Positions 1-64,000 of a stretch of DNA of 64,000 nucleotides are shown one piece after another (the first letter of the stretch is position 1; every line of letters starts with the position of its first letter). The notes under the pieces were generated by a model that did not search any database, was not told where the DNA came from, and saw only the letters and a program-made list of their open reading frames with translations. The position numbers and the translations under genes are program-made. This DNA comes from Ashinkailepas kermadecensis (taxonomy: Eukaryota > Arthropoda > Thecostraca > Neolepadidae), in contig JAOTOM010004784.1 of assembly GCA_034440615.1 (NCBI GenBank), positions 248,001 through 312,000 on the forward strand, written 5' to 3'.

Positions 1-1188
1 GGCCCCCAGGACGAAAAGGAGGCCCCCAGTACGAAACGGAGGCCCCAAGACGTAGAACAGAGATAGGGAGGAGGCCCCCCAGGACGACAAGGGGGTCCCC
101 AGGACGAAAAGGAGGCCCCCAGGACGAAAAGGATGCACCCATGGACGAAAAGGAGGCCCCCAAGACGTAGAACAGAGATTGGGAGGAGGCCCCCAGGACG
201 AAAAGGAGGACCCTTAGACGTAGAACAGATATTGGGAGGTGGCCCCCAGGACGAAAGGGAGGCCCCCAGTACGAAAAGGAGGCCCCCAGGACGAAAAGGA
301 GGCCCCTAAGACGTAGAACAGATATTGGGAGGTGGCCCCCAGGACAAAAAGGATGCCCCCAGGACGAAAAGGATGCTTTCAGGACGGAAAGGATACCACG
401 TAGAACAGAGATTGGAAGGTAGCCCCCAGGACGGAAAGGAGGCCCCAGGACGATAAGGAGACCCCAGCACGAAAAGGAGGTCCCCAGGACGGAAAGGATG
501 CCACCGAGACGGGCAAGAAGCCACCCAGGTTAGACGAAAAGGTTTCCGATGGGTGGCAGGATATTCTTAATTTGGAAAACGAGGCCCCCAAGACGGAAGA
601 GGATGCCCCTGCAATATAAAATTAAGACATGATAGGGGAGATTTCTCCAGAAGCAAGAGGGGCCCCAATACGGGTAAGAAGACAGGAATGAGAGAAGGCC
701 ACGGAGACCAGCCAGATGAGGCCCATATTTTGGAAGAGGAGGACCCTAGAAGAGAAGATCTAGGACTAGGACGCAAAAGCACCCTGCTAAGAGGATAATG
801 AGGCTCCAAACACAGATGAGGAGGCCCCCATGATGTGAGAGGAGGCCCCTAATTTGAAAAAGTAGTCACCTAGGAGAGGATAGGAGTCCCCAGAAATCAA
901 GAGTGTCAAAAATGGCACGGAGGCAACCAGGATTGCAAAGGAGGCCCAAATACCGGAAGGGAGGCCCCATAATATGAGAGGAGGCCCTAAGACGGAAAAG
1001 GAAGCCAGTGGATATGAGATGAGGTTTCGGAGACGCAAAAGCAGGCCCCAAACGGGTGAGGTTCCACCGAGATAGAAAAGGATGATCCAGAGACGCGGCA
1101 GGAGGCACCTAATTCGGAAGAGAATGACACAATATTGGAAATGAGACCCCATGATGAACGAGGAGGCCCCTAAAATAGGAGAGAATGG
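1..1188. repeat. Degenerate 21-bp satellite (GGAGGCCCC-CAGGACGAAAA type), left part
   Basis: Tandem array of a roughly 20-21 bp unit, clear from 1 to about 560 and increasingly degenerate to 1188. The motif GGAGGCCCC recurs throughout. Long open frames on the minus strand here are by-products of the repeat and show no protein family. The array resumes at 7583, so the LINE between was inserted into it. Confidence 0.85.
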
Positions 1189-1302
1189 CCATTCGATAAG
1201 ATTGATTGATTGATTGCTTGGGCTTAGGTGCGCATCAACTGCTACTGGTTATGTAGCGCCCATGACTGTTTTTTTTCTCACATTACACCAGGCGGCAGGA
1301 GT

Positions 1303-4300
1303 CTATTTTCGGAAGGGATAGATTACGTTGAACTGAGCGGTCGATATATATCGGTATATTTGTCCTGTCTGGATGATCTCCGAATTGTCACCTAAAACGT
1401 CACAGTAGGACCATTCGTGGCAATTGGAACCGAAGTGACGTCTTCGTTCTACCGTGAAGTTAGGGCATGAAAACAGTATATGTCGAACTGTCATCGGTGA
1501 GCCACATCGGGAACAGCGTGACTTTGCCTCCCTTCTCAAAAGGTAGCCGTGCGTTGCATACGTGTGCCCTATTCTCAAGCGTGCCAGAATCACCTCTTCT
1601 CTCCTACATTTTCTTAGCGATGATGTCCACGGTGCCAGAACTGGTTTGATGGTACTGAGTTTGTTTAAAATTTGGGAATTCCAGCTTTCTTGCCACTTTC
1701 CTTGGAGGAAAGCATTTACATTTGCGTAGTAATCTCTGGCTGGGAGGGGCAGAGCTCGAATCCTACGTGACTGCGCGACACGCTTAGCAGCAGCGTCAGC
1801 AAGCTCATTTCCCGTGATGCCGGTATGGCTCGGTATCCAGCAGAGGATAATACTCTTACCCGCTCTACCCAGTACTGTCAGTCGTGCCAGGATTTCTTGA
1901 ACGAACTGGTTTGATGGTTGAAAAGACTGAAGGGCCCGAAGGCTACTCAACGAGTCTGTTAAAATAAGATGTAGGGTTTCATCTCCAACCTCAATAAAAC
2001 ATAGTGCCTTAATAATTGCAACCAACTCCGCAGTGTACACAGACGCGTGTGGTGGTAAAGTAAAAGATCTTGTTGCTGTCCGACATACAAATGCGCAACC
2101 AGTTCCATGGGCTTTCTTGGATCCGTCAGTGTACGTTCGAGAGTAGCAGCGATAAAATTCTAGTAGCTCCAGTGCTTCAGCTCTGAAGAGCTCTGGGACA
2201 GTATGTCCTTTCTGGGTTGTAGCCAGGGATAAATCAATATCGGGTGAAGCGAGTTCCCATGGTGGAGTTCGCATGTATTTCATCCTCGCCACACCTCTCA
2301 GTGGGATTTCAGCCTCATGAAGTAGCGAGCGAATTCTGACGCAAAATGGTCTCAGTCTTTGACCTCTTTGCCCGTGGAAAATCGACAACAAATGGTGAAA
2401 AAAACGGATTTGTAAGTGGGATGTTCTGGAAGCTGCCTTAGCTTTATTGCATACCGGAGGCCCAGCTTCTCGCGTCTGCTTGCCAACGATGGCTCATGGG
2501 CCTCTGCTAAAATACTCGCAGCTGGCGACGTCCGAAATGCCCCTATGGCGATCCGCAATGCTGTGTGGTGCACTGTGTCAAGTTTCCGCTTCACTGAGCC
2601 ACTGGCACAGTCATATATGAATGACGCGTAATCTAGCTTCGAGCGGATAAGAGATCGATATAACATTAAAAGAGTTGCTCTATCAGCTCCGTAGTCAGTT
2701 CGTGAGACACACTTCATTATATTCATTGCACGGAAGCACTTATCTCGCAGAGTATTGACATGGTCGCTGTATGATAGCCGGTTGTCGAAAATGACGCCGA
2801 GAAAGCGAGCCGACGGCCGCACAGGTATTTGCCGTCCATATAACCGAACTACCATCTCTGGACAGTGGTGACGACGTCGGCAGAAGTGGACGGCAACCGT
2901 CTTTGAGGTAGAAAATCGGACACCGTTCACGATCGTCCATTTTTCAAGACAAGCTATGGCCATCTGTAGTTGTCTTGCCATGGATGGTAATCGCGTCGCA
3001 CAGGACCAAATAGCCAGGTCATCAACGAAGAGTGACCTACCTATACTTGGTGAGAGGCCGTTTTCAATGTCATTGATCAAAATTGCAAACAACGCAACGC
3101 TAAGTACGCTCCCCTGTGGTACACCGTTCTCCTGCACAAAACGTGGAGACACATGGTTTCCGACGCGGACACGGAAGGTACGATCACACAGGAAGTTTTT
3201 TAGAAACGTTCCCATGGGTCCGCGTATTCCGTGGTTCCAAACTTTCCTAAGTATCCCGTATCGCCACACCGTGTCATAAGCAGCCTCAATATCGAACAAA
3301 AAATTGCTCCCAGGTGGCTGTTTTGCATGAAGTTGTGCCTTATTTCTGTGTCTAGTCGTAAAACGTGACCCAGAGCGCTACGATTTTTCCTGAACCCACA
3401 CTGAGTTTGTGAGAATGCCTTCTTTCTCGAGAAACCAACTAAGGCGAATGTTTATCATCCGCTCCATGAGCTTACAGACGCATGATGTCAGAGAGATGGG
3501 GCGATAATGTAGAGGATCGCGGCCAGTCTTGCCTGGTTTCACGATAGGGATTATACTGGCTTCTCGCCAAGAAGAGGGAAAATCGCCGCCGAGCCACAAT
3601 GAGTTGAAAGAGGCAAGAAGGGAGATACGAGCGCAGGACGGAAGGCGCGTTAGCATGTCGTTGTGGATTCCATCAGGTCCCTCCGACGTAGTCCGGAGTG
3701 ATCCGATGGCGGAAGTGAGTTCTTTCATTGTAAAACGATGATTGTATGAATGGCGCACAGAGGTGGTAAAATCAACTAGCATCGACTCACATGCAGCTTT
3801 GTGGCGTAAGAACTCAGGATGATCAGTGCTGCCTCGACTTCTTTGTGATAGAGCACGACCAATCTCATAGGCAACTTCCGCAGGGTCAATGATGTCCTGG
3901 TCGGCTATTCGCAACACAGGAAGGGGGACTGAACAGTATGTACCGGCAATTCTTTTTACTCGAGACCACACCTGTGACGAGGAGCTAGACCGATTCAGAG
4001 CAGTGATATATGCCCTCCATGATGCACGTTTGGCTTCTGAAATGGTACGACGTACCACCGCTCTCGCCTTTCGAAACAAGATGAGATTATTTGTGGTACT
4101 ATTGTGATTGAATGCTTTGAATGCGCGGCGTCGTGCCCGTATGGCATCTCGACATGCAGTGGTCCACCACGGGACAGGGGTTCGACGAGGGGATCCGGAC
4201 GTTTTCGGAATGCACCCTGGTGCTGCCTCTAAAAGTAGCGATGTGAATCTATCTATTGAGTGCAGTTCTTGTCCAGTAGGACCGGAGAATGTGTCCTTGA

Positions 4301-5033
4301 GTCGATCTTCGAATTTGTCCCAGTCAGCCTTGCGTAAGTTCCATCGCTGGGGTCTGATACCCAAGTTTGAGTCTCCTCTATGTCAGCCAGATGGGAAAAT
4401 GGTCACTACCCATGGGGTCGTCAGATACTGACCAGTCAAAATATTGTGCCAGTTGTGGGCTACACAGACTCAAATCTAGCGCCGAGGTATGCCCAGTTGG
4501 CATCGTTAAGTGGGTGCGAGTGCCTGTGTTTAAAACGCATAACGATTCTTCCATGATGAACGACTGCAAGATGCGACCTCTCGTGTTCACATTTTCGCAG
4601 CCCCACATGGTGTGGTGCGAGTTAAAATCTCCTAAAACTAAAAAAGGGGAGGTAGTTCTAAAATTAGCCGGACGAGCTCACCTCGGGTAAAACCAGTCCC
4701 AGGAGGTAGATATATAGAACATATCGTTATAGAAATACTACCTAACTGGATGCGCGCTGCTACTGCTTGGAGGTCTGTCTTTAGCACGACCTCTCTAGCT
4801 CCGACACTATTGTGAACAGCCAGCATCACTCCACCGTGCGCAATTGTGTCAGTCAGTAGGTCCTTCCGAAACACTGCGTACTCCTTCAAGGTGCAGGAAA
4901 TGTTAGGTCGCAGCTTGCTCTCTTGAAGGCACACCGCGACAGGGCAGTGCTGATTTAAGATAACCTGGATCTCCTGGGCACTGTTCTTAAAACCTCTGCA
5001 GTTCCATTGTAAAAAGGACTGCTTGGGAAACAT
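1303..5033 (-). pseudogene. LINE ORF2 (endonuclease, reverse transcriptase, RNase H), frameshifted
   Basis: Starts with an APE-type endonuclease (LQWNCRG, LQES with the catalytic Glu, and the C-terminal motif GSDHFPIW at about 4390). The reverse transcriptase follows (GPDGIHNDML; RPISLTS; FDIEAAYDTVW; NGVPQGSVLS; active site LFVDD). RNase H follows (YTDGSKK, TAELVAI, TDSLSSL, WIPSHTGITGNELAD), then a CCHC finger (CSRCGSPMTVRHILFSC). The frame breaks near 4640 (T run), 4376, 3405, 3303 (T run) and 2360. Each looks like a one- or two-base indel, so it is either a young dead copy or an assembly artefact. All functional motifs are still recognisable. Confidence 0.92.
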
Positions 5034-5132
5034 TTAAAGTTTCACTAGAAGGGATATTGTAGCTCTGTTCAAATCTTCATTCAGACACAGACAGACGCTC
5101 CAAGTGTTGTCAGAGCTCTACTGAACATAGCG

Positions 5133-6878
5133 CTAAACGTCCGTCCTCGGATTGTGCGGCTCCCGGACGCGACCATTCACAGAACTCGGCCGACTGCGCG
5201 GTCGGGACCGCGGAATACTGCCTTCCGTGGGAGACGCCTCCCACGGAGGTGGTCGCTTCGCTGGTCGACTGGAGGTTGCTGGTGAAGAATTCGGTGTGCG
5301 ATTCTCACCAATCCTGGGTGATGTGGGAGGTGGACCCATCTGCCGCCCTGGCACCGGTGAGGGTGTCGTTGGGGGCGACGGTCCCTTGGACTTGGCACCA
5401 GTAGATGTCCCTTGCGGGTGGTGCCGGGCTGCCCTACCCGCAGCTCCGAGATCGGGCGCTCCAGATAAAACTTCAATCCCGGGAGCTCGGTCCTTGGGTG
5501 GTTTCACTGGTGGATGGCGCGAGGACGCACCAACCTCTGTCCCAACGGGGGTCGCTCCCACCCGCCGACCAGTGAGGTCAATGGGCGGAGTAGTCCCTGT
5601 CGCAATGGCAGGGGGCACAGGTGACGCGGTGGGTTTCAGGTACCGCGTCTTCAGTTGGTGCTTCACGGGCACCATCGTGGAGGGGATCACGGCTGCCCCG
5701 GCGGCACGACCGTGTGCTTCAGGCGTTTTTGTGGATGTTTCAGCATCTGCCTCCTGGAGGCGAGGCGTTTGAGTATTAGGGATCAAGCCTTGTTCCGGCA
5801 AGGAAGTGCACACGAGTCCAAATGATCGCAATATCTCACTAAGCTGAGCTAAAAGCTGGGGAGCACTGGGAGGCTCCCGGTGAGTGGTGGCAGGTTGAGT
5901 ACCTTTTACTTTAGCTGCATACGATATTGTAGGGTGGGTGTCCATGTAGATCTCCCTCGCCTGTCGATACGATATCTGTTTAGTGCATTTCAGTGCATGT
6001 ATTTCTCTCTCTTTGACATGTACTGGACAGGCTCTGTCGTAGGCCGCATGCGGGGTCCGCCCCTGGCCACAATTTACACACCACAGCTCTTCAGTGTCGC
6101 AAGTTTCGCCGGCGTGTTCTGATGCGCCACATCTACCACAAGTCGGGTGACCACGGCAATACTGGGTGGTGTGCCCGTACCTTTGGCAGCGAAAGCACCG
6201 CATAGGGTTCGGGACGAAGACGCGAACCTTCACCCTCACGTAACCAACATACACTGCAACGGGCATGTCTGTGGAGTTAAAAGTTAACACAACATTGTTC
6301 GTACTTTGTAGGTCGTTTCCGCGCCTCACCTTGATCCTTCTAGCTTCCACGACACCGTACTCAGACAAGCCATCGACAATCTCCGCATCAGAGACGTCCC
6401 TCAGATCAAAACAGTTTATAACACCCTTTGAGAAGTTTTTTGTCTTGTGTGGTTCAACTAAAATAGGTACCGTGACATCGCGCCTCCTGCCCTGCTCTCG
6501 TACGCTGTACTTAAATTCAGTTAATAACAAAGCTTTCTTCGCATCCTCAGTCCTTCGAAATTCTACTTCAATTGCTCCATCCCTCAATTTCTCGCATCGA
6601 AGTACGTCGCCAAGCAGGTCGCATCCCCGCTTCCGTTCAAATGGTGAGAGCGCAGATAACGTTTTTCCAGGTTCGGTTGACTTGAGGATCAACACACGCG
6701 GCGACGGAAGCCTAGATTCTGAGCTAGCGCTGTTAGAGATCACGGGGCGGGGCGGTGGGTACTGAGGGCGATAGGCCTCTGCAGGTGTTGGGCAGGTGTT
6801 ACGGCTTACGGTAGGCAAGCCGGCGTTCTGGTCCTTGGTGAGAGGTCCAGGGAGGGTATGTTTTTTGGAAGTTGCCAT
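5133..6878 (-). CDS. LINE ORF1, gag-like nucleic-acid-binding protein
   Basis: Open frame ending in ...NPRTDV. The frame is open upstream to 7220, but the ATG at 6878 (MATSKKHTLPGPL) is the likelier start because the upstream part is GC-rich and low-complexity, like a 5' UTR. The central part has a gag-type RNA-binding region followed by three zinc knuckles: CX2CX4HX4C (CFRC...C), a second CX2CX4HX4C (CGRC...C) and a CX2CX6HX6C variant (CVNC...C). The C-terminal third is Pro/Thr/Ser-rich. In this class ORF1 packages the element RNA. A gap of 100 bp separates it from ORF2. Confidence 0.88.
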   Translation of the reverse strand: MATSKKHTLPGPLTKDQNAGLPTVSRNTCPTPAEAYRPQYPPPRPVISNSASSESRLPSPRVLILKSTEPGKTLSALSPFERKRGCDLLGDVLRCEKLRDGAIEVEFRRTEDAKKALLLTEFKYSVREQGRRRDVTVPILVEPHKTKNFSKGVINCFDLRDVSDAEIVDGLSEYGVVEARRIKVRRGNDLQSTNNVVLTFNSTDMPVAVYVGYVRVKVRVFVPNPMRCFRCQRYGHTTQYCRGHPTCGRCGASEHAGETCDTEELWCVNCGQGRTPHAAYDRACPVHVKEREIHALKCTKQISYRQAREIYMDTHPTISYAAKVKGTQPATTHREPPSAPQLLAQLSEILRSFGLVCTSLPEQGLIPNTQTPRLQEADAETSTKTPEAHGRAAGAAVIPSTMVPVKHQLKTRYLKPTASPVPPAIATGTTPPIDLTGRRVGATPVGTEVGASSRHPPVKPPKDRAPGIEVLSGAPDLGAAGRAARHHPQGTSTGAKSKGPSPPTTPSPVPGRQMGPPPTSPRIGENRTPNSSPATSSRPAKRPPPWEASPTEGSIPRSRPRSRPSSVNGRVREPHNPRTDV

Positions 6879-7569
6879 AGAGTGTGTTTGGTTTCCGCTC
6901 CTCGGGCACCCCACCACGTAGGGGCCCAACTGGGGGGACGCCTGAGTCCCGCGGACGGGAGGACGCCAGGCGCCCGAGGAGCTATACGGGGCGGGCGGCG
7001 CCTTTGCCCGGCCAGGAGAGAGAGACTCACCACCCCGACCGGGATCCAGCGCCGCCCACCACTTGACCCCAGCCGGCCGGGCCGGCAGACACTGGGGAGT
7101 CCCCAGGCCCCCGGCCCGAGGCGACCAGCCACTTGACCCGCGTGAGGCCCCACGGGCCCGCCCGCCCCTCCGGGATATCGGGACCAAAGAGGCGTGTTGG
7201 TCCCCCGTCGCAACTAGCACCGTACGACGGGGGACCTCAGCCTCCAGGACTCCGTCAACCCCGGGGGACGGGCCGAGGGGGCGTGACTACCCCGATAAAA
7301 CTGAGCGGACGGGTAGACCAGGGGGAGCTGGCCTACCTGCTCGTGATAAGGGAGGGGTTGGTGTTGTAGGGTTGGATGAAAGACATACGACGGGTTGCTG
7401 GCACGGGGTGGATACTTGAATTTGAAGAGATGGATGGACGATGGAGACTACATGAGTCCCCGGAAACACCTCCGTGTATCCACACCCCTTATCGGGGCGG
7501 CTGTGTTACCCCGAGGGAGCGCCAATTCCCTGGCCAGCCGGGTAACGAGGCTGACCCCACTGCGGGGAT
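6879..7569 (-). other. LINE 5' UTR
   Basis: About 690 bp between the upstream target duplication and the preferred ORF1 ATG. It is very GC-rich in its 3' half (6940-7220). Open frames on both strands here reflect base composition. An internal promoter is expected in this element class but I see no clear motif. Confidence 0.55.
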
Positions 7570-7582
7570 CCATTCGATAAGA

Positions 7583-8160
7583 GAGATGGCTCCCAGGCGG
7601 AAAAGAAGGGTCGAAGACGGCTAAGAAGGTCCCCGGGAAATAACCAGGCCACTAAGATAGGAAAGGTTGCCAGTAATTTGGCAGAGGAGGCGCCTGGGAG
7701 AGAAGAGGAGTCCACCAGGAGATAAGAGACCACCTTTAAGATGGATAAAGATTGAATCCACACGCAGAGCAGGAGCCCCCAAGACGTGAGAGGAGGCCCC
7801 TAATTTGAAAAAGAAGGCCTCTAGAAGAGAAATGAGGCCCCTGCCGGACTCGAGAGGAGTCCCTCAGGAAGGAGTAGGTCTCCAGGACCAAATGAGGCCT
7901 CGAAGACCGGAAAGAGTTCCCAGGAAATGAGAGGAGGCCCTTAAGATGGGAGTGGTAGCAGGTATGGAAGGAGGTGAGGTTTCCAAAATTGAAGATCCAC
8001 TCAAGACGGGTAAGGCTTTGCCAGGATAAAGGAGGAGGCCCACGAGGCGTGGCAGGAGGCCCCTAATTTGGCACAGAATGCCACTCGAAGATGAGAGGAA
8101 GCCCCATGCCATGTTAAAGGGGTCCCATAATGCAAGAGGAGGCCCTCCAAGACGATCTAC
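7583..8160. repeat. Degenerate 21-bp satellite, right part
   Basis: Continuation of the array at 1-1188, with GGAGGCCCC recurring in more diverged units. It directly abuts the downstream copy of the LINE target duplication. Confidence 0.75.
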
Positions 8161-8199
8161 AGATCGCTATATGCTATAGCTCGCGCTAGAGATCCAAGA

Positions 8200-9110
8200 A
8201 AATGACGTCAGGGCCCAAAAGATCACATTGGAATCAAAAAGTCGCGTCGCAGCCCTTGAAAATCGCACTGGAGACCCAGAAGGTCGCGCCGGGGCCCAAA
8301 AAGTTGCAGCTGCCACAAACATCAATCCTTAACCGGAATGTCACTCTGGGACAAAAAAAAACTAATTCAGTGGCCGCAGTGCTATATCAAAGGGGCAAAT
8401 GCCCCCTCCATCCTGAGAGGGATAAGCTCCCAAGAATCGTGCCGGGGTCACCAAAATTCGCGCCGGTCCACCAGAATTCGCGTATGGGTTTCCAAATAAA
8501 TACGGCGAGCCCCGGAAAACTCGCTCCGAGGCCCGAAAAATTGCAACAGGAACCGCCAAAATCGCGTTGGGGCCACAGCCAAATACAACGCGTTCCACAA
8601 ACTCGAACCGGGCCCCCCAAATACCGCGCTCGGGACCCACAATTCCCATCGGTAGTCCCGTCGAGGCTCCAAAAAATTGGCGTTGGTTGGTTGGTTATTG
8701 GTTTTACGACACGTCGACCGTTGAGTCATATAGCGTCGCCAATCTCTCACGCCGATTGGTCGCGGGCGGAGAGTAGCGACAGGTGAGACTCGAACCCACA
8801 ATCTTTCGATTATGAGACGAGCATCTTACCCCTAGACCACTCGTCCCCCAAAAAATTGGCGTCTAGGGCCACACGTAAGCACAGTGTGACCACAAACACC
8901 GAATCGGTATCCGAAAAAAATTAAGCTGGAGCCCTCCAAAATAAGGAGGGATTCCAACAGCTAAATGCCCAGGTAAAAAAGTGGCTCTGGAGCACAGAAC
9001 ATATTATCAGATGCCTTCACAAATTGCGTACGGCACCGAAAAACATACCGGATCTCGAACAATCGAGGTGGGATACAAAAACATGGCGCCATGGGCTCGA
9101 GAAATCAGGC
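8200..9110. repeat. Degenerate short tandem repeat (GGCCCAAAAAATYGCG type)
   Basis: A strongly diverged array of about 20-22 bp units containing GGCCC(A)n and TCGCG/TTGCG. It is interrupted by a SINE at 8684-8847. No coding signal beyond repeat-driven open frames. Confidence 0.5.
8684..8847 (-). mobile_element. tRNA-derived SINE, copy 1
   Basis: A 164-bp element on the minus strand with a perfect 15-bp target duplication CCAAAAAATTGGCGT (8669-8683, 8848-8862). The head is tRNA-like: A box TGGTCTAGGGG and B box GGTTCGAGTCTC, spaced as in a tRNA, which would serve as an internal Pol III promoter. The loop reads CTCATAA. The body (CCGCGACCAATCGGCGTGAG) leads into a tail hairpin, stem CGACGC/GTGTCG with inner GAC/GTC, and then (AACC)n. 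The tail is the same type as the LINE at 1202 and the short elements. Confidence 0.92.
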
Positions 9111-10490
9111 CGGGATTCGGATTTTAACACGCGCACTGGAGGGGGGCGAAATCCGCCCACCCCTCCGGTTTTTCGTACATAACTGCAGATTTTACCGGTC
9201 GATATACGCGATTTTCCGCGTACCTGCTTAGAAATAACCGGCGCGTCGTTTAAAGTAAGAAAAATGGAAATCGGCCGAACAATTTTCAAGTTAGGGGCCG
9301 CTAAAGTAAAACAAAAATTACCAGCGCCGAACCACAAATATCGGCGCTGATGCGCTTCCCGTATATCCGCAAAAGGGAAGTGTTCTTGGCAAAACTAGCG
9401 ACTTGTTTGATGCATATTGATATGCTATATAGTTTCAAGGCCATGTTAGGTCACCGAGGTCAAGTCAGGTCAAGTTCATGACAGGTTAATGGAACCAAAC
9501 TTGATCAACTGGAATGTTGTCATAAATGCACTACTATTTGTCGTTTGTACTGTTTGTCATTGCGTTTCCATACTTTATTCATGTACTTCACTCCTTTCTT
9601 CGCGAAGCCGATTGCGCCGAGCTGCCCGACGGAGCAGTCGGGCGGGCGGCCCGGTTCAGGTAACTGGAACAGGTAACTGACCTGATAAAGTGCTGCTATA
9701 TAGGTGACCTGAGGTCAAATGTCGGGTCTGGCATATGTATTGCATCATTCGTAATGTCCAAAACATCATTGATGCCCATTTTGGAGCATTTAAACACAAT
9801 CACAGCGATCCATAACAATGAGAAGCCAAGCCACGCAAAAGAAGAAAATTTTGACAAATGTGACCTCATTTGACCTTGAAGATATTGACCTAAGGTCATG
9901 AACTTTGCACACAATAGAGTTCACTACCGTACCCATCCACCCTGCGAATTTCGTGCCTCCAGCTTTAATAGGAGCCGAGATCTTAGGGGGGGGCGGGGCG
10001 GAATCCGCCCCCCCTGCTTATATACGACAAAATAGCGGTCGAAATCCAAGGACTTTTTAATGGGCGTAGGTGCCCCCCCCCCCCCTGCAAATCCGTTCGC
10101 CCCTCCTGCTTCACGCAAATATAGGTACTCGACTGGTCCCTCAATACTTTTCGAAACATACGCCCATGGGGCAAAGCCAACATTGAGGGGACAAATTACC
10201 CCTCACAAGCATACAAAACAACATCCATGCCCCATATGAAATGGGATGAATGATGTTTTTAAATGTATTTTCTTCCAACAAACTTATTTTCTGTTATTAC
10301 AGCCTGCATGATAAGAGCTTCCCAGCTTCCATACCTTCTCAACGTCATTTACAAAACGGTACAGCACAGCGAAAACCATGGGCGTGACGGCGTGGTATTT
10401 GAAGGTTTTGCATTATGTATGCACTGACATTGTTGCATTGTCATTTATGCATTGCTGTTCAATGCTTGTTCTTGCCGTGAATTTATTCGC
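9111..10490. other. Non-coding stretch, nothing recognised
   Basis: No supported gene. It holds several GGTCA-type half sites (9446-9480, 9700-9720, 9865-9900) and two short C-rich runs (10006-10014, 10073-10085). A small inverted repeat GCCCGAC/GTCGGGC lies near 9625. Confidence 0.4.
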
Positions 10491-10567
10491 TGATGATATA
10501 TTTTAGCTCGTGTGACAGTTGCCTTTCAGCCAGCACCAAATGTTATAAAAATAAACAAATTCCTAAG

Positions 10568-10740
10568 ATGTCGCTGAGAAAACCAATGCAATCCACTTCT
10601 CGTTGTCGCCTTTGCGAAATTGTCGTCCTAGGACTGAGAAATGATCGTTCAAGCTTTGCTTATGACATCAAGCTGGTGGAAATAAATAATAGTAGTGATG
10701 AATCTAGCTATCTTCAGTTAGACTTGGAGGACTTAAAAAA
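10568..10740 (+). CDS. Possible first exon of an unknown gene (weak)
   Basis: An open frame beginning MSLRKPMQSTSRCRLCE (an in-frame ATG also lies at 10493) runs to a strong donor-like sequence AAA|GTGAGT at 10741. The CRLC motif near its N-terminus resembles the start of a ZAD zinc-finger-associated domain, which is common at arthropod transcription-factor N-termini. The rest is acidic and does not match convincingly. No partner exon was found before the LINE remnant at 11153. It may be chance. Confidence 0.18.
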
Positions 10741-11152
10741 GTGAGTTGATCAATGGCAGATATCTGTAAGATACGCTTAGCACCAGCCCCGCCAGCTCGC
10801 TGCAATCTAGAGGCCAGCGGAAAGATTCTTCTGGTCGAGAGGCATTGAGACGTTGGTTTGTTTCTGCACTTAGGTATTTATCCAAATATTACTTATTTAT
10901 ACCCTGGTATGGCCCAGTTTGCAGCGAAAATGATTAGTGCTATTGCGTTTTGACTAAATGATTCACCATGCCAAGAACAAACAAAACACCAATATGAAAT
11001 CATGTTCCCCATTCTCGAACCATAGTAAGAGCCTAAAAACAATATGAGACCATAACACAATAGAGGCCCCCTTTCGACTTTGCCCCCCTCGAAGAATTTC
11101 GTGGCGACGCCACTGATCCTATGCTAAAACTAGCCACGTGTGCAGCAGCACG

Positions 11153-12604
11153 TTAGTAACCGGCGTAAATCACGGGTAATTTAAGTTCTAAGAGGAATTT
11201 AAAAAGTCGTCCCGAGTGAACAATGTCAGACTCATCCCCTAATACTTCCCGAAGCGAGACAGAGGAACGTCCGAAGTGACGTCTCCGTTCGTGGACAAGC
11301 CTGGGACATGAAACTAAAACGAGTCGTATTGACATTAGCGCGGTGCACCTCGGGCACAGGGGCGCCTCGTCACCACCCAGAAGATACCGGTGCGTCGCAT
11401 AGGTATGTCCCACACGCAGACGACACAGTGACACCTCGTGGCGTCTGTTTCGGTGCGAGGATGAAGCCCACTCACCAATATAGGGCTTGACATTTCTCAG
11501 CTTGTTTGTTAACGATTCCCAGCTTGCCTGCCACTTCCTCAGAATGAATCCCTTCACATCTGAGTAAAAGTCCCTAGCAGGAAGGGAGAGGGAGCGTGCG
11601 CACGGAGCCCGTGTACCTCGTTTCGCTGCAGCATCTGCTGCCTCGTTTCCGGATTCCCACGTGGCTCGGTATCCAACATAGGACAATCGTTTTCCCAGCG
11701 CAGGGCAGATAGAAAAGCCTACATAAAATAACTTGTGCAAGTGGGTTCGATGGGTAAAACGTACCAGAGTGGTAAGACTACTTAGTGAATCGGTGGAATA
11801 TATGCAGCATTTCATCACATGTTTCAATAAAACTCAGTGCCTTGTCTAGGACAACCAACTCAGATGTATACACAGTGCCGGCAAGGAGAAAGTCTTGACA
11901 GTTGTGCCCATCACAAACGCACACCCAACACCAGACTCTGTCTTCGACCAGTCTGTGTAGGTATCTGTAAAATGGCGGTAGGAAGACGTCACTTCCAGCC
12001 CCCTAAGTCTAAATTCCTCAGGAACCACTTCGCACTTTTTGAGACTGGACAGCGATACGTCAATATCGGGTGAGGTGAGAGTCCAGGGAGGGACTTGCAT
12101 CGATCCGATGCGAATCACACCGCGTAATCTTATATCGCTGTCCTCCAACAGAGCACGAATTCTAGCACAGAAAGGAGCAGAGCTAACAGGACGTCTTCTT
12201 CTGCACATAGCCAGAGTGCTTCGCGAAAACACTGAACGGTATGTTGGGTGATTTGGGAACTGACGCAACTTAAGTGCATAGCGCCTACCGAGCAGTTCCC
12301 GACGCATAGAGAGGCACGGTGTGTTGGCATCCACCAACAGACCGACAGTTGGTGAGGTGCGAAAGGCACCAGTGATAATACGAAGCGCCGTATGATGTAT
12401 TGTGGTGGTGGTGAATTGGTGTTTAGGGGCGCGTCGACTGCAAAGGTCATTTTGCGCCCATGTATGATGTATTGTATCCAGTGTTCTTTTTGTGGTCGAA
12501 GCTGCACCGTCGTAGATGAAACATGCATAATCGAGTCTGGACAGAATCAGGGAGCGATATAACCGCAGCAGGGTTGATATATCGGCACCATGAGGTTCGT
12601 GCAA
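11153..12604 (-). pseudogene. 5'-truncated, broken LINE copy (RT C-terminal part, RNase H)
   Basis: Homologous to ORF2 of the 1202-7569 element but clearly diverged: the thumb region after the RT (YRSLILSRLDYACFIYD, TIHHTALRI), RNase H pieces (STDSLSSL, GNEAADAAAKRG) and the terminal CCHC finger (CPRCTALMSIRLVLVSC). The frame breaks near 11830 and elsewhere. At 12404-12461 a short tail element is inserted and has duplicated the codons for TIHHT. I see no hairpin tail at the 3' end, so either it is lost or this family lacks one. Confidence 0.85.
12404..12461 (-). mobile_element. Short tail element M1
   Basis: A 58-bp insertion inside the broken LINE, flanked by a perfect 14-bp duplication GTATGATGTATTGT (12390-12403, 12462-12475). 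Read on the minus strand: hairpin with outer stem GGGCGC/GCGCCC and inner stem GAC/GTC, then a CTAAACACC-type tail. The host reading frame shows the duplicated peptide TIHHT on both sides, which proves insertion. Confidence 0.93.
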
Positions 12605-12669
12605 CCACCTTCAACAAGCATTGACGTTTCTCCTTCCTGTAATAATAATAGTCATGCTGTTTGCGCATG

Positions 12670-15216
12670 CTTGTGGCTTATCCATGTTTCACAATACAAC
12701 TAACCACGTAGGGTCAGAAGGGTTAATTGAGCTCGTAATGTCACCCACCGGCTCCAAGCCTCCCATGCGATGAGCAACGTGCCATCTTCTCACACAGAAA
12801 CACCAGACGGCGTTACTTCTACATTTATTATATAACGTCGCTCAAGCGAATTTAGACCGGACAAAGCACGTTCTCCGACCAGAAGCGGGAGGCAGTGCCG
12901 GATAAAACACGCGTTCCCAATACCAGAGATCTCCGAGAAAGCTGATTCGTGGGGCCAGTGGGCTAGCCGGAGGCCAGTATTTAAAACTAGCTGTTACAAC
13001 ATGCAGCACTGACAATCGATCCGAATATAGGTAGCCTGAGCAAAACAGCACCTGGTAGCCAAGCTAGTGTACGGCTGCGGGCTTCATATACACATTTGCG
13101 CAACACGATAAAACGACCACGTCACCGCCATACTAGATAACATGCTACAATTTAAGGCGAGGAAAGACAAAAAAACAAGACGAGCAATTCAACGACATCC
13201 AAACACACTCGGGTCAGAGTCAGCAGACCACCCAAACAGCAGCTCCAGACAACCTCAACTACGTCACCAGACGACCAGAACTCCAGGTCACTACGCGAAT
13301 GATTAACTCATGTCACCAGGCGACTACGCAACTCCAGGTGATCAGACGACTGCTCAGCTCCGTGTGAGACAATATAACTCCCGGGTATAGGCAAAGCTCT
13401 CCGGCACCGGCAACTACGAGTTTGCCGACTTCAGCACGGACGTAGATCGGCTCTTGGCCATGGCTCCATTCCTGCAACGAATGCAATGCTCTTTAACATT
13501 GCTCTTATGAGATAATATAGGATACGCAAATTTCATACATGAGAAAAGCTAAAACTAGTAAGGACCACGATAGTAGCAAAACCAGTTGTTAAAATTGGTT
13601 ATGCTGGCCACCACTGAAATGATACTGAATGAAATGCCTTCGTTTCTAGATAATGCATTAATAGTACGAGCACTAACTTTCTGATAAAGTAAGTGGAAAA
13701 GGTGCGCAGAATATTATTACAGCCACATTTGTCGGCTGCTCTTCCAACATGAATTCCTGTTGCGTTTCACGTGAATTTAATGGGCGCTCCAAGTCTGGCA
13801 GATATGACTTAATATGAACTGAAACAGGGTGGAACAATATAAAAAAACTTTAAAAACCACCGACATCAAAACCCAGCAAGTGCCAGACATGAAAGTGCAT
13901 CGATAAATTTCCCGGCACATTGCGAGTACCATCGGGATTCATTGTATTTTAATACAGGTAATCTTTCAATCAGAGGTTTTCCAAATGTTCTAGTCTTTTT
14001 CCGACGCTTAAAATAATTCGAGTTTGATAAGCTGTAACAAAACAATGACAATGCGGAAATCAATACATGATACACACGACCTTCATTCCCGGAGTTATTG
14101 CAGTGGTCAAGTCGAAAAATACTGCACCAGTGGCGAAACACTCGACGTTTCGGCACCCGGCCACCATCAGGAGTATACGAAAACGTACGATTCACAGCAT
14201 TTATCAAAGACAGACTAATGAAACATGGGAAGATTCCTTCACAGGCAAGATGATTGATACGTGAAATGATGTTTGTTGTTGGAAGAACGTGATTAAAGGC
14301 CAGTCTTGCATCTACACATTCCATGGATGTTTCAGTTCTAACCGCATAAAAAGAGAGCTCGCGGCCAACATAAAACACAGACTACAAAAGGTTCCCCTCT
14401 AACCATACTCCCATACGAGAAGAATCCGTATCCTGAGATTTCCGCGTCACATGCAGACCATTTGTGCTGGAGGTCTGAAGCTCACCAACCTTTCCAAACC
14501 ATCTTTTTGCACAGCTTGTGAAAAGCAATACGTTCTGGCCCTGCCAGGGGTGGCTCCATGGAGAGGGGGGATTTAGGCAGGAAACTGCATGTGCCACATA
14601 TTCCCGTATCCGGTATTATGTTGTATTGAAGAACGATATGCGAAAGGTGGCTGTTTATTTCGTTCGTCCACCATATGTGCTTCATTGCTGTTTCAGAAAA
14701 GCCACCAGGAGCTGCTCAGCGAGGCCAAATTATTTGGGGATGACTTCTGAAAGTTTAATCGCAAAAATCCAAGGGGTATTTTAATGCGGCCAATGCCAAG
14801 TAGCCCTCCATTGGGAATTCCTGATTAATCTCAATGATCAATGACGGCTCCACGGGTAATTATGTGTGTGTGAGGGGGGGGGGGGTACATCCGCCGTTTT
14901 CGATGCTGTTGTCGTTAAGGTAGCATGACATGCATGCGCTGAATATAAATAAAACTTTAAACATGGCATGTGTGCACCGCAAATCCTAATCCAGTGTTTG
15001 GGACCTGTTGCTGAAAATATTGCTTCGATCACAAAAAGTAGCATGGTTATACGAAGTTATATTCAATGACTGGTCCATTTCATATTAATACGCTCGTCCG
15101 ACCCCATTCATTGCAGCTATTCAATTCACCAAGTAAAACTGCTAACTTGCCCGATATTATTTTAGAACAAGCTAGATAGATACTCAGGCGGTCAAATTAA
15201 GCCATTCGAGCTCAAG
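12670..15216. other. Intergenic DNA, mostly unrecognised
   Basis: No supported gene. The minus-strand frame at 13866-14378 contains TPDGGRVPKRRVFRHW. The matching nucleotides near 14140-14170 (GATGGTGGCCGGGTGCCGAAACGTC on the minus strand) resemble the flanks of Penelope-like elements as I remember them, so 13980-14300 may be a Penelope remnant (weak). A G run lies at 14874-14884. Confidence 0.3.
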
Positions 15217-15253
15217 CTATCCTTTATGTGCAGAACGCGCATATAAAGGCGGA
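15217..15253 (-). CDS. KIF18: Kinesin exon 13 with stop (tentative)
   Basis: A pyrimidine-rich acceptor TTTGTTCAG|TCCGCC gives 11 residues ([11 protein letters not shown] after the split codon) and TAG in the phase required by exon 12. It is very short, so it could be wrong. Confidence 0.35.
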
Positions 15254-18200
15254 CTGAACAAAGATAAACAACTGTATGTCTCACCTGTGGCGGCCGACCG
15301 AACCGAGATGCACAACAGTGCAGCACACACAGTAGTGTCTCACCTGTGGCTGCCGACTGAACCGAGATGCACAACAGTGCAGCACACACAGTAGTGTCTC
15401 ACCTGTGGCGGTCGACTGAACCGAGATACACAACCATGCAGCACACACAGTAATGTCTCACCTGTGGCGGCCGACTGAACCGAGATGCACAACAGTGCAG
15501 CACACACAGTAGTGTCCCACCTGTGGCGGCCGATTGAACCGAGATACACAACCGTGCAGCACACAGTAATGTCTCACCTGTGGCGGCCGACTGAACCGAG
15601 ATACACAACCGTGCAGCACACACAGTAGTGTCCCACCTGTGGCGGCCGACTGAACCGAGATACACAACAGTGCAGCACACACAGTAATGTCCCACCTGTG
15701 GCGGCCGACTGAACCGAGATATACAACAGTGCAGCACACACAGTAATGTCCCACCTGTGGCGGCCGACTGAACCGAGATGTACAACCGTGCAGCACACAC
15801 AGTAGTCTCTCCTGTGGCGGCCGACGGAACCGAGATGCACAACCGTGCAGCACACACAGTAGTGTCTCACCTGTGGCGGCCGAGACCGAACTTGCCCACT
15901 GACGAGATGACGCCCTTCGTCTTGTCGGCCATCGCGACAGGCAGCGAGTGTGTCGTGGCGCGTCCCCAGTCTGCAACACACACCCGTCAGCCTTCCTCTA
16001 TCACCCAATGGTGTCTGAGAGAACAATGTCGCAAGCGCATACCTCGCAATTCCAACCCATTGTAGTGCAGGGAAAGACGAACTGCACGGCCTTGGAGTGG
16101 GTTCGAAAGCCTTTCTACTGTTAGGGCTATGCACTCCCAAATTACACGGTGTAAATGCCGATGGCGATAACTGAGACATCCCGGATGAAGTGGATGAAGT
16201 AGCTGTGCGGGTGTTTCTGCCGTGTTGTATATACTGACCAGGCCTGCTGTTCTCGTCACGACCAGAAGCCGTGCTGTGCAGACGCGACACGCTCTTTGAC
16301 TTCTGCGCCGAAAGAGACAGTCGGGAGGCGCTGAAAGCACGCCGTCACAGTCAGACAACACTGCCCAACCAACGACTAACATCGCAGCACATAGTTGCAC
16401 AGCACTGTCCGATAGTCGGCTAACATCACAGCACATGGTCGCACAGCACTATCCAACCGTCGGCTAACACCACGGCACATGGTCAGACTGAGGACTCCCG
16501 TTTGTGAAATTGTGTGTTGCTAAAAATGTGTGGTCTAGGAGAAGCAACGTTGTATGGCGGTAGTGCAGCGGTGAACTTTATTTCAAATGCTACGGTGTTG
16601 TTTGAACATATAGCAATACTTTGTACAGTATTTGTGGATCAAATCAGTAGAAATACCATACTCAGGGTTGGTTGTGACCAGATGCTCTGCCACGGGCAAA
16701 GGTTAGAGCAGGGACATGCACATTCAGCATTCAATTCATTCCCATGTATAATGCCCACACCTGTGTATAATTCCTGAATGCAATTTTTTTTTGTGGAATA
16801 GCTCACCTCCCCTACATAAAACAGAAGCAGCTAGTACGATGACGAAGATGGTAAAAAATGGTTTTCACACTGTTTTACATCTGAAGTTCCCTATCCCTAT
16901 TTACTGCTACGAAGGGGTTGTTGCCACCACATGAGTCCCCAACTCGACAGCGACACGAACGGAAACCAGTGTGTTGCACGTCACGATCCTGTAATTGACA
17001 TCATATGTTTATACCTGCGATTGCTAGATGACCTCCCAGATCAACTTAAAGAGTAACTTTTCGCGAACATAGAGTCTTCGCGCTACACGGATCAAAACGA
17101 TAACAGGTACACGCTTGATATATTCAGCTTGGTAATCCTCGGAATCTTGGGATGCTAAAGATGTGCGATTTATTATATTTTGACCAATAGGTCAAGGGTG
17201 AGACGAGATCCACTTGTTCCCATTGGTTTGGAAACTTTTGACATTGCACACGCCAACACTATTTTCATGCACTGAAAGGTAACAATGGGAGCTAAAGTAA
17301 GCTGCAGCGCCAAAAGTAACCCTCGAGTAACATATCTGCTAAAGAAATAATCGAGGTCAAGTTTGGTCCATGGACAGGAGGATGAATTATCATGGACAGG
17401 AGAATGACCCATGTAAGCATGAAATGGTACAGTGCCGAGGTGAACAATCGGAACAGTGGAACGGTGTACAACTGGCCAACGACAGCGGCGAGCCGCGGGG
17501 TCCAACCCACCTTGGTGCCGGGGGGGCCAGTCTGGCAGCTGTCCTCCTGGCGGCCGACAGGCGTGCCGCAGCCGCTGCTGCCGTCGCCGTCAGAGTTTTG
17601 TCAGCGGCCGTCGGTCGTGACGCCGCTGTTGCCGCCGATGCCCTGTCGGCAGACGGCTTCACGGCCGGCCGGCCAGCCACAACTCTCGCGCCGCCGCCAC
17701 CAGCACCTGCAACGCCGCCGACCGCAACCGGCGCACGAAAGTTCTCCACACTGAAGGTGGCGTCCATCGCGGCTGGCGGCGCGCGCGCCTTCAGCGGCGT
17801 CCGCGCCCGGCGCAGGATCTCCGGCGTGGACGGCAGTTGCAGAATGCCGAACGGAGGTCTGTCGGCCGGGATCGGACTGGCGCCGAACGCGGGCAGACAC
17901 GGCGCGCCCTCCGGCACCCGGTCATCCGCCGACAGAGTGCGCGTGGCGTTCAAGTCGACGGACGCTGGCGACGCACGCGCCACGCTCGGATAAGCCGCAG
18001 GCAACGCCCGTGTGGTGGTCAAATTGGCTGCATGCTCCGCCGCAGGCAGTACCCGCGCGTCGTTCAAGTCGGGCGGAGACAGCGTCCTCGTGACGTTCAG
18101 ATCAGTTGCAGACAATGTCCGTGTAGCGTTCAAATCTGGCGAAGGCGGCGTTCTCGCAGCGTCCAAATCGGCTAAACACAGAGTCTGCGTGCCGTCCAAA

Positions 18201-21200
18201 TCAGCGGCCGCGGGCCGTGGCTGTGTGGCGGTGAGACCGTTTGCGGGCGGTGCTACGCTGAGCTCAGAGGCGGCAGGCAGTGTCCGTGTACAGTTCAGAC
18301 CAGGTGCCGGCTCGGCCGTTGGCGGCTCGCGCGCGACGTTCATCGCCTCAAAGCTTGTCTCGAGTTTGTGCGACAGGCTCGACTGTCGAGCGGGCTCGCC
18401 GAGTGGATCTTCACCGGGAACGACCGAGGCTGTACGCTCCTGCGAGGATCCGAGCTGCGGTGACGGCGCAGGCTCTCGCGACGGTTTGACAGGTGGTGTT
18501 AACCATCGGGGAGAGCTGGCAGGTGATGAGGCCTCTCGTGACAGTTCCGCCGGCGGAGTGGCCTCTCGTGACAGTCCCACCGGTGGAGTAGCCTCTCGTG
18601 ACAGTCCCGCCGGTGGAGTAGCCTCTCGTGACAGTCCCGCTGGTGGAGTAGCCTCTCGTGACAATCCCGCCGGTGGAGTAGCCTTTCGTGACAGTCCCAC
18701 CGGCGGAGTAGCCTCTCGTGACAGTCCAGCCGATGGAGTGGCCTCTTGTGACAGTCTCGCCGGTGGAGTGGCCTCTCGTGACAGTCCCGCCGGCGGGGTG
18801 GCCTCTCGTGACAGTCTCGCCGGCGGAGTGGCCTCTCGTGACAGTCCCGCTGGCGGAGTGGCCTCTCGTGACAGTCCCGTCGGCGGAGTAGCCTCTCGTG
18901 ACAGTCTCGCCGGCGGAGTGGCCTCTCGTGACAGTCCCGTCGGCGGAGTAGCCTCTCGTGACAGTCTCGCCGGCGGAGTGGCCTCTCGTGACAGTCCCGT
19001 CGGCGGTGTGACCTCCCAACACGACCTGATGACGGGCACGGCGACAGCACACACATTCACCTCAGACATGTCCCGGTCGCGCTCGTCCCTGACCCCGTAG
19101 AACAGGCTGGCCGACGAGTCGTCACAGTCAGCCGGTCTCTGCGACGACCGTCCGTTATCGCCGGCTGGCCCTGGATCGGCACAGATGAGTGCCTCGTCCG
19201 TGGCGCAACAGCCCAGCGTGGTGTCGCTGGGCGGCAGCACGGTCTCCAACATCGGCTCCGCCGCGTAACTGGCGTCCAGCGGCGCACACTGATCCGCCGA
19301 GACAGCATCGGCAGCGGCGACGGCTGGGGCGTGTGATGATGCCCCAGAGACGGCGGCACCGGCGGGGACGGGGTCAGGTGATGGCGTGCCGGGGACGGCG
19401 GTACCGCTGGGAACTGCACTGTGTAACGAGCTCTGACTCGGCGTGCCGCCCGGCGTATCGCTCAGAGTGTGGGACGGCGTGCCGACACGGACCGGTGTCT
19501 GTGCCAGGACGCGCGACAGTGTCGGGGTGCGACACGAGGCATGGGCTGGTGTGTCAGAGGCAGGTGGTGCGGACCGTAGCAGAGAGCCGATGGCATGGCG
19601 CACAGACTCGGCCGGCACGTAGCTGGTGCCTGTGAGCCTCAGAAGCGCGGTGACGTCATAGCTGGGCTGACCGGGACTGTTCGCTGGAGGAGACTGTTGG
19701 TCCGCCCAGCACACCTCCTTCTGGCCCTCCACCAGTCCCACCACCTCCTGTCGGCCGAAAACGGCGTCACAACAGCACAGATCCACAGCAATACGTCATC
19801 AGATGTATCGATGCAATTATATGCAGCCAACAAGAGTTCGTTAGATGCCAAATTTATGGGACGTGTGTAGTGGCGCTGTGGCATGCGCAGGTCTCAGATT
19901 GCACTATGTACATGCATGCAAGCTTTGTATGAACAATCTAACGTCTGTATCACCCGCTTCCATGCATGGGCCCTGAATGGTCAGTTTTGATCCATGTACC
20001 ATGCAGGTCAAAGAACTTTATGCATTTGTAATTAGAGAACCTAAGGTAGTTAGTTATTTGGGCTTTAGGGTGCTTCGACCAGAATTGATCATTCGCGCCC
20101 GAGACAGAGACAGACAGACAGACAGACACAACAAAGGAGAGAGCAAATACACACACAAACTGGAGGACGAACAACACCTTTTCTACGGTCGCTCCGGAGG
20201 GCGTCTCTGAAAAACGTTCTTCCCACTGCATGGATGGCCTGAAAGCCCCAAAGTTCCTAGAGCGATTACGGTGTGTGAAATAATTTCGTTATTTTGTGGC
20301 TGTCGTTTTACGTTAGTTTTTTCGTGATAACTGCGTTCCTTCTACGGCTTTGTGTCATGTGAATATATCATATATCCGTTGTGTTATGTGAGTGCATGTG
20401 AAACCGACCCCACCTAGTTAGAACCTGGAGTGGAAAGGGGTTTTTCAAAATAAAATATCTGAAAGTGCTTTAAATCCCGTTGGAGTGTTGTGGTTACTTT
20501 CGTAGCCACAACACTGCACCATCCAGTGAAAATTTGCCAACCTCCAAACAAAAACGTCGCAGGAATTTCGTCGCACGCCGCGCACAATTAGCATATGCTC
20601 GAGGTCTATTCAGTCGACGTTGTCTTCTCCAGCTTCTGGGTGCGAGTCATGCGGCTCCTGGCGGGACGCGCTCGACTAACACCACATGGTCGCGCCACAC
20701 ACTCCTTCCCAAACGCCGACGGTGGCGATGTCGATAAGACGAGCTCCGGCGACCAGTTGCTGACGGCGCCGCCGCTCGATGAGTGAACATCTAGTCATGA
20801 GCCATCATCACCATGACCAGACATTTACCCACCGAACAGCGGACCGAGTCACGATGTTCTGTCGCGTGAAGCGTTACATCGTCCCCAGGCGTTCGAGTTC
20901 AGGCCTAGCGAACTCGCCAGTGCTGGAGTTGGGAGTAAAATAGTGGAACGAGATGATACAGCCCTTTCTTCAGGCAAAAATCAGTCAGTCATCTGCGCCA
21001 AATTCTACACTCCAAACGGTCCGGTCGCATTCCCCTCCGCAAACCATTTCCGGTATGCCCAACAGAATCGTCTGCAGTCGTCGCACCAACAGCTACAATA
21101 GCCAGTCAGCCCAGGTTACATGGCTTGGTGTAGCACCTTCTTCATCTAATATCGTGAATTTAATCCTGAAGATGCCATACCCTTACTTCTGATTGCGTCC

Positions 21201-24200
21201 TGTAGATGAAGCGAATATGAAGGCCTCAGTGCACCGCTTTTGTACGAACAACAATTTCGCACAGCCGTAACGTCCAGCCAACATAACAGTACATTATAGA
21301 TTAGTCCACCCTCAGACCTCGGATGACATCGGCATACACCGAGCGGTGCCGAGTCAGCTGCACTGACCTTGTACTGAGCCTCCAACTTGGGCGAGACGAA
21401 ATCCATGTAGCCGAGCACACGGTACTGCTCGCGGACGGCTGCCACCAGCTGGTCCAACAGCTGGTCCTGAGCGGCCAGCTCGTGCTGCTGCAGCCGACAG
21501 ACCGCCTCCAGGTGGGACGCGTGGACCCGCGCCTCGTCCAGGTGACGCTGCAACACCGGACACAGTTCAGGGGTTAGGGGTCAGTCAGGGATCATGAGTC
21601 AATCAGGGATCAGTCGTCAGTCGGGGATCAGTCGTCAGTCAGGTGTCAGTCGTCAGTCAGGTGTCAGTCGTCAGTCAGGTGTCAGGAGTCAGTCAGGTGT
21701 CAGGAGTCAGTCAGGTGTCAGGAGTCAGTCAGGTGTCAGAAGTCAGTCAGGTGTCAGAAGTCAGTCAGGTGTCAGGAGTCAGTCAGGTGTCAGGAGTCAG
21801 TCAGGTGTCAGAAGTCAGTCAGGTGTCAGAAGTCAGTCAGGTGTCAGAAGTTAGTCAGGTGTCAGGAGTCAGTCAGGGATCAGGAGTCAGCCAGGACTCA
21901 GTGGACATGACTCTCTGCTGTAGACCGCCATGACCACTCAGCTATAAATCACCACTGAATAACAAGCCAGACTAAACAGACCTCAGACTTGGGCGCCAGG
22001 GTTGGCTTGATGATTTTAAACAGAGAGGAAAATGTACAGGCCTTCAAACTTGGAGATAACGATATTTGTCGATAATGGAATAGAACTTCGAGCTTGGTCT
22101 GGCAAAACAAAGCCGAATATAGCATAATGGTTCACATAAGGAAGCAGCAACAAGTATGTGTATTCATAGAACGCTTCAACACCAAAATAATTATGTTTAG
22201 TAGTGATGTTGAATTTAATCCATAAAGAACAAGAACAATCATTCGGACTACCCGCTGCTACGAATCATATCCTATCCTACCTGAATCATCCAATGGTTTC
22301 CCCACTCCCATCCTTCCTTGCTCCTGTATTCAAAGCACCAAGCAAGCTCAAAATATTCCAGTCAAGAAATAGCATACTGCCTTTTTGTTGCTGTCATTGA
22401 TAGGTACACTAGATCTTGGCATCCGATACACCATTTATATATCTTACACTGCACCATATTCCTTATCCCATACACTAGGGTACATGATTGTCAATTAGAT
22501 GATAGGTGCACCGGATCCGGTCCGGAAAAGTATAACTTGCTTCAAAATCTTACAATCTACTTCTTTTCTTACTTTAATTTTCCACTCATTTGCTACCATT
22601 CCAAGATATTTTTATCACGACACCAAAGCTCAACATGGATTGTGATAGTGCACTGCACTCATCGCTAGCGCAAATGGCCAATATTTGGTAGCTTTGTCGT
22701 GAAGACACGAGAGCAAATTGCCGTAAACTCGCCCATTATCAAAGAGAAACATTCATCTTCTGGCAGGAAAAGGGAAATTATTTTCTGGAGAGGACAAAGT
22801 TATAGATTACAAAAAATCAGGACAATCATGTTTTTCCAACCCTGCTCGGGGACCGAACTGAGGATTGAGCTGACCTTGGGACCTACCTTAGTATTGATCT
22901 GACATGTAACTGATCTCAGTGGTGAGCTGGCCGGTGAGGAACTTTAATGTTGAGCTGATGGCCTGACACCAACATCGGTGCTCACCAGGGTTAGAAACAT
23001 GTCTCCTCTCTGGATGTTTAACAGCCAGAACATTGTCCTTTCTGGAAAATAGCTCCTTACAATAGACTAAACACTTCTTTTTGCCAGATGAATGAATAGT
23101 TATTTTAAAAAAACGGCCGCAAACTCATCGTTGTTTCAGAAGCGTGCCCGAAATTGACCGGGAAGTACGGGCAAAAGTGCTCGATATTAGAAACAAACTC
23201 TGAATTGGATTGCCACATTTTTCTCTCGAAATCAATGATTCCAAGAACAAATACAAACCTGCCCGGGACTGACCTTAGTGTTGAGCTGACCAGGGACTGA
23301 CTCAGCATTGACCCATCCTGTGGAATGGCCAGTGAAGGGCCTGTTATCCGGTTCGCAACTGACCTCGATGTTGATCCGACCCGGGACTGACGAGCGTTGA
23401 GCTGACCCGGGGACTGACCTCGGTGTTGAGCTGTGCCATCAGCTGGTCCAGGTGCGGCCCTGCCGGGACCCCGTCCAGCTCAGCGGCGGCGCGGCCGGCC
23501 GCCTCAGTCAGCTGTGTGCGGGCCGTCTCCAGTCGGGGCTGCGAGTCGGCCAGACGGGCGGCCAGCCGCTGCTGCAGCCGGTCGGCGCGGCCGTCGCCCA
23601 GCCGCAGCAGGCCGGCCCGCTTCACACACATGCGGCGCCGGTGCAGCCGCAGCCGCAGCTGGTGCTGCTCGGCGCCCAGCTGCAGCTGGTGCGTCAGCAG
23701 CCGGCGCTGCTCCGCCTCGGCCGTCCGCAGCGCCGTGTAGTCGGCCGCCGGCTGCGGCTCGGCCGGCGGTGGCGCGGGCCGCTCCGCCAGCTGGCCACGC
23801 AGCGTGCTCACCTCAGCACGCAGCTCTTCCACTAGCTTGGCGTACTGAGACACGTGCAGGTCCACGGACACCACGTTGCGCTGCAACTGAAACGCCGACC
23901 AAACCAGTCAAAACAGCACAGCCTGCATCACTCCAGCGCAGTGATAACTTATTCGTGAAATAGGGTGGAATATACCACCTTCTGAGCACTGAATAGACAT
24001 CCTTTCCCAGGAAGTATTGACAGTGCTTACGAAGCCTCCAAGACTCGTTTCTGGGTATTTCGTGTATAAATGGATTAGAGTTTAGGGGCGCATCGACTGC
24101 CAAGATCATTTTGCTTCGTGCATAAATATCATGATTACGACCACCATTACAGATTGTGATACACAAGCATCTTATAGCACAATTCCAGGAACACAGATTA

Positions 24201-27200
24201 TCTATGATGTGGTCTGCTAAACAATGCCATGTGCTGATACCATGGTATTGCAATTGTTATCGTTAGTATAGGCATCCATATATTAAGTGTCTCACAAAGT
24301 AAACGACAAACAAGCACTTTTGAGTGCACTATTGGCTCAAATGTGAGTTTGAAGAACTGAAACGCTATTTTACTTGGCATGCTTCCATGACAAAATTTCG
24401 ACATCCTATTTTACTCATTTCGACATCTCACACTTAACGAAAAAGCATTATTTTAGCACCGCTCCAGCGGTCTCAGAGCAGCCTGACAACACTCCAGGGG
24501 TCTCGGAACAGATACTGAGCTTATAATGGTTTATCACCCAACACAATGACACAGCAGGTGATAGCATTACAGCATACACCCATCAACCCGCAACAGCTGC
24601 CTCAACGGTGACTTCGACAGAGCCACTGAAGGATGGGCGCTAAATGACCTCGTAGTCGGCGCGCCCTTAAGCCCAAATAATCAAGAGCCACTGAGGGAGG
24701 TCGACGCCCACGCACTTGCAGGCACTCACCCGAGTTTTGATGGCCTTGGCGCGGTCGGCGTACTTGAGCGTGTTGTGTGTATCCTCGTAGCTGGCCGACG
24801 ACGGTGTGACGGCCGCGATCATCACCGTCTTGCAGTTGCCGCCGATAGAGTCCTTCAGCAAGCGTGTTAGCTTGGAGTCGCGGTACGGCACGAACTTCTT
24901 GCCGTCGGCCAGCGCGTTGATGCAGCTGCCTGCCAGGTCCAGCTCGGTCAGGTGGAGACACACTCGACATCTCCCAGCATGGTCATTAACAACGCGGATG
25001 ACTCATTACGATCAATGGGTAAACCCATTGACGCCTCAATGGTGTATGGCCGTTGTAAATGAATGACATTCAACACGTGTTAAAGGTGAAATGCACACGA
25101 AGTAAAAGTATGCACTGTACAATGCTTCTACATATTCAGGGTAGCACTAAATGACACGCCCGAAATCCATACTTGCATTTCATCTTTTTTTTGTGATTTA
25201 TGTATTATACAGATTATTATTAAGTTGTGAAGATTTCAAGGGATTGCAATCATGCCATATCAAACCTCAACGTCTCTCCCTCATTGTCCGCCAAGGACTT
25301 TCGTGTAAAAGAAACAGCAGCGATTAACAAAAATCGTTCCACAACCTGAAACAACCAATCAAGCGCGGTCACTACTGTGCACCAGCACCGCAACAGCCTC
25401 CAAATCGGTCCAATTAGTGGCTATCCGCATATCCGTCACGAGCTACGGCCACTCAGTGAACTGAAGGGTGAGCGCGCACCAGTACCGCCAGCAGCGTCAG
25501 CCCAGCACACCCACCGAGCGCCAGAAGGGACCGGTTGATGTTGGCGCCCTCTCGGAAGCGGGCGCCCTTGTGCCCGGTGGCTGAGCCGCGCTCTGATCCG
25601 GCCAGGTCGATCAGCGACAGCTTGGACGTGCGCACGTCGGTAGAGAGGCCGGCATTGCTGGCAGACTGCTTCAGCACCACCTGGCGCGTACGGACAGAGC
25701 TGCGATCCAACTATCGCCCGGCACACAGACAGCGGAGAGCGGACAGGTGCCGCCACCACCCGAGACGCGTCCAACCATTGCCCGGTATACGCAAACAGAG
25801 CGGACAGGTACCATTACCACCTGATGCCCAGTACACGCAAACAGGCATCACCACCACCTGCCCGGTACACACAGACAGAGCCGACAGGCATCACTACCAC
25901 CTGATGCCCAGTACACACAGACAGAGCAGACAGACATCACTACCACCTGATGCCCGGTACACACAGACAGAGCAGACATGCATCACTACCACCTGATGCC
26001 CGGTGCGCAGACAGAACAGACAGGCATCGCTACCACCTGACAGTGATAAATTATTCGTGAGCTAGGGTGGAATATACCACTTTCTGAACACTCAATCGAC
26101 ATCCTTCTCCAAGAATTATCGACATCCTGCTTCGAGATGCGTGCTTATGAAGTCTTCGTATCTCCTTTGGTTCATAAGTATCATGCTCATGCTCTCGATA
26201 AGGGATGGCGATGCACGAACATTAGGGTGTCCCAGAAAATTCAAGATGGTGATACACACTCCAGCACATGACGCCCCGGTTGCCTCTCGTGTGAAAGTAA
26301 ATACTGTAAAAAAAAATTTCATTTCGGCCATATTTACTGGTAGCACAATTAGTCTACTACGTGTTACAGGAGTGAAATCGACCACTTCAAGTAGTGATGT
26401 TTCGATGTTTCTTCAAGTAATGATGCTTCCCGCGACCATCAATTAATGATGTCTTCTCTTCCTCAGATATCTGAAGTGCAATGCCACGTGCTCGGCGGTC
26501 AGAAGATCCGCTTTTTGATCCGGACTCTTCTGAGACCTTTCCCGGGAACAGGCTGCCGTCTCGGAAGGAGGTGTTGGCCGTGTTCTTGTTCCACCATGTC
26601 GATAAGAAGAAGTTCGTCTCGGCAGCCGCTGGCTCCACCACCACCAAGATCCTCGACGTCTGGAAGAAGGCCAACCTCCCAACCTCTGACCCTTCTTACG
26701 TCAAGAAGAAAGTCATGAAGCTTTTCAGCGACTTCAAAACAATCAAGAAGCTGAAGAATCGCACGACAGAGACGGAGGTGGCAAAGCGAGGGATTTTCAA
26801 GGACTCCTTTGAAGACATCTTCGACGTGGCCCACGCGGATGCCCTGACCTCAGGAATACCAGAGGAGGACAAGGAGTTCCTGAGGTCCCAACGTGAAGAC
26901 AGGACGAGCTCTTCAATGGCTGGGGTCGACCAAACTTCAGTGAAGAAGCAGGAACGGGCCCGGCTGAAGAGGGCGCGAGAGGACGAACGACGAGAGAGGG
27001 AGGCCGCAGCTGTATCTTCCATGCTGGCGAAGGATGTCGCTCTGGAGACATCTTCGACGTCGTCATCGTCGACCGAATATGATGATCATGATACGTTCCT
27101 GGGTCCAACGCCTGCAAAATCTCCTTGTCGTCGCCGTCCAGCGAACAAGTTAAACAAGGAGATGACCCTATCCTGGGATCGGGACAACCTGTCGGTTCGG

Positions 27201-30200
27201 GCTGCCACTCGCATTCTGCGTCATTCGCAGCGGCTGCCATCGCTCTTGGCCACAACATCGACGAGCTGACCCTGTCCCGCTCCTCTGTTCACCGCGTTCG
27301 AGTGAAGAACAGAGGAGATCGCGGCTTCGCTGACCCGGGGCACGGAAGTACCCTTGGTCCTCCACTAGGACGGGAAGCTCCTCCCTAACATCACGGACGG
27401 CAAATCCCTGGAGGAGAGGATCGCAGTCTTGGTCACTGGGGAGGACACGGAGGAACTCCTGGGCGTCCCCGTGTCCGCTGACGGAACAGGAAGAGCCGTG
27501 GCCGAGACAGTCTTGAAGCTTGTCCGGGAGAACGGCCTGGAAACCCGCATCGTCGGCATGGGGTTCGACACCACGGCGTCCAATACTGGCCTCGTGCAAG
27601 GGGCGTGTACGCGGATCGAGGGGGGGGGGGCTTCACCGTCCCCTGCTCTGGTTGGCGTGCCGGCACCATGTCTATGAGGTTGCGCTGAAGGACGTCTTCA
27701 AATGCTGCAACGGTCCTTCTTCTGGCCCGGACAACTGGCCCTCTTCAAGAGGCTGCAGACACGATGGCCATTCATCGACCAGAGCAAGGCCAAGCCCTTG
27801 GACACCGACTCTTTGTCGGCCGAGCAGGACACCCGACGGCAGTCCATGATCAACCTCCTGCGCCAGCTCTTGGAGGCTGGATCTCATCCGCGCGAAGACT
27901 ACCAAGAACTGATCCAGCTCTATCTCGCGTTCCTGGGCGGTGACATGCCAAAGTCCTTCAGAGTTCCTGGCGCTTACCACATGGCCCGCTGGATGGCGAA
28001 GGGAATTTACGCCATCAAGATCATGCTCTTCTCCGACCAGCTCGAACTGACCCGTCGGGAAGAGGTGGTGGTGGTGGATTTGTGCTTTAGGGCGCATCGA
28101 CTGCGTTGGTCGGGAAGAGGAGGGAATGATGCAAGTGTCGCTGTTCGTGGCGATGGTGTACATGAAGTACTGGAACGAAGCGACCATTGTCGCCCACGCC
28201 CCGAAGAACGACAAGGACTTCATCCAAGACATCGCGGACTACGGGGATCGGAGCGTGGCCGCTGTCGCCGACCGTACCATGCGCCGACACCTGTGGTACC
28301 TGTCGGATGACATGGTCGGGCTGGCGCTCTTCGACGAGAGAGTGGACGAGAGGGAGAAGATCGCCATCGTCCAGGCCATGAAGACACGACCGGAATTAAA
28401 GAACAGCTCACGACGACTTCAGGGAAAGAATCTCAACCTGCAGGGGCCACTTTCCACCTGGGCAACGGTCCGATCGTCGAACCTCATCAAAGGCCTTCTG
28501 GGAGGGCAGACCTTCCTCGACGAAGATGTGGCGACCTGGCCATCCAACCCCTGTATCAGCTGGCCCGGAAGCGGGTTGCCACCCTCCCTGTGACCAACGA
28601 CGTGGCCGAGCGTGGCATCGCCCTCGTAAAGCGATTCCTCAATCAGCGGACCAAGAGCGAGGAACAGACGCAGTTCCTCCTGAGGACAGTCCCGCTCCAC
28701 ACACGGGCGGTGCCGAAAAAGACAAAGGAGCAGCTGAAGACCAAGGTGGTCAAGGACGTCTAAGACAGCTGAAGAGGTGGTGAAGGGGCCCTTCCGGGGT
28801 CTGGGACTTATTAGCTGATGTTCTGTGTTATTATTATTTTGTCTCTGACCCTCAAGTCTTAGAATAAATTACCTTCTCGTTTTCCCCCTTTTTCCCTCTT
28901 TCGTGACGTTTTCTCTAGAGAAGCAATCATTTTGTGCTACCAGAAAATATGGACGGATTTTGATGAAACTTTTTCTGAATCATTTCCATACATGTACGAG
29001 CAAGGGAGAAGTGTGCTGGTATCGATACCGCCAAGTTGGATTTTCACTATATAGACTTGGGACACCCTAACGAACATTTCGCAATGCAATTTCAGGTAAG
29101 GTGATTAACTGTAATGTGATATGGTACACTTGGTTGGTTATTAGGATTTTGGGGTGCATCAACTGCATTGGTTATACAGCGCCCTGATATGGTATACAAT
29201 TCCAGTTTATAGCATCAGTATTTTTATCGCTATCTAGAATATAGCTCTTCCTAAATTAGGAATCTCAAAACAAATGAAAAAGGTAGTCATAATCACGCCA
29301 TTGGCTCAAATTTGAGTCTTAAAGACATCAAAAACATTTTAAATGACCCTAATTCCATGGCAAATTTCGACATCCTACTGTGCTCGTTTCGACATCTCAC
29401 ACCGAACGAAAAACCATTATTTTAACCCTGCCACCTGATGCCCGGTACACACAGACAGACCAGACAGACATTACCATCTGATGCCCGGTACACGCAAACA
29501 GCGGACAGACATAATTACCACCTGATGCCTGGTACACACAGACAGAGTGGACAGATATCACCAACACCTGATACCCTCCTGGCACACGCAGACAGCGGAC
29601 AGACATCATTACCACCTGATGCCCGGTACACGCAGACAGAGCGGACATACATCGCTAAAACCTGATGCCGACGCAGATAGCGGTCATGTGTCAGGCGGTC
29701 ACCTAGAGGACGCGTTCAACCAACGTCCGGCACAAAAATGTTCAAGGATCATTGGTGTAACAAGAAACATTAAAAACAAAATAAGAAACGTGACAACACC
29801 ACACATTACCTGTCAGCTTTGGGGTCGAAAAACAGTGTCTTCTAGACTTTGCATAGCGATAAGACTAGACACCACGAAATACATGAATTCAACTATTTCC
29901 GTAAGCATTCTAACATGCATGTCTATGAGAAAGGTGATCCAAAATAACTTTTCGTCATATATATATTTTTTTTTTTTTTTGGGGGGGGGGGGGGAAGACA
30001 AAAATAGACATGACCAGTCAATTCAACCTATATAATTTTCTTCAAATAGATCTTCAAGTAGATCCAGCATGTAAAATAAACCTGCTGGCCGCCATGTACG
30101 CACTGCAAACATCTCATGCCAGAGCCCGCGTCCCACCTGAGTCTCCCACGTCCCACCTGGAAGACGGCGTGCGAACGCGAGCTCTCGGCGTTCATGTCCG

Positions 30201-33200
30201 TCGCATGCTGTGTGCGGTTCTTGTTGCCCGACTCTAGGATGGTCATGAGGTGGTCGGGCCCATCTGGCTTCAGCTGAGACAGGCCGGCGATCACGACGGC
30301 CCGCAGTCCATCCTCCCTCACCTCCAGCGGGCCGCTCGGTGACAGCAGGTCAGTCACCGTCTCGTTGTATACCTGCACACACATGACAGACGTTATACAC
30401 TTGCACACAAATGATGCACGTTCCACACATGTAACAGCTGCTATATACCTGCACACACGTGACGCACGTTATACACCTGCCATGACGCACGTTCACACAC
30501 GCGACAAACGTGGCAGACCGCACCTGTCCAAGTTCGCTCAACAGTTTTTACGGCCCTAGCACAAGCAAAGCATCACAATAACACCCCAGCATCACCATCA
30601 TAGTTCAGAGAGCAACCTCACTACTGCAGTCTCGCAATCACAGTATGGAGATAACGCATCACCGTGCTCACAGTATGGAGACGGCAGCACCACCACCCGG
30701 TCACAGAGATAACTTTGTAAGCAGACAGCTGTAATTACTACACTGCCCAACTCCTGACTAGGTCAGTGATCCTCGCCTAATAACACGAGATACAAATATG
30801 GCAGCTCTTCTCAGCGAGATTTTCTCAATCTGGTTGGTTATTTGGGCTTACAGGCGCATTGACTGAGTTAGTCATACAGCACCCATATCTGTTCTCAATT
30901 AGCGAACAGAATTACATCACACCGGACCAGCGAGCCTCACCTCGACATATGAGACAGAGATCTGGTGGCGCTGATCGGCCAGCTTTTCTATGCGCGAGTA
31001 GAGCTCCATCACGGTGAGGAAGATGATGCCCGCCTCCGAGGACCCGCCCAGCATGGTGTAGGTCTTGCCGGCACCAGTTGAGCCGTACGCGAACACTGTC
31101 AGTTGGCAGCGACGACTCAACAGGTTACACCACGCCGACCGACACTTCACGGGTGGCAATTACGCTAACTAATCAGCACATATTACACGACACCGACGGA
31201 TACTACACAGGGAGCTATTACACTGACGAAATAGTAACACACTAAACGACACCCACGGGCAGGAATTAATTATTCGCGAAACATGGCGGAATATGTCACT
31301 TCCTGAGCACTGAGTAGACCCCCCCTCCACCCAGTGGTACATAGATCATGCTTCATTGTGTTCATGAAGACTCCACTTCATGTCTCGTTTCTAACAGTAC
31401 ATTGTGTATACACATCGTGTTTATGCTTATCACCACATATTGTGATATACAAGCATATTTTACCAGGTAGAGGGATTATCTATAATGTGCTGTGTTATAC
31501 AATACCAACTGTTGATACAACTGCATTCTTATCATAGACATTAATATAGATATACATGTGGTGTTTCTCAAAATAAACGAAAATACACGTATCAGTACAC
31601 TAGTGACAAAATTCAGTTTGAAGAGCTTAACCTACTTATTTGAAGCATGTTTCCATGACGAATTCTTACATCTCACACCTAAAAACAGCCATTTTTAGCA
31701 CTGTCCGCGGGAACTACACAGGCGGCTATTATTCCCGCGACTCCGAAACATGCTGACAATGCCCTTCGATTTGATTGAAAGGCAAACATGATCAACGCCC
31801 CTGGGTGTTTGGGTCAGAAGAGGAAAGGGGAAATGTGGGCTGATCGGTCTGACCTGGTATAGTTTGGCCATCCGGAGTCTGCCTACCTTCGCTGGGGCTT
31901 GCCATTCTTTAATTGGGGTGTTGAAATGTTGCAAAAGTCAAAGCAGCACCATGGATTATGCAATGTCTTCTTGATATAATGCTTAGTTAGGATTCAAAGT
32001 AGTGCAACTTGCAACAACTTGTCAGTTCAGTTCAGCTCAGAGTTCAATTTGCAACAACTTAACACCCCAATTGAAGAGTGCTCGGCCCCAGTAAAGGTCG
32101 GTCCAGCTCCGGACTTCCCGACCACGCCACGCCAGACGGGGACGGGGCAGGCTACTGACCGCTGCAGTTGAATCCATCCAACACGGCGTCCACCACATCC
32201 CGAGTGGTCGCCTCGAACAGCTGCTGATTGGTATGGTGCGGGTGGAAGACACGGTCGAATATGTACTGCACGTCCTTACTGGCACGCTTCAGCATGTCTC
32301 GACCGCGCTGCCGCACGCCCTGCAGAAACACCAGGTCCATGCTCAAGGAACGTTCATAAGGCCAAAACGTCTGCTGCTGGGTTCACAAAGGCCAGAGCAT
32401 CAACAACCATCAACCACAGCATGCAGTGATGAATGCCACAAATGCATCAGGTAAGACCATATCATCAGGAGCAACCCACAACTTAGAAAACATTCTACAA
32501 CCACAACATCCGCAAACTGAGGTACCATCGACATCGCTTATCAATGGTGGCTTTTTCAGCAGCTGGGGCATTCCAGCACGATTCAACAGGTGATTAACAC
32601 CCGACCATCTCGGATTCTCTTGAAAATTGGTACCCAGGGTAACCAGGTGCCCAGATTCCGAATCTGAAAGTCTTAGGTCTATCGTAGCAGTGGGTTTTGA
32701 GTTATAGCCTCGGGCAGTTTTTAAAAGTTTGAATACAAGGTTTCTTTGGGACGCCATAACTCCCATAAAACTGAAAGTAACCTAGTAAAATGATATATCG
32801 TTAGAATCGTAATATCACAAGAATTGTTGTGGTGTAGCTCATTATTGAAAATTTCGAAATTTTGTTTTGCAAAATTCTGGTCGAAAATATGTTCACATTT
32901 TTTTTTTATATGTGGCCAGTTAAAATAAATGTGTTTTTGTGCCGAGAATATTGTCTATGGTATTACTAACTTACATGCAAAAAAATTGGAGATAGGTATT
33001 TTTTAATAAATATTTTCCCCCATTTTTGTTTGTTATTTCTGTCGTGCAGTGCAAATTTGCTCTTTTGACGCCCTGCGGCCGCACGTATCGTAAGTAGTAC
33101 AAACATATGACATGTCAAATTTAAATGCTCCAAATTCCATTACTTATGAAAAGCTTATTTGACAATTTCAAGACCCCTCCCCTCCCCCATCCCCCTCCCG

Positions 33201-36200
33201 CGTCCTGCGTCACCCCAGCCCCGGCCGGGCTGAAGGACGCGAGGACCCGTGCTGTCTATGGCTGGTCTTAGGTTGTGCTGGCTTGAATGGATTACCACCA
33301 AGTTGTAGGGGCGCAGGTGTGTAGGGGCGCTAAGGACTATGTCGTAGTCCGTAACGCACACGGTGTGAAGGAAAAGGTACAAAAAAGACTGATTCTGGGT
33401 AACCTGAAGGAGATTTACCAAAAATATAAGGATTCAACGAACCCAAAAATAGGGTTCTCATCATTATGCGCCCTCCGACCCCGCAACTGTGTCCTTGCGG
33501 GGAGCGCGGGGACTCACGCGGTTTGCGTGTGTGTGTATCATCAGAACGTGAAACTCGTGATAGATTCACTGGGGGAACGTGGCCTCACCCACTATGACCT
33601 GATTGACTACGCTGTATGCGACAGTGAGAGGGAGGAATGTATGATGAACATGTGTGAGAACTGCCCCGGTGAGGAGGGCATGGATGCCTTCTTACGGCTC
33701 ATCCTGGGTGAGGACAGTGTAGATTCTGAGCATAGATATAAGCAATGGGTTAGCACCGACCGATGTGAGCTGCTGGAGGTGACGAAGGACTGGGACGAGT
33801 TCATTCACGACCTATGCCGGTCTGTGGTGAAACTCACCAGCCACCATTACGTAGCCATCCATCAGAGTAGGGCATTTAAAGAGTGCAAGGAAAATGCTGC
33901 AGAGGGCGAGGCTGTCGTCGTCGGGGACTTCAGCGAGAACTACACGTTCGTCATTCAAGACAAAGTGCAAAGCCACCATTGGGACGCTCCACAGTGTACT
34001 GTGCACCCGTTCGTCGCCTACTGGAGAGAGGACGGACAGCAGCGGCACCAGAGCTACTGCGTCATCTCAGATCATCCAAAGCATAACACAACCACAGTCC
34101 ACGCCTTCCAAAAAGCTCTGATCCCACGGCTCAAGGAAAAAGTCCCAGCACTGACCAAAATCAGGTACTTTTCGGACGGCTCATCAGCCCAATACAAAAA
34201 CAGATTCAACTTTTAAACCTCTGCCATCACAAAAATGATTTCGGAGTGGAGTGTGACTGGCAATTTTTTGCCACGTCACACGGCAAAGGGGCATGTGACG
34301 GCGTGGGAGGCACTGTGAAGAGAGCGACCGCTCTCGAGAGTCTCCGCCGGCCCACAAGTCACCAGATCACTGATGGAGCCGGGATGTTCGAATTTTTTAG
34401 CGAAAAATTCCAGACGACAGTGGTTTTCCTGTTCGTGACCAAGGCGGAAGTCGAAGAAACTGCCGCGCGGCTGAGGCAGCGCTTCACCCGAGCCGTGCAG
34501 GTCAAGGGCACGCTTGGCCTGCACAGCTTCACGCCCGTTGACACTGAGACACTGCTGGTGTCGAAACTGACGGGGGCGCGGGGCAGCTTGTCAAGTCATC
34601 CCGCAGAAAACGGGGAGCAAAACGAAAGTGAGCCTCTGGCTCGGAGCTGACTGAACGCATGAAGTCTCGCTGAAGTTTCCCATGACACGGCCTCGCCAGC
34701 TTCGATGTGTTCAGTGTGCATGGTGTATCCGTAAGTGTAATGTATGTGCAGTTTTCCAACAAACACGCCTAACGAATTTGTCAATTATCAGTATTTTCTG
34801 TTTCCTAGAATGTAGCGATGGGTATTGGACTAAAATAAAACATGAAAAATGAGCAGGTGAATTTTAGCATGACACCAGGGGATGCCATAGACAGCACAGA
34901 TCCTCGCGTTCTTCAACCCGGACGCAAGATGCGGGAGGAGGTCGTGGAGGGTGAGGGGGAGGGGGAAGGTGGGGTGGGGTGGGGACAGGGGCGGCGGAAG
35001 AGGGGGCAGGGGCAGTCCCCCCAAAAAAAAATATGGGAGGGGACACAAGGCCAAGGGGGCATAAAGGCCAAGGGGAGCCAGCCAAAGGCACTAGCGGAAC
35101 CATCGCTTCCCACTCCCCCCTGGATCGGACATTCGATGTGTACCGGCGGGCCTCGAATATCGCTTCCCCCCAGGATCGGACCTTTGATCGCTACCGGGGC
35201 AGTACTCCGCCAGAGACATGGCTTCGCCCCCCGGCCCAGGGGGCACCCGGCGGTGGGGGCACCACGAGAATCGCTTGCCCCTCATCCAAAATTACCTTCC
35301 GCCGCCACTGGGTGGGGAGGGGTCTTGAAATGTTCGAACGAGCTTTGCATAGATAATGGAACTTGAAGCATTTGAATTTGATGCCATACATATGTGCTAC
35401 ATATGCTATGCGCGGTGGCAGTGCGTGAAAAGCACAAATTTTCATGGCATGGCTGAAATGAAAGAATGGGTAAAAATATTTATCTGAAATTTTTTGCACG
35501 CCAGTTAGTAATATCATAGGCAATATTTTCGGCCAAAAAAAAACAATGTTTTTTTAACTGGCCACATATAAAAAATTCGAATTTTTTGCCCACAAAATTT
35601 TTCAGAACAAGATTTCGAAATTTTCAAAAATGAGCTACACCACAATTCTTGTGATTTTACGATTCTAACAATATATAATTTCACTAGGTTACGTTCAGTT
35701 TTATGGGAGTTATGGCGTCCCAAAGAAACCTTGTATTCGAACTTTTCAAAAACTGCCAGAGGCTATAACTCAAAACCCACTGCTCCGACAGACCTAAGAC
35801 TTTCAGATTCGGAATCTGGGCACCTGATTACCCTGGGTACCAATTTTCAAGAGAATCCGAGCTGGTCGGGTGTTAATTTGCACCCATCACCTGTTGAATC
35901 GTGCTGGAATGCCCCAGCTGCGGGTTGACCGGCCAACGCAGTACACCGTACCTGGAAGAAGAAGTTGTCGTCCTGTTGCCGCGGGTCGAAGATGAGCATG
36001 TGGTCATCCAGTGGGCGAACCACATTCCTGCAGGTCACGGGGTGCTCGTCAGTTGCAATGCAGTGTCCAGCCCAACACAGCCACACATGCTCGGTCAAGA
36101 CAGATTGATGGAAGACGGTGGCCGAAAATTTCACGAATTAGATGGGAACACGAAGCAATGGTTAATTTTCCACTGGCATATGCCATCGTCATGAAAAAAA

Positions 36201-37544
36201 TTTCCACACCTCATTGCTCTAAAAATTACACTGCATATAGAGTACTTCATACAAACAGCAATTTTCATGCTGACCAGCATCATCTTTCTTCAAATTCCAG
36301 TGCCTCATAGTCACGAAGATCAGCATAACATTTTTTGCAGCAGTCAAAACTTGCAAGACTGGTGTCCCTTGCAAGATTAAGGCAACTGAAATTTGGAGAT
36401 ATTGATTCATTCAGGATGTCCATATTCAATATGAGGCCACTGATTGGCCATCCAATGTCATGTCACTCAACTTGGATAGTACTGAAATCGAATTCAGGTA
36501 TGACTTCATGATGGACATGATGAACAGCAACATTCTGCATCAGATAGCAGTGTAGAATATACATGACTTTTTGTCATTGACCTGACATATTTAAACCAGA
36601 ATGGTGATTATGCACTCTATCATTTTTGGCATGAAGAAATGCACCAAACTCGGCCTGTCCATTCAATAGGCCAAAAACGCCAGATATTGATCCAATCTCA
36701 GGTCAGTAAGTTTCACCTTGATACAAAGTTCGAGATGTAGTTATTTGCCTGAATGAAAGGACAGCATGATCCGAGTTTAGTGTCTGTATGTAGCAACCAG
36801 ATTTCGAGAAAAAAAAACAGAACGTTCCTGGATCTTTTGCATCAAGAACATTATCTTCTCCAGAAAAGTGCCCTTTCATTTTTCTCAATTGTAAGTTCAA
36901 TGGTGCTGTTTGACAAACTGCTCTGTGATAGTGCTCAAGAATCATCAAAGTGCGAACTGAGATTCTGATGTCACAGGCTTGAAGAAAAACATCCTCTTTA
37001 ATCAATTACTCAGCACTCCATCCACCTGCACCCACATCCAGGATACAAAGCACAAATCCAACCATAGTTGGCAATTTCCCCAAATGGTGACACTGATGAT
37101 TTGATAATTGCTCCTCGACACATCACGATTACCGTCTATATCACTCCAGCAATAAGCTTAGTTAGTTATTTCGGCTTAAGGGCGCGCCGACTACGAGGTC
37201 ATTTAGCGCCCATTCCAGCAATAAGCATTGGATGCAAACACTTGCTGTTATTGAAGGACAGACACATGGGACAACTGTCAAACCAGCACCGCTAGCTATC
37301 CGGGAGCCACCCACTTGTAGTTTCCCTGGCGTTCTCGTTCGTTCTCGGGTCGCACGCGCACCACGACGCGCACGTTGGCTGCGGCTGAGGCGGCGACAGG
37401 GCCGGCGGCGGCCGACGCCGGGTGGCCGGCGCCGCTCACTGTGCGCCGGGCGGACAGCGGCGGCACGCTCGCCTTCAGGCCGCTGCGACGCCGCTGCGGC
37501 CGGTCCGACACCGACAGCCGCTTGATCGTCTTCGTTATGCCCAT
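15217..37544 (-). CDS. KIF18: Kinesin-8 family motor protein (KIF18-like), 13 coding exons
   Basis: Plus-end-directed microtubule motor. Kinesin-8 proteins also dampen microtubule plus ends and help align mitotic chromosomes. Coding exons (high to low): 37544-37315, 36027-35952, 32319-32160, 31095-30941, 30372-30157, 25680-25515, 24929-24730, 23886-23419, 21547-21368, 19747-17511, 16330-16239, 15970-15871, 15253-15217. All have AG acceptors and GT donors, and the phases add up to 1438 residues. Motor domain about 57-400: P-loop GSTGAGKT (160-167), switch I SSRSH (271-275), switch II DLAGSE (304-309). VRVRPEN and FDPRQQD favour KIF18 over KIF19. Neck and coiled coil 401-617; tail from 618 is Ser/Thr/Pro-rich and disordered, making it longer than human KIF18A (about 900). 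The last three exons are the least certain. I see no inactivating change. Confidence 0.92.
15279..15868. repeat. 59-bp minisatellite carrying copies of a splice donor
   Basis: Ten units of 57-59 bp immediately downstream of kinesin exon 12. Each contains the exon-12 end and donor (minus strand GGCCGCCACAG|GTGAGAC or GTGGGAC). The unit nearest the exon has lost the GT (CAG|GAGAGAC). Confidence 0.93.
15871..15970 (-). CDS. KIF18: Kinesin exon 12 (proposed)
   Basis: Encodes [12 protein letters not shown] and [20 protein letters not shown] with strong G/C third positions. Acceptor TGTTGCAG|ACTGGG; donor CGCCACAG|GTGAGA. Its end and donor are the seed of the 59-bp minisatellite that follows. An alternative view is a first exon of a separate gene starting at MADKTKG. 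Confidence 0.6.
16239..16330 (-). CDS. KIF18: Kinesin exon 11 (proposed)
   Basis: Encodes [20 protein letters not shown] then [11 protein letters not shown], a basic Ser-rich stretch. Acceptor TGCTTTCAG|CGCCTC; donor AGGCCTG|GTCAGT. The phase (2 in, 1 out) fits exons 10 and 12 exactly, which is the main argument for it. Confidence 0.6.
17511..19747 (-). CDS. KIF18: Kinesin exon 10: long disordered tail
   Basis: A 2.2-kb exon encoding about 745 residues. It starts [18 protein letters not shown] and is Pro/Ser/Thr/Ala-rich. A 30-bp coding minisatellite (18530-19010) encodes about 16 copies of [14 protein letters not shown] decapeptides. A second, degenerate series (DLNATRTLS type) lies at about 17930-18300. 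TPP and SP sites are abundant, as in mitotic-kinase substrates. Donor CACCAAG|GTGGGT at 17510; without splicing the frame would run to a stop at 17390, a possible alternative end. Confidence 0.82.
18530..19010 (-). repeat. 30-bp coding minisatellite ([10 protein letters not shown] decapeptide)
   Basis: About 16 tandem units of 30 bp in frame in kinesin exon 10. Units vary mainly at the ninth residue (G, R, V or E) and at synonymous sites. The opposite strand is open too because the unit is a multiple of three and lacks stops in several frames. Confidence 0.95.
19748..21367. other. Kinesin intron 9
   Basis: No gene recognised. It holds a (GACA)n run at 20105-20130, an AATAAA-like site near 20450 and a 13-bp hairpin GTGTTGTGGTTAC/GTAGCCACAACAC at about 20485-20516. 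The stretch 20270-20480 could be an LTR-like remnant, but no paired copy exists here. Confidence 0.4.
21368..21547 (-). CDS. KIF18: Kinesin exon 9: coiled coil
   Basis: Encodes [20 protein letters not shown] through [17 protein letters not shown], predicted helical. Acceptor GTTGCAG|CGTCAC; donor TACAAG|GTCAGT, exactly 60 codons. Confidence 0.88.
21575..21905. repeat. 15-bp minisatellite in kinesin intron 8
   Basis: About 20 units of the type GTCAGGAGTCAGTCAG, near-perfect in the middle. It begins about 30 bp upstream (in transcript order) of the exon 9 acceptor. Confidence 0.93.
22845..23418. repeat. Degenerate ~30-bp repeat containing copies of the exon 8 donor
   Basis: Repeated GGGACTGACCTC-GTGTTGAGCTGACC units. 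The plus-strand complement of the exon 8 end and donor (CTGACCTCGGTGTTGAGCTG) is the unit touching the exon, and units decay with distance. Confidence 0.75.
23419..23886 (-). CDS. KIF18: Kinesin exon 8: neck and coiled coil
   Basis: Begins [20 protein letters not shown], matching the kinesin-8 neck, then a 120-residue Arg/Leu/Gln/Ala-rich helical region likely to form a coiled coil. GC content is very high (many CAGC and GGCC runs). Acceptor GTTTCAG|TTGCAG; donor ACCGAG|GTCAGT, phase 0. Confidence 0.9.
23939..24461. mobile_element. hAT-type MITE (non-autonomous relative of the 26041 element)
   Basis: A 523-bp element in kinesin intron 7, starting CAGTGATAAC and ending TTTTAGCACCG. It has a perfect 8-bp target duplication CTCCAGCG (23931-23938, 24462-24469). 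Both ends match the 3.4-kb hAT at 26041. It has no coding capacity and carries a short tail element at 24072-24114. Confidence 0.93.
24072..24114 (-). mobile_element. Short tail element M2
   Basis: A 43-bp insertion inside the MITE, with a 13-bp duplication TTCGTGTATAAAT / TTCGTGCATAAAT (24059-24071, 24115-24127; one mismatch). Its 5' end lies inside the hairpin loop, so it is 5'-truncated relative to M1. Confidence 0.88.
24633..24683 (+). mobile_element. Short tail element M3
   Basis: A 51-bp insertion in kinesin intron 7, with a 14-bp duplication AGAGCCACTGAAGG / AGAGCCACTGAGGG (24619-24632, 24684-24697). Outer stem GGGCGC/GCGCCC, inner GAC/GTC, tail AAATAATCA. Its loop (CTCGTA) matches M7, so the two are a subfamily. 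Confidence 0.93.
24730..24929 (-). CDS. KIF18: Kinesin exon 7: end of motor domain
   Basis: Encodes [59 protein letters not shown]. Acceptor CTGGCAG|GCAGC; donor ACTCGG|GTGAGT. It completes the motor core and leads into the neck. Confidence 0.94.
25515..25680 (-). CDS. KIF18: Kinesin exon 6: switch II
   Basis: Encodes [19 protein letters not shown] and [11 protein letters not shown]. Acceptor GCGCCAG|GTGGTG; donor GCGCTCG|GTGGGT, phase 1. A minisatellite sits directly on the acceptor side. Confidence 0.94.
25690..26032. repeat. Minisatellite in kinesin intron 5 (acceptor side of exon 6)
   Basis: Repeated CACCTGATGCCCGGTACACACAGACAGAG-type units, about 45 bp with internal variation. The same array continues at 29431-29690; the hAT at 26041 split it. 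Confidence 0.88.
26481..28763 (+). pseudogene. hAT-like transposase, frameshifted
   Basis: Begins [20 protein letters not shown], with a Lys/Arg-rich N-terminal part and a coiled acidic/basic stretch. Then [15 protein letters not shown], a catalytic-region segment with [10 protein letters not shown] (a TAG replaces the expected Trp before Asp at about 27368), [19 protein letters not shown], and a C-terminal NDVAERGI like the hAT glutamate motif. It ends KVVKDV with TAA at 28763. Frame changes near 27200, 27620-27700 and 28600, plus a 43-bp insertion at 28066, make it inactive. The family is widespread in invertebrate genomes from memory; the hAT label is backed by the element's 8-bp duplication. 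Confidence 0.85.
28066..28108 (-). mobile_element. Short tail element M4
   Basis: A 43-bp insertion within the hAT transposase frame, with a perfect 12-bp duplication GTCGGGAAGAGG (28054-28065, 28109-28120). It is 5'-truncated within the hairpin loop; the tail is CCACCACCA. The encoded RREE motif is duplicated around it. Confidence 0.92.
29130..29184 (-). mobile_element. Short tail element M5
   Basis: A 55-bp insertion in the right part of the hAT element, with a 13-bp duplication TGATATGGTACAC / TGATATGGTATAC (29117-29129, 29185-29197). Inner stem is AAC/GTT rather than GAC/GTC, a compensatory change; outer stem GGGCGC/GCACCC has one mismatch. Tail AATAACCAACCAA. Confidence 0.93.
29431..29690. 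repeat. Minisatellite in kinesin intron 5, second half
   Basis: Continuation of the array at 25690-26032 (GATGCCCGGTACACRCAGACAG units) beyond the hAT insertion. Confidence 0.85.
29969..29994. repeat. T run followed by G run
   Basis: About 14 T then 13 G in kinesin intron 5. A likely spot for assembly error and a possible G-rich structure. Confidence 0.8.
30157..30372 (-). CDS. KIF18: Kinesin exon 5: switch I
   Basis: Encodes [38 protein letters not shown] and VFQ. Its acceptor (GTGTGCAG|GTATAC) is echoed by several near-copies in the upstream intron, and its donor (CCAG|GTGGGA) by one just downstream. Confidence 0.94.
30830..30891 (-). mobile_element. Short tail element M6
   Basis: About 62 bp, with an 8-bp duplication TTCTCAAT (30822-30829, 30892-30899). 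Outer stem GGGTGC/GCGCCT keeps pairing through two G-U pairs; inner GAC/GTC. Tail AAATAACCAACCA. It lies 50 bp downstream (in transcript order) of the kinesin exon 4 donor. Confidence 0.87.
30941..31095 (-). CDS. KIF18: Kinesin exon 4: P-loop
   Basis: Encodes [18 protein letters not shown], the nucleotide-binding P-loop, through ISVSYVE. Acceptor TGACAG|TGTTC; donor GTCGAG|GTGAGG, phase 0. Confidence 0.94.
31260..31703. mobile_element. hAT-type MITE, second copy
   Basis: A 444-bp diverged relative of the 23939-24461 element in kinesin intron 3, from CAGGAATTAATTATTCGCG to TTTTTAGCACTG. The flanking octamers CCCACGGG and TCCGCGGG agree at 6 of 8 positions, consistent with an old target duplication. 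Confidence 0.8.
32160..32319 (-). CDS. KIF18: Kinesin exon 3
   Basis: Encodes [16 protein letters not shown], then the conserved [19 protein letters not shown] and DGFNCS. Acceptor TTTCTGCAG; donor CAGCG|GTCAGT in phase 1. Confidence 0.92.
33287..34650 (+). pseudogene. Transposase-like protein of unassigned superfamily, one frameshift
   Basis: Starts [20 protein letters not shown]. Features: a Cys-rich stretch [14 protein letters not shown], the likely first catalytic Asp in [12 protein letters not shown], a second in [15 protein letters not shown], and [17 protein letters not shown], a strongly conserved-looking block. About 455 codons. A one-base frameshift and stop at about 34210-34216 separate the two halves; the downstream frame resumes at [16 protein letters not shown] recall proteins with the SDG-QYKN and HGKG-CDG-GG blocks in many invertebrates but cannot name the superfamily. 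Confidence 0.75.
34986..35310. mobile_element. Nested hAT-type MITE
   Basis: A 325-bp element inside the right inverted repeat of the 32559-35921 transposon. Terminal inverted repeats CAGGGGCGGCGGAAG / CAGTGGCGGCGGAAG (14 of 15 match) and a perfect 8-bp target duplication GGTGGGGA (34978-34985, 35311-35318). No coding capacity. Confidence 0.92.
35952..36027 (-). CDS. KIF18: Kinesin exon 2
   Basis: Encodes [18 protein letters not shown] followed by DDNFFFQ, matching the KIF18 segment around VDKHILVFDPKQ. Acceptor CTGCAG|GAATG and donor CCAG|GTACGG. Only 30 bp of intron separate the donor from the right end of the 32559-35921 transposon. Confidence 0.9.
36700..37005. repeat. Interspersed repeat fragment (R-family)
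   Basis: On the minus strand it contains AAAGGGCACTTTTCTGGAGA and the block GATGTTTTTCTTCAAGCCTG. Diverged relatives lie at about 22745-22800, 44420-44510, 49190-49420, 49890-49960 and 53750-54060. It lies in kinesin intron 1. Its type is unknown. Confidence 0.5.
37158..37213 (-). mobile_element. Short tail element M7
   Basis: A 56-bp insertion in kinesin intron 1, with a perfect 13-bp duplication TCCAGCAATAAGC (37145-37157, 37214-37226). Outer stem GGGCGC/GCGCCC, inner GAC/GTC, loop CTCGTA as in M3. Tail AAATAACTAACTAA. Confidence 0.94.
37315..37544 (-). CDS. KIF18: Kinesin exon 1: start codon and first motor strand
   Basis: Begins [17 protein letters not shown] basic N-terminal extension of about 55 residues with an Ala-rich run precedes [15 protein letters not shown], the first beta strand of the motor. 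It ends in phase 2 at AACTACAA|GTGGGT. The long extension before the motor is unusual for KIF18A. Confidence 0.88.
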
Positions 37545-37899
37545 GGCGGGTCAGTCACATGTCGCTGCCGACACAGGCAACGGAACGTCATCGACGCGAC
37601 CTCACCGTGACGCTGGAGTCCGGCGTGGAGTCAGCGCGCAGCTCGAGACACCACCCGCACACATATCACAGGGCGTCACCAGAAATATGGAGGCTTCATG
37701 GATTGAATACCACTATATGGAAAATATACATAAAACAAAGATACCACATACAGCTTTGTAAGTAAGGTTTTCTGTTGCTCATAAATTATGCAGGCATCTC
37801 GTACCATCAAAGCATGTTATTGCACCATGTTTCCACCAAAATGAATGGAATAATTCAACTACCCCCCCGATAAAATTGTGATTTTCTTACAGATTAGAC

Positions 37900-39160
37900 A
37901 GATTTCCAAGTTGCATGCCTACAGCCATTCATGACAGACAATGAGCCCTGAGTGACACCCTGAATGCACTGTTGATGCAATTTTCCTGAATTACCCCAGC
38001 AATAATTCAAGCTCACCTTTCTTCACATAGTGAAATAAGTTATATGGTGAATTATTGTAAGTCATTATATTCAATTTTATGATAAATTTTCAACAAAAAA
38101 AGTCATAATACCAAGAGCATGTAAAACCCATTAACAAAAATGATAGAGGGGACACCAGCATGTCCAAATTGTGTGTGCTTTGCTAAGTATGACATGCAAG
38201 TTCCAGTTTTCAATGTTTGATATGAAAGTTGGAAATATGATGTGAACTTGTATATGTACATTTTTGAATACCATAGTTTTAAACAATAAACCAAGTTGGA
38301 TGTTGTTGTGGAGGCTTTACAGAATCAGTTCATGAAGCTAATCAGCTGAGATGAAGCTGAGCTTGGAGCTTGCATCACTCAAAGCAATGTGATGGGCCCA
38401 GGGAGTATGGCAATGAGGGTTAGAAACAATGGGCTTCTGGATTTTTTTCAGGTCATCTAGGGTCAACAGGTAAGTCAAGGTCATGCGAGGTCACCTCCAG
38501 AAAAGTTCAACCAGTTGTCACACTTTAATGGATAGATATCTTAAGGAAACTTTCGACATTTGCTTATCTTTAGGGACAAAACAAAATCCACCAGATAAAT
38601 TTATTATATTTCTGTTTTTGATTACTTATTAGCTTTGCATACTTCCCCAGTAGGGCTAAAATCAAAGGTTCTGGCTAGGGTAAGCATTTTTATGAGAGCA
38701 AGTTGACCTCAAACGCTTTTCAGTCTGCTCTACCCATTAGAAAAATAATAATTGCAGAAACTTTGCACTCAACTCAAAATTGTGAAATTTCAAAAATTAA
38801 AATTTTCAATTTTTTTGTCTAAAAAATGTTAGGGCCATGGACAATTTTGCGTTCTTTTTCTGATTCCAAATTATTTTTTTTTTTTTTAAATCTCACCCCA
38901 AATTAACTCCCCAGACAAAAACATGATGCAAGACGTGAAAACCTAGGCCCCCTAGTGGCGTCACGTTTTGGGGATACAATTTTGTGGGTGGTGTCTGGCC
39001 CTACTTGTCGAGCACTTTCCGATGACACCATTCGTTTTTGCTTAGTTTGGAGATTAGAGGGGAGTATGTATCAACCCCCCGAGACAGGGTGAGGATATGA
39101 CCAGAAAGACGGAGATGGTTAAAGCATGATAATACCAAAATGTTTTCAATAACCTCTTTT
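37900..39160. other. AT-rich intergenic DNA upstream of the kinesin gene
   Basis: No gene recognised. GGTCA-type motifs cluster at 38450-38510. The kinesin promoter should lie between 37545 and about 38000, but no TATA or clear initiator could be chosen. Confidence 0.4.
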
Positions 39161-39165
39161 TTTTC

Positions 39166-40500
39166 ACAAAATTTTCGGTATCTCTGTCTTAAAGGGTGTT
39201 TTTGGAATTTTCGGATTTTTGTCCCGGAATATCATGTTTATTAACGTGATTCGGAAGATGCGATCATTCGTTTTCTCCGTAAATGCTTACGTCTTGGTTA
39301 ATCTTAGCGATAATATCTATAATGCACCATATATGCCACACCGCTGTTGTTTGTTGCATAATTTATCCATCCCTCACCTGGCACTTCTCAGACGTGATTA
39401 AAGGGACATTCAACACTTCACGCAGTTGATTCAACACTTTTTCACATCGAAAATGCTTAGTTTCCGCCTCTTTGCCACATAGATGACACCACCATTATTT
39501 CACCGCAACACCGGAAGAAAACTAAGCAGAGCACGGCTTCCGGGCGTGATGTACGGATGACGTCACGACAAATATTACGCTTGTTTTGAAATTATAATAT
39601 ATAAGTTTATATTAGTTTAGATAAGAGTAGATTGTATTACATTAGGTTAGGTTAGGTTTTCCTATTTAATTATTAATTATCATACTGCTTGTTGGACAAG
39701 ACCGAGCAGAAGCACACTCTTTTAAATATCACTTCGCAGTCTGTCACGATAAACATTACGCTCGTGTTTTTAAATTAAAATATGAGTGTATATTAGTTTA
39801 GATATCAGTAGATTGTATTATGTTAGGTTAGGTTAGATTTTCCTATTTAATTATGAATTATCATACTATTTGTTGGAAGTCGTGAGGATAGACGAGACCG
39901 GGGTCACAGGGGTCACTTTGAGGTCAACAGTTTGAAAATGGCTTCGGTGTGTGTAGGTTGTGATCCAGTGCCATATGATATAATCAAACTTTGCTATAAG
40001 GACAACCAAGCGAGCTTAGACTTCCTTAAACGCCAGAGTTCTTCCTGCCGGAGTTGTCTGCTCTAAGTGTTCCAAGGCCTGCAGGTTGCAGGAGAGTAGG
40101 CATCGGTGGGAGTGCACCGAGACGTTTCGTGTCGCCAGAAGGAAGGAGAAGAGGTGTGGGTTCGTCACAAGCGACTACAAAGGAACTTTTCTCGACGGAA
40201 CCCACCTGGAACTGTGGCAAGTTGTGTTTTATTAATCTGTGGTTAGATAAAGCCGGGACCATCTCATTAAGGTATGTGAACGTTTGTAGCGTTAGCCAAT
40301 CGAAGCCTCAGTCCCATGCCTATGACATCATCATACCGTACCGACGTGACTATGACGTCATCGTTCAAATTGAAAAGTAAGCATTTACGGAGAAAACGAG
40401 TGATCGCATCTTCCGAATCACGTTCATAAACATGGTATTCCCAAAAAAATACTAGAATTCCTAAAACACCACTTAAGAAAAATTTACCAAATTTTCTAGG
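39166..40500. mobile_element. Inverted-repeat element with ~125-bp termini
   Basis: The left end (AAAATTTTCGGTATC... to ...CGTAAATGCTTAC at 39287) matches the reverse complement of 40378-40500 (through CATCTTCCGAATCACGTTC). The interior holds a two-copy repeat of about 180 bp (39570-39690, 39750-39870) with GTTAGGTTAGG. No transposase seen. It shares its terminal motif with the palindrome at 42947. Confidence 0.75.
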
Positions 40501-40527
40501 ACAAATTGTTTTCTTCAAAAGCAGTTT

Positions 40528-40575
40528 GGTTGGTTATTTGGGTTTAGAGGCGCATCGACTGCGTTGGTCATAAAG
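40528..40575 (-). mobile_element. Short tail element M8
   Basis: A 48-bp insertion with a perfect 15-bp duplication CTTCAAAAGCAGTTT (40513-40527, 40576-40590). It lacks the 5' side of the outer stem; inner GAC/GTC is present. Tail AAATAACCAACC. Confidence 0.94.
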
Positions 40576-40599
40576 CTTCAAAAGCAGTTTAGATTAGGT

Positions 40600-42320
40600 T
40601 ACATTAGATTAGGCCAGGCGATGTTTCTTTTTTGAATTTGAGAATTCAGAAAATAAACAGCTCGACATTTTTCTAATTATATTTTTTCTATTTTTTTCTT
40701 CAAAGATATTTACCGTTAGGCTAGGTTAGGTTATGTTGCATTTTTATTCGTTTTTTAACATTTCTTTCTATGCTGTTACCTAACTGAAAGCCTCTTTTGA
40801 CATTATTTTACTCACAACCTGAAAAGTAAAGCATTTGCACAGAAAATAATTGGTCCCATCATCTTAGTTACCATCATAAGCATGGTATTCTGAAGACAAA
40901 TTCCAAAATATCCCAAAACACCATATATTGCAAAATTACCTAAAAACACACAATACACAGGACCAACCTACCATGATGGCACGTTCAGTTACAAACAGCA
41001 ATAAATTGCATGCTTATATATCACTGAGCAAAAGTAGAAATCTTCAAAGCCATGGCTGTAGGATCAGGTAGGCAACTAGAAACATGAATTGGAACAGGCC
41101 TCTGGCCGCCATCACAACCATTCGCAAATTCAAATTTAGCCTGAACCCGACAGCAACCACATACTTCCAGCGAGAAAAAAACGATGGTCAAGATGAGGCA
41201 TGACTCCATCATCTGTGTACATCGACAAACTAAACTAAAAAAAAACATTTCAAGTCTCAAAGACGCACACAACCCACCTAGGAAGTCAAATCGCCGTTGA
41301 CGCATTCCGTTCTTCCCGAGGAAACGCCACGCAAGGGCATTTAAACTGCTGCTGGATTCTGATTGGTGCAATTTCAAAACGTGCTCAGGCACTCTATTGG
41401 TCAAAGTAATAGAGAAGGTAGTCATGATTCGGTCAGTATCAGTCAGAGGTACTTGATGTGAAATAATGTAATCCTGGAATGAATATGACGAAATATTAGA
41501 TATCAATAACAAAAAGGTTGTCACATTGCAAGCCGTGTCATAATTTTACCTTATAGCTTGATGATTTTTCTAGCCGATTTCAGTGTATTCGTGATATTGT
41601 AATCAGAGCAATTAATTATCAAGTGATATAGCTAGACCAATGATGCCGTTTGAAGTCAATGGTAGAATTGGCATAAACTGATGAAATATCACATAACCAG
41701 CTGATTGATGCTTGAAACATTTATTCCACCTAAGTGGCATTTTATCAATCCAATTTAATATCGTGGCTTTGTTCATTAACTACAACTCCTCTCTATTTAA
41801 AACGCAATAATGGCGCATCTATGGCGATTGACTAGCATGCTGGCTTTGGGTGGAGGAAGTAGCGCTGCATCGGGTGCATCGGTGGGAACACGGTCCTTCT
41901 ACATGAACTAGGTGGGAAGTTGTGCTGAAAGTACGTTGGATCGCATGAAGGCACGTACGTAAGTACCTACTCTTCCATACTTTGCTTGGTAGTCAGGATT
42001 TATGTCGACGGTTGTGATGGATAGTGTGTGCACAAATTGTATCAGGTAGGTGCTTGCAGGGGAAGAGGGGGTCTCCGAACACTTAAGACATCATGCAACA
42101 AATAGCTCTGCTGCTACTTCTGTATGGCCGAACCAGTAATCGTACTGTGTCTACTGAACACAAAAATGGACATGTTATCCATATTCAAACAGTTCCTTTC
42201 AATGAAAATCCCCTAACCACTTGCAAAGAGCAACTTTAAAAGTTATTCCGTAGTGGTGTCCCGTATTCTGAACACGAAGATGTTGTGACGATTACTTCAC
42301 CAGCTGTTGTGGTACAAGTT
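40600..42320. other. Intergenic DNA, unrecognised
   Basis: AT-rich; another terminal motif of the 39166/42947 family lies at 40815-40900. No supported gene. Confidence 0.4.
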
Positions 42321-42946
42321 ATTAGTAGCCAGACTTGTGCTCGACTCGAGTTGAATCGAGAATCGACTCATGAATCAATCGTTTTTGGATGAGTCATGAG
42401 TTGAATCGATTCTTTTCCCAAAAACATCTTGAGTTGCGAGTTGAATCACATCTTTCTTTTTTAAATGAATTGAATCACGAGTCAATCATTTGAATCACAA
42501 TGAGTCATTTGAGTCTTGTGACTCAAATGCAAGTTATGAACAAATGATCTTAAGCATGTATCTTTGTAAATAGTATGCCATGACACAAGGTAGGGAGTAA
42601 AAACACAGTATAATTATTAATGCATAGCATTACAATTGTCAACTTGTCAGCTGCCAGTGAGTAAAGAATGAGGTGTACTTAAGTTATTTACCAAAAACGG
42701 ATAACAATAACTACAAAAAAAAGTATTAATGCTAAGCTTGGTATTGACAATCAGTATCATGCATGAGTCAATTCTAGTGCCAGAAACAACACAGAAATGG
42801 GATGTGATTGTGAAAAATAATAGGGAACTGAAACGACCATGCACATTTTTTGGAACAGGCATTTGCACTGAATAAATTGTGTCGGTTTGTGTGACAAATA
42901 ACAAACCCATGGCGTTGCCTTTACAAGAAGGTAGATCAAAATTTTC

Positions 42947-44040
42947 GGTAAATTTCCAGAACTAGGTAAAATGCGATTTTTCGGATTTTTTTTAAATACG
43001 GGGTATCTTAACGTAAAAATCATGATGCGACCACTCATTTTCTCCGCAAATGATTACTTTTCAGTTGGCAAACAAATACACGACCATAATCTTCACTGCA
43101 AACATAGCACATCGCGTATAATTATCCGTACCTGGTGTGTCACAGACGTGATAAAGAAGACATTCAACACTTCAGGCACTCGATTTGATACTCTTTGACA
43201 CCGAAAACCTTATGTTTCTGCCTTAATTCGACATTATCTCCGAGAATGCACATACTCGCAACATGCCGCGCCAGCCACGTCGATAATGGTGGCGTCAACA
43301 TTCCTTGCGATGCTGTATTATTTTATTTAAATATATTTGATGACGTCATGGCCGAAAAATTTGTTTCGGATAATTCTGGTTTTCCGGTTAGGTTAGGTTA
43401 GGTTAGATTATATTATATTAGGTTAGGTTAGGTTAGATTATATTATGATATAATATATTTTATATATTATGCTACGTTATCTTAGTCTAGGTTAGGTTAG
43501 GTTAGGTTATTTTATTTTGTTGTATTATTTATATATTCATATTTAATTATATAATATAATTATATAATAATATAATCTAACCTAACCTAACCTAACCGGA
43601 AAACCAGAATTATCCGAAACAAATTTTTTGGCCATGACGTCATCAAATATATTTAAATAAAATAATACAGCATCGCAAGGAATGTTGATGCCACCATTAT
43701 CGACGGTGGCTGGCGCGGCGTGTTGCGAGTATATGCATTCTCGGAGATAATGTCTAATTAAGGCAGAAACATAAGGTTTTCGATGTCAAAGAGTATCAAA
43801 TCGAGTGCCTGAAGTGTTGAATGTCTTCTGTATCACGTCTGTGACACACCAGGTACGGATAATTACACGCGATGTGCTATGTTTGCAGAGTGAAGATTAT
43901 GGTCGTGTATTTGTTTGCCAACTGAAAAGTAATCATTTGCGGAGAAAATGAGTGGTCGCATCATGATTTTCACGTTAAGATACCCCGTATTAAAAAAAAA
44001 ATCCGAAAAATCGCATTTTACCTAGTTCTGGAAATTTACC
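42947..44040. mobile_element. 1.1-kb palindromic element with TTAGG-like runs at its centre
   Basis: Near-perfect inverted arms from GGTAAATTTCCAGAACTAGG (42947) to its complement ending at 44040, about 400-450 bp each. The centre (43388-43600) has GGTTAGGTTAGG runs on one side and CCTAACCTAACC on the other, around an AT-rich core. It is nested in the hAT at 42330. Confidence 0.92.
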
Positions 44041-45635
44041 AACTTTTCCTTCAAGCCTGCATGACATCATTCAAAGTTTAAAAAAAATTGTGGTAGACAT
44101 TTGGTTGCAGAACTTTTCTCAAATCATATGCAATGGTCACTTTAATTTGCTTCCTAGCAAATATATTTGTATTCTGCTCACCAGGTGTTATAATCTTTTC
44201 CCATTCTTTCCAGTGAGCATTTGTTCTGACACATTGTATTCTCATGCATAGACAAGGTCGGATTTGTGCATTGTAATCCGGCATTTCGAGAGGAATATTT
44301 TTAGTCATCCAGTATGGATAATATTTTTATTCAAACATTATGCATGGTAACTCAACTTGCATGCATTTCAGTGAATTTTGAGCACTTTTCCTTGATCACA
44401 GCAGTTCGTTGTCAGAAGTTAATAACTTAGGAACTTCAACTTCCAGATGAAAAAACAACAAATAATTTTCTGGAAAGGATAATGTTCAGGATCCCCAAAA
44501 TCTAGGATCAGCCTATTTTTCCAAACATTTACCTACCTACCTGCATTGACATACAGGAGTTGTTGAAAACAGTTTTTCCAGGCCAGCTAGACCCAGGGCA
44601 TGATGCATTCTTCCTTGGTGAATCTTGCATGGATTGTTGATGATACATGCATAATTGAACATTTATGTACAACACCATTGTGATCTAGGAATGCCCTCCT
44701 GAAACTTGCAACTCAACTGAAACTCTCCTGCCAATGGGGAGAAGAACCTATGGAGCACTTAGCGACCCCTTGACTGTCCTATCTTCCGCTCTTGAACGAG
44801 GGTGACAACTTGAACATGTAAAATGGATGGTAGAGGGAGCCTACCAATATCAGGAACAAGCCCTTTATTTTGGAGGCACTTGATGGTGAGCCTGCCGGAA
44901 ATGGCACATTGTTGGGCAGGACCATTATTACTGGGTCATTTAGGATACCCTTTGATGAAGCTAAAGAATAGGTCTTTCAATTAGAATACATCAAAGTACC
45001 CTATATTGTCATAAAATATGCAATATAGCATAGAGCTTTCTAGCATTATGCATCAGCATAAGAAATATAGCATTTCTTTCTAGCATAGAGAAAGTCGATA
45101 AAATTGGGTGTAAACCAATGGTGAAGGGAAACCTTCAAGCCTGCTACCAAACAACTTCGTGGGGCAACAGACCAATGCAATCATATTCTGTGCAGATACC
45201 TATTGCAGTGCAGAACCTGGGTGCCATGTTGCAGTTAGGTGATGTGTGTCAGGTATATGATTCAGGCTGTGTGCATCATGCTGATGTGGATTGAGGTATT
45301 ATGCACTCATTGCTTTGCATATGCATTGACAACCATTCATCTCGTTAATCTGTTTGAGTCAATTACTTTATGCACATGCATGTTCATTTATCTGTATATT
45401 TATCCTATATATCAACCATTACAGTGCATGACAAATGATAAATAATGTGAGGTGAAAACAAAGTTATAGGGAAAATAATATATCCAACAGATGTTTCGAT
45501 GTTTGAGCATCTTCGTTAGTGTGAATAAATACTGATTCCCTTCTTTAATTAGACAGATGAAGATGAGTTGACATCAAACTGTCTGTCAAATAAATAATTT
45601 TTGCTATAACATTGTTTTCACCTCACATTATATAT

Positions 45636-45705
45636 ATATATAAATATATATATGTTATATTATATTTTATATATATATATTATATGTATATATATATAAA
45701 TAGTG
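45636..45705. repeat. TA-rich simple repeat
   Basis: About 70 bp of (TA)n with small interruptions, inside the right part of the hAT at 42330-45937. Confidence 0.85.
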
Positions 45706-46069
45706 TGTGAGCAGTGCACACAAAATCATATGGCTTATGAATGATACCATTGAGTCGGATCTGAATTGATTCAAATTTATGTTTGAGTCATGAGTTGAAT
45801 CGGATCTCTAGGTCTGAGTCTGAATTGAGTCGAATCAAAGAATTTTGACCTGCTGTGAATCATGAGTTGAATCGGATCTCAAGATCTATGAGTCAAATGT
45901 GAGCCAATTAAAAAAATTTGAGTTGAGCACAAGTCTGTTAGTAGCTGCTAAAAAATATTGGAGTTTACTTCCTTCTGGTTTTCTTAAGGTAGTTGCTCTT
46001 GGAAGCCTAAAAATGGCACCAGCAGACTGCTAGCTCTGTACACAACGAATTGGTTGAACTATGCAATCA

Positions 46070-46123
46070 TGGGTGCTGCATGACCCTTGCAGTCGATGCG
46101 CCCCTAAACCCCAATAACCAACC
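46070..46123 (+). mobile_element. Short tail element M9
   Basis: A 54-bp insertion with a perfect 13-bp duplication AACTATGCAATCA (46057-46069, 46124-46136). Outer stem GGGTGC/GCGCCC with one G-U pair, inner GAC/GTC. Tail CAATAACCAACC. Confidence 0.95.
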
Positions 46124-46799
46124 AACTATGCAATCAGACCTTCATATTTTGGTAGAGAAAGGTCCATGATTTATGAATGTTGCCATCTTTTTGTTATTCA
46201 TGTGCTGAACGTGACATGGAAGACGTCCAAAGGTAGGGGTTTGGGAAATGGAATGTGTTCAGATACCCTGCTTCCCCTATATTGTTATACCAGTGCAATG
46301 ATGAATGTGAAATTGTAAATCTATCATTTCCCATTCGTCATACCACTATTTTCACCAAAATTCCTATTATTCCCACTATTTCTACTATTCCTACTTATAC
46401 TATCCTCTGCCAATTCAAGATGTATGGTTATGTCTTGCCATGCCAAGATAGGTAGGTAGGTAGGCACTCTGGAACTATTAGACATGAGCCATGTTACACA
46501 CAATAGCAGGCTTGGACACATGCTAGTCAATACAAATAGGTACCTAGCCGGTTTTGCAGCTGCTATATGCTCATTGCCAGGTTGCTGAACAGGATTCCAG
46601 GTGTAAATAATGTCAGTACTGTTGAACTAAAATATTCCAGATATGAATTATAGTATGTGTGTTACTATTATGATATTGCACTTCATGGTGTCCAAAAAAT
46701 ACTCTTCCACACATTTTACCTCTGAGCAAACAATTGGGTAAATTTGTGCCTTAAGGTATTTTATGAATTCTTGGAATTTATCCCTCCAATGCAATGTTG

Positions 46800-48910
46800 T
46801 AATCAATGGGACTAAGTTGATGGGACCACTCATTTTCTGTGCAAATGCTTACTTTTCAGGTTGTGAGCAAAATAACACCAAAAAAGAGGCTTTGAGTTCT
46901 GTAACAGCATAAAATAAGTGTTAATAAACAAAGCAACATAACCTAACCTAACCTAGCTTAACTTCCCTTTGGAGATTAAAAAAAATCCAAAAATGTAAAA
47001 CAATTTATTTTCTGAATCTTTTTGAGATTAAAAGACATAACCCATCCTAACCTAATCTAGTATAAGCATAGCATAAGCTGCTTTTGGAGTAAAAATAATT
47101 TGCAAAATGATTTAATTTGTTTTTCTCATTAATTTGTTTAAAAAAGTGTTCCAACTTAAAAAGAACTTAAACTAACCTAACCAAACCTGACCAATTTGTG
47201 TGCTTTATAGAGGCAAATGTATGTAAAAACTTGTCTTGTTACAACCTTACAGCACACTAATACCAACAATTGGTTTAGGTTTGGTTAAGTTAGGTTAGGT
47301 TAAGCTTTTCTTTTTAGTTGGAAAAGGTTTTTTTATTAATGAGTTCCAAGAAATACTAAAGAAAACATGATGCCAGGTTTTGCTGAGTTAATTTGTACAA
47401 GTTGAAAATTTGAGGTGAAAAATCCTGAAAAAAATAACTGAAGAAGAAAGAAAAATTTGCATGGAAGGTTACGTTTTCTTGGAAGCCTAACATTTTCTTG
47501 TTCCTTTTGAACATTATTTTTTATGTTATATGACCCAACTCTCTTAGCCCATTTTTTTGTGTTATTTCACCTGTCAACTGAAAAGTATGCATTTGCAGAG
47601 GAAATGAGTGATCACTGCCTGCTTTTTTGTGCTGTTCATTCTGCAGATTATGTGGAATGTGATGTTGCATTTTTGTGGGCTGGAGCCATGGAGCATTCTG
47701 TTTAGATTATGATCTGCATTCCCATGGCAAATGCTTACGTTTCAGTTCAAAATGCATCATGCATAAACTAAACTAGCCTACCCTGGCATTTTCTTGAGAA
47801 AAAATGCTAAGAACTGAAGTTTATATTTCAAATTTGTAAAACTCACCTTTATTATCAGAATTGCTCACATCTTCTTAGTCATGTTCAGAAACATGTTTCT
47901 GCAATGTTTTTTTTCTTCAAAATGCCATACAGAGCTTCAAGTAAAAAAGAATGAAAATGGTTCCAAACATCAAGTAATCCCAGCATTATTGCACTCAAGG
48001 TGTTTGCAAAACAAGTCCTACACATATTTTACCTCCATAAAATATACAAAGAGACTATGTTTTGTTTGGTTAGGTTTTTTAAGTTGGGAATTTTCCATGT
48101 TTTGGAAATGTAAAAACAAAATTCGACAATATTGTCTTCTTCAAAAGCAAGTGAGGCTGGGCTAATTTTTTGTGAGTTATATATATTTTGTAGAAAAAAG
48201 GAATATCAGTTTTCCAAGTTTCAACTTTTCCAAGTTAGTGAATGTGTTTGTCAACTGAAGTAAGCATCTGCAGAAGAATTGAGTGGTCACAGTGTCTTAA
48301 TCATGTTCATAAGCTGAGTTATTCGAAAGCAAGATGCCAATAATTCATCAAACATCTCAAAGCACAGATTCACACTTACCCACCAAGATGGGTACATTTT
48401 TGATAAAAGGTGTTTTGGGAATTTTGGGAATACTTTGTCAGAATATGATGTTTATGAACATGACTAAGAAGATGTGACTCATTTTCGGTGCTGATACTTA
48501 CTTTTCAATTTGGATGATGTCACATTGGTATGGTGTAATGACGTCATAGGTATGGCACTGAGGCTTTGACTGGCTAATGCTACAAACGGTTCACACACCT
48601 TAATGAGATGGTCATAGTAGCTTAACCTAAACTAACCTAACCTAACCTGCTTACTGCTTGGTTTATCATAACTATAATTTATATAATGTGCCATGAGGTT
48701 ATGTTGACTGGCTAATGCTACAAATGGTTCACATACCTTAATGGGATGGTCAAAGTAGCTTAACCTAACCTAACCCAACCTAGCCTGACCTGCTTACCTC
48801 TCGGTTTATCATAGCTATAATTTATATAATGCACCATGAGGTTAGGTTAGGTTAAGCTACTTCAACCATCTCATTGAGGTATATGAACCATTTGTAGCAT
48901 TAGCCAGTTC
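46800..48910. repeat. AT-rich region with TTAGG-like runs and terminal-motif copies
   Basis: Several CATTTTCTNNGCAAATGCTTACTTTTCAG motifs (46825, 47580, 47720, 48250, 48470) and short TTAGG/CCTAA runs (46938, 47165, 47285, 48615-48655, 48750-48790, 48838). These look like decayed members of the 39166/42947 element family. The segments 48595-48680 and 48710-48840 are near-duplicates. No gene recognised. Confidence 0.6.
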
Positions 48911-49703
48911 CTTTCCAGCTGGCATGGGATTCCAGCTCTTGGATGGGCCATTGCTTGTCTCCATAGCCCTTTTCAGTCCTCTGGGTGTATGTCCAGAATC
49001 TAGATCTTGGGGGTCATTCCCTCACACTCTGTTAGATGTATTTTAATTATTCCTTGGTTATATCTGGTACTATATAACCAGTGCAGCTGATGCACTCAAG
49101 AACCTTACTACAAGCTAGGTAAATAACTTGGCTATATTGGTGCATATAACTAAAGGCACTTGCCTGCAGACAGGGCTCCAGTTATGTTTTGCAATCCTGG
49201 ATTTGGGAATTAAAATTTTGGAACACTCCAATTTAGGGAGGATAATATTGTTTCTGTTTCTGACAATGAAATCTCCTTTTCATATTTCTTCTCAGTTTTG
49301 GGCATGGTTGTCAAACAGCAGCAAGTGTGGAGTTATCTTCAATAACTCCATTCAGTATTTTGTTTTAAAAAATGAGTCGATCATTTTGGGGGGGGGAGAG
49401 AATGTTCTGGATGGAAGTGTTCAGGACCTTGCCTGCAGTGCCCTCTTGGACAAGCCATCATCATCATTGCCCCTTGCATTCCCTGGCTAAGCTATTGATA
49501 TCACTCATGCAATTTCTCATCAGAATGAAACCTAGATGAGCTTACAACCCTCCATTGGGCATGCAAAGGCATCTCCAATCAAGGCTGTATTGATGTTTTG
49601 GCATGCTGGATTTGGAGAGGGATGTCTGCGTTGTTCTAATTCATTTTGTATTTTGTGGCAACTTCTTTTGGCACTTTCTAATCAGTTTCTAGACATCAGT
49701 TAT

Positions 49704-49840
49704 CCTCTCACGCCGATTGGTCGCGGGTGGACTCGGTAAAATCCGACGGTATTTACCGATTCCACCCGCGACCAATCGGCGTGAGAGGTTGGCGACGCTA
49801 TATAACCTAGCGGTTGAATGCGTCGTAAAAGAACCCAAGG
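49704..49840 (+). mobile_element. SINE variant with a hairpin head
   Basis: The SINE body and tail (CCGCGACCAATCGGCGTGAG, tail stem CGACGC/GCGTCG, inner AAC/GTT) follow a 37-bp inverted repeat (49704-49740 against 49752-49788, 36 of 37 paired). That inverted repeat is the body copied in reverse; the tRNA-like head is absent. No target duplication was seen. Outer and inner tail stems are both perfectly paired with bases different from copy 1. Confidence 0.8.
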
Positions 49841-50222
49841 TTCTTCTGTTTCTCAAGCATCAATTAGTTCGCAGTCATTTTCAAGCAGCTTCTTAGTGAA
49901 AAAGGAATGGACAATTTTTGGAGAAGGTAATATTATGGGTGACAAATATCCTGGACATACCTATATTGGCAATCTTGTCTGAATCCATTTGGGAATTCCT
50001 ACAATGTTTTGCACACAAGTTTTTGTACTAAGACATGTTCCTTTTTTACTATTGCTACCTTAGTGCCACCTGTAAACTCCAATGATTAATTTTGGCAACA
50101 TCACCAAAATCACCCATTGCACTGTTGGTATATGTTGCTTACCTTCACAACCCTCTGATTGAGGATGGCATCAGGGGCCAGATAGAAAGCTGCTCCCCTT
50201 CAGGATGGCACACCTGCACCCT

Positions 50223-50640
<418 letters not shown>

Positions 50641-51235
50641 CGCTTTTTTCTCTCATTTTCAATTTATCAACCAAAGACCTCAGGAGGGGTCGAAAGTTTC
50701 AGCAGTTGCCAAGTTGCCTCCCTAAGAGGAATTAGTGCCCCTTGGGGAGATTCAAGTGTACTCAGACCCCCTTGAAATTCTTCCTTCCTGATCAATGGCA
50801 CACCTCAGATGAATTGTGCCTGTTAGGTGAGTTCTCCACCACACCCCTGGTCAAAATTTATGTATTCCCTAGTGCCAAAGCACTTTGTAACCTCCAGTGG
50901 GGTAGGTCTGATTCGTGCAGACACCTCGTTAAGTTCCATGAACTGACGACCATATCTTTATCAGGTCATCTAAGAGTATCTCAGAAGAAACACATCTACT
51001 GGTGAAACCATTGTTGTGGCTCCTATGATTAATTTTAATTCCATGTTGTCCTCCAAGTCATGTTATTATCAGTGGTGCTTTTGTGTTTCTACACATCATT
51101 TGTGTCTGAGTTGTTTCTTTTGAGATATTTTCATGGTTGTGCATTGCTGCATGCACGTGGTATATTTTCCTGTGTTGCACCAGGTGTGTCTGACCCATGT
51201 TTTGTGCCAGGCGTCCGGCACCCTCGCACGAAGCT

Positions 51236-52471
51236 ATGGCAGACGGAAGCGAACTCACGGTGATGGCTGGCGATTCGACCGTGTCGCGCATCCTCTGCTG
51301 CGAGTGTGGCACCCTGATCGAGCCCAACCCCACCAGCATGTGCGTGGCGTGCTTGCGGACGCACGTGGACATCACCGACGGCATCCCCAAGCAGGCGGTG
51401 CTCTACTTCTGCAAGAACTGCGAGCGCTACCTGCAACCACCCGATACGTGGGTGAAGTGTTCGCTGGAGACGCGCGAGCTGCTGGCGCTGTGTCTGAAGA
51501 AGCTGAAGGGGTTGGCGCAGGTGCGCCTGGTGGACGCGGCGTTCGTGTGGACCGAGCCGCACTCGCGCCGAGTCAAGGTCAAGCTCACCATCCAGAAGGA
51601 GGTGATGAATGCCACCATCCTGCAGCAGGTGTTTGTCGTCGAGTTCGTCGTCAACACGCAGATGTGTAGTGACTGCCACCGCGCCGAGGCCAAGGACTTC
51701 TGGAAGTCGCAGGTGCAGCTGCGCATGAAGGGCAACAACAAGCGCACGTTCTACTATCTCGAGCAGCTCATCCTCAAGCACAAGATCCACGAGAACACGG
51801 TCAACATTAAGCCAGTGCACGAAGGCCTTGACTTTATGTTCGCCAGCGAGGCTCAGGCGCGCAAGTTCGTCAGCTTCGTGGAGTCGGTGGTGCCGTGTCG
51901 CACACAGACCTCCAAGAAGCTCATCTCGCACGACATCCGCAACAACACCTACAACTACAAGTTCACGCTGAGCGTGGAGCTGGTGTCGCTCTGCCGCGAC
52001 ACAGTGGTGTGCCTGCCGCGGCGGATGGCGCAGCAGCTGGGCGGCATCGGCCAGCTGTGCGTCGTGTTCCGCGTCGCCAACGTCATCAGCCTGATCGACC
52101 CGACCACGGCGCAGGTGACGGACGTGAGCGCGCAGCAGTTCTGGCGGCAGCCGTTCGCCGCCGTGTGCGGGCCGCGCCAGCTGACCGAGTTCGTCGTGCT
52201 GGACGCCGAGGTGCAGCGCGGCGGCGAGCGGCGCACGTTCGCCGGCCAGGGCGCGCTCAGCACGCGGCACCAGGTGGCCGACGTGTGGGTGGTGCGCAGC
52301 AGCCAGCTGGGCCAGCAGGACGCGGCCGTGCACGCACGCACTCATCTGGGACTGCTGTTGAAGCCCGGCGACCTGGCGCTCGGACTTGACCTCAAGAACA
52401 GCAACACGAACGACGACAACCTGGACAGTATCGACGAGGCTAAGCTGCCAGACGTCATCCTGGTGAAGAAG
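51236..52471 (+). CDS. NMD3: 60S ribosomal export protein NMD3, exon 1 (coding)
   Basis: NMD3 is the CRM1/exportin-1 adaptor that binds the nascent 60S subunit and carries it out of the nucleus. The ATG at 51236 (MADGSELTVMAGDSTV) is preferred; a second Met is at residue 10. The N-terminus has the zinc-binding Cys pairs CCEC (21-24), CVAC (36-39), CKNC (59-62) and later CSDC. A long conserved central region follows (KSQVQLRM, LEQLILKHKIHENTVNIKPV, EGLDFMF, HDIRNNTYNYKFT). It ends LPDVILVKK at donor AAG|GTTAGT. Third codon positions are strongly G/C. A 5' UTR intron is likely, since TTTTGTGCCAG at 51200-51210 looks like an acceptor. Confidence 0.97.
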
Positions 52472-53461
52472 GTTAGTGTGTGTTCTTCTTTGCTGTGTTT
52501 GAAAACAAAGATGTCTGATCATTGTTAGAGACTCGATGATCATCATGGATAATTATGTGTGTGCCCCATTTCCTTCTTGTTTGAAAAAAGCTAATCTTTC
52601 CTGGATGCTTCTTTTGGAGCAGGATAGGGAAGTATATGTCAAAGCACGATTTTCACGGGTTGAAGTGACGGTTTTAGCCGCAGTATGGTAGAATTTCCTG
52701 TTCCTCTCCATGTTGCAGAAATTTTCCCTCTCCCTCCCAGTAAATACTGTTTTGGGCTAGATATATGTAGCTTCGACGTTGGACTTTCATGGTTAATAGG
52801 ATCATCTTTATGTCTTGATTAACCTTCCAGGTCATGTCGTATAGATCGTCTTGGTCATTGTCTGGATGCAGTCAGTCACCGACTTTTAGAATCTGGTCGT
52901 GATAATAACGTGAGTGCGTGGTTCAATATCGTTAACATGCCAACTGCAGGCATATTCTAACTCATGGCCAGTATCAAGATCAAAGTCACCGATGAGCAGC
53001 ATAACAAAATTTCCAGATTGTGGGTGGAAAACGACATTGACGTGGAAGGGAGTTCTCCCATCTTTTTATGAAGTGACATTGGAAATTTGCATCGCCACCA
53101 TTATTTTTCACTAAACCACAATATATTCTGAAATCATGTAACTTCTAGTACACCTAGTACACCTAAAATACCATCTAGTACACTTAAAAAATTGATGGAA
53201 GCAAGATCAGTTTTCAGGAATGGCATGTTCATCTCCCAAGCCACAAGTTCAGGGCCTGCAGCTGCAGCTTCGCTCACGGCCAACCAGCGTGGGGTTGGCA
53301 GCGGTAGGCTAATATAAGGCGCCATTCAGGGCGCTGGACGAGCGAAGGCAATAGACGGCTAAGGGGCTCTCCTGCAGGCACATGCTCGGTACCACTCCAA
53401 GACAGGAAATTTGAGGGCCGATCTCAATCGCGCTTTTTTCCGACCCATACAGACATGCATC

Positions 53462-53508
53462 CGCTGTATGACCAACGCAGTCGATGCGCCCTTAAGCCCA
53501 AATAACCA
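53462..53508 (+). mobile_element. Short tail element M10
   Basis: A 47-bp insertion in the NMD3 intron, with a perfect 11-bp duplication AGACATGCATC (53451-53461, 53509-53519). It starts within the outer stem (CGC); inner GAC/GTC. Tail AAATAACCA. Confidence 0.93.
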
Positions 53509-54306
53509 AGACATGCATCACTTGCGTCTAATTTTCGTGTTAGTGCAGGAATCAGGGGATATGTAAACCTTCGACAGTTAAGCACATTGCATTCGGGTTA
53601 GGATGCGTGCTTGATATTTGACAGAGTAACGGCATCAAATCCGACTTCACCGCCACTGACTAAGGTCAATCAACGCTGGACCGCAGTTGATCTAGCTCCG
53701 CCATAATATCCTTTCTTTGACGACAAATTGTGCGCAGTTTGAATACAATTTTGCGATGAATCTGCTAAAATCAAAACTAAGAGATCTGGGACCTGCTCGC
53801 AGGATTGGATTTGCACTTTGCAATTATGGATGTAGAGAGGAATATTCCTCCCTAATGGAATATAGAAGGGATGTTTTTCTCAAAATATGTGTCATCAGAA
53901 TCTCAGTTTGCGCTTTCTATTGACTCTCGAGCACTGTCACAAAGCAATTCATTGTCAAACAACACTATTCGGCCTCGAAATTAGAAGAATGAGAGGATAC
54001 TTTTTTGTTAGATGATAATATCCTGGATATGGAAAAATCTGGGACAGCTAATTCTTGCAATCCCGCCTGCTTCACCACCGTAAAAATATACGCTCGGGAT
54101 TTATCCTCGCTCGTAATGACGAAGAGAGTGGACGTGTCGAAAAACACTATCCAACCAATGTACGGACATTGTTTGTGAGTATTATTCCACTATTTAAAAT
54201 ATTTTTACAGCAACTTTCCCGTTACGATTGGACTTCTTCTCTTACTATGCTCGTTCTCTCCTGTCAGTGTGTGTCGGGTGGCGTGTGACAGTGTCGATTC
54301 CCCCAG

Positions 54307-54606
54307 GTGTTCGCGGACGCCGCGTCACGCCACCGCCGACGCCGCTGGAAGCTGAAGCACCTGCGCGAGGACGGCGCCGACACGTCCAGCCAGAACCGCG
54401 ACTACACCGAGTTCCTGGACGACCTCGAGGAGGAGCCCAGTTTGCGCCAGGGCGTCAACATCTACCGCGACCCGGCCAAGATGGCCGTCGACTTGGACGA
54501 CGCCGGCGCGTGCGACGCGCCGCAGATCACGCTGCAGGAGATGCTGGAGGACCTGCAGCTGGGCACGGACGCAACCGGCGAGGATGGCGCGCCCATGACG
54601 GAGTAG
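54307..54606 (+). CDS. NMD3: NMD3, exon 2 (C-terminus)
   Basis: Acceptor CCCCCAG|GTGTTC. Encodes the basic RHRRRRWKLKHLRED, then YTEFLDDLEEEPSLRQGVNI and YRDPAKM. A leucine-rich segment QITLQEMLEDLQL fits the nuclear export signal of the family. It ends GEDGAPMTE with TAG at 54606. Phase 0 joins exon 1 for 511 residues in total, close to human NMD3 (about 503). The intron of 1.8 kb holds a short tail element (M10) and an R-family fragment. Confidence 0.96.
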   Translation: MFADAASRHRRRRWKLKHLREDGADTSSQNRDYTEFLDDLEEEPSLRQGVNIYRDPAKMAVDLDDAGACDAPQITLQEMLEDLQLGTDATGEDGAPMTE

Positions 54607-55112
54607 GCCACCACCGACTGAGTGTGGAGTGGGGATGGAGTGTGGGTGCGTATGGTGATGACATTGCACCAGACGATGGGAACACTACTGTCTGCTGTGG
54701 TCGCCTGACTTCTGATGACAGCGTGGCTGGTGTGAATATAATTATTAATTGTTTCAGATGAAAAGAGCGTATTTTTATTGAGGCCGACTTTAGTTTGTTT
54801 TCGCACTGGATTTACTATTCTGGAAGCTGGTGTTGAAATACAGGTGTCAAGTTTCGCTTGAATTTGGGGAATTTCAATGGTTAGTGTGCCGAAGATGAGG
54901 ATGTGATTATTGGAGCAATAGCGCAGCCAAGCTTTTCGTAAGGGGGCGAACCCCAAAACAAATAATGTAGCATAACGCTTTCGGCGTCGTTTGCGCGCTG
55001 AAAATTATCGTTAGGCGTGTTGAAATGTTCAAATTTATTCTGAATCTGAGAAATAGGCATAAAATAACCTTATGCTCATATTAACATAAAGAAATAGATC
55101 CAAAATCACACT

Positions 55113-55278
55113 AGGGGACGAGTGGTCTAGGGGTAAGATGCTCGTCTCACAATCGAAATGTTGTGGGTTCGAGTCTCACCTGTCGCTACTCTTCGCCCGC
55201 GACCAATCGACGTGAGAGATTGGCGACGCTACATGACAACGGTCGACGTGTCGTAAAACCAATAACCTACCAACCAAC
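55113..55278 (+). mobile_element. tRNA-derived SINE, copy 2
   Basis: A 166-bp element with A box TGGTCTAGGGG, B box GGTTCGAGTCTC, anticodon-like loop CTCACAA, body CCCGCGACCAATCGACGTGAG, tail hairpin CGACGC/GTGTCG and (AACC)n. Target duplication CAAAATCACACT / CAAAACCACACT (55101-55112, 55279-55290). The other arm of the Penelope-like element has the uninterrupted site at about 56447-56470, a built-in empty-site control. Confidence 0.95.
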
Positions 55279-55739
55279 CAAAACCACACTGTATATATTT
55301 CGGCCACGAGCCTTCCTCAACAGTGAACATTTTGGTACAAAAGCCACAAAAACAAGCCAAGTTCACCTCGTGACACCGAACCATGAATCGCTTTCATTTA
55401 ACATATCACAATATCTGCATACTCGTGAAATACATATCACATTAACATAAACCCACATCATGGTGTACGATCCGTGTGTGCACATGTCAACTTGCGACCC
55501 AGGTGTATGTACATGTCTGTGTGGATGCGGTTATGTGTTGCATATGTGCTTACCTCAGGCGGTGTAAGGAACTGGTTGTATCAGGGTCCAGGATGCCGTC
55601 ATTGTGTTTAATGAAGGCTTTGTGTTCCTAATCTCTATCGATTCGCTGATTTTCGCGTCAGCCTCCCCTACATAGATGATAAGCTCACAAAAAAAATAAC
55701 AGCGGCAATCAAAACTATCACTACGTGTAGCATGGCAGA

Positions 55740-56130
55740 GTGGCAAAACACTTTCAGAAACTCTGACCAAGTCCGCTCTCAACCCACACTCATGTCCTGC
55801 TGGGAGCAAAAAGTGTCGCTGCTGCCTGGCAGGACTTCAAGGCAGATGCCACACACGAAACACCGTCTACCTCATAACATGCCAGCTATGCCGATCATTG
55901 GACATCACGTATATAGGGGAAACAAAACGCATGGTTAGGGATAGATTTAATGAGCACTTAAGAGACGCTAAAAATAAAACCACTAACACCCCATTTGGCG
56001 AACACTTCAAAATCACTCACGCAAGCAGCACTTTCGACTCTAAAACACTCAGCATATCCATTCTGCAAGTTTGCAAAGATGTGGCAGAGCTCAAAATCAG
56101 CGAATCGATAGAGATTAGGAACCTTCATTA
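55740..56130 (+). pseudogene. GIY-YIG endonuclease remnant of the Penelope-like element
   Basis: A Cys-rich part (SCWEQKVSLLPG region; the other frame gives CPAGSKKCRCC and VYLITCQLC) leads into ITYIGETKRMVRDRFNEHL, with the YIG motif, catalytic Arg and the EHL block. It then reads FGEHFKITH and ends SESIEIRNLH. The GIY part (VYLI) is in a different frame, so there is a frameshift at about 55880-55900. Confidence 0.82.
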
Positions 56131-57069
56131 AACACAATGACGGCATCCTGGACCCTGATAAAACCAGTTCCTTACACCGCCTGAGGTAAGCGCATATGCA
56201 ATACATAACCGCATCCACACACAGACATGTACACACACCTGGGTCGCAAGTTGACACATGTACACACACGGATCGTACACCTTGATGTGGGTTTATGTTA
56301 ATCTTATATGTCTTTCACGAGTATGCAGATATTGAGATATGTGAAATGAAAGCGATTCATGGTTCGGTGTCACGAGGTGAACTTGGCTTGTTTTTGTGGC
56401 TTTTGTACCAAAATGTTCACTGTTGAGGAAGGCTCGTGGCCGAAATATATACAGTGTGATTTTGGATCTATTTCTTTATCTTAATATGAGCATAAGGTTA
56501 TTTTATGCCTATTTCTCACTCATAATCATGCTCAGTGCAGCACTGCACCTAATCAAACAATCAGAATCATTATTCTGAATCTGGTGTATTTTGTTGTTAC
56601 GGGGGTCCTGGCCCAGCTGTCCCCCTTGGCTGCGCTTCTAGTATAGAACACACCATCCGAATGAGTGAAGTCTTACACTTTCGAACTATTGAAGAGAACC
56701 GGCTTCGAAGGTGGTCTCCCTTCCACTTAAATCCAGAAGTTCCACTGCTAGGCCCAGTGAAATGTCGCTGTGAAACCCGCTAGTGAGAACATTGAGCTGA
56801 GATGACTGGATGGCCACGTCTATTCAAGTCTTATCCATCTTCGCAGGTGTTTGCAGGACTGATCGGCAGAGTACCTGTCAAACGCGACCGCGATAGAAAC
56901 ACCGCGATACCGCGGTACGCGATCGTCCGCCGCGATAGAAACACAACATGCATGTAGTAAGATATGCCTGCAGCGCGTGCCATCTGGTCATAAACGACCA
57001 GCGATGCAAGCACGATACAAACTTCGTAGTGCTGCCGTATCCCCTTCCCCCAACAATAAAATTATATTT

Positions 57070-57229
57070 CTACACACACATTATTTATATATATTTATAT
57101 ATATATATTTATATATATATATGTGTATATATATATATATATGCATATATATATGTATATATATATATATATATGGACATATATATATATCTGTATATAT
57201 ATATATATATCTATATATATATATATGTC

Positions 57230-57282
<53 letters not shown>

Positions 57283-57321
57283 ACATATATATATATAGAT
57301 ATACATAGATGTATATTTATG

Positions 57322-57352
<31 letters not shown>

Positions 57353-57362
57353 CATATATAGC
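57070..57362. repeat. AT-dinucleotide microsatellite
   Basis: About 290 bp of (TA)n with regular TATATG/TATATC interruptions, able to form cruciforms. Open frames of Tyr/Ile repeats on both strands are artefacts. Confidence 0.97.
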
Positions 57363-57489
57363 ACGGTGTCTGAAAGAGACCCACTTAAATTTGGGACAAA
57401 CTATGACCCAAAGAGGGCTGCAATTTACGCTCTTGCAAAAAAAAACTCGGTCAGTAGCAAGTGTATAAAAACAGTCGGCACTGGGTTCA

Positions 57490-58040
57490 TGTTCAATACA
57501 CAGCGGCGGCGTAGTCACGGGGCGAAGGGGACAGCCGCCCCCTACCACCTGGAGGGTCCGAGGGGCCCTCCGGACGACCACCTTGAGAGACCGCAAGGGC
57601 CTCCTGCACCATTGAGGAAGCCCCGGATCGTTGGAAGGGTTGACGGAGAGGGAACCGAGCCAATATGAAGAGCACCTGAGCTGACGGCGGGGCTCAAGCC
57701 GACGAAAGGGCCCAAACTTCCTAAAAATGGGCCTTCGACCTGCCGGAAAAGGCCGGGGTCGTCAAACAGACCCTGAGACGACGGAGGAGGCCTAGTTTCC
57801 GATGAGGACTTCGAGCCGTCAGAAAAGACCCTCAGGCCGACGGATGGAGCCCAAGCCGTACAAAAGTCCCTGGCCTAATAGAGACCCCATCTGTTGAAAG
57901 AGGGCCTCCTGTCCGACCAAGGAGGCCCTGGATCGCTAAGGAGGGCCCCTGCGCATTTGAGCGAGGAGGCGGTTTGCAAGCCGCCCTTCCACGAGCGACA
58001 AATTTCATGGACACCAAACGGGAGTTATGAATAGCCTCTT
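57490..58040. repeat. Degenerate G/C-rich short repeats, satellite-like
   Basis: Recurrent GGAGGCCC, GGGCCC and GACGGAGG motifs resemble a strongly decayed form of the satellite at 1-1188. No coding signal. Confidence 0.4.
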
Positions 58041-58245
58041 CCCCCTTCTCTCCGGAGGAGACGGAAGAATGGGTGACAGAAGACGGAAAATGACGGGACT
58101 CTTTTGGTTGTACCCCTGGGAATGCGTGCCGGAAAGACGACATTTTACAGGGAAGCTGGAGAACTTGGGTATTCTGGGCCGCAAAACCCCTTTGGCCTTA
58201 GTGATCACAGAGCGCGGAAAGCATCTCGAGGGTATGGCGCTTCAT

Positions 58246-58364
58246 CGCCCGGAGTTTTATCCCCAACCACAAATGGGCGCCGCTAACCGCGACCCGACGG
58301 GGTCGATGGGTAAGCTCGCGGGTAGCGCGGCGCCCATTTGTAGTTGGGGATGAAACGCCGGGCG
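58246..58364. repeat. 119-bp foldback hairpin
   Basis: Arms of about 38 bp (CGCCCGGAGTTTTATCCCC... and its complement ending CCGGGCG) with three or four mismatches, extending as weaker pairing (GCCGCTAACCGCG / CGCGGGTAGCGCGGC). MITE-like; no target duplication found. Confidence 0.8.
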
Positions 58365-59465
58365 TCCACTTTTAGGTAACATTGCCAAAACGGCCAAGTT
58401 GTTTTTTCTCCTACCCGAGGTCAGTTAATTCAGCAAGCCTGAGCATCATCATGGTATCACAGGCTGGGAATATGAAGTTTGACGTTCGGTAAGCCCCAAG
58501 GATAGGACAGGAGGGGAGAGGAGCGATTTAGTGGATCCCCATATGACCCCGGGCATGATAGGTTAGAAAGATGATTAAGAAACTACACCGACCAATTTGT
58601 GACCCAGGACCACCTGTGGAGGTGGCTGCCGATCGTAGGCTTCAGCGTGCAAGCCCCGGCAGGGCGTCGGCTGATTTAAGGCTAAGTAGGTCGGCCTTTA
58701 ATACCCAAGCCCAAACATAAAACCCAAGCAGAAACTAACCGGAATGTTGCAGCCCAGTGTTACCGAGCCTTGAAGACAGTAACGGAAATACAAACCTAAC
58801 ATGCATAACCAACAGTGTCGCGCCAGCCCGTCACAGTTGTGGATCAAAGTAGGTGTAATTAGCATTTAACGTTGGGCTAGTAAGTCCTAAGCAGCGATCT
58901 GGGAAAGAAAGACTCGTTGAATGAGCACGTACCATTGGAATGGAAAAATATCTGGCCAACATGCCTTAGTAGAGTGAAGTGAATGTTCGGGGTGGAAGAT
59001 GAAAATGAATGGATTACGTGGGAGTGTGCAGGTTAAGTAGCTGCATTGCCGAACATTAGTGCCTGCTGGTGTTCCTCTTCATGGGGGGGGGGGGGGGGTC
59101 GGCGTCGTGTTCCGGTGGATCCGGTGGATGGTAGGGTTGGTTGTATCCGGGGGATGGAAAGGGTGGCGTGTGGTGAGTCAGACAGGACTGGTTGTCGGGC
59201 TCTGGTGGTACGGGTTCTGGGGGGGGATGGACCGTGTGGCGACGGAAGCGGGTCTTTGCGCCTGGGAGGCGAGGCACGCTCCATCGGGATTGTTTTGGTT
59301 GCAGTGGTGCGCTCTGTATGGATGAACAGGGTCGGTATGGTGGGCTTTGTCTGAATGAACTTGGTGGGCATGATAGGCTCGGTCTGGGTGGTGGGATCGG
59401 ACGATGTTCCGGGTTTGGGTGGTAGCGGAGGAAATTCCATAAACAAAATTTGGACATACTTTTCT
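58365..59465. other. Unrecognised non-coding stretch
   Basis: Contains a G run (59084-59098) and a G-rich strand 59080-59440 whose complement gives Pro/Thr-rich open frames. No domain, no splice structure and no family match support a gene. Confidence 0.4.
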
Positions 59466-59523
59466 GTGAGAACCGTAACTTCTCCGCTACAACAGCCGCC
59501 ATTCTATCTTCGCCGCTACAGTT

Positions 59524-62500
59524 ACGTCCGTCAAACTAGCGACAGGTTCACATTGATTTTGAGATTGATATTGGCCGGAAGGGCGGACTCTTCCGATTTC
59601 CTTCAAAATTCGCAGAGAGGTAGAACTCGACGTACTGATCATCATGAGCATAATAGCTAAGAGGGGCGTTCATAAACAGCTGAGATATTCAAGGTCAAAG
59701 GTCAGAGTCCATGAGGTCGGACTCTTCAGATTCACTTCAACATTGGTCCACAGATAGTGCTCGATGCACTGATCATTATGAGCTAAAAGCTAAGAATGGC
59801 GTTCATAAACAGCTGAGCTATTCAAGGTCAAAAGTCAGACTCCATGAGGTCGGACTCTTCAGATTTCCTTCAAAATTTGTCCACCGGTAGAACTCGACGC
59901 ACTGATCATAATGAGCATAAAAGCTAAGAGGGGCGTTCATAAACAGCTGAGCTATTCAAGGTCAAATGTCAGACTCCATGAGGTCGGACTCTTCATATTC
60001 CATTCAAAATTGGTCCACGGATAGTGCTCGATGCACTGATGATCATGAGAATAAAAGCTAAGAGGGGCGTTCATAAACAGCTGGATTATTCTGGGCAAAA
60101 CTTCTTCCCGTGCGAATATGCAGCAATTATAATATGCACGAAACGAATATCAATCTGTGCGTCAAACTATATTAATATTCTATTCTTACCGGTGGAACAT
60201 CGTGAGAACGAGCATACTGGTAGAGTTCGGCACCCTGATTACCAGGAACCCAACCAAGAAGCCGTATTACAAAACACTGCGGAGATATTCGGGGTCAAAG
60301 GTCAAAGGTCATCGAGATCGGACTCCTCTGATTTTCTTCAAAATGGATACACGGATAGTACTCGACGCACTCATCATCGCGAACATAAAAGCTAAGAGGG
60401 GCGTTCGTAAACAGGTGAGATATTCAAGGTCAAAGGTCGTGGTCATTTTAGTCGGACTCTTCAGATTTCATTAAATATTGGGTCCCAGATAGTACTCCAT
60501 GCACTGATCATCATGAGCTAAAAGCTAAGAGGGGCGTTCATAAACAGCTGAGCTATTCAAGGTCAAAGGACAGACTCCATGAGGTCGGACTCTTCAGATT
60601 CCATTCAAAATTGGTCCACAGATAGTGCTCGATGTACTGATCATCATGAGCATAAAAGTTAAGAGGGGCGTTCATAAACAGTTGGATGATTCGGGTCAAA
60701 ACTTCTTCCCGCGCGATTATGCAGTACTTATAATACGCACGAAACGAATATCAATCTGTACGTCAAGCTAGATTGATATTCGATTCTTACCGGCGGAACA
60801 TCGTGAAAACGAGCATACTGATAGAGCTCGGCACCCTGATTATCAGTAACTCAACCAAGAAGACGTATTACAAAACGCTACGGAGATATTCGGGGTCAAA
60901 GGTCAAAGGTCATCGAGATCGGACTCATCTGATTTTCTTCAAAATACGTACACGGGTAGTATTCGATGCACTGATCATCAAGAGCATAAAAGCTAAGAGG
61001 GGTGTTCATAAACAGCTGATATATGCAAGGTGAAAAGTCAGAGTCCTCGAGGTCGGACTCTTCACAGTCTCTTCAAAACTGGTCCACAGATAGTACTCGA
61101 TGCACTGATCATCATGTGCATAACAGCTAAGAGGGGTGTTCATAGACAGCTGAGATATTCAAGGTCAAAGGTCAGACACCATGAGGTCGGTCTCTTCCGA
61201 TTACATTCAAAATTGGGCCACAGATAGTGCTCGATGCACTGATCATCATGATAATTAAAGCTAAGAGGGGCGTTCATAAACAGCTGAGCTATTCAAGGCC
61301 AAATGTCAGACTCCATGAGGTCGGACTCTTCAGATTTCATTCAGAATTGGTCCACAGATAGTGCTCGATGCACTGATGATCATGAGAATAAAAGCTAAGA
61401 GGGGCGTTCATAAATAGCTGGATTTTCCGGGTCAAAACTTCTTCCCGTGCGAATATGCAGCATTATAATATGCACGAAACGAATATCAATCTGTGCGTCA
61501 AACTATATTAATATTCTATTCTTACCGGTGGAACATCGTGAGAACGAGCATACTGGTAGAGTTCGGCACCCTGATTACCAGGAACCCAACCAAGAAGCCG
61601 TATTACAAAACACTGCGGAGATATTCGGGGTCAAAGGTCAAAGGTCATCGAGATCGGACTCCTCTGATTTTCTTCAAAATGGATACACGGATAGTACTCG
61701 ACGCACTCATCATCGCGAACATAAAAGCTAAGAGGGGCGTTCGTAAACAGGTGAGATATTCAAGGTCAAAGGTCGTGGTCATTTTAGTCGGACTCTTCAG
61801 ATTTCATTAAATATTGGGTCCCAGATAGTACTCCATGCACTGATCATCATGAGCTAAAAGCTAAGAGGGGCGTTCATAAACAGCTGAGCTATTCAAGGTC
61901 AAAGGACAGACTCCATGAGGTCGGACTCTTCAGATTCCATTCAAAATTGGTCCACAGATAGTGCTCGATGTACTGATCATCATGAGCATAAAAGTTAAGA
62001 GGGTCAAAACTTCTTCCCGCGCGATTATGCAGTACTTATAATACGCACGAAACGAATATCAATCTGTACGTCAAGCTAGATTGATATTCGATTCTTACCG
62101 GCGGAACATCGTGAAAACGAGCATACTGATAGAGCTCGGCACCCTGATTATCAGTAACTCAACCAAGAAGACGTATTACAAAACGCTACGGAGATATTCG
62201 GGGTCAAAGGTCAAAGGTCATCGAGATCGGACTCATCTGATTTTCTTCAAAATACGTACACGGGTAGTATTCGATGCACTGATCATCAAGAGCATAAAAT
62301 CTAAGAGGGGTGTTCATAAACAGCTGATATATGCAAGGTGAAAAGTCAGAGTCCTCGAGGTCGGACTCTTCACAGTCTCTTCAAAACTGGTCCACAGATA
62401 GTACTCGATGCACTGATCATCATGTGCATAACAGCTAAGAGGGGTGTTCATAGACAGCTGAGATATTCAAGGTCAAAGGTCAGACACCATGAGGTCGGTC

Positions 62501-63830
62501 TCTTCCGATTACATTCAAAATTGGGCCACAGATAGTGCTCGATGCACTGATCATCATGATAATTAAAGCTAAGAGGGGCGTTCATAAACAGCTGAGCTAT
62601 TCAAGGCCAAATGTCAGACTCCATGATGTCGGACTCTTCAGATTTCATTCAGAATTGGTCCACAGATAGTGCTCGATGCACTGATGATCATGAGAATAAA
62701 AGCTAAGAGGGGCGTTCATAAATAGCTGGATTTTCCGGGTCAAAACTTCTTCCCGTGCGAATATGCAGCATTATAATATGCACGAAACGAATCTGTATTC
62801 GTGATGTCAAACTAGTACGTATGTATGTATGTATGCATGTAATACGTCTTCTTGGTTGAGTTCCTGATAATCAGGGTGCCGAGCTCTATCAGTATGCTCG
62901 TTTTCACGATGTTCCGCCGGTAAGAATCGAATATCAATCTAGCTTGACGTACAGATTGATTGATATTCGTTTCGTGCGTATTATAGGTGCTGCATATTCG
63001 CACGGGAAGACGTTTTGACCCGAATAATCCAGCTGTTTATGAACGACCCTCTTAGATTTTATGCTCATGCTGATATCGAATATCTTAGCAATTTTGAATG
63101 GAATTTGAAGAGTTCCACCTCTTAGGGGTTTTCTTTTTTTTTCTTTAATTTTTTTTTTTTATGAAACTTAGTTTTCATCATGTCGTGATCGAGTACTATC
63201 TGTGGACCAATTTTGAAGTAAATCTGAAGATTCCGACCTCATGGACTCTGACCTTTGACCTTGAATATCTCAGCTGTTTATGAACCCCCCTCTTAGCTTG
63301 TATGCTTACGATGATCAGTGCATCGCGCACTATCTGTGGACCAATTTTGAATGGAATCTGAAGAGTCCGACCTCATGGAGTCTGACATTTGACCTTGAAT
63401 AGCTCAGCTGTTTATGAATGCCCCTCTTAGCTTTTAACTCATGATGATCAGTGCATCGAGTACTATCTGGGGACCAATTTTGAAGGAATTCTGATGAGTC
63501 CGACCACAATGACCACGACCTTAGACCTTGAATATCTCAGCTGTTTATGAACGCCCCTCTTAGCTTTTATACTCACGATGATCAGTGCATCGAGCAATAT
63601 CTGTGGACCAATTTTGAAGTGAATCTGAAAAGTCCGACCTCATGGACTCTGACCTTTGACCTTGAATATCTCAGCTGTTTATGAACGCCCCTCTTAGCTT
63701 TTATACTCATGATGATCAGTACGTAGAGTTCTACCCGTCTGCGAATTTTGAAGGAAATCGGAAGAGTCCGCCCTTCCGGCCAATATCAATCGCAATATCA
63801 ATGTGAATCTGTCGCTAGTTTGACGGACGT
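59524..63830. mobile_element. Foldback-like element built of tandem ~135-bp repeats
   Basis: The outer ends are inverted copies (ACGTCCGTCAAACTAGCGAC at 59524 and its complement ending at 63830). Weaker similarity extends outward to about 59484 and 63857. The left arm (to about 62810) holds roughly 24 tandem units of about 135 bp with AAGAGGGGCGTTCATAAACA; the right arm (about 62840-63830) has the same units inverted. A 1.3-kb higher-order block is duplicated (about 60020-61330 and 61360-62700). The junction has a (TATG)n run at 62818-62838. Predicted frames are repeat by-products. The architecture matches Foldback/Galileo-type elements in form; no transposase seen. Confidence 0.85.
60020..62700. 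repeat. Duplicated 1.3-kb higher-order block within the foldback element
   Basis: Corresponding positions are offset by 1336 bp before and 1308 bp after a 28-bp deletion near 62003. The two copies are nearly identical, so the duplication is recent relative to the divergence of single 135-bp units. Confidence 0.9.
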
Positions 63831-64000
63831 GCTGCAGCTTCGGTGCGGCGTTGTAGCTGCGGTAGCTGCAAATTTGCTACCGCCTTCTCTTAAATAGGAG
63901 GGAGGGGCACAGAGAGAACCTCTGGCACTGGACACAGAGGTAATCTCAAGGTGATTTGGTAGGCATGTGTAGTCTTCGAGAAGTGCATCCCACTGCTTAC

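What the first reader, a model, noticed from the sequence alone, without database searches (positions are those of the whole stretch)
12404..53508. Ten ultra-short retroposons (43-62 bp) consisting almost only of a LINE-type 3' tail
Copies M1-M10 (12404, 24072, 24633, 28066, 29130, 30830, 37158, 40528, 46070, 53462) are direct insertions. Each is bounded by an 8-15 bp target duplication; six of these are perfect and at least 11 bp long. Three sit inside identifiable older elements. All end in the same orientation-specific tail. Six start exactly at the base of a hairpin, and the rest are truncated within it. A density of about one per 6 kb suggests tens of thousands genome-wide. Such short tail-only units would be far below the usual SINE size.
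Basis: partly seen in the sequence, partly recalled or inferred. Interest (0 to 1): 0.88.

Follow-up and report, generated by a model that had tools for sequence, protein, structure and literature searches.

The report
Tail-only LINE retroposons in a barnacle
A barnacle genome carries many roughly 43-62 base inserts that are just the hairpin and tail from the 3' end of a LINE retrotransposon, cut off sharply at the base of the hairpin, which suggests that the LINE machinery often copies a tiny hairpin-ended RNA fragment instead of the whole element.

Summary
All ten copies (43-62 bp) are direct insertions with 8-15 bp target duplications, and joining the flanks restores the interrupted frame at the two sites tested. 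The same tail (hairpin, linker, AACC-type repeats) ends a full-length 6.4-kb LINE in the window, and in diverged form two tRNA-derived SINEs. The host is a barnacle relative.

One search of the whole assembly was answered. Of 35 distinct loci with one tail subtype, 26 are tail-only and 9 are longer LINE copies reaching -136 to at least -2,800. None was found ending between about -10 and -135. Of 34 pooled duplication-supported 5' ends, 28 lie within -4..+5 of the outer hairpin base.

Tail-only and long copies are not separate lineages, so these are LINE-derived insertions, not a self-propagating mini-SINE. SINE copies with a homologous hairpin are never tail-only (0 of 11). That favours short template RNAs ending at the hairpin over a generic reverse-transcriptase stop. 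The RNA itself was not seen. Verdict: a new variant of a known kind.

The parts
12404..12461 (-). M1, 58-bp tail-only copy inside LINE B; TSD 14 bp at 12390-12403 and 12462-12475
   Evidence: empty-site check
24072..24114 (-). M2, 43-bp tail-only copy, starts 4 nt inside the hairpin 5' arm; TSD 13 bp with 1 mismatch
24633..24683 (+). M3, 50-51 bp tail-only copy (first base shared with the TSD); TSD 15 bp with 1 mismatch
28066..28108 (-). M4, 43-bp tail-only copy starting 14 nt inside the hairpin; perfect 12-bp TSD at 28054-28065 and 28109-28120
29130..29184 (-). M5, 55-bp tail-only copy; TSD 13 bp with 1 mismatch
30830..30891 (-). M6, 62-bp tail-only copy reaching about 7 nt upstream of the hairpin; TSD 8 bp
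37158..37213 (-). M7, 56-bp tail-only copy; TSD 13 bp
40528..40575 (-). M8, 48-bp tail-only copy starting in the 5' arm; TSD 15 bp
46070..46123 (+). M9, 54-bp tail-only copy; TSD 13 bp
53462..53508 (+). M10, 47-bp tail-only copy starting 3 nt inside the 5' arm; TSD 11 bp
1202..7569 (-). LINE A: full-length insertion with broken frames (RT, RNase H, weak AP-like endonuclease, long ORF1 without a family match) ending in the same hairpin and (AATC)n; 13-bp TSD at 7570-7582 and 1189-1201
8684..8847 (-). SINE1: tRNA-derived SINE with a diverged version of the hairpin tail; perfect 15-bp TSD
55113..55277 (+). SINE2: second copy of the same SINE; 13-bp TSD with 1 mismatch
20046..20103 (-). tail of another subtype, no TSD found, 5' limit not determined

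Best explanation
The ten units are insertions made by the target-primed reverse transcription machinery of RNase-H-bearing LINEs whose 3' end is a hairpin and repeat tail (a stringent-type system by its anatomy). Most insertions of the one subtype examined genome-wide were copied from a short RNA made only of hairpin, linker and tail, whose 5' end lies at the outer base of the hairpin. The most likely source of that RNA is LINE mRNA degraded or cleaved down to the part held by the hairpin or by the bound LINE protein. Shown: LINE-derived tail, TSDs, sharp 5' limit at the hairpin base, empty gap upstream of it, no separate lineage, absence of tail-only SINE copies in the sample. Inferred: that the template RNA is already short, and how it is made.
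For: TSDs on all ten and empty-site checks on two. The tail ends a full-length LINE. Hairpin on 14 tails: 90.4% of cells paired against 28.7-53.7% when slid by 1-3 columns; covariation score and cells changed on both sides each reached by 1 of 500 shuffles. Of 35 distinct loci of the M2 subtype, 9 have upstream LINE homology (anchored score 45-98) and 26 do not (score 10 or less; null of 150 random pieces: 95th percentile 7, maximum 37). Of the 26, 19 have a duplication of score 8 or more flush at the hairpin, against 18 of 650 mismatched pairs and 0 of 9 long copies. Long copies end at -136, -162, -290 (own TSDs) or reach about -300 and, in five cases, past -1,000. 28 of 34 pooled ends lie in -4..+5 (minus one end dropped). 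Tail-only and long copies are not separate by sequence (permutation P 0.49). SINE copies: 0 of 11 tail-only against 26 of 35, Fisher P 1.3e-5; 8 of 9 SINE copies with a resolved TSD are full length, so reverse transcription past such a hairpin is usually complete.
Against: No short RNA was seen; no RNA data were available. The SINE hairpin is diverged, so its LINE partner may be a different LINE and the contrast may not be like for like; only 11 SINE copies were seen. One subtype only was sampled genome-wide by similarity; in the systematic sample across subtypes the split was 6 tail-only with TSD, 4 long, 4 undetermined of 14. Two of those 6 are open to doubt: L021_8732 has a competing duplication further upstream, L023_1722 shares upstream bases with another copy. 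7 of the 26 tail-only copies lack a TSD of score 8 or more, so their 5' limit rests on lack of LINE homology alone. Two of the five covariation measures were not above shuffles (123 and 407 of 500). Copies cut deep inside the hairpin or tail are too short to detect, so the 3' side of the peak is not measured.
Confidence: 0.57

Rival explanations
1. Aborted reverse transcription on full-length LINE RNA: the enzyme, anchored to the hairpin, lets go once it has copied it, or the new cDNA snaps back into its own hairpin, giving ends at the hairpin base.
For: 5' truncation by premature termination is the usual view of LINEs (PMC5389967 section 15). Ends inside the 5' arm (+2..+5, 8 of 34) fit a stop near the end of the hairpin.
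Against: SINE RNAs with a homologous hairpin show 0 of 11 tail-only copies and 8 of 9 resolved copies full length. An enzyme stalled by RNA structure would be expected to stop on meeting the hairpin from its 3' side, not after reading through it (inference).
Confidence: 0.27
2. They are simply the shortest members of an ordinary, smooth 5'-truncation series of LINE copies.
For: Longer truncated copies exist (TSD at -136, -162, -290). In Anolis CR1 and L2, truncation becomes less likely with distance from the 3' end.
Against: No 5' end found between about -10 and -135 among 35 distinct loci, while 26 carry only the tail. Constant-hazard and log-uniform length models failed on the window's ten copies plus LINE A.
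Confidence: 0.06
3. A self-propagating mini-SINE: a few tail-only loci are transcribed and their RNA is mobilised by the LINE.
For: M3 and M7 are nearly identical over the body. In the genome set 20 of 26 tail-only copies have only tail-only copies as nearest neighbours, though tail-only copies are also the majority.
Against: No lineage separation from long LINE copies (P 0.49); one tail-only copy is identical to a long copy over 37 bases. I did not search for a promoter.
Confidence: 0.08
4. Miniature DNA transposons or another non-retroposon.
For: Short, non-coding, TSD-flanked.
Against: TSD length varies 8-15 bp, no terminal inverted repeats seen, one-sided repeat tail, same tail on a LINE and SINEs.
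Confidence: 0.02

Closest known systems
Stringent-type LINE/SINE pairs (UnaL2, ZfL2-1, ZfL2-2, SART1; PMC5135761 passages, PMC4176376 abstract)
   Same: 3' stem-loop plus repeat tail shared by a LINE and a tRNA-derived SINE.
   Different: Here most insertions of the examined subtype hold only the stem-loop and tail.
5'-truncated LINE copies (Anolis CR1, L2, L1; PMC5389967 section 15)
   Same: 3' ends kept, 5' ends missing.
   Different: A sharp limit at the hairpin base and an empty stretch beyond it, instead of a gradual decline.
Short internally deleted elements such as Persaeus, R2 SIDE, TbRIME (PMC6740152 passages)
   Same: Short non-autonomous derivatives of a LINE that depend on it.
   Different: SIDEs arise by internal deletion; these units have no 5' part and are 43-62 bp in the window.
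Bov-A-type units made of a LINE 3' part (recalled, no call)
   Same: Repeats derived from the 3' part of a LINE.
   Different: Longer and treated as SINE families; from memory only.

Membership tests
Non-LTR (TPRT) retroposon | variable-length target site duplications flush with the unit | tested here: met
   10 of 10 in the window; 19 of 26 in the genome set against 18 of 650 mismatched pairs
Non-LTR (TPRT) retroposon | 3' end kept, 5' end variable | tested here: met
Stringent-type LINE/SINE system | LINE and SINE share a 3' stem-loop and terminal repeats | tested here: met
   LINE A, SINE1 and SINE2 tails align and keep the stem, with changes on both sides at 3 of 10 pairs
Stringent-type LINE/SINE system | the LINE protein binds and needs the stem-loop | not testable with these tools
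   needs a cell or binding assay as in PMC4176376 (abstract read)
I-group LINE (name recalled) | RT followed by RNase H | tested here: met
   Pfam RVT_1 and RNase_H
I-group LINE (name recalled) | AP-like endonuclease | tested here: inconclusive
   no Pfam family or PDB chain; weak NCBIfam exodeoxyribonuclease III match, E 0.001, far below its cut-off
I-group LINE (name recalled) | place in the I group on an RT tree | not tested
   no tree was built
SINE | Pol III promoter head from tRNA, 5S or 7SL RNA | tested here: not met
   units start at the hairpin; ARAGORN and Rfam tRNA hits in the window lie only in SINE1 and SINE2
Independent tail-only family | lineage distinct from long LINE copies | tested here: not met
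   permutation P 0.49 on 35 loci over 37 bases
Ordinary smooth 5' truncation | gradual length distribution across the hairpin boundary | tested here: not met
   0 of 35 loci found with a 5' end between about -10 and -135
MITE | terminal inverted repeats and fixed TSD length | tested here: not met

The most novel reading that the evidence does not exclude
LINE mRNA in this barnacle is routinely trimmed to a stable hairpin-tail particle of about 50-60 nt, protected by the hairpin or the bound LINE protein, and this particle, not the full transcript, is the main template for insertion. The LINE's own tail would thus act as a decoy that uses up its retrotransposition, or as a host defence by RNA decay that turns full insertions into harmless 50-base scars.
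Probability: 0.35. Interest if true: 0.78.

Novelty: new variant of a known kind. Interest (0 to 1): 0.62.

Why it matters
Why LINE copies are 5'-truncated is still argued over: enzyme processivity, host repair, or broken template. A family in which most insertions stop at one structural landmark, next to SINE copies with a homologous hairpin that read through, helps to separate these causes and can be tested with RNA sequencing and cell-free assays. Such units are so short that repeat annotation may overlook them (inference); repeat libraries for barnacles are poor (PMC8917513 and PMC8270832 passages).

Tried and rejected
Rejected: MITE or DNA transposon (no inverted ends seen, variable TSD); smooth truncation; separate mini-SINE lineage. 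Led nowhere: scans of viral contigs (one chance match, none, none confirmed) and of prokaryote genomes (none); Rfam for an RNA at the LINE 5' end (none); Rfam and ARAGORN on the window found only the SINE tRNA heads; PDB for the endonuclease piece (none). In the listings of ten paper searches (one search returned none) and the passages read, I saw no report of tail-only LINE insertions limited at a hairpin; only open-licence PMC papers are held, so this is weak evidence of absence.

Corrections on the way: L019_5715, first counted as tail-only (duplication score 10), turned out to be the end of a long LINE copy and was dropped from the pooled ends (35 to 34). L014 and L028 moved from undetermined to long. 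L038 and L043 match at 798 of 801 bases including both flanks and are counted once. The end positions pooled were typed by hand; two were off (M4 typed +16, is +14; L021_8732 typed +20, is +22), which moves neither between groups. L035, L041 and L044 look tail-only with short imperfect duplications by eye but score 7, 7 and 6 and are not counted as supported; L007, L030, L047 and L051 score 4-6. Two further tails inside L008 (358 and 258 in sense) were not pooled. Odds: the main explanation went from 0.58 to 0.57 and smooth truncation from 0.05 to 0.06 when the null maximum and the two doubtful sample copies were written in.
Full report
Setting. The window is 64 kb of contig C4287 in an assembly of 907.7 Mb and 4,689 contigs. 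An NMD3 reading frame in the window is 86% identical to Amphibalanus amphitrite; the next named animal among the 120 proteins listed is at 65%.

Observation. In sense orientation each is part or all of a hairpin GGGCGC...GCGCCC, a linker such as TAAACCCAAAT, and a repeat tail such as AACCAACC. Target duplications of score 8-15 lie flush with both ends in all ten; the chance rate per site is 9.3% at score 8 and 2.6% to 0.3% at scores 10 to 15 (5,000 repeat-masked random sites). Joining the flanks at M1 closes a 24-residue gap in a LINE fragment and raises identity from 53% to 66%; at M4 it lengthens an open frame from 210 to 286 codons. The hairpin is supported on 14 aligned tails: 90.4% of cells pair, against 28.7-53.7% when partners are slid by 1-3 columns. 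Cells changed on both sides (6) and the covariation score are each reached by 1 of 500 shuffles; the number of pairs with such a change (3) and of further pair types (9) are not above shuffles (123 and 407 of 500).

Source of the tail. The same tail ends LINE A on the - strand, which is bounded by a 13-bp duplication at 7570-7582 and 1189-1201 and so is a full-length insertion of 6,368 bp with broken frames. Its RT and RNase H are Pfam matches; the endonuclease piece has only a weak match and ORF1 none. Two tRNA-derived SINEs end in a diverged version of the tail. LINE A itself is unlikely to be the direct parent of the ten: its tail differs at many positions.

Genome set. One DNA search with M2 gave 36 matches in the assembly including M2 itself, a lower bound by the tool's own words. 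I read all 36: M2 and seven others as loci, 28 as 801-base stretches. L038 and L043 match at 798 of 801 bases and count once, leaving 35. The query holds M2 from 4 nt inside the hairpin onward, so it should not favour or disfavour upstream LINE sequence; it may miss copies cut deeper inside the hairpin. Anchored comparison of up to 130 upstream bases with the long copies splits the set: 9 distinct loci score 45-98, 26 score 10 or less. The null of 150 random pieces from the same loci, some of them LINE sequence, has mean 2.9, 95th percentile 7 and maximum 37. Of the 26, 19 have a duplication of score 8 or more flush at the hairpin and 14 of score 10 or more; for mismatched left and right flanks the rates are 18 of 650 and 1 of 650; for the 9 long copies 0 of 9. 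Three long copies have their own perfect duplication further up: -136, -162, -290. The other six were extended: homology or LINE protein runs to at least about -300, -1,070, -1,080, -1,460, -1,900 and -2,800. In five of the six (all but L062) LINE A proteins match, RT and RNase H at 28-52% identity.

Shape of the 5' ends. Counting 0 as the first G of the hairpin, no copy of the 35 was found to end between about -10 and -135; for 7 tail-only copies without a supported duplication this rests on absence of LINE homology. The pooled duplication-supported ends (19 from the genome set including M2, 9 other window copies, 6 from the systematic sample) are 34: 20 in -4..+1, 8 in +2..+5, 3 further upstream (-6, -7, -9) and 3 further in (+10, +14, +22). 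L046 keeps ten bases that match the LINE just upstream of the hairpin, which ties it to a LINE transcript.

Systematic sample. Twenty 10-kb stretches chosen by contig number and position only, all on contigs over 140 kb, hold 21 tails at E below 1e-3: 7 SINE-type and 14 LINE-type. Of the 14: 6 tail-only with duplication score 8 or more (L016, L019_1994, L021_7876, L021_8732, L022_3547, L023_1722; the fourth and last are open to doubt), 4 ends of longer LINE copies (L014, L019_5715, L022_119, L028), 4 undetermined (L015_6963, L022_8203, L025, L026). Six per 200 kb scales to about 27,000 in 908 Mb, with wide error. The tail-only share is thus lower or less certain here than in the M2 subtype.

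Lineage and template. Over 37 bases, the mean distance between tail-only and long copies is 0.137, among tail-only copies 0.138, among long copies 0.123 (permutation P 0.49); L050 is identical to the long copy L045. Long copies are among the nearest neighbours of 6 of 26 tail-only copies. They therefore most likely come from LINE transcripts of several subtypes. The key control is the SINE: its 11 copies in the window, the systematic sample and the loci all carry SINE body against the hairpin; 8 of the 9 with a resolved duplication begin at -108 to -112, the full SINE, and one at -62; of the two unresolved, one has a nearly full and one a truncated body. Against 26 of 35 tail-only in the LINE subtype the Fisher P is 1.3e-5. 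If the enzyme simply let go at such hairpins, SINE copies should show it. The simplest reading is that LINE templates are often already short. The caveat is that the SINE hairpin is diverged and its partner LINE unknown.

Known background. Stringent-type LINEs recognise a 3' stem-loop, and SINE partners share it (PMC5135761 passages; PMC4176376 abstract; PMC3747384 passages). 5' truncation is usually put down to early termination; in Anolis CR1 and L2 its probability falls with distance from the 3' end (PMC5389967 section 15), and inserts of a zebrafish LINE are longer in chicken cells lacking end-joining factors (PMC2666801 passages). Nothing in these passages describes a class limited at the hairpin. 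Short LINE derivatives known as SIDEs arise by internal deletion (PMC6740152 passages). I file the units as LINE-derived retroposons of a stringent-type system, in a variant where the hairpin base is the main 5' limit.

Noticed in passing
L022 (tail at about 1798-1742, minus) and L023:1722-1777: Two tail copies share about 23 bases upstream of the hairpin (95%), while L023 also has a 13-bp duplication at the hairpin; perhaps a tail copy re-transcribed with its flank, or a shared target.
   Followed up: partly
window 49705-49830: Fragment of the SINE arranged as an inverted pair (fold-back) with a variant of the SINE hairpin.
   Followed up: partly
window 11153-12610: Fragment of a second LINE, 42-66% identical to LINE A in protein, hosts M1; I saw no tail of this kind at its 3' end.
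   Followed up: partly
window 7492-7569: G+C-rich 5' end of LINE A with imperfect inverted repeats; no Rfam match.
   Followed up: partly
L045, L050, L038, L048, window tails: Terminal repeats differ between subtypes (CCACC, CATCAT, CCAATCCA, AACC, AATC), in tail-only and long copies alike.
   Followed up: partly
L008 (tail at 358 in sense, minus strand): A further tail-only copy like M3 and M7 with a 14-bp duplication, next to another tail and within a LINE copy; not pooled.
   Followed up: no
window 27678-28763: Open reading frame of unknown nature interrupted by M4.
   Followed up: partly
window 1-530, 15158-15927, 18396-19085, 21513-21944, 50126-50700, 59584-63837: Large tandem arrays (spacings about 20, 59, 30, 18, 2 and 134) that inflate naive TSD nulls.
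   Followed up: no
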